In this document: piece by piece, positions 1 to 64,000 of the stretch | Layout of the letters: each line of letters begins with the position of its first letter | Numbering within the stretch: position 1 is the first letter of the stretch | From: Telmatactis stephensoni | Taxonomy: Eukaryota; Cnidaria; Anthozoa; Actiniaria; Isophelliidae | DNA length: 64,000 bases | Assembly (NCBI GenBank): GCA_029948255.1 | Contig: JALIZF010001717.1 | Location: forward strand, 62,001 to 126,000 | Direction of reading: 5' to 3' | The notes under the pieces: generated by a model | The model's database searches: none | What the model was told of the DNA's origin: nothing | The model's input: the letters and a program-made list of their open reading frames with translations, nothing else | Position numbers and translations under genes: made by a program

Positions 1-2651
1 GTAAATGCAAGAGTTCCCAATAAATACCATCATTTCTTAATATTTTTGCCCCCTGACCTCGCTTGCGCGCTCAAAATCGTTAAGAGTTTTGGGAAACTCC
101 GGGAAGGTGAATACAAAACTGGATTTTAATGTCTTTAATCCCATGGGTCTTTCTTGAAAGGAGGCTAACCCTGCATAAACTAACTGCGCCTTTTGTCGAG
201 AAGTACAGCGGTTTCGAGCGACTATGGAAACTGGACTATTAAGATTCTATAATTCCATTCGTTATGCATGTGTAGTGATTTTTTCTTGTCCTTCTCCTTC
301 TCTATTTTTGTCTTATAGAGTGGTTTTATTTAGCCAGTGGAAAAAAAGTGAATGTGCATGTATATTGAAGGACCTTCCACACGTGCAAAAATATTCTATG
401 AAAAAATGACCAAATTCATGGTGAATTACCAATAACTTTGATATCATATTCATATCTAAATTTCGAAATAAAGTTCGATCTGTGCAAAGATCTTTGTGAT
501 ATTTTCAATCAAGTGGCTTTTTCCCCTAAGACAGAATATTCCATTCAAGATCGACTCACGTGTTTTCGTTCGCCTTCAATGAGATTGTGCTATATGGCAC
601 TTAAGAGACTATCAAGAAAAAGTATGTGATATTCTATATTTTTATTAGTTATTATGTGTTACTTTTTTGGCTAAACTAGAGCAAATAAAAGCCCTATCTT
701 CTTCGTGTCTTGGCACGATTTAATTTAACCCGTGAAACAAGGTCAGTGTACATAAGATGTAGTGGTCAGGAAGATATAAAAGAAAACAATGAAAATAGAG
801 TGATTGCAAAAAAACCGTGAAACAAAAATTGAACTGTTAGTGTGTAATAGTCTAATAGTCACAAAAGAATACTAGAGTGATTTTCATTTGACCGTGAATG
901 AAAAATGACTATTTTAAAATGACACGCACGTCAGGAAGATGTGAAGCCCTCAATATGGTTGGATTGATTATAGTATGACGCATATAGTTTTCAGCGCCGT
1001 GTATCCAGACAAATGTCTTAGCATGGCTATTTGTAATACTAAGTAATAGTCCGTTCTGTTAGCGAAAAAATCGTGACAAATAGCGTACAAGCACCAAATT
1101 TCGTACAGATGATCCTTGTGGTGTATGAAACAATTTAAGAAGGGGTGCCACGAAATTCGAGTATTAGAATGAGTTTTTTGAGCATGGCAATTTCTCGTTA
1201 TTCTTGCGTTACATTATGCAAATTTGACTGAAATTTAAAGGCCGAAAATTTAAGGATATTTTTGCTTTTATTGTGGATATGTCTCCATGGATAATGAGAT
1301 AAATATCTGTTAAGCGAAGAAAGCATATACAAATGCATTAAACGCCCCCAGGTTTCGACTTTCAAAGTAAACTAATTGTCAGTCACGAAGGACCGTGACT
1401 CAAAATATTTGCATGATTTTGGCAAGAAAATGTCACGCTGACTTCGTTGTCGCTGCATTAGCCAGTCTTAAGTGGTTAATTTAAGAATGTCACATCGACC
1501 TAGTGAAAACGATGCTTTGCCATAATGCTTCCTGTGGCTTCACAAAGTCATTCTGAGCTTTTTAACAAAATCGTTCAAGTAGTTTTCACGAAAACCGAAA
1601 GAGCGCGGTACATTTGGGGATAAAGCGACGAACAAAATTCGTTCTCGATTTTGTCAGAGATAATGCTCAAAGTAGCAAAATTTAAGCCCAATAAGATGAT
1701 TTTTACGAATTTAGAATATAATTTTAGTTAGTCTTTTTAAACAATATTAAGCATCTTGGTTGGATTCGAGAGTAAAACAATATTTTACAGTTCACTCCGC
1801 CTCACAAATGTATGCCTCAGTACTGCGCTCTTTCACTTTTTCGCGGTGAAAATTGCTTGAAAGATTTTGTAAAAAAAAGCTCAGAATGAAACCGCAGAAA
1901 GCATTACGGCGAATCATCGTTTTCACTGGTTTAATGTAACAATCTTAAAGTACCTTTAAAAGTTGGCTAATGAAGTGGCAACGAAGTTTAGCGTGATATT
2001 TTCATGCCGAAATCATGCATTTGAGTCACGGCCCTCCGTGACAAGTTGTTCACTTTGAAAGCTGGAAACCTGAGGGCATTAAAGGCATTTTTAAATGCTT
2101 ATTTTGTTTAATAGATATTTATCTCATTATACACTAAGAAATATCCACAAAAAAGGGAAAAAATGCTAAAACTTCATCGTTTAAAGTTTTCTAATTTGCA
2201 TAATGTAACACAAGAATAACGCGACAAATTATCGTATTTAAAAAACACTTTCTGATACTCGAATTTCATGGCACCCCTTTTGAAATTCTTTCGTATACCT
2301 AAAGGAACATCTGTACCACGTTTGGTGCTTGTACGCGATTTGTCACGATCACACCCTTTTTTGCCCTCAACAGAACGGACTATAAAGAAGAAGGGAAAAG
2401 AAATATTAAAACGCGCACCATACCATACGTCATTTTTGAAGCCAAACGGTACAATTTTGAGGGCTAGTAATATTATGAATTCTAGCTCAAGCCATCTCAA
2501 ACTTTAGAATCGTGTATTTCAAACACGTTTTATGACCACGCAAAAACAAAATTCGCTTCATATGTACATTAAATGCTATAGGGATATCAAATTAACAAAT
2601 AACATTTTTACCCTCTAACGAATATATATAATGGTTTTGTTTTTATTCAAG
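1..2651 (+). other. Intron 1 of receptor A (5' part outside window)
   Basis: No coding exon was seen. Bases 1 to about 1040 align with 33155 to about 34385 in unit 2, and 2386-2651 aligns with 34390-34649. The middle is a foldback transposon missing from unit 2. By analogy with receptor B, the signal-peptide exon should lie roughly 0.7 kb left of base 1. Confidence 0.75.
1047..2382. mobile_element. Foldback (long-TIR) DNA transposon, Harbinger-like TSD
   Basis: Ends are TAGTCCGTTCTGTT and AACAGAACGGACTA. Inverted arms of roughly 550 bp (about 1047-1620 and 1810-2382) flank a short spacer, with many mismatches. TAA lies on both sides (1044-1046, 2383-2385). Unit 2 has the uninterrupted flanks at about 34385. 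A TWA-type 3 bp duplication suggests the PIF/Harbinger group. No transposase is present, so it is non-autonomous. Confidence 0.8.
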
Positions 2652-3462
2652 GTTGTCAAGATACCTGTGTCCCTATTGGTGTCGCAAACAAGAATGTCAT
2701 ACCAGATAGCAGTTTTACAGCAACTTCTATAATTCATAAGGCCTATGTTGCTTATGGTGCACGCCTGAATACTCCAGGTACATGGCAACCCAAAGGAAAT
2801 GGCAATCCCGATGACTATCTACAGATAGACCTGGGTACAGCGGTTGATATTTGTGCAATAGCTACGCAGGGTAATGCTGTCAATCCTGGTGCAAAAGAAT
2901 GGACAACACAATACAAGATATCCACATCTATTGATAACATTACATGGACTGTTTACCCACGTGACTCTTCACCTAAGGTATATCACTGCTACATTTATTA
3001 CATTTCAAAATGCAATCTCACCGACATATAGTTCCAGAAAAAAATAGGTTCATAAAATACAATTATCAAATGCGCTCTTTAATTATTTAGTTAATTAAAA
3101 TGTTTTGTAAAAGATGAATGTTCTCATTTTTGGTTTTGTTTCATAGCAACAAACAAGTCAAATGTAATGAAGTCAAAAATCAAAAGACAAAAACCAAAAC
3201 TCGTGCCTGTTTTCACTCTTTTTAAATTGTGTTGACAAGTTATTGAATCGATTTTTCGTAGTTAACGTTTGCTTGTAGATCTACAAGTTTTCAGTGCTTG
3301 TCTTTTTTTGTAAACAGCTATTCCCTGGTAACACAGATATAAATACTGTTGTCAAGAATGTTCTTGATATCCCTGTCCAGGCAAAACTGATTAGATTTAT
3401 ACCTACAAGGTGGCACTATTACAAAGCTCTACGAGTAGAAGTGTATGAAGTTGTTGTGAAAG
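2652..3462 (+). CDS. Receptor A exons 2-3: F5/8 type C (discoidin) domain
   Basis: Exons 2652-2977 and 3318-3462. The translation opens with a Cys-rich GCQDTCVPIG, then has the discoidin signatures SSFTATS, GARLNT, DYLQIDLG, ICAIATQG, YKISTS and ITWTVYP, and ends with LIRFIPTRW and ALRVEVY. These cover the start, core and final strands of an F5/8C domain of normal length (about 150 residues). Such domains bind glycans, lipids or proteins outside the cell. The donor after exon 2 (AAG|GTATAT) is weak. The intron between is 340 bp. Exon 3 ends in phase 1. Confidence 0.9.
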
Positions 3463-6400
3463 GTGAGTTATTCAGTACTCTTATTTTAACATTAACTATC
3501 CTCAATTGTCATTGAATTGTCATTGTTTAATTAGCATTATTTTCTGCTATTTAGTAATTTGTATTTCACGGATATATTGTTTGCACTCTATTATATCATC
3601 ATCATCATCATTATTATTACAGTCATCGTTAATGTGAAACTATGTATCTTGGAAACGTTAAATCAATTGCTTCTTGTTTAGCATCCAGTAGTGTTATAAA
3701 AGAGTTATCCAACCAAACTCTGCTAGCATCAACCAACAGTCAGGTAGACTTGGTATGCAAGGTACAAGATGGATCGATACAGAATATTGAATGGTATTCT
3801 GGTAGTACTGATGTAACAAGCCTATCTAGTGGTATGACACGTGGAGCTGACTTTGTAAAATCTGTATTAAAAGTTAACTACACGAATGCTGATGATATAT
3901 ACAGCAATTATCAGTAAGTACAAGATGGTTAGGGATTTTATTAGAATTATGCAAAGTGTACATGTCGCCTCATGATAAGTCAGTATTGCTGAGTTGCGTG
4001 TGTCACGGCAGTCATCTTGGATGGACTTTAACAAACGATTTCGCATCAGACCTTGTTCATTCATTTAACATGGCTACCGCATCGTTATTATGCATTCTCT
4101 TTTTAAACCATTCTCAAGGGAATGACTGGAATGGGTGAAATCATGCAATTCAAAGGATCTAGTATAGAGGAGGGAAGCAATTTGCGGATTAATTTTCAGT
4201 CTACAAACTATTATAAATAGCTGATATTGAAATTGCACTCCAATGACTGACCAAAGACTTCATGCAAGTCAAGGCCGCTTTCTGGCAAGTTGCTTCGAAT
4301 CGCCTCAAATTGCAACGTATGTCGTATGTTTAGAGTTACAGTCACTGGTGTGTAAGTGCAATATCAGCTGTTCATTTAACAAATAGATCAGGCGCAGCTA
4401 CGGCTCGTGCTTTCTATAACTTTTTTCGTGTTTTACAGCTTCAGGAGTGTTTCATCAGAGTACAGAACATAGCTACGCCTGATCTATTTGCTTTATATAA
4501 TAGAATTTTACGAGCAAAGAAAGCAAAACTGAGGATAAAAATTTAGGAAAACAGAGCGCGTGTCTTTCGACATTGAATCGACAAAATTTCACAGGATACT
4601 ATCATATCGTCAAAATTATGCAAAAAATAGTTTTTCTATAGTGTTTTATTCTACGTAATTCATTAAGTTACCTCATTTATTTTGAACCGGTGATTAGATT
4701 TCCCAAAAATCTATCTTGCCTGACATGATCCAAACTGAGGTTTACATCCAGAATCTTGAAAGTTGGCGAGGCGTACTTATCGGTACAAAAATGGATTCTG
4801 ATAAGTAAAGAAACTTCTTGTCGTCGTCTTCAACAAGCATGTTGACTTCAAATTGTTGTTTTCAGAAATCGTAGAAATATTGAATGAGTCTCAGACTCAG
4901 ATTTAAGTACATTCTTGCTTTTACAACGTTGAGTGAAGACTGTAGCTCCTCGACAAACATCCAACTAATACTCGATCGAAAAAGCTCACAAATTATATTT
5001 TATAGCTCCAAAAGTTTTGGTTCCAGTTTATAGAAGACGTCAGCTTTGCCTTGAAACCCACAACCTGAAGGTCATTTACATTTGCTGTCTTTTTTTCCGT
5101 GTTATTTGCGTAATCAACTTAAAGCAAAGAGGTTTGCTTTTCTTTCATAGCATTACCTTTTCCCGCCGTTTGGGTGTACAAACGCGCGCGTCCGCTAATA
5201 GAAAATGGCGGGAATTTTCACTTGTTTGGACTTGGTCGCAGGGATTGTGCAATAAAGGAATAAATTTTCTTGTGTTTACTGAAGAAATTTTTGCTTATTT
5301 TGAGAATGAAATAGGCTTGAAGGACTCAAAACAAAGATTGTGAGTAAAAGATTTTGATTTTGTGACGTCACTTCTATTATCTGAACTCTGATAAAGTATG
5401 GCTAATTGACCAATCAGATCGCGCGCTCGTAAAATTGTATCATATAAAACCTGATAATTTGCTTTGTTTCGATACTTTATGTTTATCTGTTTTCAGTTGT
5501 TTGAAAAGTTCATCATCTGTGACATGCAGAAAAACTTTCATATGCAGAGCCAGGAAACCAGGTTCATGTGCTTCTAAGGTTGCTGAAGTTAAAGTAATAC
5601 TCGGTAATGCTCGTCATTGTTTCGAAATATCTATAAACGTTATAGCTATTGATTGCAACAATTTCTAGTTGTATCCTTTTTGACTATCTTTGACTGTTAC
5701 TCATCGATCATTACCAAAGTGCAAGGATTGATTTGATCCGTCATATATTGGTTGTTACAGTGGTCAAATATTACTATTAATCCCTTTACCATGGAACCTC
5801 CATTCAGGTAACCGCACTTTTTTGTCAGACAAAGTGTCCCCTTATACGATTTCAAAGTATTGTGAAACATCCCTCGAGAAGAGGTTAAAATAACAGTTTC
5901 GAAACTTTGAAAAGTTGTCACATAAGTGGAAGTGTTTTCCACCTTCGGGAATGTGAAAAAGTGTTCCCTTAATGAAGGTGTTCCCTTTGAATACGTTGTG
6001 AGATCATGGAAAAATGCGTTTTCACAAGTGTCTTCTTGATATAAATCTATGTTTTTCTCATATGATGGCAATCCCCTGGTTGCAGACTACCCTTCAGCTC
6101 TATCATGGTATCTTGGTGACATATCAGTTAACTCAGTCAAAGTTACATGGACACAACCTGCTCCTAAGTCATCCCAGGGTGTAATCACATCATATGTTAT
6201 ACAATATAATACCAGTTCTGGGATAATACCAGTCAACAAATCACCTCCTGCTAACAGTTTTACCATATATGGTTTAACAACATGTACATACTATAATGTG
6301 AAGATCAAGGCGATCAGTAAACTTGGCGATGGACCATGGAGTTCAAAGACTTTTAGGACACAATCTGAATGTAAGTTTTATCAAGGAATGTTTTACTATC

Positions 6401-9400
6401 ATCTCCACATTTGCTGAATTCTTTTCCATTAGAATCACAGACACATTTGAAAGAGCGTAAATGTATCCATGTAACGCTATTTTGTTGATATAAGTGAGGG
6501 TTATGGGCCTGAAGCGCGAGGGGTATGTGATATATACCCGAGAGCGCAGCTCTACCGAGATTAATACGCATATAGCCACGAGCTAAAAGCCGATAAAACA
6601 CTTACTTTTTACACTGAGAAGGTTTTCAGGGGGGAGGGGGACTAAACCAAGGTAAACCCTCACTTTAACTAACTGCCATGTGACTAGGAATATATCAGGA
6701 TATTTAATATACAATTTTACCATATACTTACTTCGATATCAACACAATATAGCGCGCAAATATGGAGGGCATCGGCCATTGATATCATTCACATGTGATG
6801 ATATCAAAAACAACCAATCAGAGCGCAGGATTTCGATATCATCACATGTGATAATATCAGGTTGATTTTCCCGCCATTCAAGCTAAGTAAGCTACTACGT
6901 ACTCGTTGTAACAACATAGCAGAACAAGGAGACAACTCTCGTTTTTCAACTGTAGAATCTATTGACGAATTTATAGAGGGCCAGGAAAATGCTAATACAA
7001 GAAGAAAAACAAGAAGTGATATGTTGGTGTTGGAAGAATTTCTGAAAACCGTGAAATAAGCTAAGAGAAGTAGAAAACATACCAGCAACAGAGCTAAACG
7101 CTTACTTGAGCGAGTTCATTCTCAGCGTAAGAAAGAAACTCAAAATAATGACGAATACGAGCCCTGCACTCTTAAATCCTTCGTCTCAAGCTTCGAACGC
7201 TATTTGAAAAGTAAAGGTTACGGCTGGAGTATCCTTAATGATGCCGAATTTGAGCGTACAAGAAAAGCACTGCAGTCAAAACAACGAGATCTCAAAAAAC
7301 AAGGGAAAGGCAACAAACCACATGCCTCAACGGCTTTGACTCAAAACCAAATCAAATTCTTGTATGAAAAACACCTTCTGGGACTCTGGCTTCGCCCGAA
7401 AGTCTACTGAATACTATTTGGTTAAATAATACTTTGCACTTTGGCCTTCGAGGCTGCAAAGAATTAACACCGACTTATGTGCTGGGGAGACGTAAAGCTT
7501 CGACAAAACGAAAGTGGGGACGAGTATCTCGAATTTAACGAACGTCAAACAAAGACTCGGACCAGTGATAATTTAAGAGACATTAGGAAAATCACTCCTA
7601 AAATGTTTGCTGTTCCAGGCTGCGAGAAATGTCCTGTTACTGCCTATAAGTTTTACGCAAAGAAAAGACCAGTTGACATGAATGGAGACGACGCGCCTTT
7701 CTATTTAGCAACCAACACTTGTTCAGATTATTCTAGTGGAAAACCTTGGTTCAAGAACAGAGGAGGAGCGCACACCTTCCCAAGATACATTGCGCCTTTG
7801 AAACGTGGATTTGTACAAAATTTATGCTGGAAACGGAGCTAATTTTTGGTCGTTGTATTGAGATGCAGAAATGAATTCCTTTACGAATGAGAAGAAGTGG
7901 TAAAAGAGCTTTCAAACTATTACAAATTTAGCTAATTTTGACATTTCTAAAGGTTTGTAATTTAGATTTGAACTTGAAGTACATTGGGGCCTGAAGAAAA
8001 TACCCAATATTCAAACATCGCTTTCTTTAAAACGAATCAATATAAACTGGTTCTGATTATAGTGTCTTCTAGAGCGATCCTTCCCCTTTTTTGTGGTCTC
8101 AAAGTGACCCTTAGTGACCCAGGATTTCAATTCGAAATTTTAGAATTTATGCGGGATGTTTTGACGTCAAACACAAGCAGCGTGTAGCCGTTGCTGATAA
8201 ACCACTGGCTCAGTGTCTGGGTTTAAAATCGCGTCAATATGCATCATAGTAAAATAACACTTTGCTCTTTGGATTGTGAGAGTAATTCAGGCATCATATG
8301 AAAGGCGTAATGGTAAAATACGACATGTTCTTAGAGCATAACGACTATAACGCTCGGGAAATAAACCAATTTCAGTCCGTGACCTTTGGCGTTATCCGAT
8401 CCTTGCTTCGGTGTTATTTATATTCTCACTCTAAAGTTTCATTGAAGTTTGTTCTTGAATTAATGGCTAGCAATCCAAAATTAATTAAAGATTTAGTGTT
8501 ACAAGTTTAACTTTATTTTACATGTTGTATCACATATTTCGAGAATTAACTGCTCACGAACTTGGACCATGCAGTTCAATCACAGGATTCAACATAAAGC
8601 GTCGCTTCATCCAGCGTATTAATCTTAACAATTATTTTTATGACAAAGAATTGATACTTCAAGCTACACCATGAGTGGGTTTCGTTTTTCACAAGCAATA
8701 GACGATAAATTCCAAAGAACTAGCTTTCCTATACATCGCTATCAATGCTCTCGCTTCGGCGGTGACTTCAACACAATGATGAATGTGCGAAAAAATTGAT
8801 AATATACTTCATTTTGCAATGCATCTCGGGAAGGTGTGCGTTCCTCCTCTGGTTCAAGAAAGCCCCTGTTGGTCAAAACAAACTGAACGCACTTATGAAA
8901 ACCATGGCAGAAAAAGCCTCCCATGGTCCAAATATTACAAATCACAGCGGACGAAAAACTATGATGCAAGCGCTTACAAACAACAACATTCCGCCGACAG
9001 ATATCATTCAGCTTTCTGGGCACAAAAACCTACAAAGCGTTACAAACTACTCTGTAGTCTCTGAAAGCCAACAATTTCAAATGTCCAACACGCTTAGTCG
9101 TCATACAACTGGAGAATCTAATTCAAAAAACCTAGCCTGCCTAGCGGCCCTAAAAGGGAGGGGGAGGGGCTTAGGAAGAGAGGGGAAAAGGGGAGGGGGA
9201 GGGGGACTGGGAAGAAGAAGGGAGGGGGACTGGGGAGGAGGAGGAGAGGAAGGGCCTGCAGACAACCCCCAGGTTTTTTTGAAATTTCCGTTCGTATACG
9301 AACGAAAAATCCTGATTGGTCGAGATATAAGATACGTCAAACTTGATATAAACCAGTCGTGAAGGAGACAACTCAACGGCGGAGGATTTTGATCAAAAAC

Positions 9401-12400
9401 TTGAACTAGTTCTAAGTTCTTTTAAAGAAAAAGGTATTAATTAAGGTATTGTTCTAAAGAAATTAATAAGATATTATTAATAAGAAAGGTTTGATGGCAA
9501 TTCGAAAGAAGATGGATCTAAATCATCGATGTTTAGGTTTGCATCTAAACTTGAATATTCCTCGTTTGGATTCGTAAACAGGGACTTGCGACTCGCGGTT
9601 CGATAATGTGGTGAATTCACTCTTAAAGCCTTTTGTGCAGAGCTAGGACTTTTTCCGATCGGTGTTAGAAGAAGATTGGTGAACTTTCCGCTTCGTGGTT
9701 TTCCTCTCGGGAGTTTTTGCCGTTGCCTTCTTTGCTTTTCGAGATCAGTAAAATATCGTGGAACTGGAAGTAGTTATTGGTCTTTCGTAAGCAGGTACTA
9801 CATACTAGCTGGGACAATTCAGGATGATTTTCTAATACAAATCCAACGACGAGGAGACGATCTGCGAGAACACAATTAAAACCTTCTCTGTGGCATATTT
9901 TGAAGAGATTCGCAAAACTCTTGAACGACATACATCATTGTTGGTATTTTCTTGCTTTCTGCCTCTATAATTTTTACTTAAATTTTCCTTTAGTGTTTGA
10001 CATGTTTTCACATGTGAAATGTTTTGGTTTTATGACAGTTCGCGGTTGTTAGTATTTACATTGTACGTTGACCTTGAAATGACCTCGCAATTTGATTGGA
10101 TGGTTTTGACAAGTGTTACTTGAGGTTCGCAAGAAACCTGCATAATTAATTAGGGGGCGTTCCGAATAAACCTGGGTGATGTTTGCAGGCCCTTCCTTCG
10201 TTCCTCTCCCCCTCCCCTTTTCCCCTCTCTTCCTAAGCCCCTCCCCCTCCCTTCCCCCTCCCTTCCCCCTCCCTTTTAGGGCCGCTACGCAGGCTAAAAA
10301 AACCAAGAAATGCTGACTGAAAGTCAAGAAAGTTTAGCGGCGAACAACAAACATGGCCAGCAAACATTGGCACTTTTTCAAGGAGCTGTGATTCATGGTG
10401 GACAGATATCGATATCTGTCAACAGTCTAAACCAATCGCCTACCATTCAAACCACAGGAAGAAAAGAAGAAAATCAAGAAGGAAAAAGAAAATACACACG
10501 ACTAAAAGTACTGTCGGATTCAGAGGATTCGCTAGATTAGATTAGAGCATGTCCTGTTGACAAGCGACCACAAGCTCGCTTTGATAATTCATTTTCATCG
10601 ATCTTCGCAATTTTTGATATTATCACTTTTAATATTATCATTTTTAAAATTGATCAGTTGTGCTTTTGCCTTTTGTTTTTAAAATAATTTAGCTCATTTG
10701 TAGCATGTAATTGTGATATTTTAGCAAAACTTCAGTCCAAAACGGCCCGGAGTTGACATTTCTATTTCGTTCTATGGTGCACTATTTGTTGTATGTTTTC
10801 ACTCTTTTTCCTTAAAATCTCAGTAATTATATGATAAAAAGAAAATTACACGGCGGCTTGAAGATATGGAGTTTATCTTCTCGTGAAAAGAAATATTTCA
10901 CTCGTTCGCTGCGCTCACTCGTGAAATATTTCTTTCCACTCGAAGATAAACTCCATATCTTCGCGCCACCGTGTAATATCCTCTATATATGAAATATTAG
11001 AGATATAAACACGCTTTGATTGGCTAGCCAGAATGTTTATATATAGAGGACAGATCAGACAAGATTCACGTTGAAACGTTGAAAAATATTTTATGAAAGC
11101 CATGTATAATGATCGCTTATGCAAGTTCCTGTATGCAGTGATATAAACACTTTTGAGGAAGTAGAGCACTCAGCAAGCAAACGCTCTTATGTACGCCTTG
11201 TGCCTCTTACCCTGATTTTCTTGTGCCCTTCATCTTCCACAGTATTTATATCGGACAGAAAACATATGCGCGCGTTTTATGTCGCTTAATTATCAACAAT
11301 TAAACCATTTAGACATCCCAGGAGGGAAGATTCGTAAACTTTGTAATATTTTTCTTACTGTACCACAATGCACTGTTGTTGGTTGCGGTAGTGTTGGTGG
11401 TGGTGGAGAGGTGGTACTTTTTATCTTAAACTCTCCTCTGTTACTTGGTTTTCAGTACCCAAGAAAATCCCTTCAGGCCATGTTCAAGCCAGTGCAGTAA
11501 CATCAACCAGTATACGTGTTTCCTGGAAGGTACGTGGTTGTTGTAAAGCCCTGTCTACACGAACAAATTTTCTATGACACATTTTTGTTGAGAATCTCTT
11601 TGCTTCTGCAGATGAGAACAGTTGGACAAATGCATTTTTATATAAAATTTTGCAGTGTAGTCAGGGTGAATCCATTTGTCATAGAAAGATACGGTGTCAG
11701 TGTTAATTTCAACTGTACACTGACTTCTTAAGGCGACTGACTACGTTGGCAAAAAGTATTAAAAGATCCTTGTTTTGAAACTTTTCTTATGTAAAATACA
11801 ATGTTCAAAACAACAACAACAACAACAACAACAAACTTGGGTGTCCCGATGTCGTTTTCGAGATAATCAGCTTTGAATGCATGCCTTTTTACGAGTTTTT
11901 AGAACAAAGATGGCACTACTGGAAGTCGTCATTCAAAAATTCAAAAATCACAAGATAATCGTTCTACCAGGACTATAATTACACAAATATTAGCCAGAAA
12001 AAATAATCTACATAATGGTATAAGTATTTTTGATGTAATATCAATGAAATACCTTCGAAATCAGTTCTTGACTTTTGTATCGTGCCTCCTATTCAAAATT
12101 CATAATCTGTCCCGGGTTTCCCCTGGGATTCAAAACCTACATTAAACATGATTACAAAAAAACAAACAAACAAACAAACGAACGAACAAAAAAACACTAC
12201 ATGGACGTCTCTTGCAAAAATGAAGAGTTTTTAACCGTCAAAGGTACCGGTGTTGAAACAGCAAAAACAGTGTTGCATTGTTTGCCAAAATAATGCAATG
12301 CGGTCTTGATTTTCGAACGCTTTGCCGCTTCAACGTAGTCATTCACCTTAAACAAGTCAAATATCTGAAACGACACCCAAAACCGAGTACCCACCCAAGT

Positions 12401-14907
12401 AGTATCACCGTCATGTTGGGAATTATTATTTCAAGTGCATGAGATTCTTGATCTCTTTAGCTGTAAAAATAGTTTCAATTGCAACCTCCATCCCTAATTG
12501 AATAGGTCTTTATAGAAACAGATCTGCGTTCTGCCCTGAGGTGTTTTTGGTTATAATTGTGATCTCTCAGTCTCAGTGTATTTATCACAATAATTGCATC
12601 GCGAGGAAAATATTGGTGAGTGAAGTTTTTGCACAATGTTGTTTTAGCAATATTTTTGCATCGTTTTTATTCAGATTCCCTCGGGGATAAGGTGTCCACC
12701 TGATGGATTCAAAGTCGTCTATTCACTTACATCAAGGGGTGTTGGTCGAGCAGTTCACGGGAATAATGGTTTGATTAATTCAATAAGTATCTCAGGCCTC
12801 AAAAAATGGACAGTTTATTACATCAGAGTAGCAATCCATAACGAGAAGGGATACGGTCTTGAAAGTGATGAAGTGGCTGTGCGTACTAAAGAAGATGGTG
12901 AGCTTAGATTTGTTGCATGTGACAACTATTTTAAATTTGTTTTGTATGAACATCTTTGGCTCTCAGATAGTTTCCATTTTGTAATAATCTCAACGAAGGG
13001 CAAGTTGACTTATGTACTAGTCTGTAAGTACAATGTCATCGACATGCACCGCGATAATATAGAAATGCCAAGACCGGTGAATATTGTATTTTGGATTCAA
13101 AGAAATTAATCTTGTCTATGATCGTCCATTTCTTCACAACTAAGAGACAAATTAAAAAGACAAAAGAACGAATCAAACGCTATCGTTTAGGTCAAACACA
13201 GTACTTCAGGGATTACCGCTTGTTTATATATTTCAGCTCCTACTGCATCACCAGGTAATTTCCAAGGAACTGCTTTAGGTCCTAGAAGTGTTAGGTTGTC
13301 ATGGAGTTTACCACCCAGTGATCAACAGAATGGTGACATAAGAGGATACAAAGTGTGGTATATGAAGACTTCTCATAGTTCCTCTTCGGGAGATGTGAAA
13401 ATTTGTGCAGGAAAAAGTACTCTTCATTGTAAAATAGATTCACTCGATATGTACACAGAATATTCTTTCCAAGTGTGGGCTTTTACCATTAAAGATGGTC
13501 CTTATTCAAACATCATCAACATAAAAACTCACGAAGGACGTAAGTAATATAATTTATATCTATAACTTACGTATTACCTACTAATTATATATGTCAACAA
13601 GCGTGATTGACTAAAGGAAGCGCGTGTTTTATGGACACGCAGCGTGCGTGAACATAAATTTTGAAATATGTTTTTATATAAAAGACAAAATTTTAAGAAT
13701 TAGGAAACGTTTCCACTATGCTATGAACAATTTTAGAGCAAATGCTGGTTGATAGCAGCAGCCGAAAACGTTGTATTCTGAACAAATATTCCCACAAACT
13801 AAAAGACCAGGCGCTAATTACAGGAGCAAATAAAGGATAGCAATATTTGTTTGACATGTCCTTATGCAATGGATAAATTTGTTAGAGATTCGCCATCATT
13901 TTTGAGTAAAAATATTAACGAATAGCGCTCTCCAACCTCCATGCGACCTGGATAGAAAACGTACAATTGTGCTAACTTTGGTTAATTGTTTAAGATATTC
14001 TGTTCTTAATCTTCAGGACCATCAAAACCTCGTAATGTCCAAACATATATCATTAAGCCAATTGGTTCTTCTGGACCTCAAATAAAATTAACTTGGGATG
14101 AACCTGCTGATAGCAATGGAATTATTAGAGGATACAGTATATCTTACAGCACAGTGGGAGATATAAATACTGTGAATATTAACATACCCAATACCAAACC
14201 CAAGACAACAGTACTTCCTGTTTGTGGAGGAAAGACTTACTCAGTTGTAATAAATGCTTACACTGTTGCGGTTGGAATAAAGGTTACAAAGAGTGTTGCA
14301 GTAACAATTTATAGTGAGTATTAAAAATTACGATGTACAAAAAAACCATCATCTTGATTTAGGCGGCAACTATTTAAAACATTACCCCCTCGTTGTAATC
14401 TTGACCTTAGGTTTAAATTAGTTTGGAATATGTTACCGTTTTGATAAAATAGTATCTTTGTTGCAATACCTATTAATGGTAGGTAGTATTTAATAAAAGC
14501 CCCCTATGAGGACATGGGGTCACTGGTAGTCAAAACATATAGAATCTACAATCATCACCATGTCTACTGGAGTGTCATAGATTTCTAGAGCTATGGCCTA
14601 GTTTGCATTATACGCTGGTCTTATTTCAAGTACGATCGATGAAGCTTTAAAATCTTCTATGAATCAGCAAAATATTCATTAAGAAATCTCCTCTAGATTT
14701 GTAAACGGTAATTCTATCTGACATTTGGAAAGAACAACAATAATACCGAATTAAGAAAAAGGCTAAAAATTTATTTCGAAATGTTACCTCCAATGGCGGA
14801 CATTCTATCTATCCGGATCTATAGTCACTCCTTGAACCACACGCGTGCAGAGCATTACTGGAAGCTGTATTGCGCAATATTGGCCATTTCTCGAGACAAA
14901 GACAGGA

Positions 14908-14940
<33 letters not shown>

Positions 14941-17900
14941 AAACAATTCATTTCTGCATCTCAATACAACGACCAAAAATTAGCTCCGTTTCCACCATAA
15001 ATTTTGTACAAATCCCTTACAAATCCACGTTTCAAAGGCGCAATGTATCTTGGGAAGGTGTGCGCTCCTCCTCTGAACTGGAACCTACACTTTTGGAGCT
15101 GTAAAATATAATTTGTGAGCTTTTTTTCGGTCGAGTATTTTGTCGAGGAGTTACAGTCTTCACTCAACTTTGTATAAACAAGAATGTGCTTAAATCTGAG
15201 TCTAATTCAATATTTCTACAGTCAACATTGCTATTGAAGACGAGGACCAGAAGTTCCTTTATTTATCAGAATCCATTTTTGTACCGATCGCCAATTTCAA
15301 GATTCTGGATGTAAACCTAAGTCTGGGTCAGGTCAGGCAAGATAGACTTTGGGGAAATCGAATCACCGGTTAAAAATAATCAAATCACGTAGAATATAAC
15401 ACTATAGAAACACCATTTTTTGCATAATTTTGACGATATGATAGTATCCTGTCAAATTTTGTCGATTCATTGTCGAAAGACGCGCGCTCTTCTTTCCTAT
15501 AACTTGATTGATAAGGTGATTTCTATAACTTTTTTTGTATTTTACAGCTCCAGTCGTGTTCCATAAGAGTACAGAACATAGCTACGCCTGATCTATTTGT
15601 TAACTAGGCGACACCTATTGGTAAACATTCCCACATTGTAAGCTTGGCCTAGGGTTTAATTTTGAATGCGTTTTAATGTATAACAAAATAGTATCTTTAT
15701 TGCAGCTCCAACCAATGCTCCAAACAACCTTGCATATACCGCCTATAATGTAACAACATTCAAGTTGTCATGGCAGCCACTTGTATCAATCAATGGACCA
15801 ATCCTGGGATATCATGTTCTGGCAAATTCAACTGGTAACTCAGCGCCGCAGATAAAGATCGATGTTTATAGATCTTGTGCTGAAGTGCCTTGTGGTGGTT
15901 CTGTGAGTCATAACTGTACTGCGCTTCTTCACAATTTACCACAATGTGCTGTATATAATATAACAGTACATGCCTATACAAATGCTGGTGCTGGTCCTTT
16001 TAGCAAACTTATGACTTTAGCAACATCAGGTAGGGAATTATGGAAAATGTAGACTATGTAATAATTAGAAAACTATGAGTTTACTGTATTGGAGGTATTT
16101 CCCCCACCGAGAAATGAAACTATGCTATAATTATGCTTAAGCCTAGTTTCAGCGATATCATAGTTGTCTGACAACTATATCACTGACAGGCTAAAGCATA
16201 TTTACAAGTTTCGGAGGAGCGGATTGAAATGTGTGGGAGCATTCTCGGCTCCACCTGAAAAAGAAACATCCCTTTCTCTCTGGTAAACGTTGTTCACTTA
16301 CAATTTTCAGTTAAATTTGTCAGCATTTTCATTCAAATTACTACTAAAAATGCTTTTAAGCATTAAAAAACACAATTTGAAACATTGGTACAATTTTTGC
16401 TGCGATAAATAGGGAGTTTTGTAAAACTCGCCGGCCCCAGTACTTTCTCGGAAAAGTGCCAATTTTACTCCAAATTTGATGATAATTTTGAATAAATTCT
16501 CTCTAACGAGCATGGTGAACCCCATTTTTTATTTCAAAACTTGCTTTCTTGTAATTATTCACACAACATATTTGAAAATAAAAAAGTTATTGGTAGGAAC
16601 AATTGAATAAATGACGTTTTTCGTGCGTATTTGAGCACTAAAATGTCAAAAATCGGACGTTTCCGCGCGAAAGTGGCTTTTGTAGAAATGTGCTAAAATT
16701 CACTTTATCGAGATTGAAATGGGCTTTCTTACGAGACAATTCACTATTTTATCTACTTCTACTAAAATGTTGCTAACTCTGAGTCTGTGGATTTATTTTC
16801 GAGACGCGATAGACTTATCCTCAAATCAGTTGGAATCATATCAAACAGAAAATATGGGCGTGCGTTTTATGTCGCTTAATTATCAACAATTAGAGCATTT
16901 AGACATCACACTGAAGATGTCCTACTGGTAAAAATAAAAGACAGGTGGTATAGTTGGCCTAGTGGTGATAGCACTGCCCATTCACCGCTGATGTGATCTG
17001 GGTTCCAGTCCCATCTCAGGCGCTGGATCATATGTGAATTGAGTTTGTTTGATGTGTTGTTCTCTACCTTGCCACGAAGAGTTTTATCTGGGAACATGTG
17101 AGTTGAGCGTTGAATGTAAAATGTTTCGATGTAGATAGTACGTGAGTTTGAGTGTCAGATGATGAAGAACCACTGTGGATCTGCTGCTGCGAAGAGTATG
17201 CATACAGTGTACTATGAGAGTAAGACTCTAGGCATTAAAGTATACTTTTGAAGGAGAACTGTTAAAGAAGGCACAAGTTAAAACATTCATACACAAAAGA
17301 AATGGTTTTGTTTTTGTACCACAGCTCCAAGACCACCAAGAGGGCTTGGCATTACCAGCGTCCGTAAAGATACAGTTCATTTACAGTGGAAGGAACCACC
17401 CTCACTTATACACCCAGTTAAAAAATACATTGTAAGTTGAAATTTGAGAACATTTCAAATCGTAATAAATATGGAAGAAAATGAGGGTGAGCTAGATTAG
17501 TAAGTCTACATGGCAAGTGATTTCTATCGAATGAAGCTTCGATTGATAACTAGCTCTAGTTTATGACCACTTTTTAAAATTTCAGAGGTTGTCGCTTACT
17601 ACTAGATTGTCAATAGTACAGTATAAAACCTTATTAGGAAACATTATTGCTGGATAATTGATTGCAGTCTATGGTGTTTGAAAAAAAGACAAATTAGTTT
17701 TTAAATCTTCAGTAGAATTTGTAAATTTAATCTGACTGTGTTTTATCAGTAAGTATTTGTCAGTAGCTGTTGTGTAGTTAGATTGTTGTTGTTGTTGTTG
17801 TTGTTGTTTTGTTTGTTTCTTGTTTATTTCTTGTAGATCACTTATTCCGGTAAAAAGTTATACACTTGTACTTGCACTGGATTCCAAGGCAATGGCAAAG

Positions 17901-20900
17901 AAGAAGCTACTTCAAACAGCAAGATCATCATTGGCCTTTACCCAGCTACTAAATATACATTTACAGTTTCTGCAGTGACAAAATGTGGCCAAGGGAAGCA
18001 GAGTAATGCAGTTGACATAATAACAAAAACTGGAGGTAAATGCCGTAAGAACGATTTTAAGTATACAGTTTAAAAAGAATATCTTCAAAAGACCATCATG
18101 CTAGACAAAAAGTTAATCGAACATCAAAAACAAAGAATATGTGGATTACTCTGAACAATAGGGGTATAGAATGGTGTCTAAAAAATATAGAGGCTCGCAA
18201 AAATTTGGTCAAGGCTCGGAAGCTCGGCGTCAAATCAACGAGGGCTCGGATTTGATTTTTGTAGAGGCTCGGAGGCTCGGATTTTTCGAGATATTAGGGG
18301 CTCGGAATTTTCAAATGCTGGGGTCGGAAGCTCGGATTTTGGATTTTGCATGTCGGCTAATGAAAGCGTTGGAGTAATAAAAACGATGGCAAAATAGAAT
18401 GAAGAGTGATGTTCATCATATTACTTTCGCACTTTCGACATCGTACTATTTTTATTGCCGAAACAATGGAGATATATTGTAGTGACAACTGAATATCACG
18501 TTAATTATAGAAAATTTTTTCGTATGAGACTTTTGAATGATAATTTTCATACCATTTTAAGTTCCAATGGGCTCGAATTTTTAAAACACAGAGGCTCGGG
18601 CTCGGATTTCTATTTTAGCCAAAGGCTCGGGCTCGGATTTTAAAACAAGGGGCTCGCAGGCTCGCGAGGCTCGGATTTTACCATTCTATACCCCTAACAA
18701 TGTCTTTTTGTTCTACTTGTCGCCTGTGGCATTGTTTCCTTCCGTCCGTAGTGTATTACTGATAATGTGACAAATTTCAAAGCAAAAGTCGATCGTTCCT
18801 AGGAGGTTTTTTTCATACTGAACTGTGATTGTCATACGATGGATTAGGTCTATTCAATCAATCCCTTGAGAGCCAAAAGATACTAAAGCTGCTGCGCTTG
18901 TTGGACGAAATGAGGGCGATGTTACACGAGACGATTTTTAACGACGATTTTTCGCGCAACGTTGCAACAACTTGCAATATTTTGCGTTGCGAGTTTCTGA
19001 CTTGGATTCAAAAACTCGCAACGCGTTGCCAAAGCGAAAATTTCAAGGAAAATCGTTCCAAGTGTCATGTTACACGAGAAAAAATTTTTAACGCGCTGAA
19101 AATTGTCGTTAAAAATCGTCTGATGTAACACCGCCTTAATACCGTATTGTCAATTTTTTAACAAAATATTTTGATGTACACAGCTCCACCAGCGGCAATC
19201 GTAGACATTGTCTTTACGATTAAAAACCCTGTGACTATTATTAAGTTATGGAAAACGTCTGACATCAATGGACCAATAAGGTTAGCTTAACTTCTGCTGG
19301 CTTCAAATTTGCAAGCTAAAATTCTGTGATATGGGGTCCAACCTATTGTTTCATACAACTGATAACCTTTGTTCTCTTTATAAGTAAATATCAAGTTATC
19401 GTTGGTAAAGTCGTGGACGAGGAGAGAGAAAACCATTCCTTTAATGAAGCAAAGCTAGTAAACTACACCAAAGCACAAGAAATGGGTTTGTCGTACTACA
19501 TAGCTGCTCAACTAACTCCTGACCCCGAAAACGTTCCAAAGAACTTATTCTTTACTTTAGGAGATGGAAAAAAGTACGAAGGATTTGAAAATGTTAAACT
19601 GGAGGAAGGGAAAACCTATGAGGTTTATCAAAGAGCCTTGACTCAAGGAGAAGAGGTACCTTATTATAGGAAATTTTTAATCACAGACATTTCGCGATTT
19701 TGTATCACTTAATTCATCCACTTAGTTGCTTACAGGAAAAACGCATTTATCGAGAAGTGGTGGAAACGAGCATGAAACTTATCGAGCCCTGAATCATTGT
19801 TTCAACGAATCCGCGTAATTCAACTGAAATGGTTTCCACAACGATTCCAACGTTGCTCCTTTTATGCAGGCTAGAAATCGGGACGATAGAGAGCATATCC
19901 CATAAATGGCCTATCCGTTACGTTTTTGACATTTGACATTGACATTGTTTATATATTATCAAAAATTCGCTTTATAAATTACATTGTTATATACCAACTG
20001 TCAAAGTCATTTTTTTCCGTACTCTGATTGGGCGAGAGCGCATCACGTGAACGTCAACAAATTTTGCTGTTTCCCCAGCAACAACGCTCAGCGGGCAACA
20101 GTGTGTTTTATTGACCGGTAATAACAAAACCGGAAGTTGATTGAGCTTTGAAGGCACGTTTTTGGCAGCGCGCGTTTACAAATTCATTCATTCGGACATG
20201 CATGAGGCAAGACTCGTGTTTACTGTCAAACTTTTAAGACCAATATACAACATTTATTCCGAGAAAAAGATGATAACCAACCAGGGATGTTACCAAAAGA
20301 GCTGCAACAATTCTCCGAAAAACAAATTTGCGCTGCCTGTTACGACGCAAAATTATGTAGTCAAAACTACCGCCAAAATCTCAACAATATTTCAAAAGCA
20401 GCGAGAACCATATCTGCTATAAGAAAGACAAATACCTATTGTAACACGTGAACAAAATATGGAGAGATGAGAAGCTAAACGCCAATGTTATCCTCAAGCA
20501 AACTTGGGGAGTAATTTTTGTGACCACGAGGTGAACGTTGCGAATTTGTATTACTTCGACTTCCACAAATCCTGTCGAATTGTTTCGTGAACTTTTCTAG
20601 GTATGGGATAGAACAAGATGTTAACATACCTGTTGCCAAGTGCCGTTGTCTTTGCTGCACTAGGTATAATTCAGTAAGCTTCAAAAGTAAGCAACTACAT
20701 CGAGTCGACGTTTGAGCTGCCAAGGTAAAGCCCTCATGGTTTGTTAATTTATTCAAAACAACACTTTACTATCTGTTGCAAAATTCCACACGGGATCGAG
20801 ACTTTTGGGAATAAAGACAGTAGTTCTCTGAATACAATTGCTTCTGAGTCTAAATCCCGTGTGGAATTTTGTTTTTCTTATAGCAGATATGGTTCTTGCT

Positions 20901-23900
20901 GTTTTTGAAATTTTGTTGAGATTTTGGCGGTAGTTTTGACTACATAATTTTGCGTCGTAACAGACAGCACAAATTTTGTATCGCAACTTTTAAGGATTAA
21001 ATTGGCGCGATACATGTTGTATGTAGTCCTCTATGCCTTTATACTTGATTAACGAAATAGGAAAAAAATTCCGACCCTGGAATTTTGGATTTATGACCAA
21101 TTTTTCTCAAAAAGCAACTTTTAAAAATCGTCTCATATCTCGAATTATTTGATCTAATTCACAGAAAAATAATAACCGGTACAAATGCCTTGCTTGTAGA
21201 CAAATGGCTGCAAATTTCTTAGAAATCGGACAAGGTTTTGATGTAGAATCAGACCATAGAAAAGTACTTCGATTTGTTAAATAACTAGTTTTTCACTGTG
21301 GCCGGATCCATTCTGAAAGCTTGTGCATTATATTCTAAAAGATTTTCAAATTTATGCTTTCAGAAGTACTAAATAATTAATTTTCACTGTGCCAAAAGCC
21401 AAATTTTCAAGAGTATTCAAATATCGAACACTTCTCCCTGATTTCAAGTATTCTTAAATTTTCAAGACGCATAGAACACCTCATGTCATTCGGGGATGTT
21501 CGTATTGAATACCTAAGAATACGTTATGTACAAAATATCACTATAGTATTCAAGGACGAATACGTTATGTATAAAATATTACTATAGTATTCAAGGATGA
21601 ATACGTTATGTGAAATATTTTTATAGTATTCAAGGATGAATACGTTATGTACAAAATTACACCGAAGTTTTCAAGCTAGGGTGTATACTTCGCGTTAGAG
21701 AGATGACTATAGTATAACCATTTTCGACGGAACTTCAGTTATATTTCACTACTGATAATTAACCCGCATTTGTCTTCAAATTTAGTATGTTTCGGACTAA
21801 ATACTTTTTCACTGTGGCCGGATCCATTCTGAAAGCTTGTGCATTATATTCTAAAAGATTTTCAAATTTATGCTTTCAGAAGTACTAAATAATTAATTTT
21901 AATTTGATCAATGGTTTAATTACAGACGTTTCTACCGGGCAAAGCAGTCTTGATCGCAAACGGTACAGTGAGTGAAGGTAAGTATACATGTTCATTACCC
22001 TGTATTGGCTTCTATGAAAATACACGGTTGAAAATCCTCTTGTCCTGTGTGTTCACGGACGAGAAAATTTGGGACGTGCTTTTTTACCCGGGGGGGGGGG
22101 GGGGGGGGGTGATCGTGATATTTTTTAGGGGTTGAAATCGCCGATTTGGTATTTTTTAGGGCTCGTCAGAGAAAATCCAAGGTTTTTCAGAAAAGATGGT
22201 ATTTTTTAGGGGTACAAAATAAACGAGACGATTTTTTTTACTTACTGCCTTTTTATTAGAACACTTTTCGTTTGATTTTTTGGTATTTTTTAGGGGTATT
22301 TTTGAGCTGTTAGGTATTTTTTAGGGTCGAAAATTTTGGCATTTGGGTATTTTTTAGGGTACGTTTTGGAGGTTTCCGACGATCATCCCTAGCGGGCTTT
22401 TTTTACTTATATGAGATTCCCTGGTTTGAGCTACCCTATGTATACAAGCTTAAATTATAATTCAAGTTGATAACACATCAGTTAAGGAAACTAAACCAGA
22501 ACGAATGACGTCTCACGCAAAAGTTTATATAAACTTGTTTTTATTCTATTAGATTTACGTCAGAGAGACCAGTCTCAAGATGGCAAAAAATATAAATGTA
22601 AGTCAGACCGAACAAAGCGATCCAATTGTGCTCCGTCTATACTGATCAACAGTACATTTTTTTAATGCAAAATCAAGACTACTAACAGACATGGACTTTA
22701 TAAATATTTACTTTTGTTTGAAAACATTATAGAGTCAAGTACCAGTTGTCATTTTTATTTAGGTTCCAGTGAATTTACCTACCGTTACATAATGGCTGCT
22801 GTGATTGTCATACTGATTGTTATCATCGTCGTACTTCTTATTTACAATCAGAAATTAAGGAGACGACTTTACGGTAAGTCATGTTGTATAGATGTAATTC
22901 ACCTTAACCATGTTATTACTATACCCTGTACCTATAAGCTCGGCAAACTTTAGGGGATCGACAGTGTCATATGGGAATTAAGCGAGAATAAGTCTCCTCA
23001 TGTTCAGTACTCAAGAGACGTGTTCAGTAGTTTTAGTTCATGAAACCTGTCTCAGGACAGATCTAGTCTCCACAACACAAATGTTTAGCGGCAAAAACGC
23101 GCATACTGTCCCAAATACACCATCTCGTGCATAACGCTACGTGTGATACCGAGTTGCATTGGGTGTCCATCCCTGAAAGAGGGAGCACGCAGGTTGCACG
23201 CAACCAGTATGTACGGTCGATTGTATTTATGCAACGTTTTCTCGCAATGTTACACGCAAAATTGAGTGGAGACACGGTGCATCTCGTGTACTGCGAGAAT
23301 GTGCAATAAAAAAGGTAATTCCGAAAACGCTTATTTTCCTACTTACCTTTAGTTTTTCTAGAATTACTTTATATTCTGCCATTTGTAGTAATTGTGAAGC
23401 ATAAGACTAATTTCAAATACATTTTTTTTTTCAGACAAAGAAATCCCAAACGAAAGGTAAAGGCCTTATTTTATAACTGAAACTACCTTACAAACGAAGG
23501 CACATTCCAACGAACATTCAATCTATTTATCTTAAAATTTGATGGAACTTTTGAAGGCAAAGGCAAAAGCTCATAAGTTTTTTTATCGTTGTCCAGAGAA
23601 TACACTGACAACGACTGTCCCCTACCACTTGAGAACCATTAAGTAACAAATGAAACATTTAAGAAGTGAGCAAACCTCTGTTCTGTTGCATTACAAGTTC
23701 CCCACATTTCTATATCTTGGTTTTAAGAGTTAAAATACATCAACCTTTAGATAAAATGCTAATAAAATACGCGTAAATATGATTTCGAAACCTAATCAGT
23801 TCTTCTGAATTAAAAAAAATTATCCATCAGCACATGAGAGTCAAAAAATAAATAAATAAATAAAAGGCAGGAGTTGCTAAACACATTACTAATTTTTTGC

Positions 23901-26216
23901 GAGTAATGACTCCATTCAAATACTCCCCTAAATACTGGCCTATCACAAGCTAATCCTTGGCTTTTGATATTATTGAGTACCCTGCTGCTGGGTTGTTGCC
24001 AGTTGTTTGAAGAAATAATGTGTAATAGGTCAAGGTCTCAAGCCAACATGAATAACGTACAGCATTTATTTTGTACTGAGATCATTTTAGTCCATCTATG
24101 TTATATGCTTGCCCAGTAACGTTGGCTTCGTGTACGCCCTGTTCGTTAAACTTGAAAGAGTGGTTTTCGTATGAGTGGGAACACTGTACGGTTACGATAC
24201 GATACGGTTACAGCAAGAATTTCGAATGTTTTTATAGAAACTATGATATACTGGTACAGTGTAAGTTTCCCACTCATACTCATATTCATACTCTATCTGT
24301 TAATTAAAGTGCACCAAATCCCCTGTTATTTCCAAATTTGATAAAAAGTCCTACCATTTCTCAGAACGTCTACGATAAAATGACTCGACTTGAATGAATG
24401 CCAAAGCTTTTACATAATTTTAAACATCGGCAAAAAGGGCCTTTCAGCTTCCTGTGGTTGGTGGTGGCACACCTGAGAATATATGGGAGCTTGATTGACC
24501 AATTCGATCGCCGAAGTGATGTAGATTTGAAAACACTTTGAATTTCACTCAAATCTGCTGAAAACTGATTTTCGTATTTATATAGGCGAAAAAAGCCCAG
24601 CAAAAGCTGCAATTCCTAAGAGTCTCAAGTCGGAGTAAATAAGGGTTTGCGGTGACGATACGGTTTTGCGTTTAGTATTATTAGTGCGGTTTTGCGGTTA
24701 TTTTTTATTTAAAATAAGACACGGCATAACACGGTACGGTTAAGATTTTTTTCACCGTCATACGAAATCTGTTAACCTGCGGTTTTGCGGTTTATGACTT
24801 CACATTTTGTACGTGGTTTGCAGTTTTGGGGATTTTGACGATTTTTGTCGCGTTTTATTTTTTCAATTTTGTTTGCGGTTTTGCGGTCACTATAACCAAT
24901 CACAACCCTCTCATTGATCAATAATGTAGACTTTTCAAAACACGAAACACGGCACTTATACGGCACGGCCGTTTTCATGACTCACACGAACTTTGCTCTT
25001 TTAGTGTCATACTAGCACTAATGGTAATAGAAATTTTACAAGATTCTTATCATTTACCCATACATTTTGTTTTGATTAAGTATAGAGTTATTTGACATGA
25101 TTCTATGGAATTCTTTTATGAACAGGTTTTCCAGAGATATAGGCATAAAAGATGAAAACACTTTTGAGGTAAGATATACATTTGAAAATGGAGTAAATCT
25201 TCCTTGAAGTCGAGTTAATAAGCCACTCTCCCTTTCGTCCGCCATTTTGAATTGAGACAAACGCGGTAAATTCTATACAAATCACTTTGACTTCTCATAA
25301 TCCATCCTAACATTGATGGATTTTCAAAATTTAAGCATCAATAATTAGCAGACGTGCATATATACCGTATGTCGGAATGAAAATGAATAAGTTTATAGAG
25401 ATATATCAATAGCAGATGAAACACTTCTTAAGGTAAGAAATACACTTGAAAATGGAGTTCATTTTACTTGAAGTCGGCTTTAATGAGCCAATTCGCCTAT
25501 TCAGCTTATTAAATGTTGGAATGAAAATGAGAGCCATGTAGGTATTTTATATAACCTACAGGCAAGTATCAGTCCGCTGACTTACGCAGGCTCATTTTTA
25601 CAAACAACATCTGCAGACAACCACAAGACCGCTAAAAATCGCTGGTGCGCACTAATATAGTTACAATTGACCAATGAAACACAGTTACTGAGTACAATAT
25701 ATAATATTATTTGGTTCGATTCCGATGTGACTTTCGAGTGTCGTGCCATTTCCGTGTCGCAAAGTGCGAAAGACCCTGTCAAACTTATCAAAGTTGTCGA
25801 GCTCAAAAAAGAACTGCCGACCCAATTTGCTCTTGTAACGGGCCTAACAGAATATTCTTCTGCAGAATACTAGTGTTACAAGACCACCTGAAGCCATTAC
25901 AATGAAGGTTGTGAATTCAGACTACGAGCAAGTTGATCAGAAGCCTTCGAAAACACCCGATTTACCCTCCAGTGTTCACCCTAAAGTCGTCAGCGGCCCT
26001 TCATATCAGAGTGATTATCAAGCACTGGAGACACGTACCAAGGACATTAGCGATGAGTACGAAGAGCTTCACCCGGAGACGAAGAGGGCAAACATATCCA
26101 ACGCGGATCCTACAGATTTGACAATCTATCAGTCCCTTGATAATACTGCTGCTGTGCAGTCTTCTTATGAAGACTTGCATGCTTATGTGAACACAAAATC
26201 GGAGGTTGGCATATAA
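2652..26216 (+). CDS. Receptor A: F5/8C-Ig-FN3 receptor with tyrosine-motif tail (5' end outside window)
   Basis: Twenty coding exons: 2652-2977, 3318-3462, 3682-3913, 5497-5603, 6086-6370, 11456-11529, 12675-12897, 13237-13539, 14017-14313, 15706-16029, 17325-17431, 17837-18035, 19184-19280, 19385-19655, 21926-21977, 22553-22597, 22763-22873, 23435-23456, 25126-25168, 25866-26216. All introns are GT-AG and phases match. With the single base carried from the missing signal exon, the reading frame is 1,205 codons including stop. Order: discoidin (F5/8C), Ig, six FN3, a phosphatase-type membrane-proximal domain, one membrane helix, and a tail with repeated YxxL motifs. It is probably a type I plasma-membrane receptor for cell-surface or matrix ligands, signalling through phosphotyrosine; this role is inferred from architecture. 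No phosphatase or kinase domain is present. The signal exon is inferred from paralogue B. The family is not one I can name. Confidence 0.85.
3682..5603 (+). CDS. Receptor A exons 4-5: Ig-like domain
   Basis: Exons 3682-3913 and 5497-5603. The first exon gives VDLVCKV (first Ig cysteine), IEWY (core tryptophan) and SVLKVNYTNADD. The split codon at the junction completes the YHC motif of strand F. The second exon adds three more cysteines (VTCRK, FICRA, GSCAS) and ends VAEVKVIL, the G strand. Extra cysteines suggest an additional disulfide. The 1.58 kb intron is filled with transposon-like sequence absent from the paralogous intron (208 bp). Confidence 0.85.
4380..4496. repeat. Short inverted-repeat segment, shared with about 15520-15605
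   Basis: AAATAGATCAGGCG at the left and CGCCTGATCTATTT at the right bracket about 115 bp. The right half (GTACAGAACATAGCTACGCC) recurs near 15575 in the same orientation, again followed by a GATCTATTT end. It is part of the transposon-filled intron between the two Ig exons. Family unknown. Confidence 0.5.
4500..5447. mobile_element. Unclassified DNA element, copy inverted at 15105-15500
   Basis: The flanks carry AATTTTACGAGC and GCTCGTAAAATT as candidate inverted ends. Much of 4560-4960 reappears as the reverse complement at about 15130-15500 with point differences and small indels, so these are two copies of one family in opposite orientation. No coding capacity was recognised. The boundaries are approximate. 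Confidence 0.5.
6086..6370 (+). CDS. Receptor A exon 6: FN3 domain 1
   Basis: One exon, phase 1 to phase 1. It has FN3 landmarks: SVKVTWTQP (strand B tryptophan), ITSYVIQY (strand C tyrosine), FTIYGLTTCTYYNVKIKA (the tyrosine-corner region) and GDGPWSS. The paralogue exon at 40243-40533 is two codons longer. The symmetric phase means the domain can be lost or gained without a frame change. Confidence 0.9.
7758..8851. mobile_element. Non-autonomous DNA transposon with 9 bp TSD, nested in the Crypton
   Basis: Terminal inverted repeats are CAGAGGAGGAGCGCACACC and its near complement ending CCTCCTCTG. The 9 bp GTTCAAGAA occurs on both sides (7749-7757, 8852-8860). Removing the element and one duplication rejoins the host recombinase frame (PWFKKAPVG). 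The length is 1,094 bp and no transposase was recognised. TSD length suggests a Mutator-like element. A partial copy of the family lies at about 14941-15076. Confidence 0.85.
9133..10296. mobile_element. hAT-like transposon with GA/CT-rich arms, nested in the Crypton
   Basis: Ends are TAGCCTGCCTAGCGGCCC and GGGCCGCTACGCAGGCTA, followed inward by polypurine (9160-9255) and polypyrimidine (10190-10275) tracts. The 8 bp AAAAAACC flanks both sides (9125-9132, 10297-10304). Excision of the 1,164 bp plus one TSD puts ESNSKN directly in frame with QEMLTESQES. An 8 bp TSD with TAG/CTA ends fits hAT. There is no coding sequence inside. Confidence 0.85.
10845..10977. repeat. Near-palindromic MITE
   Basis: ATTACACGGCGGC to GCGCCACCGTGTAAT: the two halves are inverted copies (GAAGATATGGAGTTTATCTT is mirrored by the complementary AAGATAAACTCCATATCTTC). 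The tip is CTCGTTCGCTGCGCTCACTCG. It would form a long hairpin. It is located in intron 6 of receptor A. Confidence 0.8.
11256..11320. repeat. FN3-flanking repeat, left copy
   Basis: A 65 bp block (CAGAAAA, then the shared core TTTTATGTCGCTTAATTATC and GACATC) found again at 16846-16912 and once in unit 2 at 40940-41005. These copies bracket the four FN3 exon groups that receptor B lacks. Confidence 0.8.
11456..12897 (+). CDS. Receptor A exons 7-8: FN3 domain 2 (no counterpart in receptor B)
   Basis: Exons 11456-11529 and 12675-12897. Together they read SIRVSWKIPSG, GFKVVYSL, ISGLKKWTVYYIRVAIHN and GYGLESDE, a standard FN3 with its intron at the usual place after strand B. The preceding intron (6371-11455) carries the Crypton relic and nested transposons. 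Receptor B has no equivalent exon. Confidence 0.85.
11811..11834. repeat. (CAA)n microsatellite
   Basis: Eight CAA units in intron 7 of receptor A. Similar trinucleotide runs are at 14911-14940, 17784-17807 (TTG), 38945-38985 (TTG) and 56121-56171 (ACA). Confidence 0.9.
13237..13539 (+). CDS. Receptor A exon 9: FN3 domain 3
   Basis: Single-exon FN3, phase 1 to 1: SVRLSWSLPPSDQQNG, IRGYKVWYMKT, IDSLDMYTEYSFQVWAF and GPYSN. Two cysteines (KICAG, LHCKI) could pair within the domain. Absent from receptor B. Confidence 0.88.
14017..14313 (+). CDS. Receptor A exon 10: FN3 domain 4
   Basis: Single-exon FN3, phase 1 to 1: PRNVQTYI, QIKLTWDEPADSNG, IIRGYSISYS and GKTYSVVINAYT. Absent from receptor B. 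The sequence is open and flanked by good splice sites (CTTCAG acceptor, GTGAGT donor). Confidence 0.88.
14941..15076 (-). mobile_element. Fragment of the 7758-8851 transposon family
   Basis: Reverse complement of about 7758-7875. It ends with GGAAGGTGTGCGCTCCTCC, the family terminus. The other end abuts the (CAA)n run at 14911-14940, so it is truncated there. Confidence 0.7.
15105..15600 (-). mobile_element. Inverted copy of the 4500-5447 element
   Basis: Runs of similarity to the reverse complement of 4560-4960, for example TTACAGTCTTCACTCAAC and GACGATATGATAGTATCCTG. The copy ends near the shared GTACAGAACATAGCTACGCC block. It lies in the intron between FN3-4 and FN3-5. Confidence 0.55.
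15706..16029 (+). CDS. Receptor A exon 11: FN3 domain 5
   Basis: Single-exon FN3, phase 1 to 1: FKLSWQPLVSINGPI, LGYHVLANSTG, LLHNLPQCAVYNITVHAYTN and GAGPFSKL. It has four cysteines, including the pair in SCAEVPCGGS, which is unusual for FN3. Absent from receptor B. Confidence 0.88.
16846..16912. repeat. FN3-flanking repeat, right copy
   Basis: Direct repeat of 11256-11320, 5,590 bp downstream. The sequence to its right (ACTGGTAAAAATAAAAGACA and the SINE) matches what follows the single copy in unit 2, whereas the sequence to its left does not. Confidence 0.8.
16943..17110 (+). mobile_element. tRNA-derived SINE, family 2 (unit 1 copy)
   Basis: The head TGGCCTAGTGGTGATAGCA resembles an A box, and GGGTTCCAGTCCC (about 16999-17011) a B box, with spacing typical of a pol III promoter. 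No complete cloverleaf can be folded by eye. The orthologous copy in unit 2 starts at about 41022, so it predates the duplication. Confidence 0.6.
17325..18035 (+). CDS. Receptor A exons 12-13: FN3 domain 6
   Basis: Exons 17325-17431 and 17837-18035. Landmarks are PRGLGITSV, TVHLQWKEPPS and KKYI, then ITYSGKKL, IIGLYPATKYTFTVSA and GQGKQSNA. The CTCTG motif adds cysteines. The orthologous pair in receptor B is 41404-41510 and 41929-42127, with identical exon lengths. A (TTG)n run lies close upstream of the second exon. Confidence 0.9.
18160..18695. mobile_element. Non-autonomous transposon with GGCTCGG subterminal repeats
   Basis: Inverted ends AGGGGTATAGAATGGT and ACCATTCTATACCCCT. AACAAT is duplicated on both sides (18154-18159, 18696-18701). 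Unit 2 has the empty site CTGAACAATGTCTT near 42943. Both subterminal zones are full of GGCTCGGATTT-type units, more than ten in all, mostly in one orientation. Length 536 bp; no coding sequence. Confidence 0.85.
18911..19136. mobile_element. MITE with GTTACACGAG-type inverted ends
   Basis: GGGCGATGTTACACGAGACG near the left and CGTCTGATGTAACACCGCC near the right, with AACGACGATTTTT mirrored inside. Unit 2 lacks it (uninterrupted flanks near 43155). Related sequence is seen at about 28670-28760 and 23070-23280. Confidence 0.7.
19184..19655 (+). CDS. Receptor A exons 14-15: phosphatase-type membrane-proximal domain
   Basis: Exons 19184-19280 and 19385-19655, separated by a 104 bp intron. The first reads like a weak FN3 A-C half ending SDINGPIS. 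The second gives KYQVIVGKVVDEERENHS, MGLSYYIAAQL, LFFTLGDGKKYEGFENVKL and GKTYEVYQRAL. The pattern of a tyrosine-rich strand, then F-x-x-GDG-x-x-Y-x-G-F-x-N and GKTY-x-V-Y, is what the segment before the membrane looks like in receptor tyrosine phosphatases. Known members are often cleaved in this region. No cleavage site can be claimed here. Confidence 0.75.
20322..20985. mobile_element. Inverted-repeat element in the long intron after exon 15
   Basis: Arms at about 20322-20430 and 20873-20985 are reverse complements (for example TACGACGCAAAATTATGTAG against CTACATAATTTTGCGTCGTA). The spacer is about 440 bp. Unit 2 has no counterpart. No coding sequence was recognised. Confidence 0.65.
21289..21900. 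repeat. 516 bp tandem duplication with identical 96 bp ends
   Basis: Bases 21289-21384 and 21805-21900 are identical (from TTTTTCACTGTGGCCGG through AATTAATTTT). Unit 2 carries this sequence once (about 45618-45710). The material between is a local insertion or duplication in unit 1, just upstream of exon 16. Confidence 0.75.
21515..21660. repeat. About 40 bp tandem repeat, roughly four copies
   Basis: GAATACGTTATGTA recurs at about 21518, 21558, 21599 and 21638, separated by ATAGTATTCAAGGA-type sequence. The period is 39-41 bp. It lies within the 516 bp duplicated segment. Confidence 0.75.
21926..22873 (+). CDS. Receptor A exons 16-18: linker and transmembrane helix
   Basis: Exons 21926-21977, 22553-22597 and 22763-22873. 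The first two encode a short polar linker (KAVLIANGTVSEG, then DLRQRDQSQDG). The third holds the membrane helix MAAVIVILIVIIVVLLIY, followed by the basic stop-transfer QKLRRRLYG. The helix has no charged residue, so it would not use the charged-residue pairing seen in many vertebrate activating receptors. Confidence 0.85.
22087..22396. mobile_element. Insertion with a 20 bp G run and six TATTTTTTAGGG units
   Basis: It starts with CCCG and an unbroken run of about 20 G (22090-22109), then GATCGTGATATTTTTTAGGG. It ends ACGATCATCCC and CGGG, partly complementary to the start. The motif TATTTTTTAGGG appears near 22118, 22150, 22199, 22284, 22314 and 22348. Unit 2 lacks the segment (about 45885). 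It is probably a non-autonomous element; class unknown. Confidence 0.55.
23435..25168 (+). CDS. Receptor A exons 19-20: cytoplasmic juxtamembrane microexons
   Basis: Exon 23435-23456 (22 bp, DKEIPNER after codon joining) and exon 25126-25168 (43 bp, FSRDIGIKDENTFE). Both have paralogues in unit 2 at 47059-47080 and 49660-49711. The latter is 9 bp longer there. Such small exons are supported mainly by conservation and by phase agreement with their neighbours. They lead straight into the tyrosine-motif tail exon. Confidence 0.7.
25214..25300. repeat. Fragment of the 60153-60631 inverted-repeat family
   Basis: AATAAGCCACTCTCCCTTTC, then CGTCCGCCATTTTGAATTG, with the related arms at 60153-60240 and 60560-60631. 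Found in unit 1 between the juxtamembrane exon and its duplicate. Confidence 0.5.
25399..25432 (+). CDS. Candidate alternative juxtamembrane exon of receptor A
   Basis: A 34 bp segment between TTTATAG and GTAAGA that duplicates the 25126-25168 exon together with its downstream intron flank (25169-25225 resembles 25433-25490). In the required phase it reads RDISIADETLLK and ends in phase 0. It fits in place of the upstream exon but not after it. It resembles the unit 2 version (which has an AIADE stretch) more than its own neighbour does. Use is unproven; it may be a decayed copy. Confidence 0.4.
25866..26216 (+). CDS. Receptor A last exon: cytoplasmic tail with ITAM-like YxxL pairs
   Basis: The acceptor TTCTTCTGCAG opens the exon in phase 0 and the stop ends at 26216; 116 residues. 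Tyrosine motifs in order are SDYEQV, PSYQSD, SDYQAL, DEYEEL, TIYQSL, SSYEDL and HAYVNT. YQAL and YEEL are 10 residues apart, and YQSL and YEDL are 9 apart. These spacings lie within the broad ITAM range (YxxL/I, 6-12, YxxL/I). SDYEQV, SDYQAL and SSYEDL also fit the ITIM consensus. YVNT fits a Grb2 SH2 site (YxN). The tail is acidic and low in hydrophobics, so it is probably disordered. A methionine at 25902 is internal, not a start. Confidence 0.85.
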   Translation, partial: NTSVTRPPEAITMKVVNSDYEQVDQKPSKTPDLPSSVHPKVVSGPSYQSDYQALETRTKDISDEYEELHPETKRANISNADPTDLTIYQSLDNTAAVQSSYEDLHAYVNTKSEVGI

Positions 26217-26394
26217 GTAGTGACTCACTAAACATTATACTGTACTTTTAACAACCATTGTACTTTAAGGTCCTATGAGTCCAAATTTTTGTTCCGGACA
26301 TCAACTAAAAAATTCTTTACTTTAATGAGGGTATAGTCATTATTACCGGTGACCCGGTAGTTTATATTAGATAATGGCCCTCAATTAAGAATCC

Positions 26395-26564
26395 CAACTG
26401 GCAAGGAGGCGAACCACTCAGTTGGCCATATTACAATTACGGTCGAGAAACTGAGTTTGAACTAGGGGTTGCATTGCCCGCAACAAATTCAGTCTCAGGG
26501 ACTTAAACTCGGGACCAGCGCATTGCGAGACCGACGCTCTGACCACTCGACCATGCTGCCTCCT
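26395..26564 (-). mobile_element. tRNA-derived SINE, family 1 (unit 1 copy)
   Basis: Read on the minus strand it starts AGGAGGCAGCATGGTCGAGT, an A-box-like head, followed by GGTCCCGAGTTTAAGTCC as the B box. Copies at 35217-35398 and 53705-53872 have the same orientation. The copy here and the one at 53.8 kb are orthologous within the duplication. The one at 35.3 kb is a separate insertion. Confidence 0.7.
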
Positions 26565-27099
26565 ATGAGACCTAGTTCAGACGCCATATCAGCCATGAGC
26601 CATACCAAATTGCTGTCATCAAATACAAGGAAATTAAAGTATGCGTTTTGTACGGGGCCTCGATTTAGAATCGAGTCCCGACGAATAACATAGTGTTAAC
26701 TCGATTTTGAATTGACTGACAGCGCATGGGAAGTGTATGACGTCTGAACTGACAGGCACAACACGGATTATTTCTGAGTTTTGCTAACTTGATGACGTCA
26801 AAGTAGACATCTTTAATTAGAAAAATCGATCAGAAACACTGGAGTCAAACTTGTTTCGAGTTTTTGTATTTGGTGAGCAAACTTCTCGCATTTAAGATCC
26901 TTTTGAAACATCTCAAGATGATGATTTGCCTCAATGAATACTGGAAAAATTAAAATTAGTTCCCACGAAACACAAAAAATCGCCAATCAGCAAAATTAAA
27001 CTCCAGCAAAAGTGCCACTGTGTAAGTCCAACTTTATCCAGTTTGCTTACATAGCGATTTTGGCACTGTTGCGTATTTCCTTGTACATTGTTTATTATA

Positions 27100-27346
27100 C
27101 ACCTATTTCAAAAAAGGTTATCACCGCTAAGAGCGATAGGCGATAGGTAATAGGTCATTCCAAGACCGCAAAGCACTATTGATTTCTAATTGATTTACAT
27201 ATGAATAGCCAAATATTTGATGGAAGAGTGTAAAGAAAGATTTAGGATGGCTTAATTAAGAAATCAATAGTGCTTTGCGGTCTTGGAATGACCTATTACC
27301 TATCGCCTATCGCTCTTAGCGGTGACAACCTTTTTTGAAATAGGTG
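27100..27346. mobile_element. TA-flanked MITE (Tc1/mariner-like), absent from unit 2
   Basis: Near-perfect inverted arms of about 80 bp, CACCTATTTCAAAAAAGGTT to AACCTTTTTTGAAATAGGTG, around a short spacer. TA lies on each side (27098-27099, 27347-27348). Unit 2 has the intact target TTATTATATATAAAATAAG at about 54411. Length 247 bp. Confidence 0.88.
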
Positions 27347-28422
27347 TATATAAAATAAGTACTTTATTAGAGAGTGATCAGCTGATTAAAGCCACGTGGC
27401 AAACATTAAAATATATGATAAAACGACAACAATTTTGAAAAGGACCGTCAGGCATGCCGCTGACAAAAATCTGTAATTATTAAAATATAAATTTTTCAGC
27501 AAATTCATCATAAAAATTTGAGTGTATACTCTAAAAATACTTTCATCTACAAAAATTTAAATAATCCTTACAAGATAAAGCTTGTCATGATATAATTATT
27601 GTTAATATATAATTATCATTAGCATTATTAACATGATAAAAATGTATAGGTCTACCCTGGGTGCCACAGCTTTGGTTGGCGTTAGGTTTGGCGTTATTAG
27701 TTTGGTGTGAAAACACGCTCACTAGATAATTATTCAAGGAACGTACCCAAAGCTCTGGCACCCAGGTTTGTATAGGTCATGTATTCCTTACAAAAGCGCA
27801 GCTCTTGTAATCTACACAGTGAGAATACTATTGAAATTATTAAATACTAATTTACTGCGTGTGCTATATCATACATGTGACAGCAAGGTATCTATCTTTG
27901 GCCTAAAGAAAACACAGTTTTACTAAATGCTCTAATAAACCTCCCTTAGCTTTCCACTCTCCCTTTAACTAAAACTATGCCCACGTTAAAATTAGAATTT
28001 TGTTTTGTTAGATAAATCCTTACCCCATTCTCTTATAATTTTAAACAAAATTCATTATCCGCCTATGCAATTCATCCCACCCTCCCGGCCCTTTAACGAT
28101 AAATCCTTTAACGATAAATCTTGAGTCGCTAATACGTATACACGGCATATTATGTCACAGTACTCTTACATCGGGGCTCGCGCATCGATTATGTTTGACA
28201 TGGCTTCCATTATTATCGTGATACTTTAGAAATAGTCATTTTTCATTATCCTTATTCTGTTTAGGCGTTTCAATTTATCACTAAGAAGTGCACAAAAGTG
28301 CAAACAAGAATGGGTCCGCATGCCTAGATTTAGGGACGCCGTGCCATAAAAAGGGTTGCCGTGTAAGTTGGCTAATGTAACATATGTATACTATACTTAA
28401 GAATGATGTAATAGTTCATACT

Positions 28423-29427
28423 TTAGACATCACTAAAGTTGGCGTAATCGTTAAATGAGTCCAAATACTTTTGAAGCATTCTGTAGCAGAACTGGTATTG
28501 CTCCTGTAAAGGTAAAAATAAAGCGACTTTATTTTACGTCGGCAGCTCGTAATATCATTCAATGCAATTACTAGACTGTCTTCAAGCCGACGTTGCAAAG
28601 TCCAGTTTAACAGGAGCTCCGATGGAGAGACAGATTGCGTTATTTTATGTAAATCTACTCGATTAAAGGTGATGTTACAGTACGCTACAGCATTTTTGCA
28701 CAACGTTGATGTAGCGTAACACTGCGCGTGGTTACGATTTTTCGCGCAACATTTTGGCAGCAGGTTTTTGGAGGAGCTTCAAAAACTCATAACTTTGTTG
28801 CTATTAATGAGCTTGGGCTGCCTGTGAGTAAACAAGGAAGTTTGTAGCAATAGTGCAATTGAAAACTTTCTATACAGGACACTACGAGAATGTCCTAGCA
28901 TAGTTTGATATCTCTCCTGTTAATTTGCACTAAATATGTTTTGAGTTCTACTGCACACAAGTTCTTTATAGTTCTTTTCAAAACATCGGCCCATAGTGCG
29001 AAAGCATGCTAAAGATTATAGCATCGGGCCGACTTCCTTCTTTTCTCAAACGCAGCTTGTTATAAAAATCGGCTAGACAAATCGCAATGTGTAAATTAGT
29101 GTTAAATTAAATGAACTTAAATCTGACACAGGGCAAAAGAACTGAAACATCTGAAACATCCAAAAAAGATTATGCACAGTGAGAATCAGTTGGTTGAATG
29201 TTGCTATAGTTATAACTTTCCAAAAGGACGAAGCAGTAGCAAGTACTAAGATTAAATTACATAAAAAATTAAGAGTTTTCCATTTATGATTAAAGTATTT
29301 AACTTAAGTTTACAAAAATCAGCTTACATGGAATGACGTCCTGGTATCTGTTTTTTAACATGTTCTCTTCCTTTCTTTCAGCTTGGCTTATTGCTTTGGT
29401 AACTACAGGACTAATGGCATTCAGACG
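28423..29427 (-). pseudogene. Orphan phosphatase exons left by the tandem duplication
   Basis: Two minus-strand exons match the phosphatase gene of unit 2. 28423-28503 copies the terminal exon ([20 protein letters not shown], stop included). 29328-29427 copies the exon that begins D2 ([12 protein letters not shown] through KNRYQDVIP). Splice signals and reading frames are still intact, with three amino-acid changes in the second exon and one in the first. The six exons between them (equivalent to 55662-58164) are missing: homology stops near 28560 and resumes near 28830. No promoter or upstream exons are present, so it cannot encode a phosphatase. Confidence 0.88.
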
Positions 29428-30779
29428 CTGGAAATATCAAAACAATCTTCTATCCGCAATCTTATATCTCATTAATTAGATGCATACTAACAAACGTTCT
29501 TAATTTGTTTCTGTGATAATGAATTAAAAAAAGCTCTTCCACACTGCCATATTAATATTCTGACAGGTGAAAGGCACGATTAAAAGGCTTCTCAAACTCA
29601 TTCATTATTCATGAGGTAATCAACCAACCAGGTGTCTCGGCTGCGCCTCGGACTGGAACTAATTGCGCGCACTTTGAAATACCGTCAAGTCCTCAATTTC
29701 GGCCTTTAAACATTTGAGTAAAACGAGGGTATCGATACCATCACTTCACTGGACTAAAACAACTTGATTGAAACTGTTGGTATTTATATCAAACGATTGA
29801 AATATCAGTTATCCATAAATGACAGTGTTTCACACGGGATTCGATTATGATCAATTTAGTTTACGGTATGGCTAATCGTCGAAACTAACAGAAAGGGTGC
29901 GTTAACATGGACGATTTCTTCCCGGACTGAGTTCGTTACGGGACAAGTTCCAGCCCGAGACGAAAAGATCTTCATGTCATACAGGGTAGAAAAGATCCAT
30001 GTTCAACCGAATTAATTATTTTCCAGGTCTTCAGGTGAATGTTTCTTCCAAAAATCATCAGTCCAGTGACGAATTCAGCCCGGGACGAAATCCTCTATGT
30101 ACAGAGTGTCTCAAAAGTTCATGCCCCTGACTTTTCATTATTTTATTTTGGTCTGATGGAAAAAATTTTTTCGTGGCATATCAACAGAAAAATCATGTAG
30201 TCTGTTGCTTCAACAAAACGGAAATTCGTATTCGTACAAACTTTGTTTTCATGCACCTCTTGTTTTGTCATTTTATAGGGCACGAATTTCGGTAATAGTG
30301 ATAAAGCAAAAAGGTGTATTTGAATCTGGATACATGTTTTAGATGTTTGTGAGCCAGTTTTGTGGTTGCTTCGTATGTCATCTTCAGCTAGTGCCTGAGG
30401 TTTAAGTTTAAAATGTTCTTCATTTCTTGGTTGGCTGCATCATTCACAACTTCGTAGGAATGTCTGGTTTACAGCACAATTTATTTACTCAATTGCACAC
30501 AAAGTAATACTATATTTTCTATTTTATCATCCCTTATTATTCCTGTAGTACACTCACGAGATTGTTTTGAGACATTCATTAATATTATCATTGTTCATTA
30601 TTCATCGATGTCGAGTATATGATACAGCTCAACGGAAATTGAAGTGCTTAACACATTCCATGTGCATAATTTTAGAATCATAACTATTTTTGAATAAATA
30701 TATTTTAGCGACTTTTGCTCAACCCATAAACTAGTGAATATTAGGATATGCTGTTCTTGAAACATTATTCATTAACATA

Positions 30780-30985
30780 ACCCAGTGCAGTGGGGTATCA
30801 GCACTACATAGCAATGTTTTATTGACTGTTCACTGTCGTCCATAATAGCATCTAGAATACATTGTATTGAGCCTCGTTTTGATGACGTCATCAGTAAATA
30901 CCAAACCTCGTTGTGATGCCATCGTGAGTAGGTGTCAAGCCTCGTGTATGTTGACCTATGTTCATATCGCGCAAAAATAACACGA
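30780..30985 (-). pseudogene. Inverted, deleted copy of the receptor promoter and signal-peptide exon
   Basis: The reverse complement matches 32340-32535 on both sides of the first exon. TTGGTATTTACT and ACGAGG lie upstream, ATGGACGACAGTGA spans the start codon, and ATAAAACA and TGTAGTGCTGAT lie downstream in intron 1. The bases between the two GTGA motifs (rest of the signal peptide and the splice donor, about 64 bp) are gone. It reads MDDSEQSIKHC and leads nowhere recognisable. Confidence 0.75.
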
Positions 30986-31016
30986 GAGCATTGGCAAAGA
31001 TCCAATTAGCTTTCTT

Positions 31017-31297
31017 CAAGAGACCATAATACTAAGAGAGCGAAGCTCAGTATTGATGTCTGTGCCATGTTCGTGGCGGCTAAGGCTATTATTTTTAGTA
31101 ACTTCGCCATCGCGCGCGCAAAGCTCTTAGACAATAGAATTCAAACGGTCCCGTCCGCGCGCACGTCAAAAATCAAATTCTATTGGTGGAGGGACTTGCG
31201 CGCGCGATGGCGAAGTTACTAAAAATAGCCTTAGCCGCCACGAACATGGCACAGACATCAATACTGAGCTTCGCTCTCTTAGTATTATGGTCTCTTG
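31017..31297. mobile_element. MITE with about 105 bp inverted arms
   Basis: Arms CAAGAGACCATAATACTAAG and its complement CTTAGTATTATGGTCTCTTG are nearly identical over about 105 bp (one 3 bp indel), including GCGCGCGCAA. The flanks share CTTTCTT (31010-31016, 31298-31304; 8 bp if the preceding G is counted), so a 7-8 bp TSD. It lies between the two opposed first-exon copies. Confidence 0.8.
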
Positions 31298-32400
31298 CTT
31301 TCTTGCATGTATAAGTGCGTTATGACTCACAAATTTTCCGGGATCAAAGTAGTTTCTATTTTTAATCGGCCGAGGACACAGAACCTAAGGAATGAGTAAA
31401 AAGTGAATATAGAAACAATTAAGCCGTAGAGGTAGTAACTACCCCCAAAAAGCTTTACGTACCATGAGTTAAAAATACCAGCACTATTTCCAGGGACCCC
31501 TATATAATACCTTTTTGCAAAATGAAATCAAGTAAAGATATTTGGTCTTTTCACGCGTCACGGATAATTAAAAAATCCCTTTCACGTTCACGAAAAAAAT
31601 CAAAAGTTGCTTTCATGTGGATGCAAAAAGATTTTAGACCTGAAAATAAATCAGCCATCATTCATGTTTCACGCAAAAGGTTTAGGGGACTCTGTATTTC
31701 CAATCATTCTGGATAACCTTGTTGTTATTTTCTTTAAGAAGCAGAAGATTCACGAATATATATATATTATGGGAAATCAAAACAGAAACATAAGAGTTTC
31801 AACATCAGTCGCATGAAGGGTAGTACATGAATTTGAAAAGTGAAGGATAGGCTCTACTTTGACTACTCGTGGCACATAGAGCTATTCTTTATGCTAACTT
31901 TACGACTCAACCTTCCAGTTAAATGAACTATTTATTTTCAACTTTTAGTTTGTAAAATACCGTGTCCCGTACCGAGCCTCTACAAGTGTGTTATATATAA
32001 ATAAATCAATGTGCATGTGTTTGCAGTCCAGACTAGATTAACCAACTTTCAGTGATTTCTTTGAGTTATCGAAGGCTCAAAAATTGTTTCTCATAACCCG
32101 CAAAGTCATAAAGTACATGAATGATTTTTTTTCTCACGATATGTAAACGAGACTCAATACAATCCTGCGTGGCTGGCTCTAACGAGAAGGGAGAGGGAGG
32201 GGAACCCACCTTCTCTTCTCCTCCTCTCCTTCTCTTCCCCTCCCCCTCCCCCTCCCTCCCTCTCCCCTTCCCCTCTCCTAGAGCCAGTTACGCCGACTAA
32301 CTCGATACCTACACGAAATCATCAGAGCGAAGCTTGGTATTTACTAATGATGCCATCATAACGAGGTTCGATACATTAAATTCTTAGCTTAGACGCAGTG

Positions 32401-32467
32401 ATGGACGACAGTGAGCTTAAATACTTCCGTGTAATAATTGTAGTCTTACTACTGCTACAAGTTGAAG
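32401..32467 (+). CDS. Receptor B exon 1: signal peptide
   Basis: ATG at 32401 opens MDDSELKYFRVIIVVLLLLQ, followed by VE and a split glycine codon at a GTAAGT donor (phase 1). An acidic start, one lysine and arginine, and the hydrophobic VIIVVLLLL core look like a signal sequence. The next exon starts in the matching phase with CQDTCVPIG. This start is chosen because no other methionine leads into the discoidin exon in phase. Confidence 0.82.
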
Positions 32468-35400
32468 GTAAGTGAATAAAACACTGTTATGTAGTGCTGA
32501 TATCCCACTGCACTAGGCTTTGTCAATGAATTGTTTCAGCTTTAAATTTCACCGAAATATGACAATTGTTCGTCACGGTTAACTTGTTTTATTGTTGGAT
32601 ATAATAGCTGATTTCTTTCTTAGTTGCACCTTTTTTACCTAATAACGTTTTTCTTATTTTAAATAGTGAAATAGCATTCATATAATGAAATAACTATGAA
32701 TGCATTGTGATATTTCAAACAAATGTAGTTGCCCATTTTGTAAGACATCGCGTGTTTTTGTTTCGCTTCATTGAAATATTGCTATGTCATAAATAGACCT
32801 TTTTCGAGTTTGTTCTTTTACCACTGTAAAATTAGACAAAAGATGTAATGGCGCAGGCTTAGTCTCAAGTCAAGGTATATTATTCCTAAATACCAGCAGC
32901 GAGAAAAATATAAAATGTTCCCAATGAACAATTCACATTCCCGGAGTTTCCCAGAATTCATTACAATTCATTGCGCGCAAGCGAGGTCTTGGAAAAAAAT
33001 ATTAAAGCAAGCCTTAGATATACTGAAAAATTCACCAAAAAAAAACGAGTATAGTACCTACAAATTCCGATGAAAGTTCATAAGAAGGGTTTTGAGGAAA
33101 TTCTCTAAAGTTTCCGTGCTTCTTCTGAAATGACATAATCAACGTTTTTCTCATGTAAATGCAAGAGTTCCCAATAAATACCATCATTTCTTAATATTTT
33201 TGTCCCCTGACCTTGCTTGCGCACTCAAAATCGTAAAGAATTCTGGGAAACTCCAGGAAGGTGAATTCAAAACTGGATTTTAATGTCTTTAATCCCATGG
33301 GTCTTTCTTGAAAAGGAGGCTAACCCTGCATAGATGCGCCTTTTGTCGAGAAGTACAGCGGTCTCGAGCAAATGTGGTAGGGATATATGAAGGACTTACC
33401 GCAAATGTAAACTGGACTATCAAGATTCTATAATTTCAATCGTTATGTAGTGCTTTTTCCTTGTCCTTGTCCTTCTCTATTTTTGTCTTTATTGAGTGGT
33501 TTTTTAAAATTAGCCAGTGGAAAAAAGTGAATGTGCATGTATATTAAGGCTTCCACACGTGCAAAAATATTCTATGAAAAAATGACCAAATTCAGGGGGA
33601 ATTACCAATAACTTCGATAGCATATTGATATCTAAATTTCGAATTAAAGTTCGATCTGTGCAAAGATCTTTGTGATATTTTCAATCAAGTGATTTTTCCC
33701 CTTAGACAGAATATTCAATTCAAGATCGACTCGCGTGTTTTCGTGTCGCTTCAATGAAATTGTGCTATGGCACTATAAGAGACGATCAAGAAAAAGGATG
33801 TGAGATGCTATATTTTTATCTGTTATTATACGTTACTTTTTTGGCTAAACTAGAGCAAAGCCCTATCTTCTTCGTGTCTTGGCAGGATTTAATTTAACCC
33901 GTGAAACAAGGTCAGTGTACATATGTAATGGTCAAGAAGATATAAAAGAAAACGTAAACAATGAAAATAGAGCGCAAAAAACCCGTGAAATAAAAATTGA
34001 TTGTTACCGTGTAATAGTTTATTAATAGACACAAAAGAGTGATTTTTATTTGACCGTGAAAGAAAAATGACTACATTTAGTTTGTGGTAGTTGATAAGAA
34101 ACAAAAGAAAACAATGGCTTTAGAGTTTTCTACCAACTATCAGTTTGTCTTTCCCTGGTCAAATGACAACCACTCCGACTTTAGGACCTTAGTACGCTAG
34201 TATCCTATTACGCAAGTAGGCCAGTAGGTAAGCACCTTACTAAGCTATTACGCTAGTCTATCTACGCGCGTCAGGACGATGTCAAGCCTACAATATGGTT
34301 GGATTGATTATAGTATGAGGCATATAGTTCTCAGCAACGTGTATCCAGATAAGCGTCTTAGCATGGCTAGTCGTAATACTAAGTAAAAAAGAAGGGACAA
34401 AAAATATTAAAACGCGCAGCATACTATATATATGTCATTTTTGAAGGCAAACGGTACAATTTTGAGGGCTTGTATAATTGTAAATTCTAGCTCAAACCAT
34501 CTCAAACTTTATAATTGTGTATTTCAAACAAGTGTTATGACCAGGTTTAAAAATAAAATGCTTCTTATGCACTTAACATGCTATAGCCGGGGATATCAGA
34601 TAAACAAATAACATTTTTACCCTCTAAAACGGTTATATTTTTATTCAAGGTTGTCAAGATACTTGTGTCCCTATTGGTGTCGCAGACAAGAATGTCATAC
34701 CAGATAGCAGTTTTACAGCAACTTCTATATATGATAATCGCTATGCTGCTAAAGGTGCACGCCTGAATACAACTGGAACATGGGAACCCAAAGGCAATAG
34801 AAACCCTGATGACTATCTACAGATAGACTTGGGTAAAGCGGTTTATATTTGTGCACTAGCTACGCAGGGAAATGCTGTCCATCGTACTTTAAATGAATGG
34901 ACAACAGAATACAAGATATCCACATCTATTGATAACATTACATGGACTGTTTACCCACGTGACTCTTCGCCTAAGGTGGATATCACTGCTACATTTATTA
35001 CATTTCAAAATGCAATCTCACCGACATATAGTTTCAGAAAAAATTAGTTTATCAACACCAAGTATTTAAATACAATTTTATTAAATGTGCTCACCAATTA
35101 GTGTTAATTTAAAAAAATACATACATGATTGAGATCAGACTCCCTCAACAGGGCTTTTCAGCTCAATTTACAAATCCTAACTAAATCGACCATATAAATC
35201 AAACATAAATGGATTAAGAATCTCAACTGGCAAGGAGGCAAACCAGTTGGCTATATTACAAGCATGGCCGAGAAACTGAATTTGAACTAATCGAAATCGG
35301 AACAAATTCAGCCTCAGCTAGTGGCCAGAGCGGGAATCGAACCTGGGACCGCCAGATTGCGAGACCATCGCTCTGACCACTCGGCCATGCTGCCTCCTAC

Positions 35401-38400
35401 AATCACTTAATCAAAATGTAAAAGCCGCATGTTCTATTTGTTTTGTTTTATGTAGCAATAAACAAGTTAAATGTAATGAAATTAAAAGTTAAAAGACATA
35501 AACAAAAACTCGTCTCTCTTCTCAATCTTTTTTTAATTATGCTGACAAGTTAATGACTAGTCGATATTTCGTAAGTTGCTTGTAAATCAACAGGTTTTCA
35601 GTGCTTGTCTTTTTTTGTAAACAGCTATTCCCTGGTAACACAGACATTGATACTGTTGTCAAGAATGTTCTGGGATATCCCTGTCCAGGCAAAACTGATC
35701 AGATTTATACCTACAAGGTGGCACAATTTCAAAGCTCTACGAGTAGAAGTGTATAGAGTGGATGTAAAAGGTGAGTTATTCAGTATTTGAATTCTAACAT
35801 TAACTATCATTAATGATTCGACGTTATGAGTATCTGTTGAAACTCAACGAGGGGGACATGGGGGGGGGGCATGGGGGGCATGGGAGGGGCATGGGGGGCA
35901 TGGGGGGGGGGCATGGGGGGCATGGGGGGGTTGGGGGGGAGGTGGGGGGTTGCCAAAATCCGCAAATCCGCAAGAAAATCGTGAAACCGCAAAACCGCTT
36001 GGGAAATTGATTAAAATTTGCATGTGTAATTTCGGTAATAAACGCACTTCAAAACTACTATATTTTAAAAGAATGTTACAACAAACGCTTATTTATACAT
36101 TTGCATGCGATGCGTTGATTTAAAGTTTGTTCCGCAATGGAATATTGTTAAAGAAAGCGATTTCTCTAAGGAAAAGTACGTTACGCATGTCTGCAAGTAG
36201 CTTGGCCATATAAATTATAGTTTTCATTGGATCATTCCTTCAAATCCGCGATCCTGACCATTGTGGACGAATCCGAAAATGCGTTCTTAAAAATATCATT
36301 ATCCGAAAATCCGCGCATAAAAGAAGGTTCAATCCGCCGATCCGCAAATCTCCATGTTTCCCTTCCCAACGGCATGCGCTTTTGAAGCCAACTGGCCGAT
36401 CGTTACTGAAGATGCAGGTTAGCAGTTGCATAGGAATCCCGAGTAATAAGCAGTTCAGAGTGTCACGCCAGCGCGATAAAGGAGAATAAGCAATAAAATA
36501 TTCCTCGTGACTATCTGCGAGTTCACTGTTTCAAGCAGGTAAAAGTGTTTACCTTCCTGTTAATGTCATATTTTGAACTGCCCTAGAGCTTTGCACGATG
36601 CCTTTTCTATATGAAAGTGTGTTTGGCTAACTTCTTACAGCTTACAACAAAATTCGGGGCTATCGTTCTCACCCTGTGTATTTTCTCCTAAAAGGTACCT
36701 GATTCCTATCCAGGTGGGCGTGACAAAAAATAATTTTTACTTCAAAAAATGGCAGCAACCTGAAAACAAGATATGTAGCATTTTTCAGTTTCATTAGCAC
36801 TAAAGATAGAATCTTCTATAAGACGGCATCTTTTTTACTGGAAAAAAACCCCTAAGTGTAAACAGAACTAGTTTAGTATATATCATTTTATGTACTAAAA
36901 CTCCCATACCGTATAAAATTGACAAAAATATACCATTCATGATGCACAATGGCGTACTTAATGGTTTCACTTCTTCACCAGATCAACAATTGTCATACAC
37001 TTGTATAACTTCGATATCAACACAGTAAGCGCGCAAATATAGAGGGTATTGGACATTATATCCCACCGATAAATTTTTACATGCACTTATTGGCTAAAAC
37101 AGGTCACGTGGTACATTTTCAGCGGACAGTTATCCTGTAATATTCCCCGTCCGAGGTGACATCCGTCCGCTCAGCGAAAAATAGAAATGAGAGGACAAAA
37201 TTAAGTCCGGGGGAATAACAATTTAAAGAAATCTTCATTAGATGACAGTCACTACGATGAAGTTGATGAATTCCAACTAAGAGAAATATCTCTTAAATAT
37301 GTTATCAGTGGATACGGTGCTACCGGGAGTACAAGTACTGAACAACAAAGAACGCCATTACATCCAATCTCACAGAACGTCTCCCAAGTTGCAGCTGTCA
37401 CTACTTTGCAGAAATATTCTACCTTGAGCTCCATCCCACGTCATCAAAGTCCGTTTTATCCAAATTTAATTCTCGATCAACACCCTTTCCGCTTCTGCAG
37501 CACAGTTTCAATCCGATGTTTTGTAATCAGAGAGCCATGGCACCATTTTCAAGTCCAGCAACAGGCCAGAACTACACTGGTTGCACATTCAGCTACTTTT
37601 CCAACGAGCAAAAAGAACCAACAAAGAGAAGACGTGCTTTCATTCTTGACTCTGACGGTGGAGATTAAATTTGAAGGAGTTTTGAACAGTATAAACAGTT
37701 TTTCACTAACATTAGAACTTTGTGTTATGATAGTTTACCATGCGACTTGTCGTAGTCACGTGAGCATTGTAAGGTCACGTGAGCATTGTAATAAAGATTC
37801 TCGTATTTTCACTTCATGTTATATAAGATCATTATAGTAATCTATAACTATAGAAAACATATTTGAAAACAACCTATTAAAGACAATACTTCAGGAATAC
37901 TCCATCTTATTAAGTGAGTAATATCGTAGATTTCAAAATGGATATAATTAAGGTAATTAATTACCTTAATTATATCCATTTTGAAATCATTTTGAATTCC
38001 GTAGAAATAAAACTAGAAATAAAATTCTCATAAAACTTCACACAGTGATAATTTTTGAGTTGCTTATCCCAAAAATGAAATAAAAAATGGGGGTCACCGT
38101 AGCCGTTTTTGCGCTAGATTGCTTTAAAGTACACCATCTTTTGTGTCTTGAGGGCTCAAGTTTCGAAGATCAAAATCGTGTCAAAAATAATTAATTTCTT
38201 AAATCTGAGCAGTGCTAGCTCACTAATATGAGCTCATTTTCTCTCTTTGGGCAATAGCCTAGTATTATGATGCAATAAATTGTTGTAAAAATGCGTTTGC
38301 TACAAGAAAGAATGTAAAATTGGTTAATAGTACGTGCCCTTGAAGCAGCGTGAAAGCACCTTCCGACCGTACGTTTTATAAAATATCTAAAAAACTGGAA

Positions 38401-38944
38401 ATGGAATCTTGACTATAATTATATATGTGATAGAGAACCTTATTGCCGTTGATTTGAAAAAATAAAAAGAATAGGTGTCCGTGCTCGTTTCCGCGCAACG
38501 ACGCGCTAAAGTGTGAAACAAGACGTCGTAAACAGCCTGTGACCGAAGAGGACTGAGGCGAGTAACTACTAAAGCGCCTCTTAGAGCGTGTCTACTGTTC
38601 AAAACTTCATAAGACTAAAGCTTGCATCATTTTAAGTCAAATATATATCTTTTACAATCAAACAAATCAAAATAGGCAAATCAAAATTATGCTATGCGCA
38701 GTAGAGATGCGCACTGCAAAACTACGGAATTGCCTTAAGTGGTAATTGAACTTTGTGTCATGCAATTTTGGTCTGAAATCATACTCCGCTATGCGGTCGT
38801 GCAATTTTGTAATTAGTCACTCGTATGATTTTAGACCAAATTGCACTCCACTCAGTTCAATTACTATTATATATTATTATTAGTAATATTATTATCATTT
38901 TTGTTGTCATTGTTTTTTACGTTGTTAATGTTGTTTTTGTTTAG

Positions 38945-38984
<40 letters not shown>

Positions 38985-41900
38985 GCTTTTATCATTAATG
39001 GGAAACAACTTTCTTGGAAAAGTTAAATCATATGCATTGCTTTTTTCTTAGCTTCCGGTAATGTTATAAAAGAGTTATCCGACCAGACTCTGCCAGCATC
39101 GACAAACACTCAGGTAGACTTGGTATGCAAGGTACAAGATGTACTGATACAGAATATTGAATGGTATTTTGATGTTACTGATGTGACAAGCCTATCTAGT
39201 GGCATGATGCGTGGAGCTAACTTTGTAAAATCTGTATTAAAAGTTAACTACACGAATGCTGATGATATATACAGCAATTATCAGTAAGTACATGACACAA
39301 ATAACTCATATTACTGATATGACACTCTACTGACTTTAAGGAAAGAGATTCGGGCCCTTTTCTGAACGTTTGGTTTGAACTTTTTGAACTTTTAATTCCG
39401 TCGTATATTCAGAGTTTTTTTAATATATGGAGTAAATCCGCAATTTCTAAAATTTGCTTTGTTTCGATACTTTATGTTTATCTTTTTTCAGTTGTTTGAA
39501 AAGTTCATCATCTGTGACATGCAGAAAAACTTTCATATGCAAAGCCAGGAAACAAAGTTCAACATGTGGTTTTGAGGTTGCTGAAGTTAAAGTCATACTC
39601 GGTAAGCTAAGATTCATCATCATTGAATAATTCTTAAAAGTTGAAAACTCAATATAACAATTTCCAGTCATTTTTTCTTAACTCCTATCAGTTATCAAAT
39701 TACAGCTAAAATCTTTGCATCGCGACCTCCAACGTCGGTAGGTTTTTGACTTTTCTGATCCGTCCATCATTCTTGAGGGCAGAGCTTACATGAACTCGTT
39801 CAGTGATTGGTTGATTTGTAATAAGCTCCGTCCCCGAACTGATTGACGGATCAGAAAAGAAAGAAAAAATTAAAACAAACTCATAATTTGCTGGTCGCGA
39901 TGCAACGATTTCGTTTGTAAGTGCAAATAAGTTCGATGTGAGCAATGTGGAAATAACACTTTTTTGAACTGTGAAAAATAGCTTCCTTTTTTCCTTTTAT
40001 TATGGTTGAAGCGATGTGGAAATTAATAGCATTTTGACACTGTGTCCCCTTATTAGACCTAATTTGCTTGCCCCAATGCTTTCTCATTGCAGTCCTCTTG
40101 GAGAAACATTTGTTCGAGTGAACATTACTTCGCGTAACCGTATCTTCCAAAAAGATTGTGTTGGGAAAATCACGAGGACAGAGGTTCATATTATGTGCTT
40201 CTTGCTTGTTTTTTCTTTTTCATATTTGTATTATGGTTGCAGACTACCCTTCATCTCTATCATGGTCTCTTGGTGACATAACAGTTAACTCAGTCAAAGT
40301 TACATGGACTCAACCTACTCTTAAGGCATCGCAGGGTGTAATCACATCATATGTCATACAATACAATCCCAGTTTGAATTCTAGGATAATACCAGTCAAC
40401 AAATCACCTCCTGCTAACAGTTTTATCATAAATGGTTTAACAACATGTACATACTATAATGTGAAGATCAAGGCGAGCAGTAAACTTGGCGATGGACCAT
40501 GGGCTTCAAAGGCTTTTAGGACACAATCTGAATGTAAGTTTTATCAAGGAATGTTTTTATATCGTCTCCACGTTTGCTAAATTCTTTTCCATTAGAATCA
40601 CAGACACATTTGAAAGACCGTAAAAGTATCCATGTAACGCTATTTTGTTGATATAAGTAAGGGTTATGGGTCGATCTGAAGCGCGACGGGTATGTGATAT
40701 ATCCACCAAGAGCGCAGCTCCGGATCGAGATTAATACTTTGAAAAACACCGCGTTGAAACGTTGAAAAATATTTTATGAAAACCATATACAATTGCTTAT
40801 GCAAGCCTCTATATGCAGTGAGATAAACACTTTGGAAGATGTAGAGCACTCAACAAACAAACACTCAAGTACGCCTCGTGCTCCTTAGTTAGCTTGCTTT
40901 TCTTGTACTCTACATCTTATCCAGAGTATTTATATCGAACAGAAAATATGGGCGCGCGTTTTATGTCGCTTAATTATCAAAAATTAGACCATTTAGACAT
41001 CCCACTGGTAAAAACAAAGGACGGGTGATATAGTTGTCCTAGTGGTGAAAGCACTGCCCATTCACCGCTGTGGTCCAGGTTTCAGTCCCATCTCAGGCAC
41101 TGGATCATATGTGAATTATTGAGTTTGTTTTGATGTGTTGTTTTCTATCTTGCCACGAAGTTTTTTATCTGGGAACATGTGAGTTGAGCGTTGAATGTAA
41201 AATACTTAATATAGATAGTGAGTTTGAGTGTCAGATGATGAAGAACCACTGTGTGGATCTTCTGCTGCGAAAAGAGTATGCATATAGTATACTATGAAAG
41301 TAAGGCTCTAGGCATTAAAGTATACTTTGAAGGAAAGCTTTTAAAGAAGACGCCAGTTAAAACATTCATACAGAAAAGAAAAGGTTTTGTTTTTGTACCA
41401 TAGCTCCAAGAACACCAAGAGGGCTTGGCATTACCAGCGTCCGTAACGATACAGTTCATTTACAGTGGAGGGAACCACCCTCACTTATACACCCACTTGA
41501 AAAATACATTGTAAGTTGAAATTTGAGAACATTTCAAATCGTAATAAATATGGAAGAAAATGAGGGTGAGTTAGATTAGTAAGTCGACTACATGGTGAAT
41601 CATTTCTATCGAATGAAGCTTCGATTGATAACTAGCTCTAGTTACGACCACTTTTTAAAATTTCAGAGGTTGTCGCTTACTACAAGATTGTCAATAGTAC
41701 AGTATAATACCTTATTATGAGGAAACATTATTGCTGGATCACTGATTGCAATTTATGGTGTTTGTACAAAAGACAAATGAGTTTTTAAATCTTCAGTAGA
41801 ATTTAATTTGTAATTTTAATCTGACTGTGTTTTTATCAGTAAGTATGTCAGTAGCTATGTTGTATAGTTAGATGTTCTTATTTTTTTATTTGTTTTTTTT

Positions 41901-44900
41901 TATTTTTTATTTTTTTCATTTCTTGTAGATCACTTATTCCGGAAAAAAATTATACACTTGTACTTGCACTGGATTCCAAGACAGTGGCAAAGAAGAAACC
42001 ACTTCAAACAACAAGATCGTCACTGGCCTTTACCCAGCTACTAAATACACATTTAAAGTTTCTGCAGTGACAAAATGTGGCCAAGGGAAGCAGAGTAATG
42101 CAGTTGACATAATAACAAAAACTGGAGGTAAAAACCGTACTTATTTTTGTTTTGTTTTAACAGCTTTATTGGCCTTCAGATAATTACATATACAAAACTA
42201 CAATACTACTACTAATAATAATAACAATAATAAAAAAGGACCAAAAGGGAAAGGCGCGAAAGGGACCTTGAGTCCCATGTAGGGGCACATCCCTACTAAA
42301 ACGATAAAAACAATATAATAACCTTGGGCAAAACAAAAACAACTAGACGCCTAATAGGCGTTCACTCGGCTACCACAGGTAGCCCGAGTAAAAAGTTACA
42401 TCTATTGATTGCAAATTAAAACCTACGATAAACTTAGAATAAGTTACTAGAAAAAGCTATAGATAATACTACGAGAATAAACTAGAAATAAACTTTGTCG
42501 AAGAAAACACAGTTAAATGTATTGTTGCCAATGGCAACCACAGTTGTGATTCAGACTCCATGAGCATGGCCGTAAGAACCATTTCAAGTACAGTTTAAAA
42601 AGAATATCTTGCAAAAGACCATCATGCTAAACAAAAAGTTAATCAAACATCAAAGTGTGCGTTAGCCTGCTGGCAGCACTACTCTATCTTCCTTGTGGTT
42701 ATCGAGAAGTTCCTCAACATTAGACTTTCATAGACCTAATCCACGCTCCACAATGTGAATCCCAATTCATGCGTGACAAAACTCTAGACGATTTATTTTC
42801 TTTTGTTTTTACTCTTAAAAATCTCATAAGAATATATCCCAAAGGAATAACGACGATAATCTGGGGTCATCCACTACGGTTAGGACGAAGCTTGTGATTT
42901 GGTAAAGCAAAACTGAAAAACAAAGAATATGCGGATTACTCTGAACAATGTCTTTAACTTATACTTGTCGCCTGTGGCATTGTTTCCTTCCGACCATAGT
43001 GTATTACTGATAATCTGACAAGTCTCAAAACAAAAGTCCATCGTTCCTAGGGAGGTTTGTCATACTGAATTGTCATTGTCATACGATGGATTAGATCTAT
43101 TCAATCAGTCCCTTGAGTCCCAAAAGACACTGAAGCGGCTGCGCTTGTTGGACGAAAAAATACCGTATTGTCAATTTTTTTAAAATTATTTTGATATACA
43201 TAGCTCCACCTGCGGCAATCGTGGACATTGTCTTTACCATTAAAAGTCCTGTGACTAATATTATGTTATGGAAAACGTCTGACATCAATGGACCAATAAG
43301 GTGAGCTTAACTCAGGGGCGGATCCAGGATTTTGCAAAGGGGTCCCAAATAGGCCTCGTGAGAGATGACGTCACATCCAAGATGGCGGCCTCCTAACAAT
43401 GGAATCATCAAATTGGGTTTTGCCGACGAGTAAGTACGGCGCTAAGGGAGTGTCCGGTGCACCTATGGACATCCCCCTGGATCCGCCCCTGTAACTTCTA
43501 CTGACTTCGAATTTGCAAGCTGAAATTTTGTGATATGGGCTCGAACCTATTGTTTAATACAATAACCTTTGTTCTCTTTATAAGTAAATATCAAGTTATC
43601 GTTGGTAAAGTTGTGGACGAGGAGAGAGAAAACCATTCCTTTAATGAAGCAAAGCTAGTAAACTACACCAAAGCACAAGAAATGGGTTTGTCCTACTACA
43701 TAGCTGCTCAACTAACTCCTGACCCCGACAACGTTCCAAAGGACTTGTTCTTTACTTTAGGAGATGGGAAAAAGTACGGAGGATTTGAAAATGTTAAACT
43801 GGAGGAAGGGAAAACCTATGAGGTTTATCAAAGAGCCTTGACTCAAGGAGAAGAGGTACCTTATCATAGGAAATTTTCAATCACAGACATTTCGCGATTT
43901 TGTAAGGTGACTCGAAGTAGTTGTTTTCAGACCGCACCGCACATTTTCATTTGGCGCAATGGACAACGTAATGCGCACCAATGGACTTGGTTTCTACACC
44001 AAATATGAGGATAACTGAGATTGAAGTTTTATATGATGTTATAATTATTCGATCAACATTTTTAAATTAGCGAAAATCGAACATCGTCAAAATTGGTTTT
44101 CCTCTAATATCTCGCAAAATTGATGAGCTTCAGATAAGCGGAAAACTGCATTAAAAAATCCATACAGATGCTCAACATTTCAAAGTGATTTTAGGAGATT
44201 TAATCTGTTTGATTTTCTTTAAATCACCAAAGTTTCCACAGATGCTGTATTTCTATTCTTCGACATAACGGCAGCGTAAAAAGTACTCGAAGTACGCAAA
44301 ACACCACGAGAACACTGTGGAAATATTGCTAAAATATACACACTTACCTTACGTAAAAAAGCCGACTTTCAACTCTTCATCGATGTCAAGATAGATTATT
44401 TTCTTTACACGTCTCTCGTGAGACATTTTCTCCGCAACTTGTACATCAGAAGTTGTTTTTGAAAATCTCAAAAACGCAGGATTATTTTCATTTGGCGCAA
44501 TGGACAAGGTAATGCGCACCAATGGACTTGGTTTCTACACCAAATATATAAGATTGGAGTTTTAAATGGTGTTATAATTAAATCGATCAGCGTTTTTAAA
44601 ATAGCGAAAATCGAACATCGTCAAAAATTGTTTTCCTCTAATATCTCGCAAAATTGATGAGCTTCAGACAAGCGGAAAACTGCATGAAAAAATTTAGACA
44701 AATGTACAACATTTCAAAGTGATTTTAGGAGATAGATTTAATCTGTTTGATTTTCTATAAATTTCACGAGAACACTGTGGAAATATTGCTAAAATATACA
44801 AATAAAAAAATTCGGACATCGATGAAGAGTTGGAAGTCGGCTTTTTTACGTAAGGTAAGTGTATATTTTAGCAATATTTCCACAGTGTTCTCGTGGTGTT

Positions 44901-47900
44901 TTGCGTACTTCGAGTATTTTTACGCTGTCGTTATGTCCAAGAATAGAAATACAGCATCTGTGGAAACTTTGGTGATTTAAAGAAAATCAAACAGATTAAA
45001 TTTCCTAAAATCACTTTGAAATGTTGTGCGGTCTGAAAACAACTACTTCGAGTCACCTTAATTCATCCACTTAAGTTGCTTACAGGAAAAACACATTTCA
45101 GATCGAGAAGTGGTGGAAACGAGCAGTGGTCGAATCTGCGCAATTCAACTGAAATGGTTTCCACAACGATTCCAACGTTGCTCCTTTTATGCAGGCTAGA
45201 AATCGGGTCGATAGAGAGCATATCCCGTAAATTGCTTATCCGTTACGTTTTTGACATTTGACATTGACAATGTTTATTATCAATTTATTGACATTGTTTC
45301 GTATTATCAAAAATTCGGTTTATAAATTTCAATACTCCACTGAATCTGCAAATAGTTATTTTAACACAACAAGTAAATTTCTCGCAATCTGATTCGGTGA
45401 AACCCATGTTCGATCGGAGGCGAAAGTAGTGAAAAATGTCTGGGCATGCTCCTAGTCACGTCTTGGTGCTTTTGTAATCTTATGCAAATTTCGCTTTAAT
45501 TTGTAAATTCGCTGGAATTTAGCGCTAGCATGCTGATAAATCATCATGAAACACATTTCTGACGCAATTTTTATTGAATAGACCATAGAAAAGCGACTTC
45601 GATTTGTTAAATAACTAGCTTTTTTCTGAAGCCGGATCCATTTTTGTGCATTATATTCTAAGGGATTTTCAGATTTATGCTTTCAATAGCGACTAAATAA
45701 TTAATTTTCATCAATGGTTTAATTACAGAAGTTTCTACTTGGCAAAGCAGTCTTGATCGCAAACGGTACAGTAAGTGAAGGTAAGTATACATGTTCAATA
45801 CCCTGTATTGGTTTCTATAAAAAATACACGGTTTGAAAAGCCTCTTGGCCTGTGTGTTCACAGACGAGAAAATTTGGAACGTCGGTTCGTATTTTTTTAC
45901 TTATAGATTCCCTGGTTTGAGCTACTCGATGTAAAAGCTTACAATTATAATTCAAGTTGATAAGGCATCAGTTAGGGAAACCAAACCAGAAAGGATGACG
46001 TCTCACACACAAATTGAAATAAACTTGCTTCTATTATGTTAGATTTACGTAAGAGCGACCAATCTCAAGATGGCAAAAAAGGTAAATGTAAGTCAGCACC
46101 TAACAAAGCGATCCAATTTTGCTCTATAGAGGGATTTCACGGCAGACATGTTTGTGGTCAAAATAATAGACCTTTTCTCCCAAGAGAAAAAAAATATTTT
46201 GATTTGTTATTCAAAAACTTTCTATTGTACTTGCCTACAAACATGGCTGAAACATGAAATCCCTCTACTGACCAACAGTACGTTTTTTTGAATGCAAAAT
46301 CAAGAGTAACACACATGGACTTAATAAATATTTCTTGGTATCGTTTAAATTAAAAAATCATTAGAATCAAGTACCAGTTGTCATTTTTATTTAGGTTCCA
46401 GTGAATTTGCTTACCGTTTCATCATGGCTGCTGTGATTGTCACACTGATTGTTATCATCGTCGTACTTCTTATTTACATTCAAAGATTAAGGAAACGACT
46501 TTACGGTAAGTCATCTTGTATAGATGTAACTCACCTGCATTGGTAAACCGTATAATTACTACCCTGTACCTATAAGCTCGGAAAACTTTAGTGGATCGTG
46601 TCTGCTCATAGGGAAATTAAGCGAGAATAAGTCCCCTCATGTTCAGTACTCAAGAGACGTGTTTAGTTTTAGTTCATGAAACCTGTCTCAGGACAGATCT
46701 AGTCCCCACAACACACTAATGATTAACAAAAAAGCGGATACTGTCCCAAATACACCATCCCGTGCAAATTTTTCTTTAACGCTACATGTAATACCGAGTT
46801 GCGGGAGCACGCAGGTTGCACGCAACCAGTATCTACGGTCGATTTTTATCTATGCAATGTATTCTCGCAACGTTACACGCAGCATTGAGTAGTGAGTGGA
46901 GACACGGTGCATCTCGTGTACTGCGTAAATGTGCAATGAAAAAGGTAATTCCGAAAACGCTTATTTTCCTACTCACCTAGTTTTTCTAGAATTACTTTAT
47001 ATTCTGCCATTTGTATTAATTGTGAAGCCTAAGACTAATTTCAAATACTTTTTTTCAGGCAAAGGAATACCAAACGAAAGGTAAAGAGCTTATTTTTATA
47101 AACTAACAAACGAAGGCACATTTCAACTAACATTCAATCTATTTATCTTAAAATTTGATGATATTCCACATCAGAAGAAATAAAAGCTTTCTTTAGTTAA
47201 TTTTAGTTGAAGCTAAGGCCGCAAAAGCTCATAAAAGTTCTTTTTTATGAAAATCACCTTTGGTGATGAGGCCACCTCGTAAAATATTATCATTATTATT
47301 TTATTATTATCGTTGTCTAGAGAATACATTGACAACGACTGTCCCCTACCACTTGAGAACCATTAAGTAACAAAACATTTAAGAAGTGGGCAAACCTCTG
47401 TTCTGTTGCATTACAAGTTCCCCACATTATTATATCTTGGTTTTAAGAGTTTTAAAAATACATCAACTTATAGATACCATGTGAATAAAATACGCTTAAA
47501 TCTGATTTCGAAACCTAATCAGCTCATTGTTGGCTTTTGATATAACTGAGCACCCTGCTGTTGGCAGTTAATTGAAGAAATCTTGACCTATTGGTCAAGA
47601 TCTCAGGCCAACATGAATAACGTACAGCATTTATTTTGTCCTGAGATCATTTTATCCATCTATGTAGCAAGTGGGAAATTTGTCGACGCAGCGGGCCGAA
47701 AGTTACGCGGGCTCTGGGTAAGAGATTGCTTGAAGGCTACCTGTGGCAAGAATGTTAACAGTATGGCTGCCAGTTTCGTTAGACTACTGTTTTTGTATAT
47801 TTGTGTAATCTCAATGTATTTCGCTTCCTCCAGAGCTTGCAATTGTGTAGTTTAAGGTGCAAAGTTCCTGAATCATCTGATCCAAGGATATTAGGCTCTA

Positions 47901-50900
47901 TGCTAAAATTCTGCCCATTTAATTGGGGGTTTTACATGATAAACACGATGGAACGTGACAGTCACGTTCGTGTTTCCCATGCATTTTTGATGACTTAAAA
48001 TCATAGCTCAGGCAATTTTCAAATACATTTTTTGAGAAAACTAGCTTAGTACGATGCACAAAGATGAACCCTGTGTAATTTCGGTTTTGGAGCAAAAGCC
48101 AGAATTTAAGATAAACGCTTAACAGTTTTGTACATATCTCTTCTAACTGCAGCACAGAAAAAAGCAATAAGTTTAATAGCGAAATCAGTAGGAAAATAAC
48201 CTTGATCACGAATTATTTTTAGCAAGATTGAAAGGAAAAACATATAAGAATGTGAAATGAATTCAAGAAAGATAAGTTTAAAAAGAAATTACTTGTAATG
48301 TTTACCTCAGAATAATGGTATTACACACGAGTTCAGTTTTTGCCACATGTGCTAAATATCAAAAATATTTTTCGTATGATAGGCAATTTTCAAGGAACAT
48401 AATTAGTCTAAACTAAGTAGCAAAATAGCTAAATAACAAGAAAAAGTCAAAGGATTTTTTGAAGCAAACGCAAGAACGTTGAACTACACGCAGTTTTGAG
48501 AATGATGTCGAATCAGAGACCAAAACCTGTTGATGCCCAATTTCATCGCACAAAATCTTCATTTGTCTCTGGAAAATCTTAAGTTCAGCGTATGAGTTAA
48601 CATTTATATCATAGCCCATTATAATGTCAACAACTTCACTTACCATTCATCAACAGTTTGCCCAACATTGGCCACGTACAGTTTTATTGTCAGTAGACAG
48701 CTTTGAATGAATGTCAACAACACACGAAAAGTAGAAACGTTGAGTTATGAATGGTTTCCCAACCAAATTAGTTGCGAGTAAGCCACTAGCAATATCCAAG
48801 TCGTAAATTACGAAAAAAAAATAAGCTTCTTCTTTGTACGTAAATCCTTGAATTTTGAATGATTTATCAATTGAATTCGTACTCTATCCAGCATTCTCCT
48901 CACTGAAGGACAACCGTGAATTTCTTCAAACCAAGATAATCTGTAGTACTTGAAGTAGTTTTGAGAGCTTTTAAAGCATCCAAATTAGACTTGAAATTCG
49001 AGAAAAGACATTTATAGGGAAAAGGATGTTTAGAAAGCTCAACATTCTATTCTATTCATTAAATCATGTTGACCACTGTTTACATTTTTAACTTTCCCGC
49101 GTGCCACAGGAAGCCCCCGCGACGCATGCGCAGACAAATTTCCCACCTGCTCATCTATGTTATATACTTGCCCAATAATGTTGAGTTCGTGTACGCCCTG
49201 TTACACGTGATCATGTTATCGTTAAGAGCTAAGCTCATGTGCCCTATAACCCTTTGCCAGTGAATGCACATGCAATCAACATTCGTTTATTTGTTATTAT
49301 AACCTGCGGTTTTGCGGTTTATGACTTCACATTTTGTACGTGGTTTGGGGGATTTTGACGATTTTTGTTGCGTTTTTTCTCAATTATGTTTGCGGTTTTG
49401 TTGTTACCATAAGCCCTTAAAACCCTCTCATTGATCAACTATGTTGAAACTTTTTAAAACACTGAAACACGGCACTTATACGGCACGGCCGTTTTCATCA
49501 CTCACACGAACTCTGCTCTATTAGTACCATACTAGCACTAATGGTAATAAAAATTTTACAAGATTCTTCAAGGCAACTTCTTATCATTTACCCATACATT
49601 TTTGTTTTGATTAAGTATAGAGTAATTTGACATGATTCTATGGAATTTTTTATGAACAGGTTTTCTAGACATATAGCAATAGCAGATGAAAAAGATGAAA
49701 ACACTTTTGAGGTAAGAACTACACTTGAAAATTCAGTTAATCCTCCATGAAGTCGGCTTTAATTGGGTTGTGCTTCTTGATCGATGGTCACGGCCGTGGC
49801 CATATAAGCACTTGTGACAGATTACATTTTTATTAAGTTATGTAAGAAAAGAAACATTTTATGGAACAGTTTTTCATGCAGCGTCGTGCCTTGTTCTAGA
49901 AGTTTAATTGGTTAACAGCTCAACCCATATACGCTGCTTCACTTATGTGCAGCATATAATGAACAGTTATTGGATGAGGTTTTGATGATATTTAGTAAAT
50001 AAACCTCTCCTGGCGGCTGGTATATCGAAGGATAATGTCCGAGGATTAGAGATGGTCCGAAAAATGAACATTTGGCCGAGAAGCGAAGCTTCGAGGGCAA
50101 ATGAGATTTTTTGAGGACCATCTCTACTGAACCGAGGACATTAATTATACTTCGATATGCCAGTGAGCCAGAAGGGGTTTATTTATTTTTTATTATTCAA
50201 TTTTCATACACTGTACAAATTCTGATTTTCTGATTGGTCAGTTTGTACCACGTGACGCGTTGTTATGACGTGACAACACGTCACGAGGGATTAATACCGA
50301 CGTATTAATTTTCTATAAAATCACGCGTGCGTTATGAAGGTAAACTCAATTTCATTGAAGTTTTTGGAGCTTACTGAGATCAACATATTTCAACTGTTAT
50401 CCAAAGCCTATCTCATAGAAAGTTTAGAAAGTCTGTCGCCACAAGTCTGTCTCTGTTTTTAACGGTAAGCTTACGAAGTTCTAACTTTCATTCAAACCGT
50501 AAATTCAGTTTTTGGCGTGTTGTTTTTGTCAAAACACTATTCGCCGGCTTTGCAAATTCATCACTATAATTTTTGTTTTTTAGACTGGCTATCCAAAAAA
50601 TATCCAACAGAAAGTCTGGAAATCCTTTCCCCGCAACTTCTCTCAGATGGGGTAAAGAAATTTTATCATGAATCGAAAAAATCGCCAAACGAGTACTTCA
50701 GCCTTCGGCTGTCGACAAACGAAAACTACTTCTTCCCGGCTTCATGCACCAAGGTTTAGCAGCGTTTCAACCGTAAGTCGCCAGTTTAAACCTATATCCA
50801 AAACTCCAGCGATAATTTTCTAGACCTTTCACTTACCGAGTTCTAGGACTCAGTGATGAATCACTTAACGATCCAAAAAAGTCTGAGTTCTTTGTTTATA

Positions 50901-53544
50901 AGACTTATGGACGATTTCAATTTTACCGAGCAAGTTGTAAACATGGATTCTGAGAACTCGTTTATTATTCTTGTATCACGGTACTTTTCTCCTAGTTTTC
51001 TTCTGAAAGGTTTATTTTAATTTGTATTGTTAAAATTACCAAATGCTATTAAATAAATTTTGAATAAGTCTTACTATTTTGGATGACTTGAGTTAAGCTT
51101 ATTTCTAGTGATCTTAGATGTCGACTGACAGTTTTAGCCTGCTTCTGCAGTGTATTCAAATTGAATAATAAAAAGGTTAACGCACTCTTTGCTCGTGAAT
51201 TATCGGGATTTTATCTTCACTCGTTTACTAACAATGAACTCGAAATTTTTTCATACTGCACTCGGCTAACGCCTCGTGCAGTATTTAAAATTTCTCGTTC
51301 ATTGTTAGCAAACTCGTGAAGATAAATCCCGATAATTCACTCGCTGAGTGCGTTAACCTCTAAATATCCCTCCGATAAATTTTCTTGCTTCATCTTTGAA
51401 AGAAAAGCAAACTTTGGGCAAAACCCACTCAAGTGCTTTTTAAACGATTGTGATTGGCTCTTACACATTTTATTTGTCTCTGATTGGTTGTTTGGCTGGT
51501 AAGCTCTGCCGTTGTCATGACTACAGTGAAGCTACTCGCTGCATGCAGAAAGTAGAGGCGAACACAACATTTTGGGGGAGCAAAATGCATCAAAAATTCA
51601 TCAAAATTCATATCTGTCTGCATGTTAACGGGAGAAAAGTATTGTTTTGCCATTAAAATTTTTCCTTGAATGTCTTTTGGATTTGTTAATTTGTGTTTTC
51701 GGGGCAATTTTTCTTTAAAATGATAAGCTGGAAAATCATATGATTATACTAAGAGAGCGTTAGATGCAATTCGATAGTCATTGAATTAAAGTAAAAATTG
51801 TAGTCTTTAAAAGCCAAAAAAGGCGTATTTCGAGGTGAAGGATGACTTGCAAACTGACAGCTCACTTCAAAGACCCGACGCGTACGAGGAGTTTTCACAG
51901 ATTTGTTGGCTAGGTTATCTACCGTAAAGAATAGCCAAGGGTGATTTCTGAATTCTCTGTCCCTACCGAATGCTGAAGTTTGCCGCTTTGGTGGAAATCC
52001 ATCGCTGTTGAAGCAGTTGAGCTAAAGTTTACAAGTCGTTTTTCAGTGCTGTCTCATTCGTCGATAAATTAATGCTCGTGTTGACTGCAAGCTGACTAGG
52101 TGAGAATTTTGAGTGAAATGTAGGTACAATCTTTTGTTTTGCATAAATTGCTAAACTTTTATTTAACTTAACCCAAAAGAACTTTGGCGAAACGCCGAAA
52201 ACATATCTGTCTGCATGTTAACGGGAGAAAAGTATTGTTTTGCCATTAAAATTTTTCCTTGAATGTCTTTTGGATTTGTTAATTTGTGTTTTCGGGCCAA
52301 TTTTTCTTTAAAATGTTATTCCTCCGGCCCTAAATTAAAGGAAAAATCCCTATATTTTTGTCCTATCATTTCTATTTTTCGCTGAGCGGACTGATATCAC
52401 CTCGGACGGGGGATATCGCAGGATAGCTGTCCGCTGAAAATGTACCACGTGACCTGTTTTAGCCAATAGGTGCACGTAAAAATTTATCGGTGGGATATAA
52501 CAGAAATTATCAATGTCGAAGTGTTCAGTATTCGCAGAATCCTTAGATTGATAATTCCGGATATCCTCAAAACAGAATTCAACAAGTGTTTTATTATACA
52601 TTGTTTGAGTGAAAATAAAGTACAGCACTGTACAGACTGTAGTAATCAAACAATTCTGAAAAACGAACAAACTTGGACAAAAGTTCTAAAGTTAAGGCAA
52701 TTTCTGAAAAAAGGTAAAATTGTGGGTTATGCACTAGCTTTGATTTTATGTGTATACCTTTTTCTATCTCTTGTACTACAGCTATTTTTTTCTGTAAAAT
52801 CTTTCGCCTGTGTTCGTTCGTTTTTCAGCCCCGTTGTCAGTGGTAACCTACAGGCAACTATCAGTCCGCGGACTTACGCAGGCTCATTTTTATAAACAAC
52901 ACCTGCAGACAACCACAAGACCGCTGAAATATCGCTGCAGCGCACTGATAGTTAATATTGATCAATGAAAACACAGTTACTGAGTACAATGTATAATAAT
53001 ATTATTTAGTTCGACTCCGAAGTGACTTTTGAGTGTCGTGCCATTTCCGTGTCGCAAAGTGCGAAAGACCCTGTCAAACTTATCAAAGTTGTCGAGCTCA
53101 AAAAAAGCTGCCGAACCAATTTGATCCAGACCCTGCTCTTGTATAACGGGCCTAACACAAATTCTTCTGCAGAATACCAGTGTTACAAGACCACCTGAAG
53201 GCATTACAATGAACGTATTGAATTCATACTACGAGCAAGTTGATCAGAAGCCTTCTAAAATACCCGATTTACAACAGCAGGCTGTTGTCGATCCCTCCAG
53301 TGTTCACCCTAAAGTCGTCAGTAGCCCTTCATATCAGAGTGATTATCAAGCACTGGAGACACGTACCAAGAACACTAGCGATGAGTACGAAAACCTTCAC
53401 CCGGAGACTAAGAAACTAGCAAACATATCTAATGATCCTACAGATTTGACAACCTATCAGTCCCTTGATAATACTGCTACTGTGCAGTCTTTTTATGAAG
53501 ACTTGCATGCGTATGTGAACACAAAATCGGAAGTTGACATATAA
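32401..53544 (+). CDS. Receptor B: F5/8C-Ig-FN3 receptor with tyrosine-motif tail (frameshifted as sequenced)
   Basis: Sixteen exons: 32401-32467, 34650-34975, 35625-35770, 39052-39283, 39492-39601, 40243-40533, 41404-41510, 41929-42127, 43204-43300, 43585-43855, 45729-45780, 46043-46087, 46395-46505, 47059-47080, 49660-49711, 53173-53544. Phases agree at every junction. The gene encodes 832 residues if the single extra base in exon 3 is ignored. It is the tandem paralogue of receptor A, with the same ectodomain order but only FN3-1, FN3-6 and the membrane-proximal domain. As written, an extra G near 35672-35674 shifts the frame, and a TAG at 35754 would end the product after about 174 residues. 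All later exons remain open, so this is either very recent decay, a null allele, or a sequence error. Function is as for A, inferred only. Confidence 0.8.
34650..35770 (+). CDS. Receptor B exons 2-3: F5/8 type C domain, with frameshift
   Basis: Exons 34650-34975 and 35625-35770. The first is equal in length to its paralogue and reads GARLNTTGTW, DYLQIDLGKA and ITWTVYPRD. Exon 3 has 146 bp against 145 bp in receptor A: GTTCTGGGATATC replaces GTTCTTGATATC. The first part reads LFPGNTDIDTVVKNVL, and the rest (DIPVQAKLIRFIPTRW) is in another frame. The donor of exon 2 (GTGGAT) is weaker than in receptor A. Confidence 0.8.
35217..35398 (-). mobile_element. tRNA-derived SINE, family 1 (extra copy in unit 2)
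   Basis: Minus-strand head AGGAGGCAGCATGGCCGAGT and B-box-like GGTCCCAGGTTCGATTCCC. It lies in the intron between the two F5/8C exons of receptor B and has no counterpart in receptor A. Confidence 0.7.
35851..35950. repeat. G-rich minisatellite (GGGGGGCAT units)
   Basis: About 100 bp of GGGGGGCATG-type units with runs of up to ten G, ending in GGGGGGAGGTGGGGGG. It has high potential for G-quadruplex formation on the plus strand. It is followed by AAATCCGCAAATCCGCAAG-type repeats (35958-35998, also 36240-36350). Confidence 0.85.
37009..37860 (+). pseudogene. Second Crypton relic: 5' end fused to a C-terminal fragment
   Basis: The left end shares TTCGATATCAACACA and GCGCGCAAATAT with the Crypton at 6728. 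After about 200 bp of leader, an open stretch reads LDDSHYDEVDEFQLREISLK, then, after a frame change near 37490, FNPMFCNQRAMAPF, NYTGCTFSYF and KRRRAFILDSDGGD with a stop at 37668. This is the tail of a Crypton-type protein. The recombinase core is missing. A reverse-oriented relative of the leader lies at about 52320-52560. Confidence 0.55.
37929..37988. repeat. Perfect 60 bp palindrome
   Basis: From GATTTCAAAATGGATATAAT to the exact complement ATTATATCCATTTTGAAATC. All 60 bases pair and there is no spacer (centre AATT|AATT). It lies in the intron before the Ig exons of receptor B and has no counterpart in A. Confidence 0.95.
38742..38864. repeat. MITE-like inverted repeat
   Basis: GTAATTGAACTTTGTGTCAT on the left and a complementary end finishing GTTCAATTAC on the right. 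GCAATTTTGGTCTGAAATCA is mirrored by TGATTTTAGACCAAATTGC. About 120 bp. Confidence 0.7.
39052..39601 (+). CDS. Receptor B exons 4-5: Ig-like domain
   Basis: Exons 39052-39283 and 39492-39601. Features are VDLVCKVQD, IEWYFDV, NADDIYSNY and the YHC junction motif, then SSVTCRKTFICKAR and VAEVKVIL. The second exon has one more codon than in A and keeps the extra cysteines, with SSTCGFE replacing SCASK. The intron before exon 4 is 3.3 kb here against 0.2 kb in A. Confidence 0.85.
40243..40533 (+). CDS. Receptor B exon 6: FN3 domain 1
   Basis: SVKVTWTQPTLKASQG, ITSYVIQYN, INGLTTCTYYNVKIKASS and GDGPWAS. It is two codons longer than the A exon (SLNSR region). It ends in phase 1 and joins directly to the exon homologous to FN3-6 of A. 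Confidence 0.9.
40940..41005. repeat. FN3-flanking repeat, single hybrid copy in unit 2
   Basis: The left flank matches the left flank of 11256-11320 (GAAACGTTGAAAAATATTTT, then GTATTTATATCG). The right flank matches the right flank of 16846-16912 (ACTGGTAAAAA, then the SINE). Confidence 0.82.
41022..41190 (+). mobile_element. tRNA-derived SINE, family 2 (unit 2 copy)
   Basis: Orthologous to the copy at 16943: CCTAGTGGTGAAAGCACTGC as A-box region and TTTCAGTCCC as a decayed B box. Its presence in both units dates it before the duplication. Confidence 0.6.
41404..42127 (+). CDS. Receptor B exons 7-8: FN3 domain equivalent to FN3-6 of A
   Basis: Exons 41404-41510 and 41929-42127. PRGLGITSV, TVHLQWREPPS, ITYSGKKLYTCTCTG, TGLYPATKYTFKVSA and GQGKQSNAVD. 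Exon lengths are identical to those in receptor A. Confidence 0.9.
42137..42577. mobile_element. Unclassified insertion in intron 8 of receptor B
   Basis: Receptor A reads straight through GCCGTAAGAAC. In B, CCGTA occurs on both sides of about 440 bp that begin with a T-rich stretch and include (TAA)n-like sequence and GCCTAATAGGCGTTCACTCG. It is possibly a retroelement 3' end; no coding sequence was recognised. Confidence 0.5.
43204..43855 (+). CDS. Receptor B exons 9-10: phosphatase-type membrane-proximal domain
   Basis: Exons 43204-43300 and 43585-43855. Same lengths as in A, with KYQVIVGKVVDEE, MGLSYYIAAQL, LGDGKKYGGFENV and GKTYEVYQRAL. The GGF form is even closer to the receptor phosphatase pattern than the EGF of A. 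The intron between is enlarged by a 179 bp MITE. Confidence 0.77.
43313..43491. mobile_element. MITE with CAGGGGCGGATCC ends
   Basis: CAGGGGCGGATCCAGG at the left, CCTGGATCCGCCCCTG at the right; 179 bp. TAACT is duplicated on both sides (43308-43312, 43492-43496), and receptor A has the empty site at about 19288. A partial relative with GGGCGGATCC and GGATACGCCCCTG ends lies at about 63635-63798. Confidence 0.88.
43905..45058. mobile_element. 1.15 kb inverted-repeat transposon in intron 10 of receptor B
   Basis: Ends AGGTGACTCGAAGTAGTTGT and ACAACTACTTCGAGTCACCT, flanked by TA. Internally, a block containing CTAATATCTCGCAAAATTGATG occurs twice (about 44040-44250 and 44580-44760), and GTGTATATTTTAGCAATATT is mirrored, so it is partly a composite foldback. 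Absent from receptor A. Confidence 0.75.
45729..46505 (+). CDS. Receptor B exons 11-13: linker and transmembrane helix
   Basis: Exons 45729-45780, 46043-46087 and 46395-46505, the same lengths as in A. Linker LGKAVLIANGTVSEG and DLRKSDQSQDG, then helix FIMAAVIVTLIVIIVVLLIY and a basic stop RLRKRLYG. The helix again has no charged residue. Confidence 0.85.
47059..49711 (+). CDS. Receptor B exons 14-15: cytoplasmic juxtamembrane microexons
   Basis: Exon 47059-47080 (GKGIPNER after joining) and exon 49660-49711 (FSRHIAIADEKDENTFE). The intron between them contains a 1,486 bp transposon absent from unit 1. Phases fit the transmembrane exon and the tail exon. Confidence 0.7.
47666..49151. mobile_element. 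1.49 kb transposon with 9 bp TSD, absent from unit 1
   Basis: Inverted ends AGCAAGTGGGAAATTTGTC and GACAAATTTCCCACCTGCT (one mismatch). CATCTATGT is duplicated on both sides (47657-47665, 49152-49160). Unit 1 has the single target at about 24093. No transposase was recognised. A 9 bp TSD suggests a Mutator-like element. Confidence 0.87.
49997..50184. mobile_element. MITE, AAATAAACC ends
   Basis: AAATAAACCTCTCCTGGCGG and CCAGAAGGGGTTTATTT are imperfect inverted ends. GATAATGTCCGAGGA and TCTAGAGATGGTCC-type segments are mirrored inside. It lies in the last intron of receptor B. Confidence 0.7.
51175..51358. mobile_element. Palindromic MITE, GGTTAACGCACTC ends
   Basis: GGTTAACGCACTC, GTGAATTATCGGGAT and TAACAATGAA are all mirrored on the right (TTCATTGTTA, ATCCCGATAATTCAC, GAGTGCGTTAACC). 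The centre is TGCACTCGGCTAACGCCTCGTGCA. Confidence 0.8.
51609..52315. repeat. 114 bp direct repeat at both ends of a 0.7 kb segment
   Basis: 51609-51722 and 52202-52315 are nearly identical (CATATCTGTCTGCATGTTAA through TTTCTTTAAAATG; one G/C difference in TTTTCGGG). The segment lies in the last intron of receptor B; unit 1 lacks it. Confidence 0.8.
53173..53544 (+). CDS. Receptor B last exon: cytoplasmic tail with ITAM-like YxxL pairs
   Basis: 123 residues after the TTCTTCTGCAG acceptor. Motifs: SYYEQV, PSYQSD, SDYQAL, DEYENL, TTYQSL, SFYEDL and HAYVNT. The spacings of 10 and 9 residues between paired YxxL motifs are the same as in A, although the tail has gained a QQQAVVD stretch. SDYEQV of A became SYYEQV, so one ITIM-like site differs. 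Confidence 0.85.
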   Translation, partial: NTSVTRPPEGITMNVLNSYYEQVDQKPSKIPDLQQQAVVDPSSVHPKVVSSPSYQSDYQALETRTKNTSDEYENLHPETKKLANISNDPTDLTTYQSLDNTATVQSFYEDLHAYVNTKSEVDI

Positions 53545-55470
53545 GTAGTGACTCACTAAACATTATACTGTTCTTTTAACAGCCATTGTGCTTTAAGGTC
53601 TTATGAGTCCAATTTTTTTGTTCCGGAAATCAACTCAAAAAAATTCTTTACTTTAATGAGGGTATAGTCATTATTACCGGTGACCCGGTAGTTTACATAA
53701 TGGCCCTCAATTAAGAATCCCAACTGGCAATAAGGCGAACCAGTTGGCCATATTACAATTAAGGTCGAGAAACTGAGTTTGAACTAGGGGTTGCATTGCC
53801 CGCAACAAATTCAGACTCGGGACCACCGGATTGCGAGACCGACGCTCTGACCACTCGACCATGCTGCCTCCTGTAAGACCTAGTTCAGACGCCATATCAG
53901 CCATGAGCCATACCAAATTGCTGCCATCAAATACAAGGAAATTAAAGTATGCGTTTTGTACGGGGCCTCGATTTAGAATCGAGTCCCGACGAATAACATA
54001 GTGTTAACTCGATTTTGAATTGACTGACAGCGCATGGGAAGTGTATGACGTCTGAACTGACAGGCACAACACGGATCATTTCTGAGTTATGCTAACTTGA
54101 TGACGTCAAAGTAGACATCTTTAATTATAAAAATCGATCAGAAACACTGGAGTCAAACTTGTTTCGAGTTTTTGTATTTTGGTGGGCAAACTTCTCGCAT
54201 TTAATATCCTTTTGAAACATCTCAAGATGATTATTTAATTGACTCAAAGAATACTGGAAAAATTAAAATTAGTTCCCACGAAATACAAAAAATCGCCAAT
54301 CAGCAAAATTAAACTCCAGCAAAAATAAAAGTGCCACTGTGTAAGTCCAACTTTATCCAGTTTGCTTGCATCGCGATTTTTGGCATGGTTGAGTATTTCC
54401 TTGTACATTGTTTATTATATATAAAATAAGTACTTTATTAGAGAGTGATCAGCTGCTTAAAGCCACGTGGTAAACATTAAAATATATGATAAAAGGGCAA
54501 CAATTTTGAAAAGGACCGTAACGCATGCCGCTGACAAAAATCTGTAATTATTAAAATATAAATTTTTCAGCAAATTCATCATAAAAATCTATTTTTTCAT
54601 CTACAAAAATTTAAATAATCCTTACAAGATAAAGCTTGTCCTGATATAATTATTAATTGTTAATATATAATTATCATTAGCATTATTAACATGATAAAAA
54701 TGTATAGGTCTACCCTGGGTGCCTCAGCTTTGGTTGGCGTTAGGTTTGGCGTTAATAGTTGGGTGTGAAGACACGCTCACTAGATAATTATTCAAGGAAC
54801 GTACCCAAAGCTCTGGCACCCAGGTTTGCACAGGTCGTGTATTCCTTACAAAAGCACAGCTCTTGTAATCTACACAGTGAGAATACTATTGAAATTATTA
54901 AATACTAATTTACTGCGTGTGTTATATCATACATGTGACAGCAAGGTATCTATCTTTGGCCTAAAGAAAACACAGTTTTACTAAATGCTCTAATAAACCT
55001 CCCTTTCCACTCTCCCTTTAACTAAAACTATGCCCACGTTAAAATTAGAATTTTGTTTTGTTAGATAAATCCTTACCCCATTCTCTTATAATTTTAAACA
55101 AAATTCATTGTCCGCCTATGCAATTCATCCCACCCTCCCGGCCCTTTAACGATAAATCCTTTAACGATAAATCTTGAGTCGCTAATACGTATACACGGCA
55201 TATTATGTCACAGTACTCTTACATCGGGGCATCGATTATGTTTGACATGGCTTCCATTATCATCGTGATACTTTAGAAATAGTCATTTTTCATTATCCTT
55301 ATTCTGTTTAGGCGTTTCAATTTATCACTAAGAAGTGCACAAAAGTGCAAACAAGAATGGGTCCGCGTGCCTAGATTTAGGGACGCCGTGCCATAAAAAG
55401 GGTTGCCGTGTAAGTTGGCTATATGTAACTTATTTATACTATACTTAAGAATGATGTAAGAGTTTATACT
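53545..55470. other. Convergent intergenic region between receptor B and the phosphatase
   Basis: The stop codons of the two genes face each other across 1.93 kb. There is no exon in it. It contains a SINE (53705-53872, minus) and the CCTGGGTGCC inverted repeat (about 54713-54825), and aligns with 26217-28422. The 3' untranslated regions of both genes must lie here. Signal choice cannot be made by eye. Confidence 0.75.
53705..53872 (-). mobile_element. tRNA-derived SINE, family 1 (unit 2 copy)
   Basis: Minus-strand AGGAGGCAGCATGGTCGAGT head with a B-box-like GGTCCCGAGTCTGAA. Orthologous to 26395-26564 and missing about a dozen bases near the B box. Confidence 0.65.
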
Positions 55471-56119
55471 TTAGACATCACTAAAGTTGGCGTAATCGTT
55501 AAATGAGTCCAAATACTTTTGAACCATTCTGTAGCAGAACTGGTATTGCTCCTGTAAAGGTAAAAGTATAAAGCGACTTTATTTTACGTCGGCAGCTCGT
55601 AATATCATTCAATTATGAATGCTCTTTGAAAGTGATGTAGTCATTGATCTAAATTCCTTACCAAAGATGCTACAGCATTAGGCCTTCCAAGACGAAGAAC
55701 TTTGACAGCTTGTAATACATCGACGACCTGCTCTGATTTGACTCTTTCAAGTAACGAATACACAGCACAAAACGTACCACTACGACCAACACCATCACTA
55801 AAATAGAATATCTTTGATGAGGAAATTCAATTAACATACAAACTATCTACTGATATTATCACAACATTAATTAAATTACAATGTTTAATCTTCTTTAAAT
55901 GTATGCCCAAAGCAACTTATTTAGTGTATACCTGCACTGTACGACAACGGGTGCATTTCCCGACTTCTGCTGTGATTTTTGTACAGCATCAATGATGCCA
56001 AGCACACTTTGGCAATCGTTTGGAACACCTTTACTTGGCCACTCAGTGTGCTGTATATGTAGAAAGGTTCGAGGACTCTTTATCTCCTACAAGCATAATT
56101 ATGAATAAAAAGTCCCTTA

Positions 56120-56170
<51 letters not shown>

Positions 56171-58825
56171 AAATATGGAGAACCAAATTGATTAGGCATT
56201 AAAAGGAAAATACTGTTTTCTTGCGCCCATATACATTAAAACATAAATTTATATTTCAACTACATTCTTTGTCCCCTCCCTTGTTTTCTTCTGTTTTTCT
56301 TCGATATCTTTTGTTTTCTCCCTTTCGTTTTTATTTTTATTTTTTTACGCTTTATGGGAGAGGGGTGGAGGAACTGGGACAAATGGCAACGCAGGATTCA
56401 TGTAATTTACGCCAAAGCCAGAGGCTAACGTATCGCAGCAAAAAAGAAAAGTTAAATTATTTTACTTTACATGCATAGTAAACCGTCAAAACAGTTACAG
56501 TGAACAATTCTTATGTCATTCCAAACCGAGAACATTTCAAGAGTCATACATCGACTGGCTTAGAAAGAACTTCGATTGATCGTGTCATCAAAAGGTGAGG
56601 TTTCTTACCGATGGATGTGTGATGACGCACTGTCTGGTAATCAGTGGACCTTTAGTTTCCTCAGAAACAACTTCTATAGTTATCCCATTGTATGTCTCTG
56701 TATCTTTTGATGGCCAGTACTGGGGGAATGTCTACAAAACAACAGAAAGAGAGTTGTTATCAGACTACTTTTACTTGTAAGTACAGTTTACCAGCTATTC
56801 ATAACCCAGTAGTTCTAAGCAAAAAATCCCCTTGTTTACCAGACTCCAGACATATCCTTTTCTTTGCTTCTTTATTCCGTAATACCAAAAACCCATCTCC
56901 CGCCAACCGAACTCACTACTCAATCAAAACCGGTTCTTACCGGTTTTTACACAGGAAACCCATTTCCTACACTATATACTTCCGGTCAATATTATCTTCT
57001 AAACTATCTTCTAAGCATCCCTAATCAGTGCAGACATATCCCGAATCAAATCTGTTTATCCTGATTCCATTATTTGGGAACGGCCTTCGATATAGAAAAA
57101 TGTCAAGGCCGGACCTACTCAAAAAACTTGCTAACCCCAAGAGTTGTTCCCTTTGGGTTAGATTTGTTGGAAATGGTGATGCTAGTTCTAAAAAGTCTTA
57201 GGGATAAGTTCCTCCTAAACGAGTTTCACCTTGGTGTTTTGTCATTACTTTATTTGTTAAAATGACTTTCGGTTGAAATCTCCTTGTTCCCTAAAGGGTC
57301 TCATTCCCGGCTCAAACACCATGACTTCATCCCAGAATAGAGTAGTATTTATAGCACATTTCATTTCACTCCGAAACAGAAAGAACTTCGTGTCGTACGG
57401 GTTAAATACATAATTGACTTTATTACCTCTGTGCTTTCCTTCATCCGGTTCAACATGACAATTGATCCAACTTTGTACTGATAAATCATGTGCCAGAAAT
57501 CTGCAATAGTGTTGTTTAGTGGTGCTTGGGTCATGATGAATGCATTACGTTCTCTGTAGGCCTGTCAAAAACAATAACAGCCTCATTTACCAATGATTAT
57601 TTCTTTCTAGTGAAGTTGAAGTTTCAACTGGATCATCACTATTACACTTGTTGTAAAGCACATCTCAAATATGCGTGGTTATTCTATTGCTAATAACAGT
57701 ATTGATCCTAGAGCCGTTTTTAGCCCGCTCCATTAGGTCGCGAGGCAAGTACGGGCATAGAACTTCTACACCCGAATTTGGCTCGCGACCTAACAGAGCG
57801 GGTTAAAAACGGCTCAGGGATCTGGACTTCCTTAGCAGTAATAGAATAACCATTCGATGTAACCAGATGGACATCGTAGAATGTGGTGCTTGCGTAGTTG
57901 TCGCAAGCTGTCGAGCTTTGTGTTAGTTACGCAATGGTTTTGTTTATTACTCGTGCCCAGGCCTTTGGCCGCACTAGTCGAGGTTTACTGTGCATTAGTT
58001 TGTGCAACCTCTTACGACAACGACAACGCGGTCTGGACTTCTCTGTGCATCGAAATCCACAGTATAGTTTAAACCATGAAATTTGATATTTGTACTTACG
58101 TTGGCAAAAGAGGCATTAATGTAATTCTGATGCTCTTGAGAAAGAAAAACGCGAGCTGAATCGACTGTAGGAATAAAGACAGCACAGTAAACATGGAAGT
58201 TTGTAGCAATAGTTCAATTGTAAACTTTCTCTACAGGACACTACGAGAATGCCCTAGCATAGTTAAATATCTCTCTGGTTTTGCACGAAATATGTGTAAA
58301 GGCAGGTTCACTCGCTACGACCTGTCAGCTCGTTTTGAGTTCTACTGCACACAAGTTCTTTATGGTTCTTTTCAAAACATCGGCCTGAGTGCGAAAACAT
58401 GCCAAAGATTAATATCGCATCGGGCCGATTTCCTTCTTTTCTCAAACGTAGCTTGTTATAAAAAATCGGCGAGACAAATCGCAACGTGTAAATTAGCGTT
58501 AAATTAAATGAACTTAAATCTGATACAGGGCAAAAGAACTGAAGCATCTGAAACATTCAAGAAAGATTAAGCACATTGAGAATCAGTTGGTTGAATGTTG
58601 CTATAGTTATAACTTTCCAAAAGGACGAAGCAGTATCAAGTACAAAGATTAAATTGCATAAAAAATTAAGAGTTGTCCCTTCTATGATTAAAGTATTTAA
58701 CGTAAGTTTACAAAAATCAGCTTACATGGAATGACGTCCTGGTATCTGTTTTTTGACATGTTCTCTTCCTTTCTTCCAGCTTGGCTTGTTGCTTTGGTAA
58801 CTACAGGACTAATGGCATTCAGACG
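55471..58825 (-). CDS. Phosphatase D2 domain exons (probable pseudophosphatase)
   Basis: Seven exons: RLNAISPVV and [132 protein letters not shown], and [16 protein letters not shown]. The WPD aspartate is serine (WPS), and HCSAG is QCSDG, while cysteine and arginine remain. D2 domains of this family usually regulate or stabilise D1 instead of acting themselves. Confidence 0.9.
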
Positions 58826-61800
58826 CTGGAAATACCAAAAAAAAAAATCTTCTATCCGCAATTTTACATCCTATCAATTAGGTGCATACTGTCAAACGTT
58901 CTTAAATTGTTTCTGTGATAATGAATTAAAAAGCTCTTCCACACTGCCATATTAATATTCCGACAGGTGAAAGGCACCATTAAAATGGTTTACATTTGAG
59001 TGAAACGGGGGTATCGATACCATCACTTCAGGACTAAAACAACTTGATTGAAACTTCTGGTATTTATATCAATAAAAACATAGATGAAAGTGTTTCACAC
59101 GGGATTCGATTATGATCAATTTAGTTTACAATATGACACCCTGGGAACGAACCCTTAGTTGGGATATGTTAAGATTGTTAAGCTAAAGGCAGCATAATTG
59201 TCGTCTTTGGCTGATGTTATCATTTTTATATTACGTTAAATACCTTCCATTCTACTTCATAGCCAGTCTGTTTATCTTTGGGTCTTGGTTTAGATAGTTT
59301 ATTAATCATAATATTAAGATTAAGGACTGGTATTTCTGTATTTCCACAGGTTAAAGCTTCTTGGACAGCAAAGTGTACAAATGCATACTGTTCCTATAGT
59401 TAAAATAGAAACATGTTAATAAAGTCATACAGTACAAATACTAAAAGTGAGCAATACTTTGCACTATTTAGTACTAAATAGCACTAATTAAACAATAGAA
59501 AACAATAGAAAACAATAGAATGAGCATAATTTAGCACTATTTAGTACTATTTATGTTGAACACTTTTAGTGTATATACTCTATTGTATTCAAAGTACAGA
59601 TTTAATGAAGACTGTAAAATACTCACCTCAGTCTGAACCATGGAGATTCTGTCATTCCTCATTAGTTGCACGTAGTTAAAGATATCAACTGTCTTCTCTT
59701 TCTTAACTCGCTCTAGCATGGTATCTACAGCAATGAATGCCCCTGTGCGACCAACACCAGCGCTAAAGGCATGTCATAAATTTTCATTAGATTCCATCTA
59801 AAATGGATTGTATTCTCTAAGATAACATATTTCAACAGACAACATTTGTATATTCACTGTGGTAAGCATCAGACAGCTGAGGATTATGCGGGCTAATCAG
59901 CAAACTGAACCAAAAATATGTGGTATCACTGCAATATTGTAACTAAATTTGGAATGTCTTGCGGCTATTTAGTTCGGCACACTGGGTCCCCAGCTAAGGA
60001 TATAATTGTAAATATGTTGAATCTCCATTGTTGTGCTTAAGGACTGATATTTCAACAGCGCACAGTAACAAAAGAAATCAGCGAAATATCAAGGAAATCG
60101 TAAATATGACGGCAAAGATTGTGGAAAAGGTGAACTTACAACAGTGGAAGCCAATAAGCCACTTCACGCTTTCGTCCGCCATTTTAAATTGGGGCAAACG
60201 TGCCACAATCTATACAAATCTGGATCACTTTGGTTCACCATAACTCGGCTCACTTTTATCGTATTTTTAAACATTTACTTTTTTTGAAACGATATTGGCT
60301 TTATTTATGACTGTTTACATAATGAATATTGGAAGACTACAAGACGAGAAAAAGATGATTTTTGTTTTTTAAAATAAAACGTTCGGCGCGTAAATATTAA
60401 GATCATTGGCGAAAAAAAGATTGACTTGAAAAACATAGCTAAAATACTTGTATTGGTCTTATTTTTAGTCTGACATATGGCATGCATGTCTCCAAATCAT
60501 TGAAGTTTAACTTTTGAAAATCCGACAAATTTAAGCCGATGTTATGGTAAGTCAAAGTGATCTAGATTTCTATAGATTTTCACGCGTTTGCCCCAACTCA
60601 AAATGGCGGACGAAAGCGTGATGTGGCTTATATAGCTTTTTGTCCAGAGTTAGCCCGCAATGAATAGGAACATTTCCTACTGTCACTCAATAACGTTTTA
60701 TAACATAGCTACAATAAAGCGCGCGCTCTGATTGGCTAAATTACCGTGAACCATTTCACGATGGACGCACGCTCACGTCAGATTTTCTCTTTTCTCGAAA
60801 AAATGTTTTAGTTTTTTCATTGCTTTAGACGGCAAAAGCTCACAAAAACTCAAAAACAAACCTTGAAAAACCTACATTCAAGTAACCAATACCATGACAG
60901 TAAGTTGTTTTAACCTCAAGTGATTTTTCGAGCAGCTAAAATTAAAAGTCTTTTGTACATCAAACTATTTTCGATAGAGTCAGAAATTTTGAATAAATAC
61001 TTTCGGGAAAATACCTTGGAACGGATACAGAAAAGCTAGTGTTTGGTCGGTGAAACGTCTAAAAGCAGCCAGAATAAATTTTATGTACTTCTAGAGAAAT
61101 ATAAATAGATAAAAACAAACAAACAAACTCAATAGTGATCACTATGATATTAAACACACTGAACTTTTATAGCAAGACTTGTCATTAAGCTCTTTAGTAG
61201 AAAATGTGAAGTTGTATTCAAAATCTTACAGCGTGAGCAGTTAATTGTGAAACAAAAAACACAGTTTTTTCTTTTTTCATTGATTGTCTTTTATTGACAA
61301 ATACTTTGGTATGCTGAAGGAGAAGATAAATCTAGAAAAGCATAACAAAATCTCACAAGTTCGATCAAAATTTAAATGAGAAGCTACATCAGAAATATAG
61401 AAAATTACAGTAAATCTACCTTCAAAGGATTCCTCCATTCCACTCAAGAATGCTTGAATATTTGACCACTGAACAAAATTCTTCCACAAGCTAATGGTGT
61501 CGATCCAACAGATCCAATATTTGTAAGCTTCGACGAAATACTTGTTGCTCTACTCGGTTTTCTGGCCACTCGTGGAATTTCAGAAACTAAAGTGACAGGA
61601 AGCACAACAAACCATCGAAAGTTGACAAAAAAAAAAAAATCCAAAAGCCTGTGTAGTTTTTCTCTAGATGTTGTATTTCCATTCTTCTAGCTTCTGGTTT
61701 AACAAAATAGTTTTTCTAGTAGTTCAGGACCAGTTTCTAGTTTTGAACAAATGACAAAACGGCTCACAACACTCAGGATCCGAGTATTCAGTTTCCAAAC

Positions 61801-63593
61801 TATTGATTCGATGTAATTACGTCTTTTTCATCGATATTGTGAAGCCTTGAAAGATCGAGTCCAAGTACACACCTTTGTAATACTATTTCCATGAGGTTTA
61901 AATGACATTTTCTGGTATATTTTAGAGTATAAACTCGCTAGTGAACGAACTCAAGGCAGTTGTTGTCGCCGCCACAATTTGCAAAGCCGGCACTTTGTTT
62001 TCGCGCGCTTTGTCAATCGTGGAGTGTGGTGAGAATTTTGTATTTGATCAACAAATTCGCGTTTTAATATTGTGGCTATGTTATAAAAGAAATGGTTCAC
62101 GCTTAGCGTGCGTCCATCGTGAAATGGATGCACGCGGGAGGTTGCCTAAGCACTCAAGAAGCTAGAGTCGCACTCGCGAGGCGTTCTTACGCTTCTTTCG
62201 TGCTTAGCAACCTCCCGCGTGCATCCATTTCACGATGGACGCACGCTAAGCGTGAACCATTTCTTTATTTTCACACAGTTTTGTTGTTGTACGTTGTTGT
62301 ACGGTAAGCTATAACTGAACAACCATAAGACGAGAGGCTACTGTAATAGAACTGTTCTTGGTTACTGTATTCATGCACGTTGTAGCTCACTTATATCCTA
62401 GTTGTATTCCTGTTGTAGCCTAGTGTACGGCATGCTAAAGCTAGGCTTCATCGAGGCTAGTATAGGGCTCTAGTACTAGACTACAGTAAAATACACTAGG
62501 ATATTAAGTATAGGTTAAAAGTGGGATGGAACTACAATCGATCAGTGTTCTTCATAGTGCCCGCTCATTGACTCCACATTGATCCCATATAGATACACAT
62601 TGATCCTATATAGATATCATGAAAAAGTAAAGAATTACAAGATATGAAGAATCACTCATACCTACCTACAGTGCACAAGTAAAGGGGTGTTGCTGCCAAT
62701 TGTTGCGTATTGTGATCGCACTTTACGGCGGAATCCTAACACTGACGTAGCATGTTGTGGTACCCCTTTGTCAGGCCAGGAAATGTACTGGAAATGGCTA
62801 ATCTGACGGCTTTGGTTTTCACCTTCCTACAATTGCCGATGTATTGGATAAATATTTCAACAACTGAAAACGCATGTACGATTCAAAATATTTCAAAAGA
62901 AAACTTGTACAGAAAGGAAAATATCATATTTATGGAAAGAAATTCTCTAAAAATTCCACATTGGTCATATATTTTACCCTCTTAAATGCAAACATTATAT
63001 ACAAATGAAACGCTGTCGAAACAGTGTGAACCAAGTTACCGAAAGTTTACAGTGTTATATTACCTGTGTTATACAGTGTTATATTACCTTTGTTAATATA
63101 AATGTTCTAGTAACATAGTCAGCAAAAACATCAGAGCGATGGAGATTAACTGTGATAGTTCTGTACTGTTCCTTTGTATCTGGCCAGTACTTGTGACACT
63201 TCACCTGTCAGAAATGATTAAACAATTGCATTTATTAAAGGCAAAGATGTCACCAATAGTAGATTGCATGGAATTGACTTTATGAGACTCTCACCAAAAC
63301 TTTCGTTACGTGTTTTTGTTAATCACCACATATATAGTTGTGGAAATAGGCTTAGTAAACAATACGGGAACAAACCTTTCCAGCTTCTATCAAATTAGTT
63401 AGCATCACAATAACTTTTATGTTTTCTTGCCAAACCATTTGCCAGAAATCTTGCTCTGTTGCTGGGGTTGGGCCTTGTAAAAAAAAAAAATAATGGATAC
63501 CTTAAAAATGTTTCCTCAAGAACAAAAAGTAGGTTCGAATAGAAAGTCTGTACCTTGTGTGGCGATGTAAGTTCTTTCTGTTCCATCAAATGC
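55471..63593 (-). CDS. Receptor-type protein tyrosine phosphatase, D1 and D2 (5' end outside window)
   Basis: Thirteen minus-strand exons: 63554-63593, 63376-63473, 63088-63204, 62666-62826, 59627-59762, 59244-59393, 58726-58825, 58100-58164, 57427-57561, 56609-56731, 55932-56086, 55662-55797, 55471-55551. They total 1,497 bp, 498 residues plus stop, and every phase matches. The gene removes phosphate from tyrosine at the inner membrane face. D1 is complete from [15 protein letters not shown] onward and keeps every catalytic element. D2 is complete and looks inactive. The ending [13 protein letters not shown] is like that of R4-type (alpha/epsilon) receptors, though an assignment needs a tree. 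The ectodomain, membrane helix and D1 N-terminus lie beyond 64000. It is convergent with receptor B, and two of its exons were copied into unit 1. Confidence 0.93.
57677..57851. mobile_element. MITE in a phosphatase intron
   Basis: GGTTATTCTATTGCTAATAA and a complementary end TTAGCAGTAATAGAATAACC. Inside, AGCCGTTTTTAGCCCGCTC is mirrored by GAGCGGGTTAAAAACGGCT, and TAGGTCGCGAG by CTCGCGACCTA. Confidence 0.8.
59244..63593 (-). CDS. Phosphatase D1 catalytic domain exons
   Basis: Six exons. Motifs in order: [59 protein letters not shown] (WPD loop with the general acid), [15 protein letters not shown] (P-loop with catalytic cysteine and arginine), [20 protein letters not shown] and [14 protein letters not shown] (Q-loop region). 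All residues needed for catalysis are present. The 2.9 kb intron at 59763-62665 splits the P-loop serine codon. The N-terminal motif with KNRY is not in the window. Confidence 0.93.
60153..60631. mobile_element. Inverted-repeat element (CGTCCGCCATTTT arms)
   Basis: Left arm AATAAGCCACTTCACGCTTT and CGTCCGCCATTTTAAATTGG; right arm CCAACTCAAAATGGCGGACG and AAAGCGTGATGTGGCTTAT. The arms are about 85 bp and the spacer about 300 bp. A fragment lies at 25214-25300. Confidence 0.7.
62086..62266. mobile_element. Hairpin MITE (GTTCACGCTTAGCG arms)
   Basis: AAAGAAATGGTTCACGCTTA is mirrored by TAAGCGTGAACCATTTCTTT. GTCCATCGTGAAATGGATG and CACGCGGGAGGTTGC are also mirrored. Arms of about 80 bp with few mismatches. 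A related stretch (ACCATTTCACGATGGACGCA) occurs once at about 60754. Confidence 0.8.
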
Positions 63594-64000
63594 CTGAAGC
63601 GCAAAGGTAAAACAAAAGTGAGGTGAAGGTAACATGGGCGGATCCAAGGCTCAGACTGAGGGGATTCACTTCACATATATCTTGTTCTTGATATTTGTTT
63701 CTTTCTCGACGTAAAAAAATGTTCTATTTTTAGGAAGAGAAAGGGGGTACCCGAGCACCCAAGGAACCCCCTGGATACGCCCCTGATACGCCCCTGGGTA
63801 AGGCAGCAGTAAGATGATAGTATGCTAACGATAACATCACGGTAAAATAAGTGGTAAATAGACGACTGGCCCAGGTACCAACTACTTTTTGTTCGGTGCG
63901 GCTAGTGTTTAGTAGTCTCAACTTTAAGGTCTTCCTCGGTGTCAATTTCGTCAGAATTCACCACATATAAATTATGTAAATAAAGACTAGGACAAATTCG
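63594..64000. other. Upstream phosphatase intron to window edge
   Basis: No further phosphatase exon was recognised. A degenerate relative of the CAGGGGCGGATCC MITE occupies about 63635-63798, with a duplicated CTGATACGCCCCTG end. Confidence 0.6.

Follow-up and report, generated by a model that had tools for sequence, protein, structure and literature searches.

The window, i.e., the whole stretch of 64,000 nucleotides that was analyzed, corresponds to C238:62001-126000 of the assembly and harbors two predicted receptor genes on the plus strand, A and B, which end in a tyrosine-motif tail. Two-domain receptor phosphatase (RPTP) genes, R1 and R2, flank the tail genes on the opposite strand, and a third tail gene, D, is located farther along the same contig. 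Gene A (2652-26216, plus strand) was rebuilt from its splice sites as 19 exons with a predicted frame of 1200 residues ending at the stop of the tail; AG/GT was found at all internal exon borders, and the phases match at every junction. The predicted order is F5/8C, Ig, six FN3, an RPTP-type membrane-proximal domain, a membrane helix, and a tail of 116 residues, with the following parts:

exons 2652-2977 and 3318-3462 (span 2652..3462), plus strand: F5/8C domain, PF00754 (F5_F8_type_C) 71.2 bits in the joined exons
exons 3682-3913 and 5497-5603 (span 3682..5603), plus strand: Ig domain, seen only below the Pfam cut-off (Ig_3, 18.6 bits against 30)
6086-6370; 11456-11529+12675-12897; 13237-13539; 14017-14313; 15706-16029; 17325-17431+17837-18035, plus strand: six FN3 domains, PF00041 in six stretches
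exons 19184-19280 and 19385-19701, plus strand: RPTP-type membrane-proximal domain, Fn3_PTPRU (PF23144) 40.3 bits, cut-off 24.7
21926-21967, plus strand: juxtamembrane exon of the in-frame chain; exon frame uncertain, as two frames are open and the borders are unsettled
22763-22873, plus strand: membrane-helix exon of the in-frame chain
23435-23456 and 25126-25168, plus strand: two short cytoplasmic exons that jointly bring the frame into the tail exon
25866-26216, plus strand: tail exon with stop, seven tyrosines, five Yxx[LIV] motifs

The signal-peptide exon of gene A was found at C238:60870-60935, 1131 bases to the left of the window; the signal-peptide exons of both A and B lie outside the exon set of an earlier note on this DNA. 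The best PDB matches of the F5/8C domain were C domains of factor V/VIII-type proteins and neuropilin-2. For the FN3 region, RPTP F and delta were the top three of the 31 PDB sequences retrieved at E ≤ 1e-10, and for the joined membrane-proximal domain, RPTP mu and delta made up all three PDB sequences at E ≤ 1; the second membrane-proximal exon alone, searched at E ≤ 10, gave a fourth, unrelated match (E 1.5). PTP_tm scored 23.5 bits in gene A, below its Pfam cut-off of 26.3. An AlphaFold2 model of the membrane-proximal exon reached a pLDDT of 57.8, and Foldseek returned no match for it at E 0.001. Rfam and tRNA scans of the window gave no match. An intron of gene A holds open frames at 7468-9362 (plus strand) with DUF3504 (30.1 bits) and Phage_integrase (32.4 bits), which we take to resemble a Crypton-type tyrosine-recombinase element. 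Beside 25126-25168, a second, similar short cytoplasmic exon with the same phases at 25399-25432 is a possible alternative exon; B and D each carry a variant of the first of these exons (25126-25168).

Gene B (34650-53544, plus strand) follows the domain order of A in a shorter copy with two FN3 domains only:

32401-32466, plus strand: signal-peptide exon, peptide identical to that of R1 (C238:59624-59559) and matching that of A (C238:60870-60935) in 20 of 22 residues
34650-34975 and 35625-35770 (frameshifted), plus strand: F5/8C domain, by exon comparison
39052-39283 and 39492-39601, plus strand: Ig domain, by exon comparison
40243-40533; 41404-41510+41929-42127, plus strand: two FN3 domains, by exon comparison and Pfam
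43204-43300 and 43585-43901, plus strand: RPTP-type membrane-proximal domain, PF23144 42.0 bits
46395-46505, plus strand: membrane helix of the in-frame chain
47059-47080 and 49660-49711, plus strand: short exons of the in-frame chain
53173-53544, plus strand: tail of the in-frame chain, 123 residues

In B, too, two short exons lead the frame into the tail; the second differs in length from its counterpart in A, and the frame still fits. A one-base length difference shifts the frame in F5/8C exon 2 of the window copy, and the copy of this exon on contig C818 has the unshifted length. If the short juxtamembrane exon of B is included, the frame would run into a stop at the junction; skipping this exon preserves the frame. 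At the splice donor just past the membrane-proximal exon of B sits an insert (43904-45057) bounded by terminal inverted repeats; the few additional bases seen at the matching site of gene A may be the footprint of an excision.

The exon sequences of A and B bear signs of coding constraint. Indels between them are multiples of three in 6 of 7 cases within 14 exon pairs and in 5 of 41 cases in the flanks (Fisher P 0.0002), the flank count covering flanks of >70% identity and excluding those of 70% or less. Over ten exon pairs, with F5/8C exon 2 and the three shortest exons excluded, dN/dS was 0.60; for the tails of A and B it was 0.39 (one-sided P 0.023), and for the tails of A and D 0.59, which is not significant (P 0.12).

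The earlier note had described both receptors as carrying F5/8C, Ig, FN3, and an RPTP-like membrane-proximal segment, followed by a tail of about 120 residues rich in YxxL motifs and free of any catalytic domain. The domain plan was confirmed, in a single frame and by Pfam for A and with the frameshift in the window copy of B; so was the tail, with 116 and 123 residues, five Yxx[LIV] motifs, and a frame that ends at a stop. No PTP catalytic domain was found within genes A, B, and D, the frames of A and B and the tail exon of D ending in a stop. As to catalytic exons in the window, PF00102 has no match on the plus strand among the listed matches (best 150 of 271 candidates scored), yet phosphatase exons of R2 lie in the window on the minus strand and were overlooked in that note:

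55644..63501, minus strand: 3′ part of R2 with two phosphatase domains, convergent with B, from PF00102 matches and open frames
63501-63355, 63207-63082, 62826-62665, 59773-59540, 57564-57364, 55826-55644, minus strand: open frames of R2, by frame reading
63373-63489, 59627-59770, 57388-57564, minus strand: PF00102 matches in R2, by profile search

The ectodomain of R2 is situated to the right of the window, and R1 runs leftwards on the minus strand from its signal peptide at C238:59624, to the left of the window. Comparison with protein A showed that the exons of R1 and R2 follow the same order of F5/8C, Ig, FN3, and membrane-proximal domain. Both genes have D1 and D2 phosphatase exons, i.e., two phosphatase domains with the catalytic signature, D1 carrying WPDKGVP and [10 protein letters not shown]; the signature halves HC and SAGVGRTG sit in different exons. 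The joined cytoplasmic exons of R1 matched PF00102 in two stretches with 465 bits, its first phosphatase domain gave PTPRS/LAR as the best PDB matches, and its second has WPS, not WPD. The membrane helices of R1 and R2 are unrelated to those of A and B. An RRKR stretch resembling a furin site is present in the membrane-proximal exon of R1 and R2 (C238:32572-32284 and 132796-132516, minus strand) and absent in A and B. Serial F5/8C copies, most of them diverged from that of A, occur in R2 and D at C238 144-170 kb and 206-210 kb (minus strand). Genome-wide, scoring of the best 150 of 271 candidates gave at least 164 matches to PF00102, on contigs C260, C123, C1245, C110, and others; many of them lie close together on one contig, and they reflect either a large phosphatase expansion or haplotype duplicates.

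A six-frame search of 483.5 Mb of the genome, in which 12 of 12 candidates were scored, retrieved four matches to the tail, namely, A, the C818 copy of A (A′), B, and D. The tail of gene D lies at C238:183959-184324 on the minus strand, as found by this search, and the gene comprises F5/8C, Ig, FN3, membrane-proximal domain, helix, short exon, and tail. The tails of A (116 residues) and B (123 residues) contain five Yxx[LIV] motifs each, more than the mean of 1.25 and 1.49 obtained for shuffled tails (P 0.0018 and 0.006). Pairs of the form Yxx[LI]-x(6-12)-Yxx[LI] occur twice in each (P 0.0005 and 0.00125 from shuffles), and the classical ITAM, Yxx[LI]-x(6-8)-Yxx[LI], has no match in the tails of A and B. 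The tails of A, B, and D have seven tyrosines in common (an eighth is present in B), along with five Yxx[LIV] motifs and two ITAM-like pairs whose spacers measure 10 and 9; motifs and spacers are kept despite 81-88% identity and indels of 7 and 1 residues between the motifs. The ITIM [SIVL]xYxx[LIV] was matched three times in A (P 0.003 against chance), three times in B (P 0.007), and once in D. Since the spacers of 10 and 9 are kept in all three genes and the ITIMs number 3, 3, and 1, the conserved feature of the tail appears to be the tandem pairs and not the ITIMs. Of the ITAM/ITIM character that the earlier note had suggested for the tail, the enrichment of Yxx[LIV] above chance and the constant spacing stood; the ITAM spacer of 6-8 was absent, and the ITIMs dwindled from three to one in D.

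The main point, which that note had overlooked together with the neighboring phosphatase genes, is the homogenization of the ectodomains. A and R1 are placed head-to-head and are divergently oriented, with start codons 1245 bases apart on C238 and 1205 on C818. The homogenized tract of A (2635..12148, plus strand) is an inverted copy of C238:50831-41378 in R1, with 98.82% identity over 9526 columns (∼9.5 kb), introns included. From F5/8C to FN3, 550 of 559 residues are identical (dS 0.005), and the DNA of the Ig domain is 100% identical. Past the tract, two short blocks of 98-99% are followed by steps of 93.7, 93.2, ∼83, 81, and 74% identity; dS reaches 0.51 in the last FN3 exon, and past the membrane-proximal domain the two genes are unrelated. 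At sites where B and R1 differ, the ratio of those at which A agrees with R1 to those at which it agrees with B was 8:41 near the signal peptide, rose to 89:3 for the exons from F5/8C to FN1, and was 20:204 for those from FN6 to the membrane-proximal domain (Fisher 7.7e-24 and 1.8e-54 for the contrasts). To the left of the tract, at 415-914 of the window, identity is 88.5% between A and R1 and 88.7% between B and R1, and A and B share 85.5% over positions 1-911; the three genes are about equidistant there. Such a tract, with a limit at either end, is the expected outcome of conversion or of a double exchange.

Contig C818 repeats the layout, with A′ and R1′ inverted at 98.6% identity over 5.1 kb, single exons being lower (94.5% for F5/8C exon 1 and 94.8% for Ig exon 1). 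From this layout and the 95.7-99.6% identity of its long colinear blocks with C238, we infer that C818 is the other haplotype. A 6.4 kb stretch of R1 is 100% identical between C818:98001-104425 and C238:44929-51353 (next blocks 96.7-99.4%), and hence the two contigs are not independent witnesses over this stretch. Between A and A′, the ectodomain shows 89% residue identity (FN5 75%, FN3 81%), the membrane-proximal and cytoplasmic part 95.5% overall, and the tail is identical in 116 of 116 residues. No positive selection was found in the A/A′ ectodomain (dN/dS 0.63; in FN3-5, dN 0.096 is lower than dS 0.163).

Phylogenetic analysis was carried out for three parts of the genes. In the Ig+FN1 tree, R2 grouped with D (bootstrap 100) and A with R1, the latter with a support of 72 despite 99.6% identity. 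In the FN3-5 tree, built without B as it has no such exons, the groupings A/R1 and R2/D were each recovered with a bootstrap of 100, A′ standing apart from R1 (89.2% identity). Trees of the membrane-proximal domain with receptor phosphatases had been proposed in the earlier note; in the tree of FN6b and the membrane-proximal exon, from which the C818 copy of B (B′) is absent, as the stretch analyzed there ends before this exon, the tail genes A, A′, B, and D were split from R1 and R2 with a bootstrap of 100. Because the trees group A with R1 and D with R2 at the ectodomain and place the tail genes together downstream, the discordance between ectodomain and cytoplasmic part is, by these trees, repeated in two phosphatase/tail pairs.

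The conversion of a phosphatase-type ectodomain into an ITAM/ITIM-type chain had also been suggested; its first half, the origin, is well supported by sequence comparison, since R1 and R2 share the ectodomain plan and have tandem PTP domains, and the tail genes diverge from them just past the membrane-proximal domain. That the tail exon might belong to a separate gene was rejected on the frame chain in A and B and the same exons on C818 and in D. Splicing of A or B into the phosphatase exons of the window was likewise rejected; those exons are on the opposite strand, in the convergent gene R2. A tail left over from behind the catalytic domains of an R3-type RPTP was considered; R3-type tails bear YxN motifs, and the accessible text of the source reports that R3-type RPTPs were not found in Nematostella or Hydra (PMC5336234). 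R1 is LAR-like.

Homologues of the stretch from the membrane-proximal domain to the tail of A were sought among 1523 candidates, none of which was found at E 0.001, and none of the 24 candidates for the tail pair was confirmed. With the membrane-proximal exon pair, one of two candidates was a 58-residue ENA fragment of 80% identity. This fragment, P0001 (on a 639-base contig), matches the start of the membrane-proximal exon and also resembles the preceding intron-encoded residues; by this likeness, a close relative is represented in the public databases. No relative was confirmed among the pattern matches in genome_contigs (41) and viral_contigs (95 and 50). A phosphatase/tyrosine-tail receptor pair was not seen among the titles and abstracts retrieved from open-access literature and may still be in print.

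Near-identical ligand-binding ectodomains (550 of 559 residues in A and R1) and clustered genes with homogenized ectodomains, as in paired receptors, were both found at this locus, and the cytoplasmic parts differ by sequence, with tandem PTP domains in R1 and a tyrosine-motif tail in A. On balance, we favor the interpretation that A, B, and D are non-catalytic receptors that descend from an RPTP and have been retained as partners to the phosphatases next to them, similar to the paired receptors of vertebrates. The portion of a LAR-like RPTP past the membrane-proximal domain would have been exchanged for another helix, short exons, and a tyrosine-motif tail, and the resulting genes would sit among the parental phosphatase receptors and act as their partners. 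As the signal peptide and the first five ectodomain domains are almost identical, R1 and A very probably bind the same ligand, and divergent transcription from ∼1.2 kb means that co-expression is possible. The ligand-binding halves would be kept alike by conversion from one inverted copy to the other, with the tails staying different. A ligand would bring the phosphatase and the tail receptor to the same contact. A Src-type kinase may then phosphorylate the tail, the phosphorylated tandem Yxx[LI] pairs may recruit tandem-SH2 proteins such as Syk, and the phosphatase partner would set the threshold by dephosphorylating the tail or its effectors. Ligand sharing, co-expression, phosphorylation, the effector, and the sign of the signal are thus what we infer for the pair. 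Conversion could also be a by-product of the inverted repeats, without selection for pairing.

Three other explanations were weighed. The tail receptor may be a decoy or dominant-negative form that competes for the ligand or dimerizes with the phosphatase, its Yxx[LIV] motifs serving only AP-2 type endocytosis and not SH2 signaling. The ectodomain common to A and R1 and a pair spacer outside the classical ITAM range agree with this, and YQAL, YQSL, and YEDL are also compatible with YxxPhi, the general sorting motif; however, one or two motifs suffice for sorting, and five motifs, seven common tyrosines, and a constant pair spacing in three genes ask for more, so that we regard this explanation as unlikely. 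Less probable still appears an inhibitory receptor acting through ITIMs and SHP-type phosphatases, with both partners dampening the signal. It draws on the three ITIM matches each in A and B, which exceed chance, but D retains a single match while the ITAM-like pairs persist, and a phosphatase joined by a second inhibitor would presumably provide no opposition.

The least probable explanation, and a highly doubtful one, is an assembly artifact, gene A being an unreal chimera produced by the false joining of haplotypes or of inverted copies. Its proponents could point out that the inverted identity of 98.8% falls within the range of the long colinear blocks of C818 and C238 and that A′ and R1′ match each other more poorly than A and R1. 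The similarity of A and R1, however, declines stepwise from 98.8 to 74%, C818 has the same layout, and D with R2 repeats the pattern; moreover, a single misjoin is an unlikely source of the tract because it is bounded on both sides.

Inhibitory Siglec partners use ITIMs. The genetic precedent that comes closest to A/R1, going by the accessible text on it, is SIGLEC11/SIGLEC16 of primates, head-to-head genes ∼9 kb apart with N-terminal ectodomain exons homogenized by conversion (PMC5701461). A and R1 are likewise head-to-head genes with ectodomains kept alike by conversion and different signaling ends, whereas the Siglecs have Ig-type domains and the activating partner uses an ITAM adaptor. The present locus, unlike SIGLEC11/16, combines a partner that is a phosphatase in its own right with one that bears the tyrosine motifs. 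The FN3 run and membrane-proximal domain of A resemble those of LAR/R2A RPTPs (PTPRF, PTPRS, and PTPRD), a likeness that in R1 and R2 extends to the tandem PTP domains; in contrast to these RPTPs, A, B, and D end in a tail behind an unrelated helix and have F5/8C at the N-terminus. Arthropod Dscam carries FN3 domains and, to our knowledge, has no F5/8C, RPTP membrane-proximal domain, or phosphatase partner. It is described, in the accessible part of the source, as an Ig-containing receptor with ITAM/ITIM-like tail motifs (PMC6851185) and is similar to A in this combination. The allorecognition receptors Alr of Hydractinia and FcoR of Botryllus are, like A, invertebrate cell-surface receptors encoded in gene clusters and provided with ITAM/ITIM-type tails; they are set apart by description, as they have other ectodomains and the accessible text mentions no phosphatase partner that shares the ectodomain (PMC12065747).

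A more far-reaching possibility, put forward tentatively, is a paired-receptor system of a non-bilaterian in which a genuine receptor phosphatase would act as the inhibitory member and its own copy, devoid of the catalytic domain and provided with an ITAM-like tail, as the activating one, the two sharing a promoter and being matched by conversion in at least two pairs for the recognition of self/non-self, symbionts, or pathogens. Paired receptors with homogenized ectodomains are best known from vertebrate immunity, and the same logic would apply here in a probable cnidarian, at a locus that pairs an enzyme on one side with a tyrosine-motif tail on the other. The locus suggests how an adhesion phosphatase could give rise to an immune-type receptor and may serve as a test of whether the pairing of phosphatase and substrate is an ancient means of setting the threshold in contact recognition.
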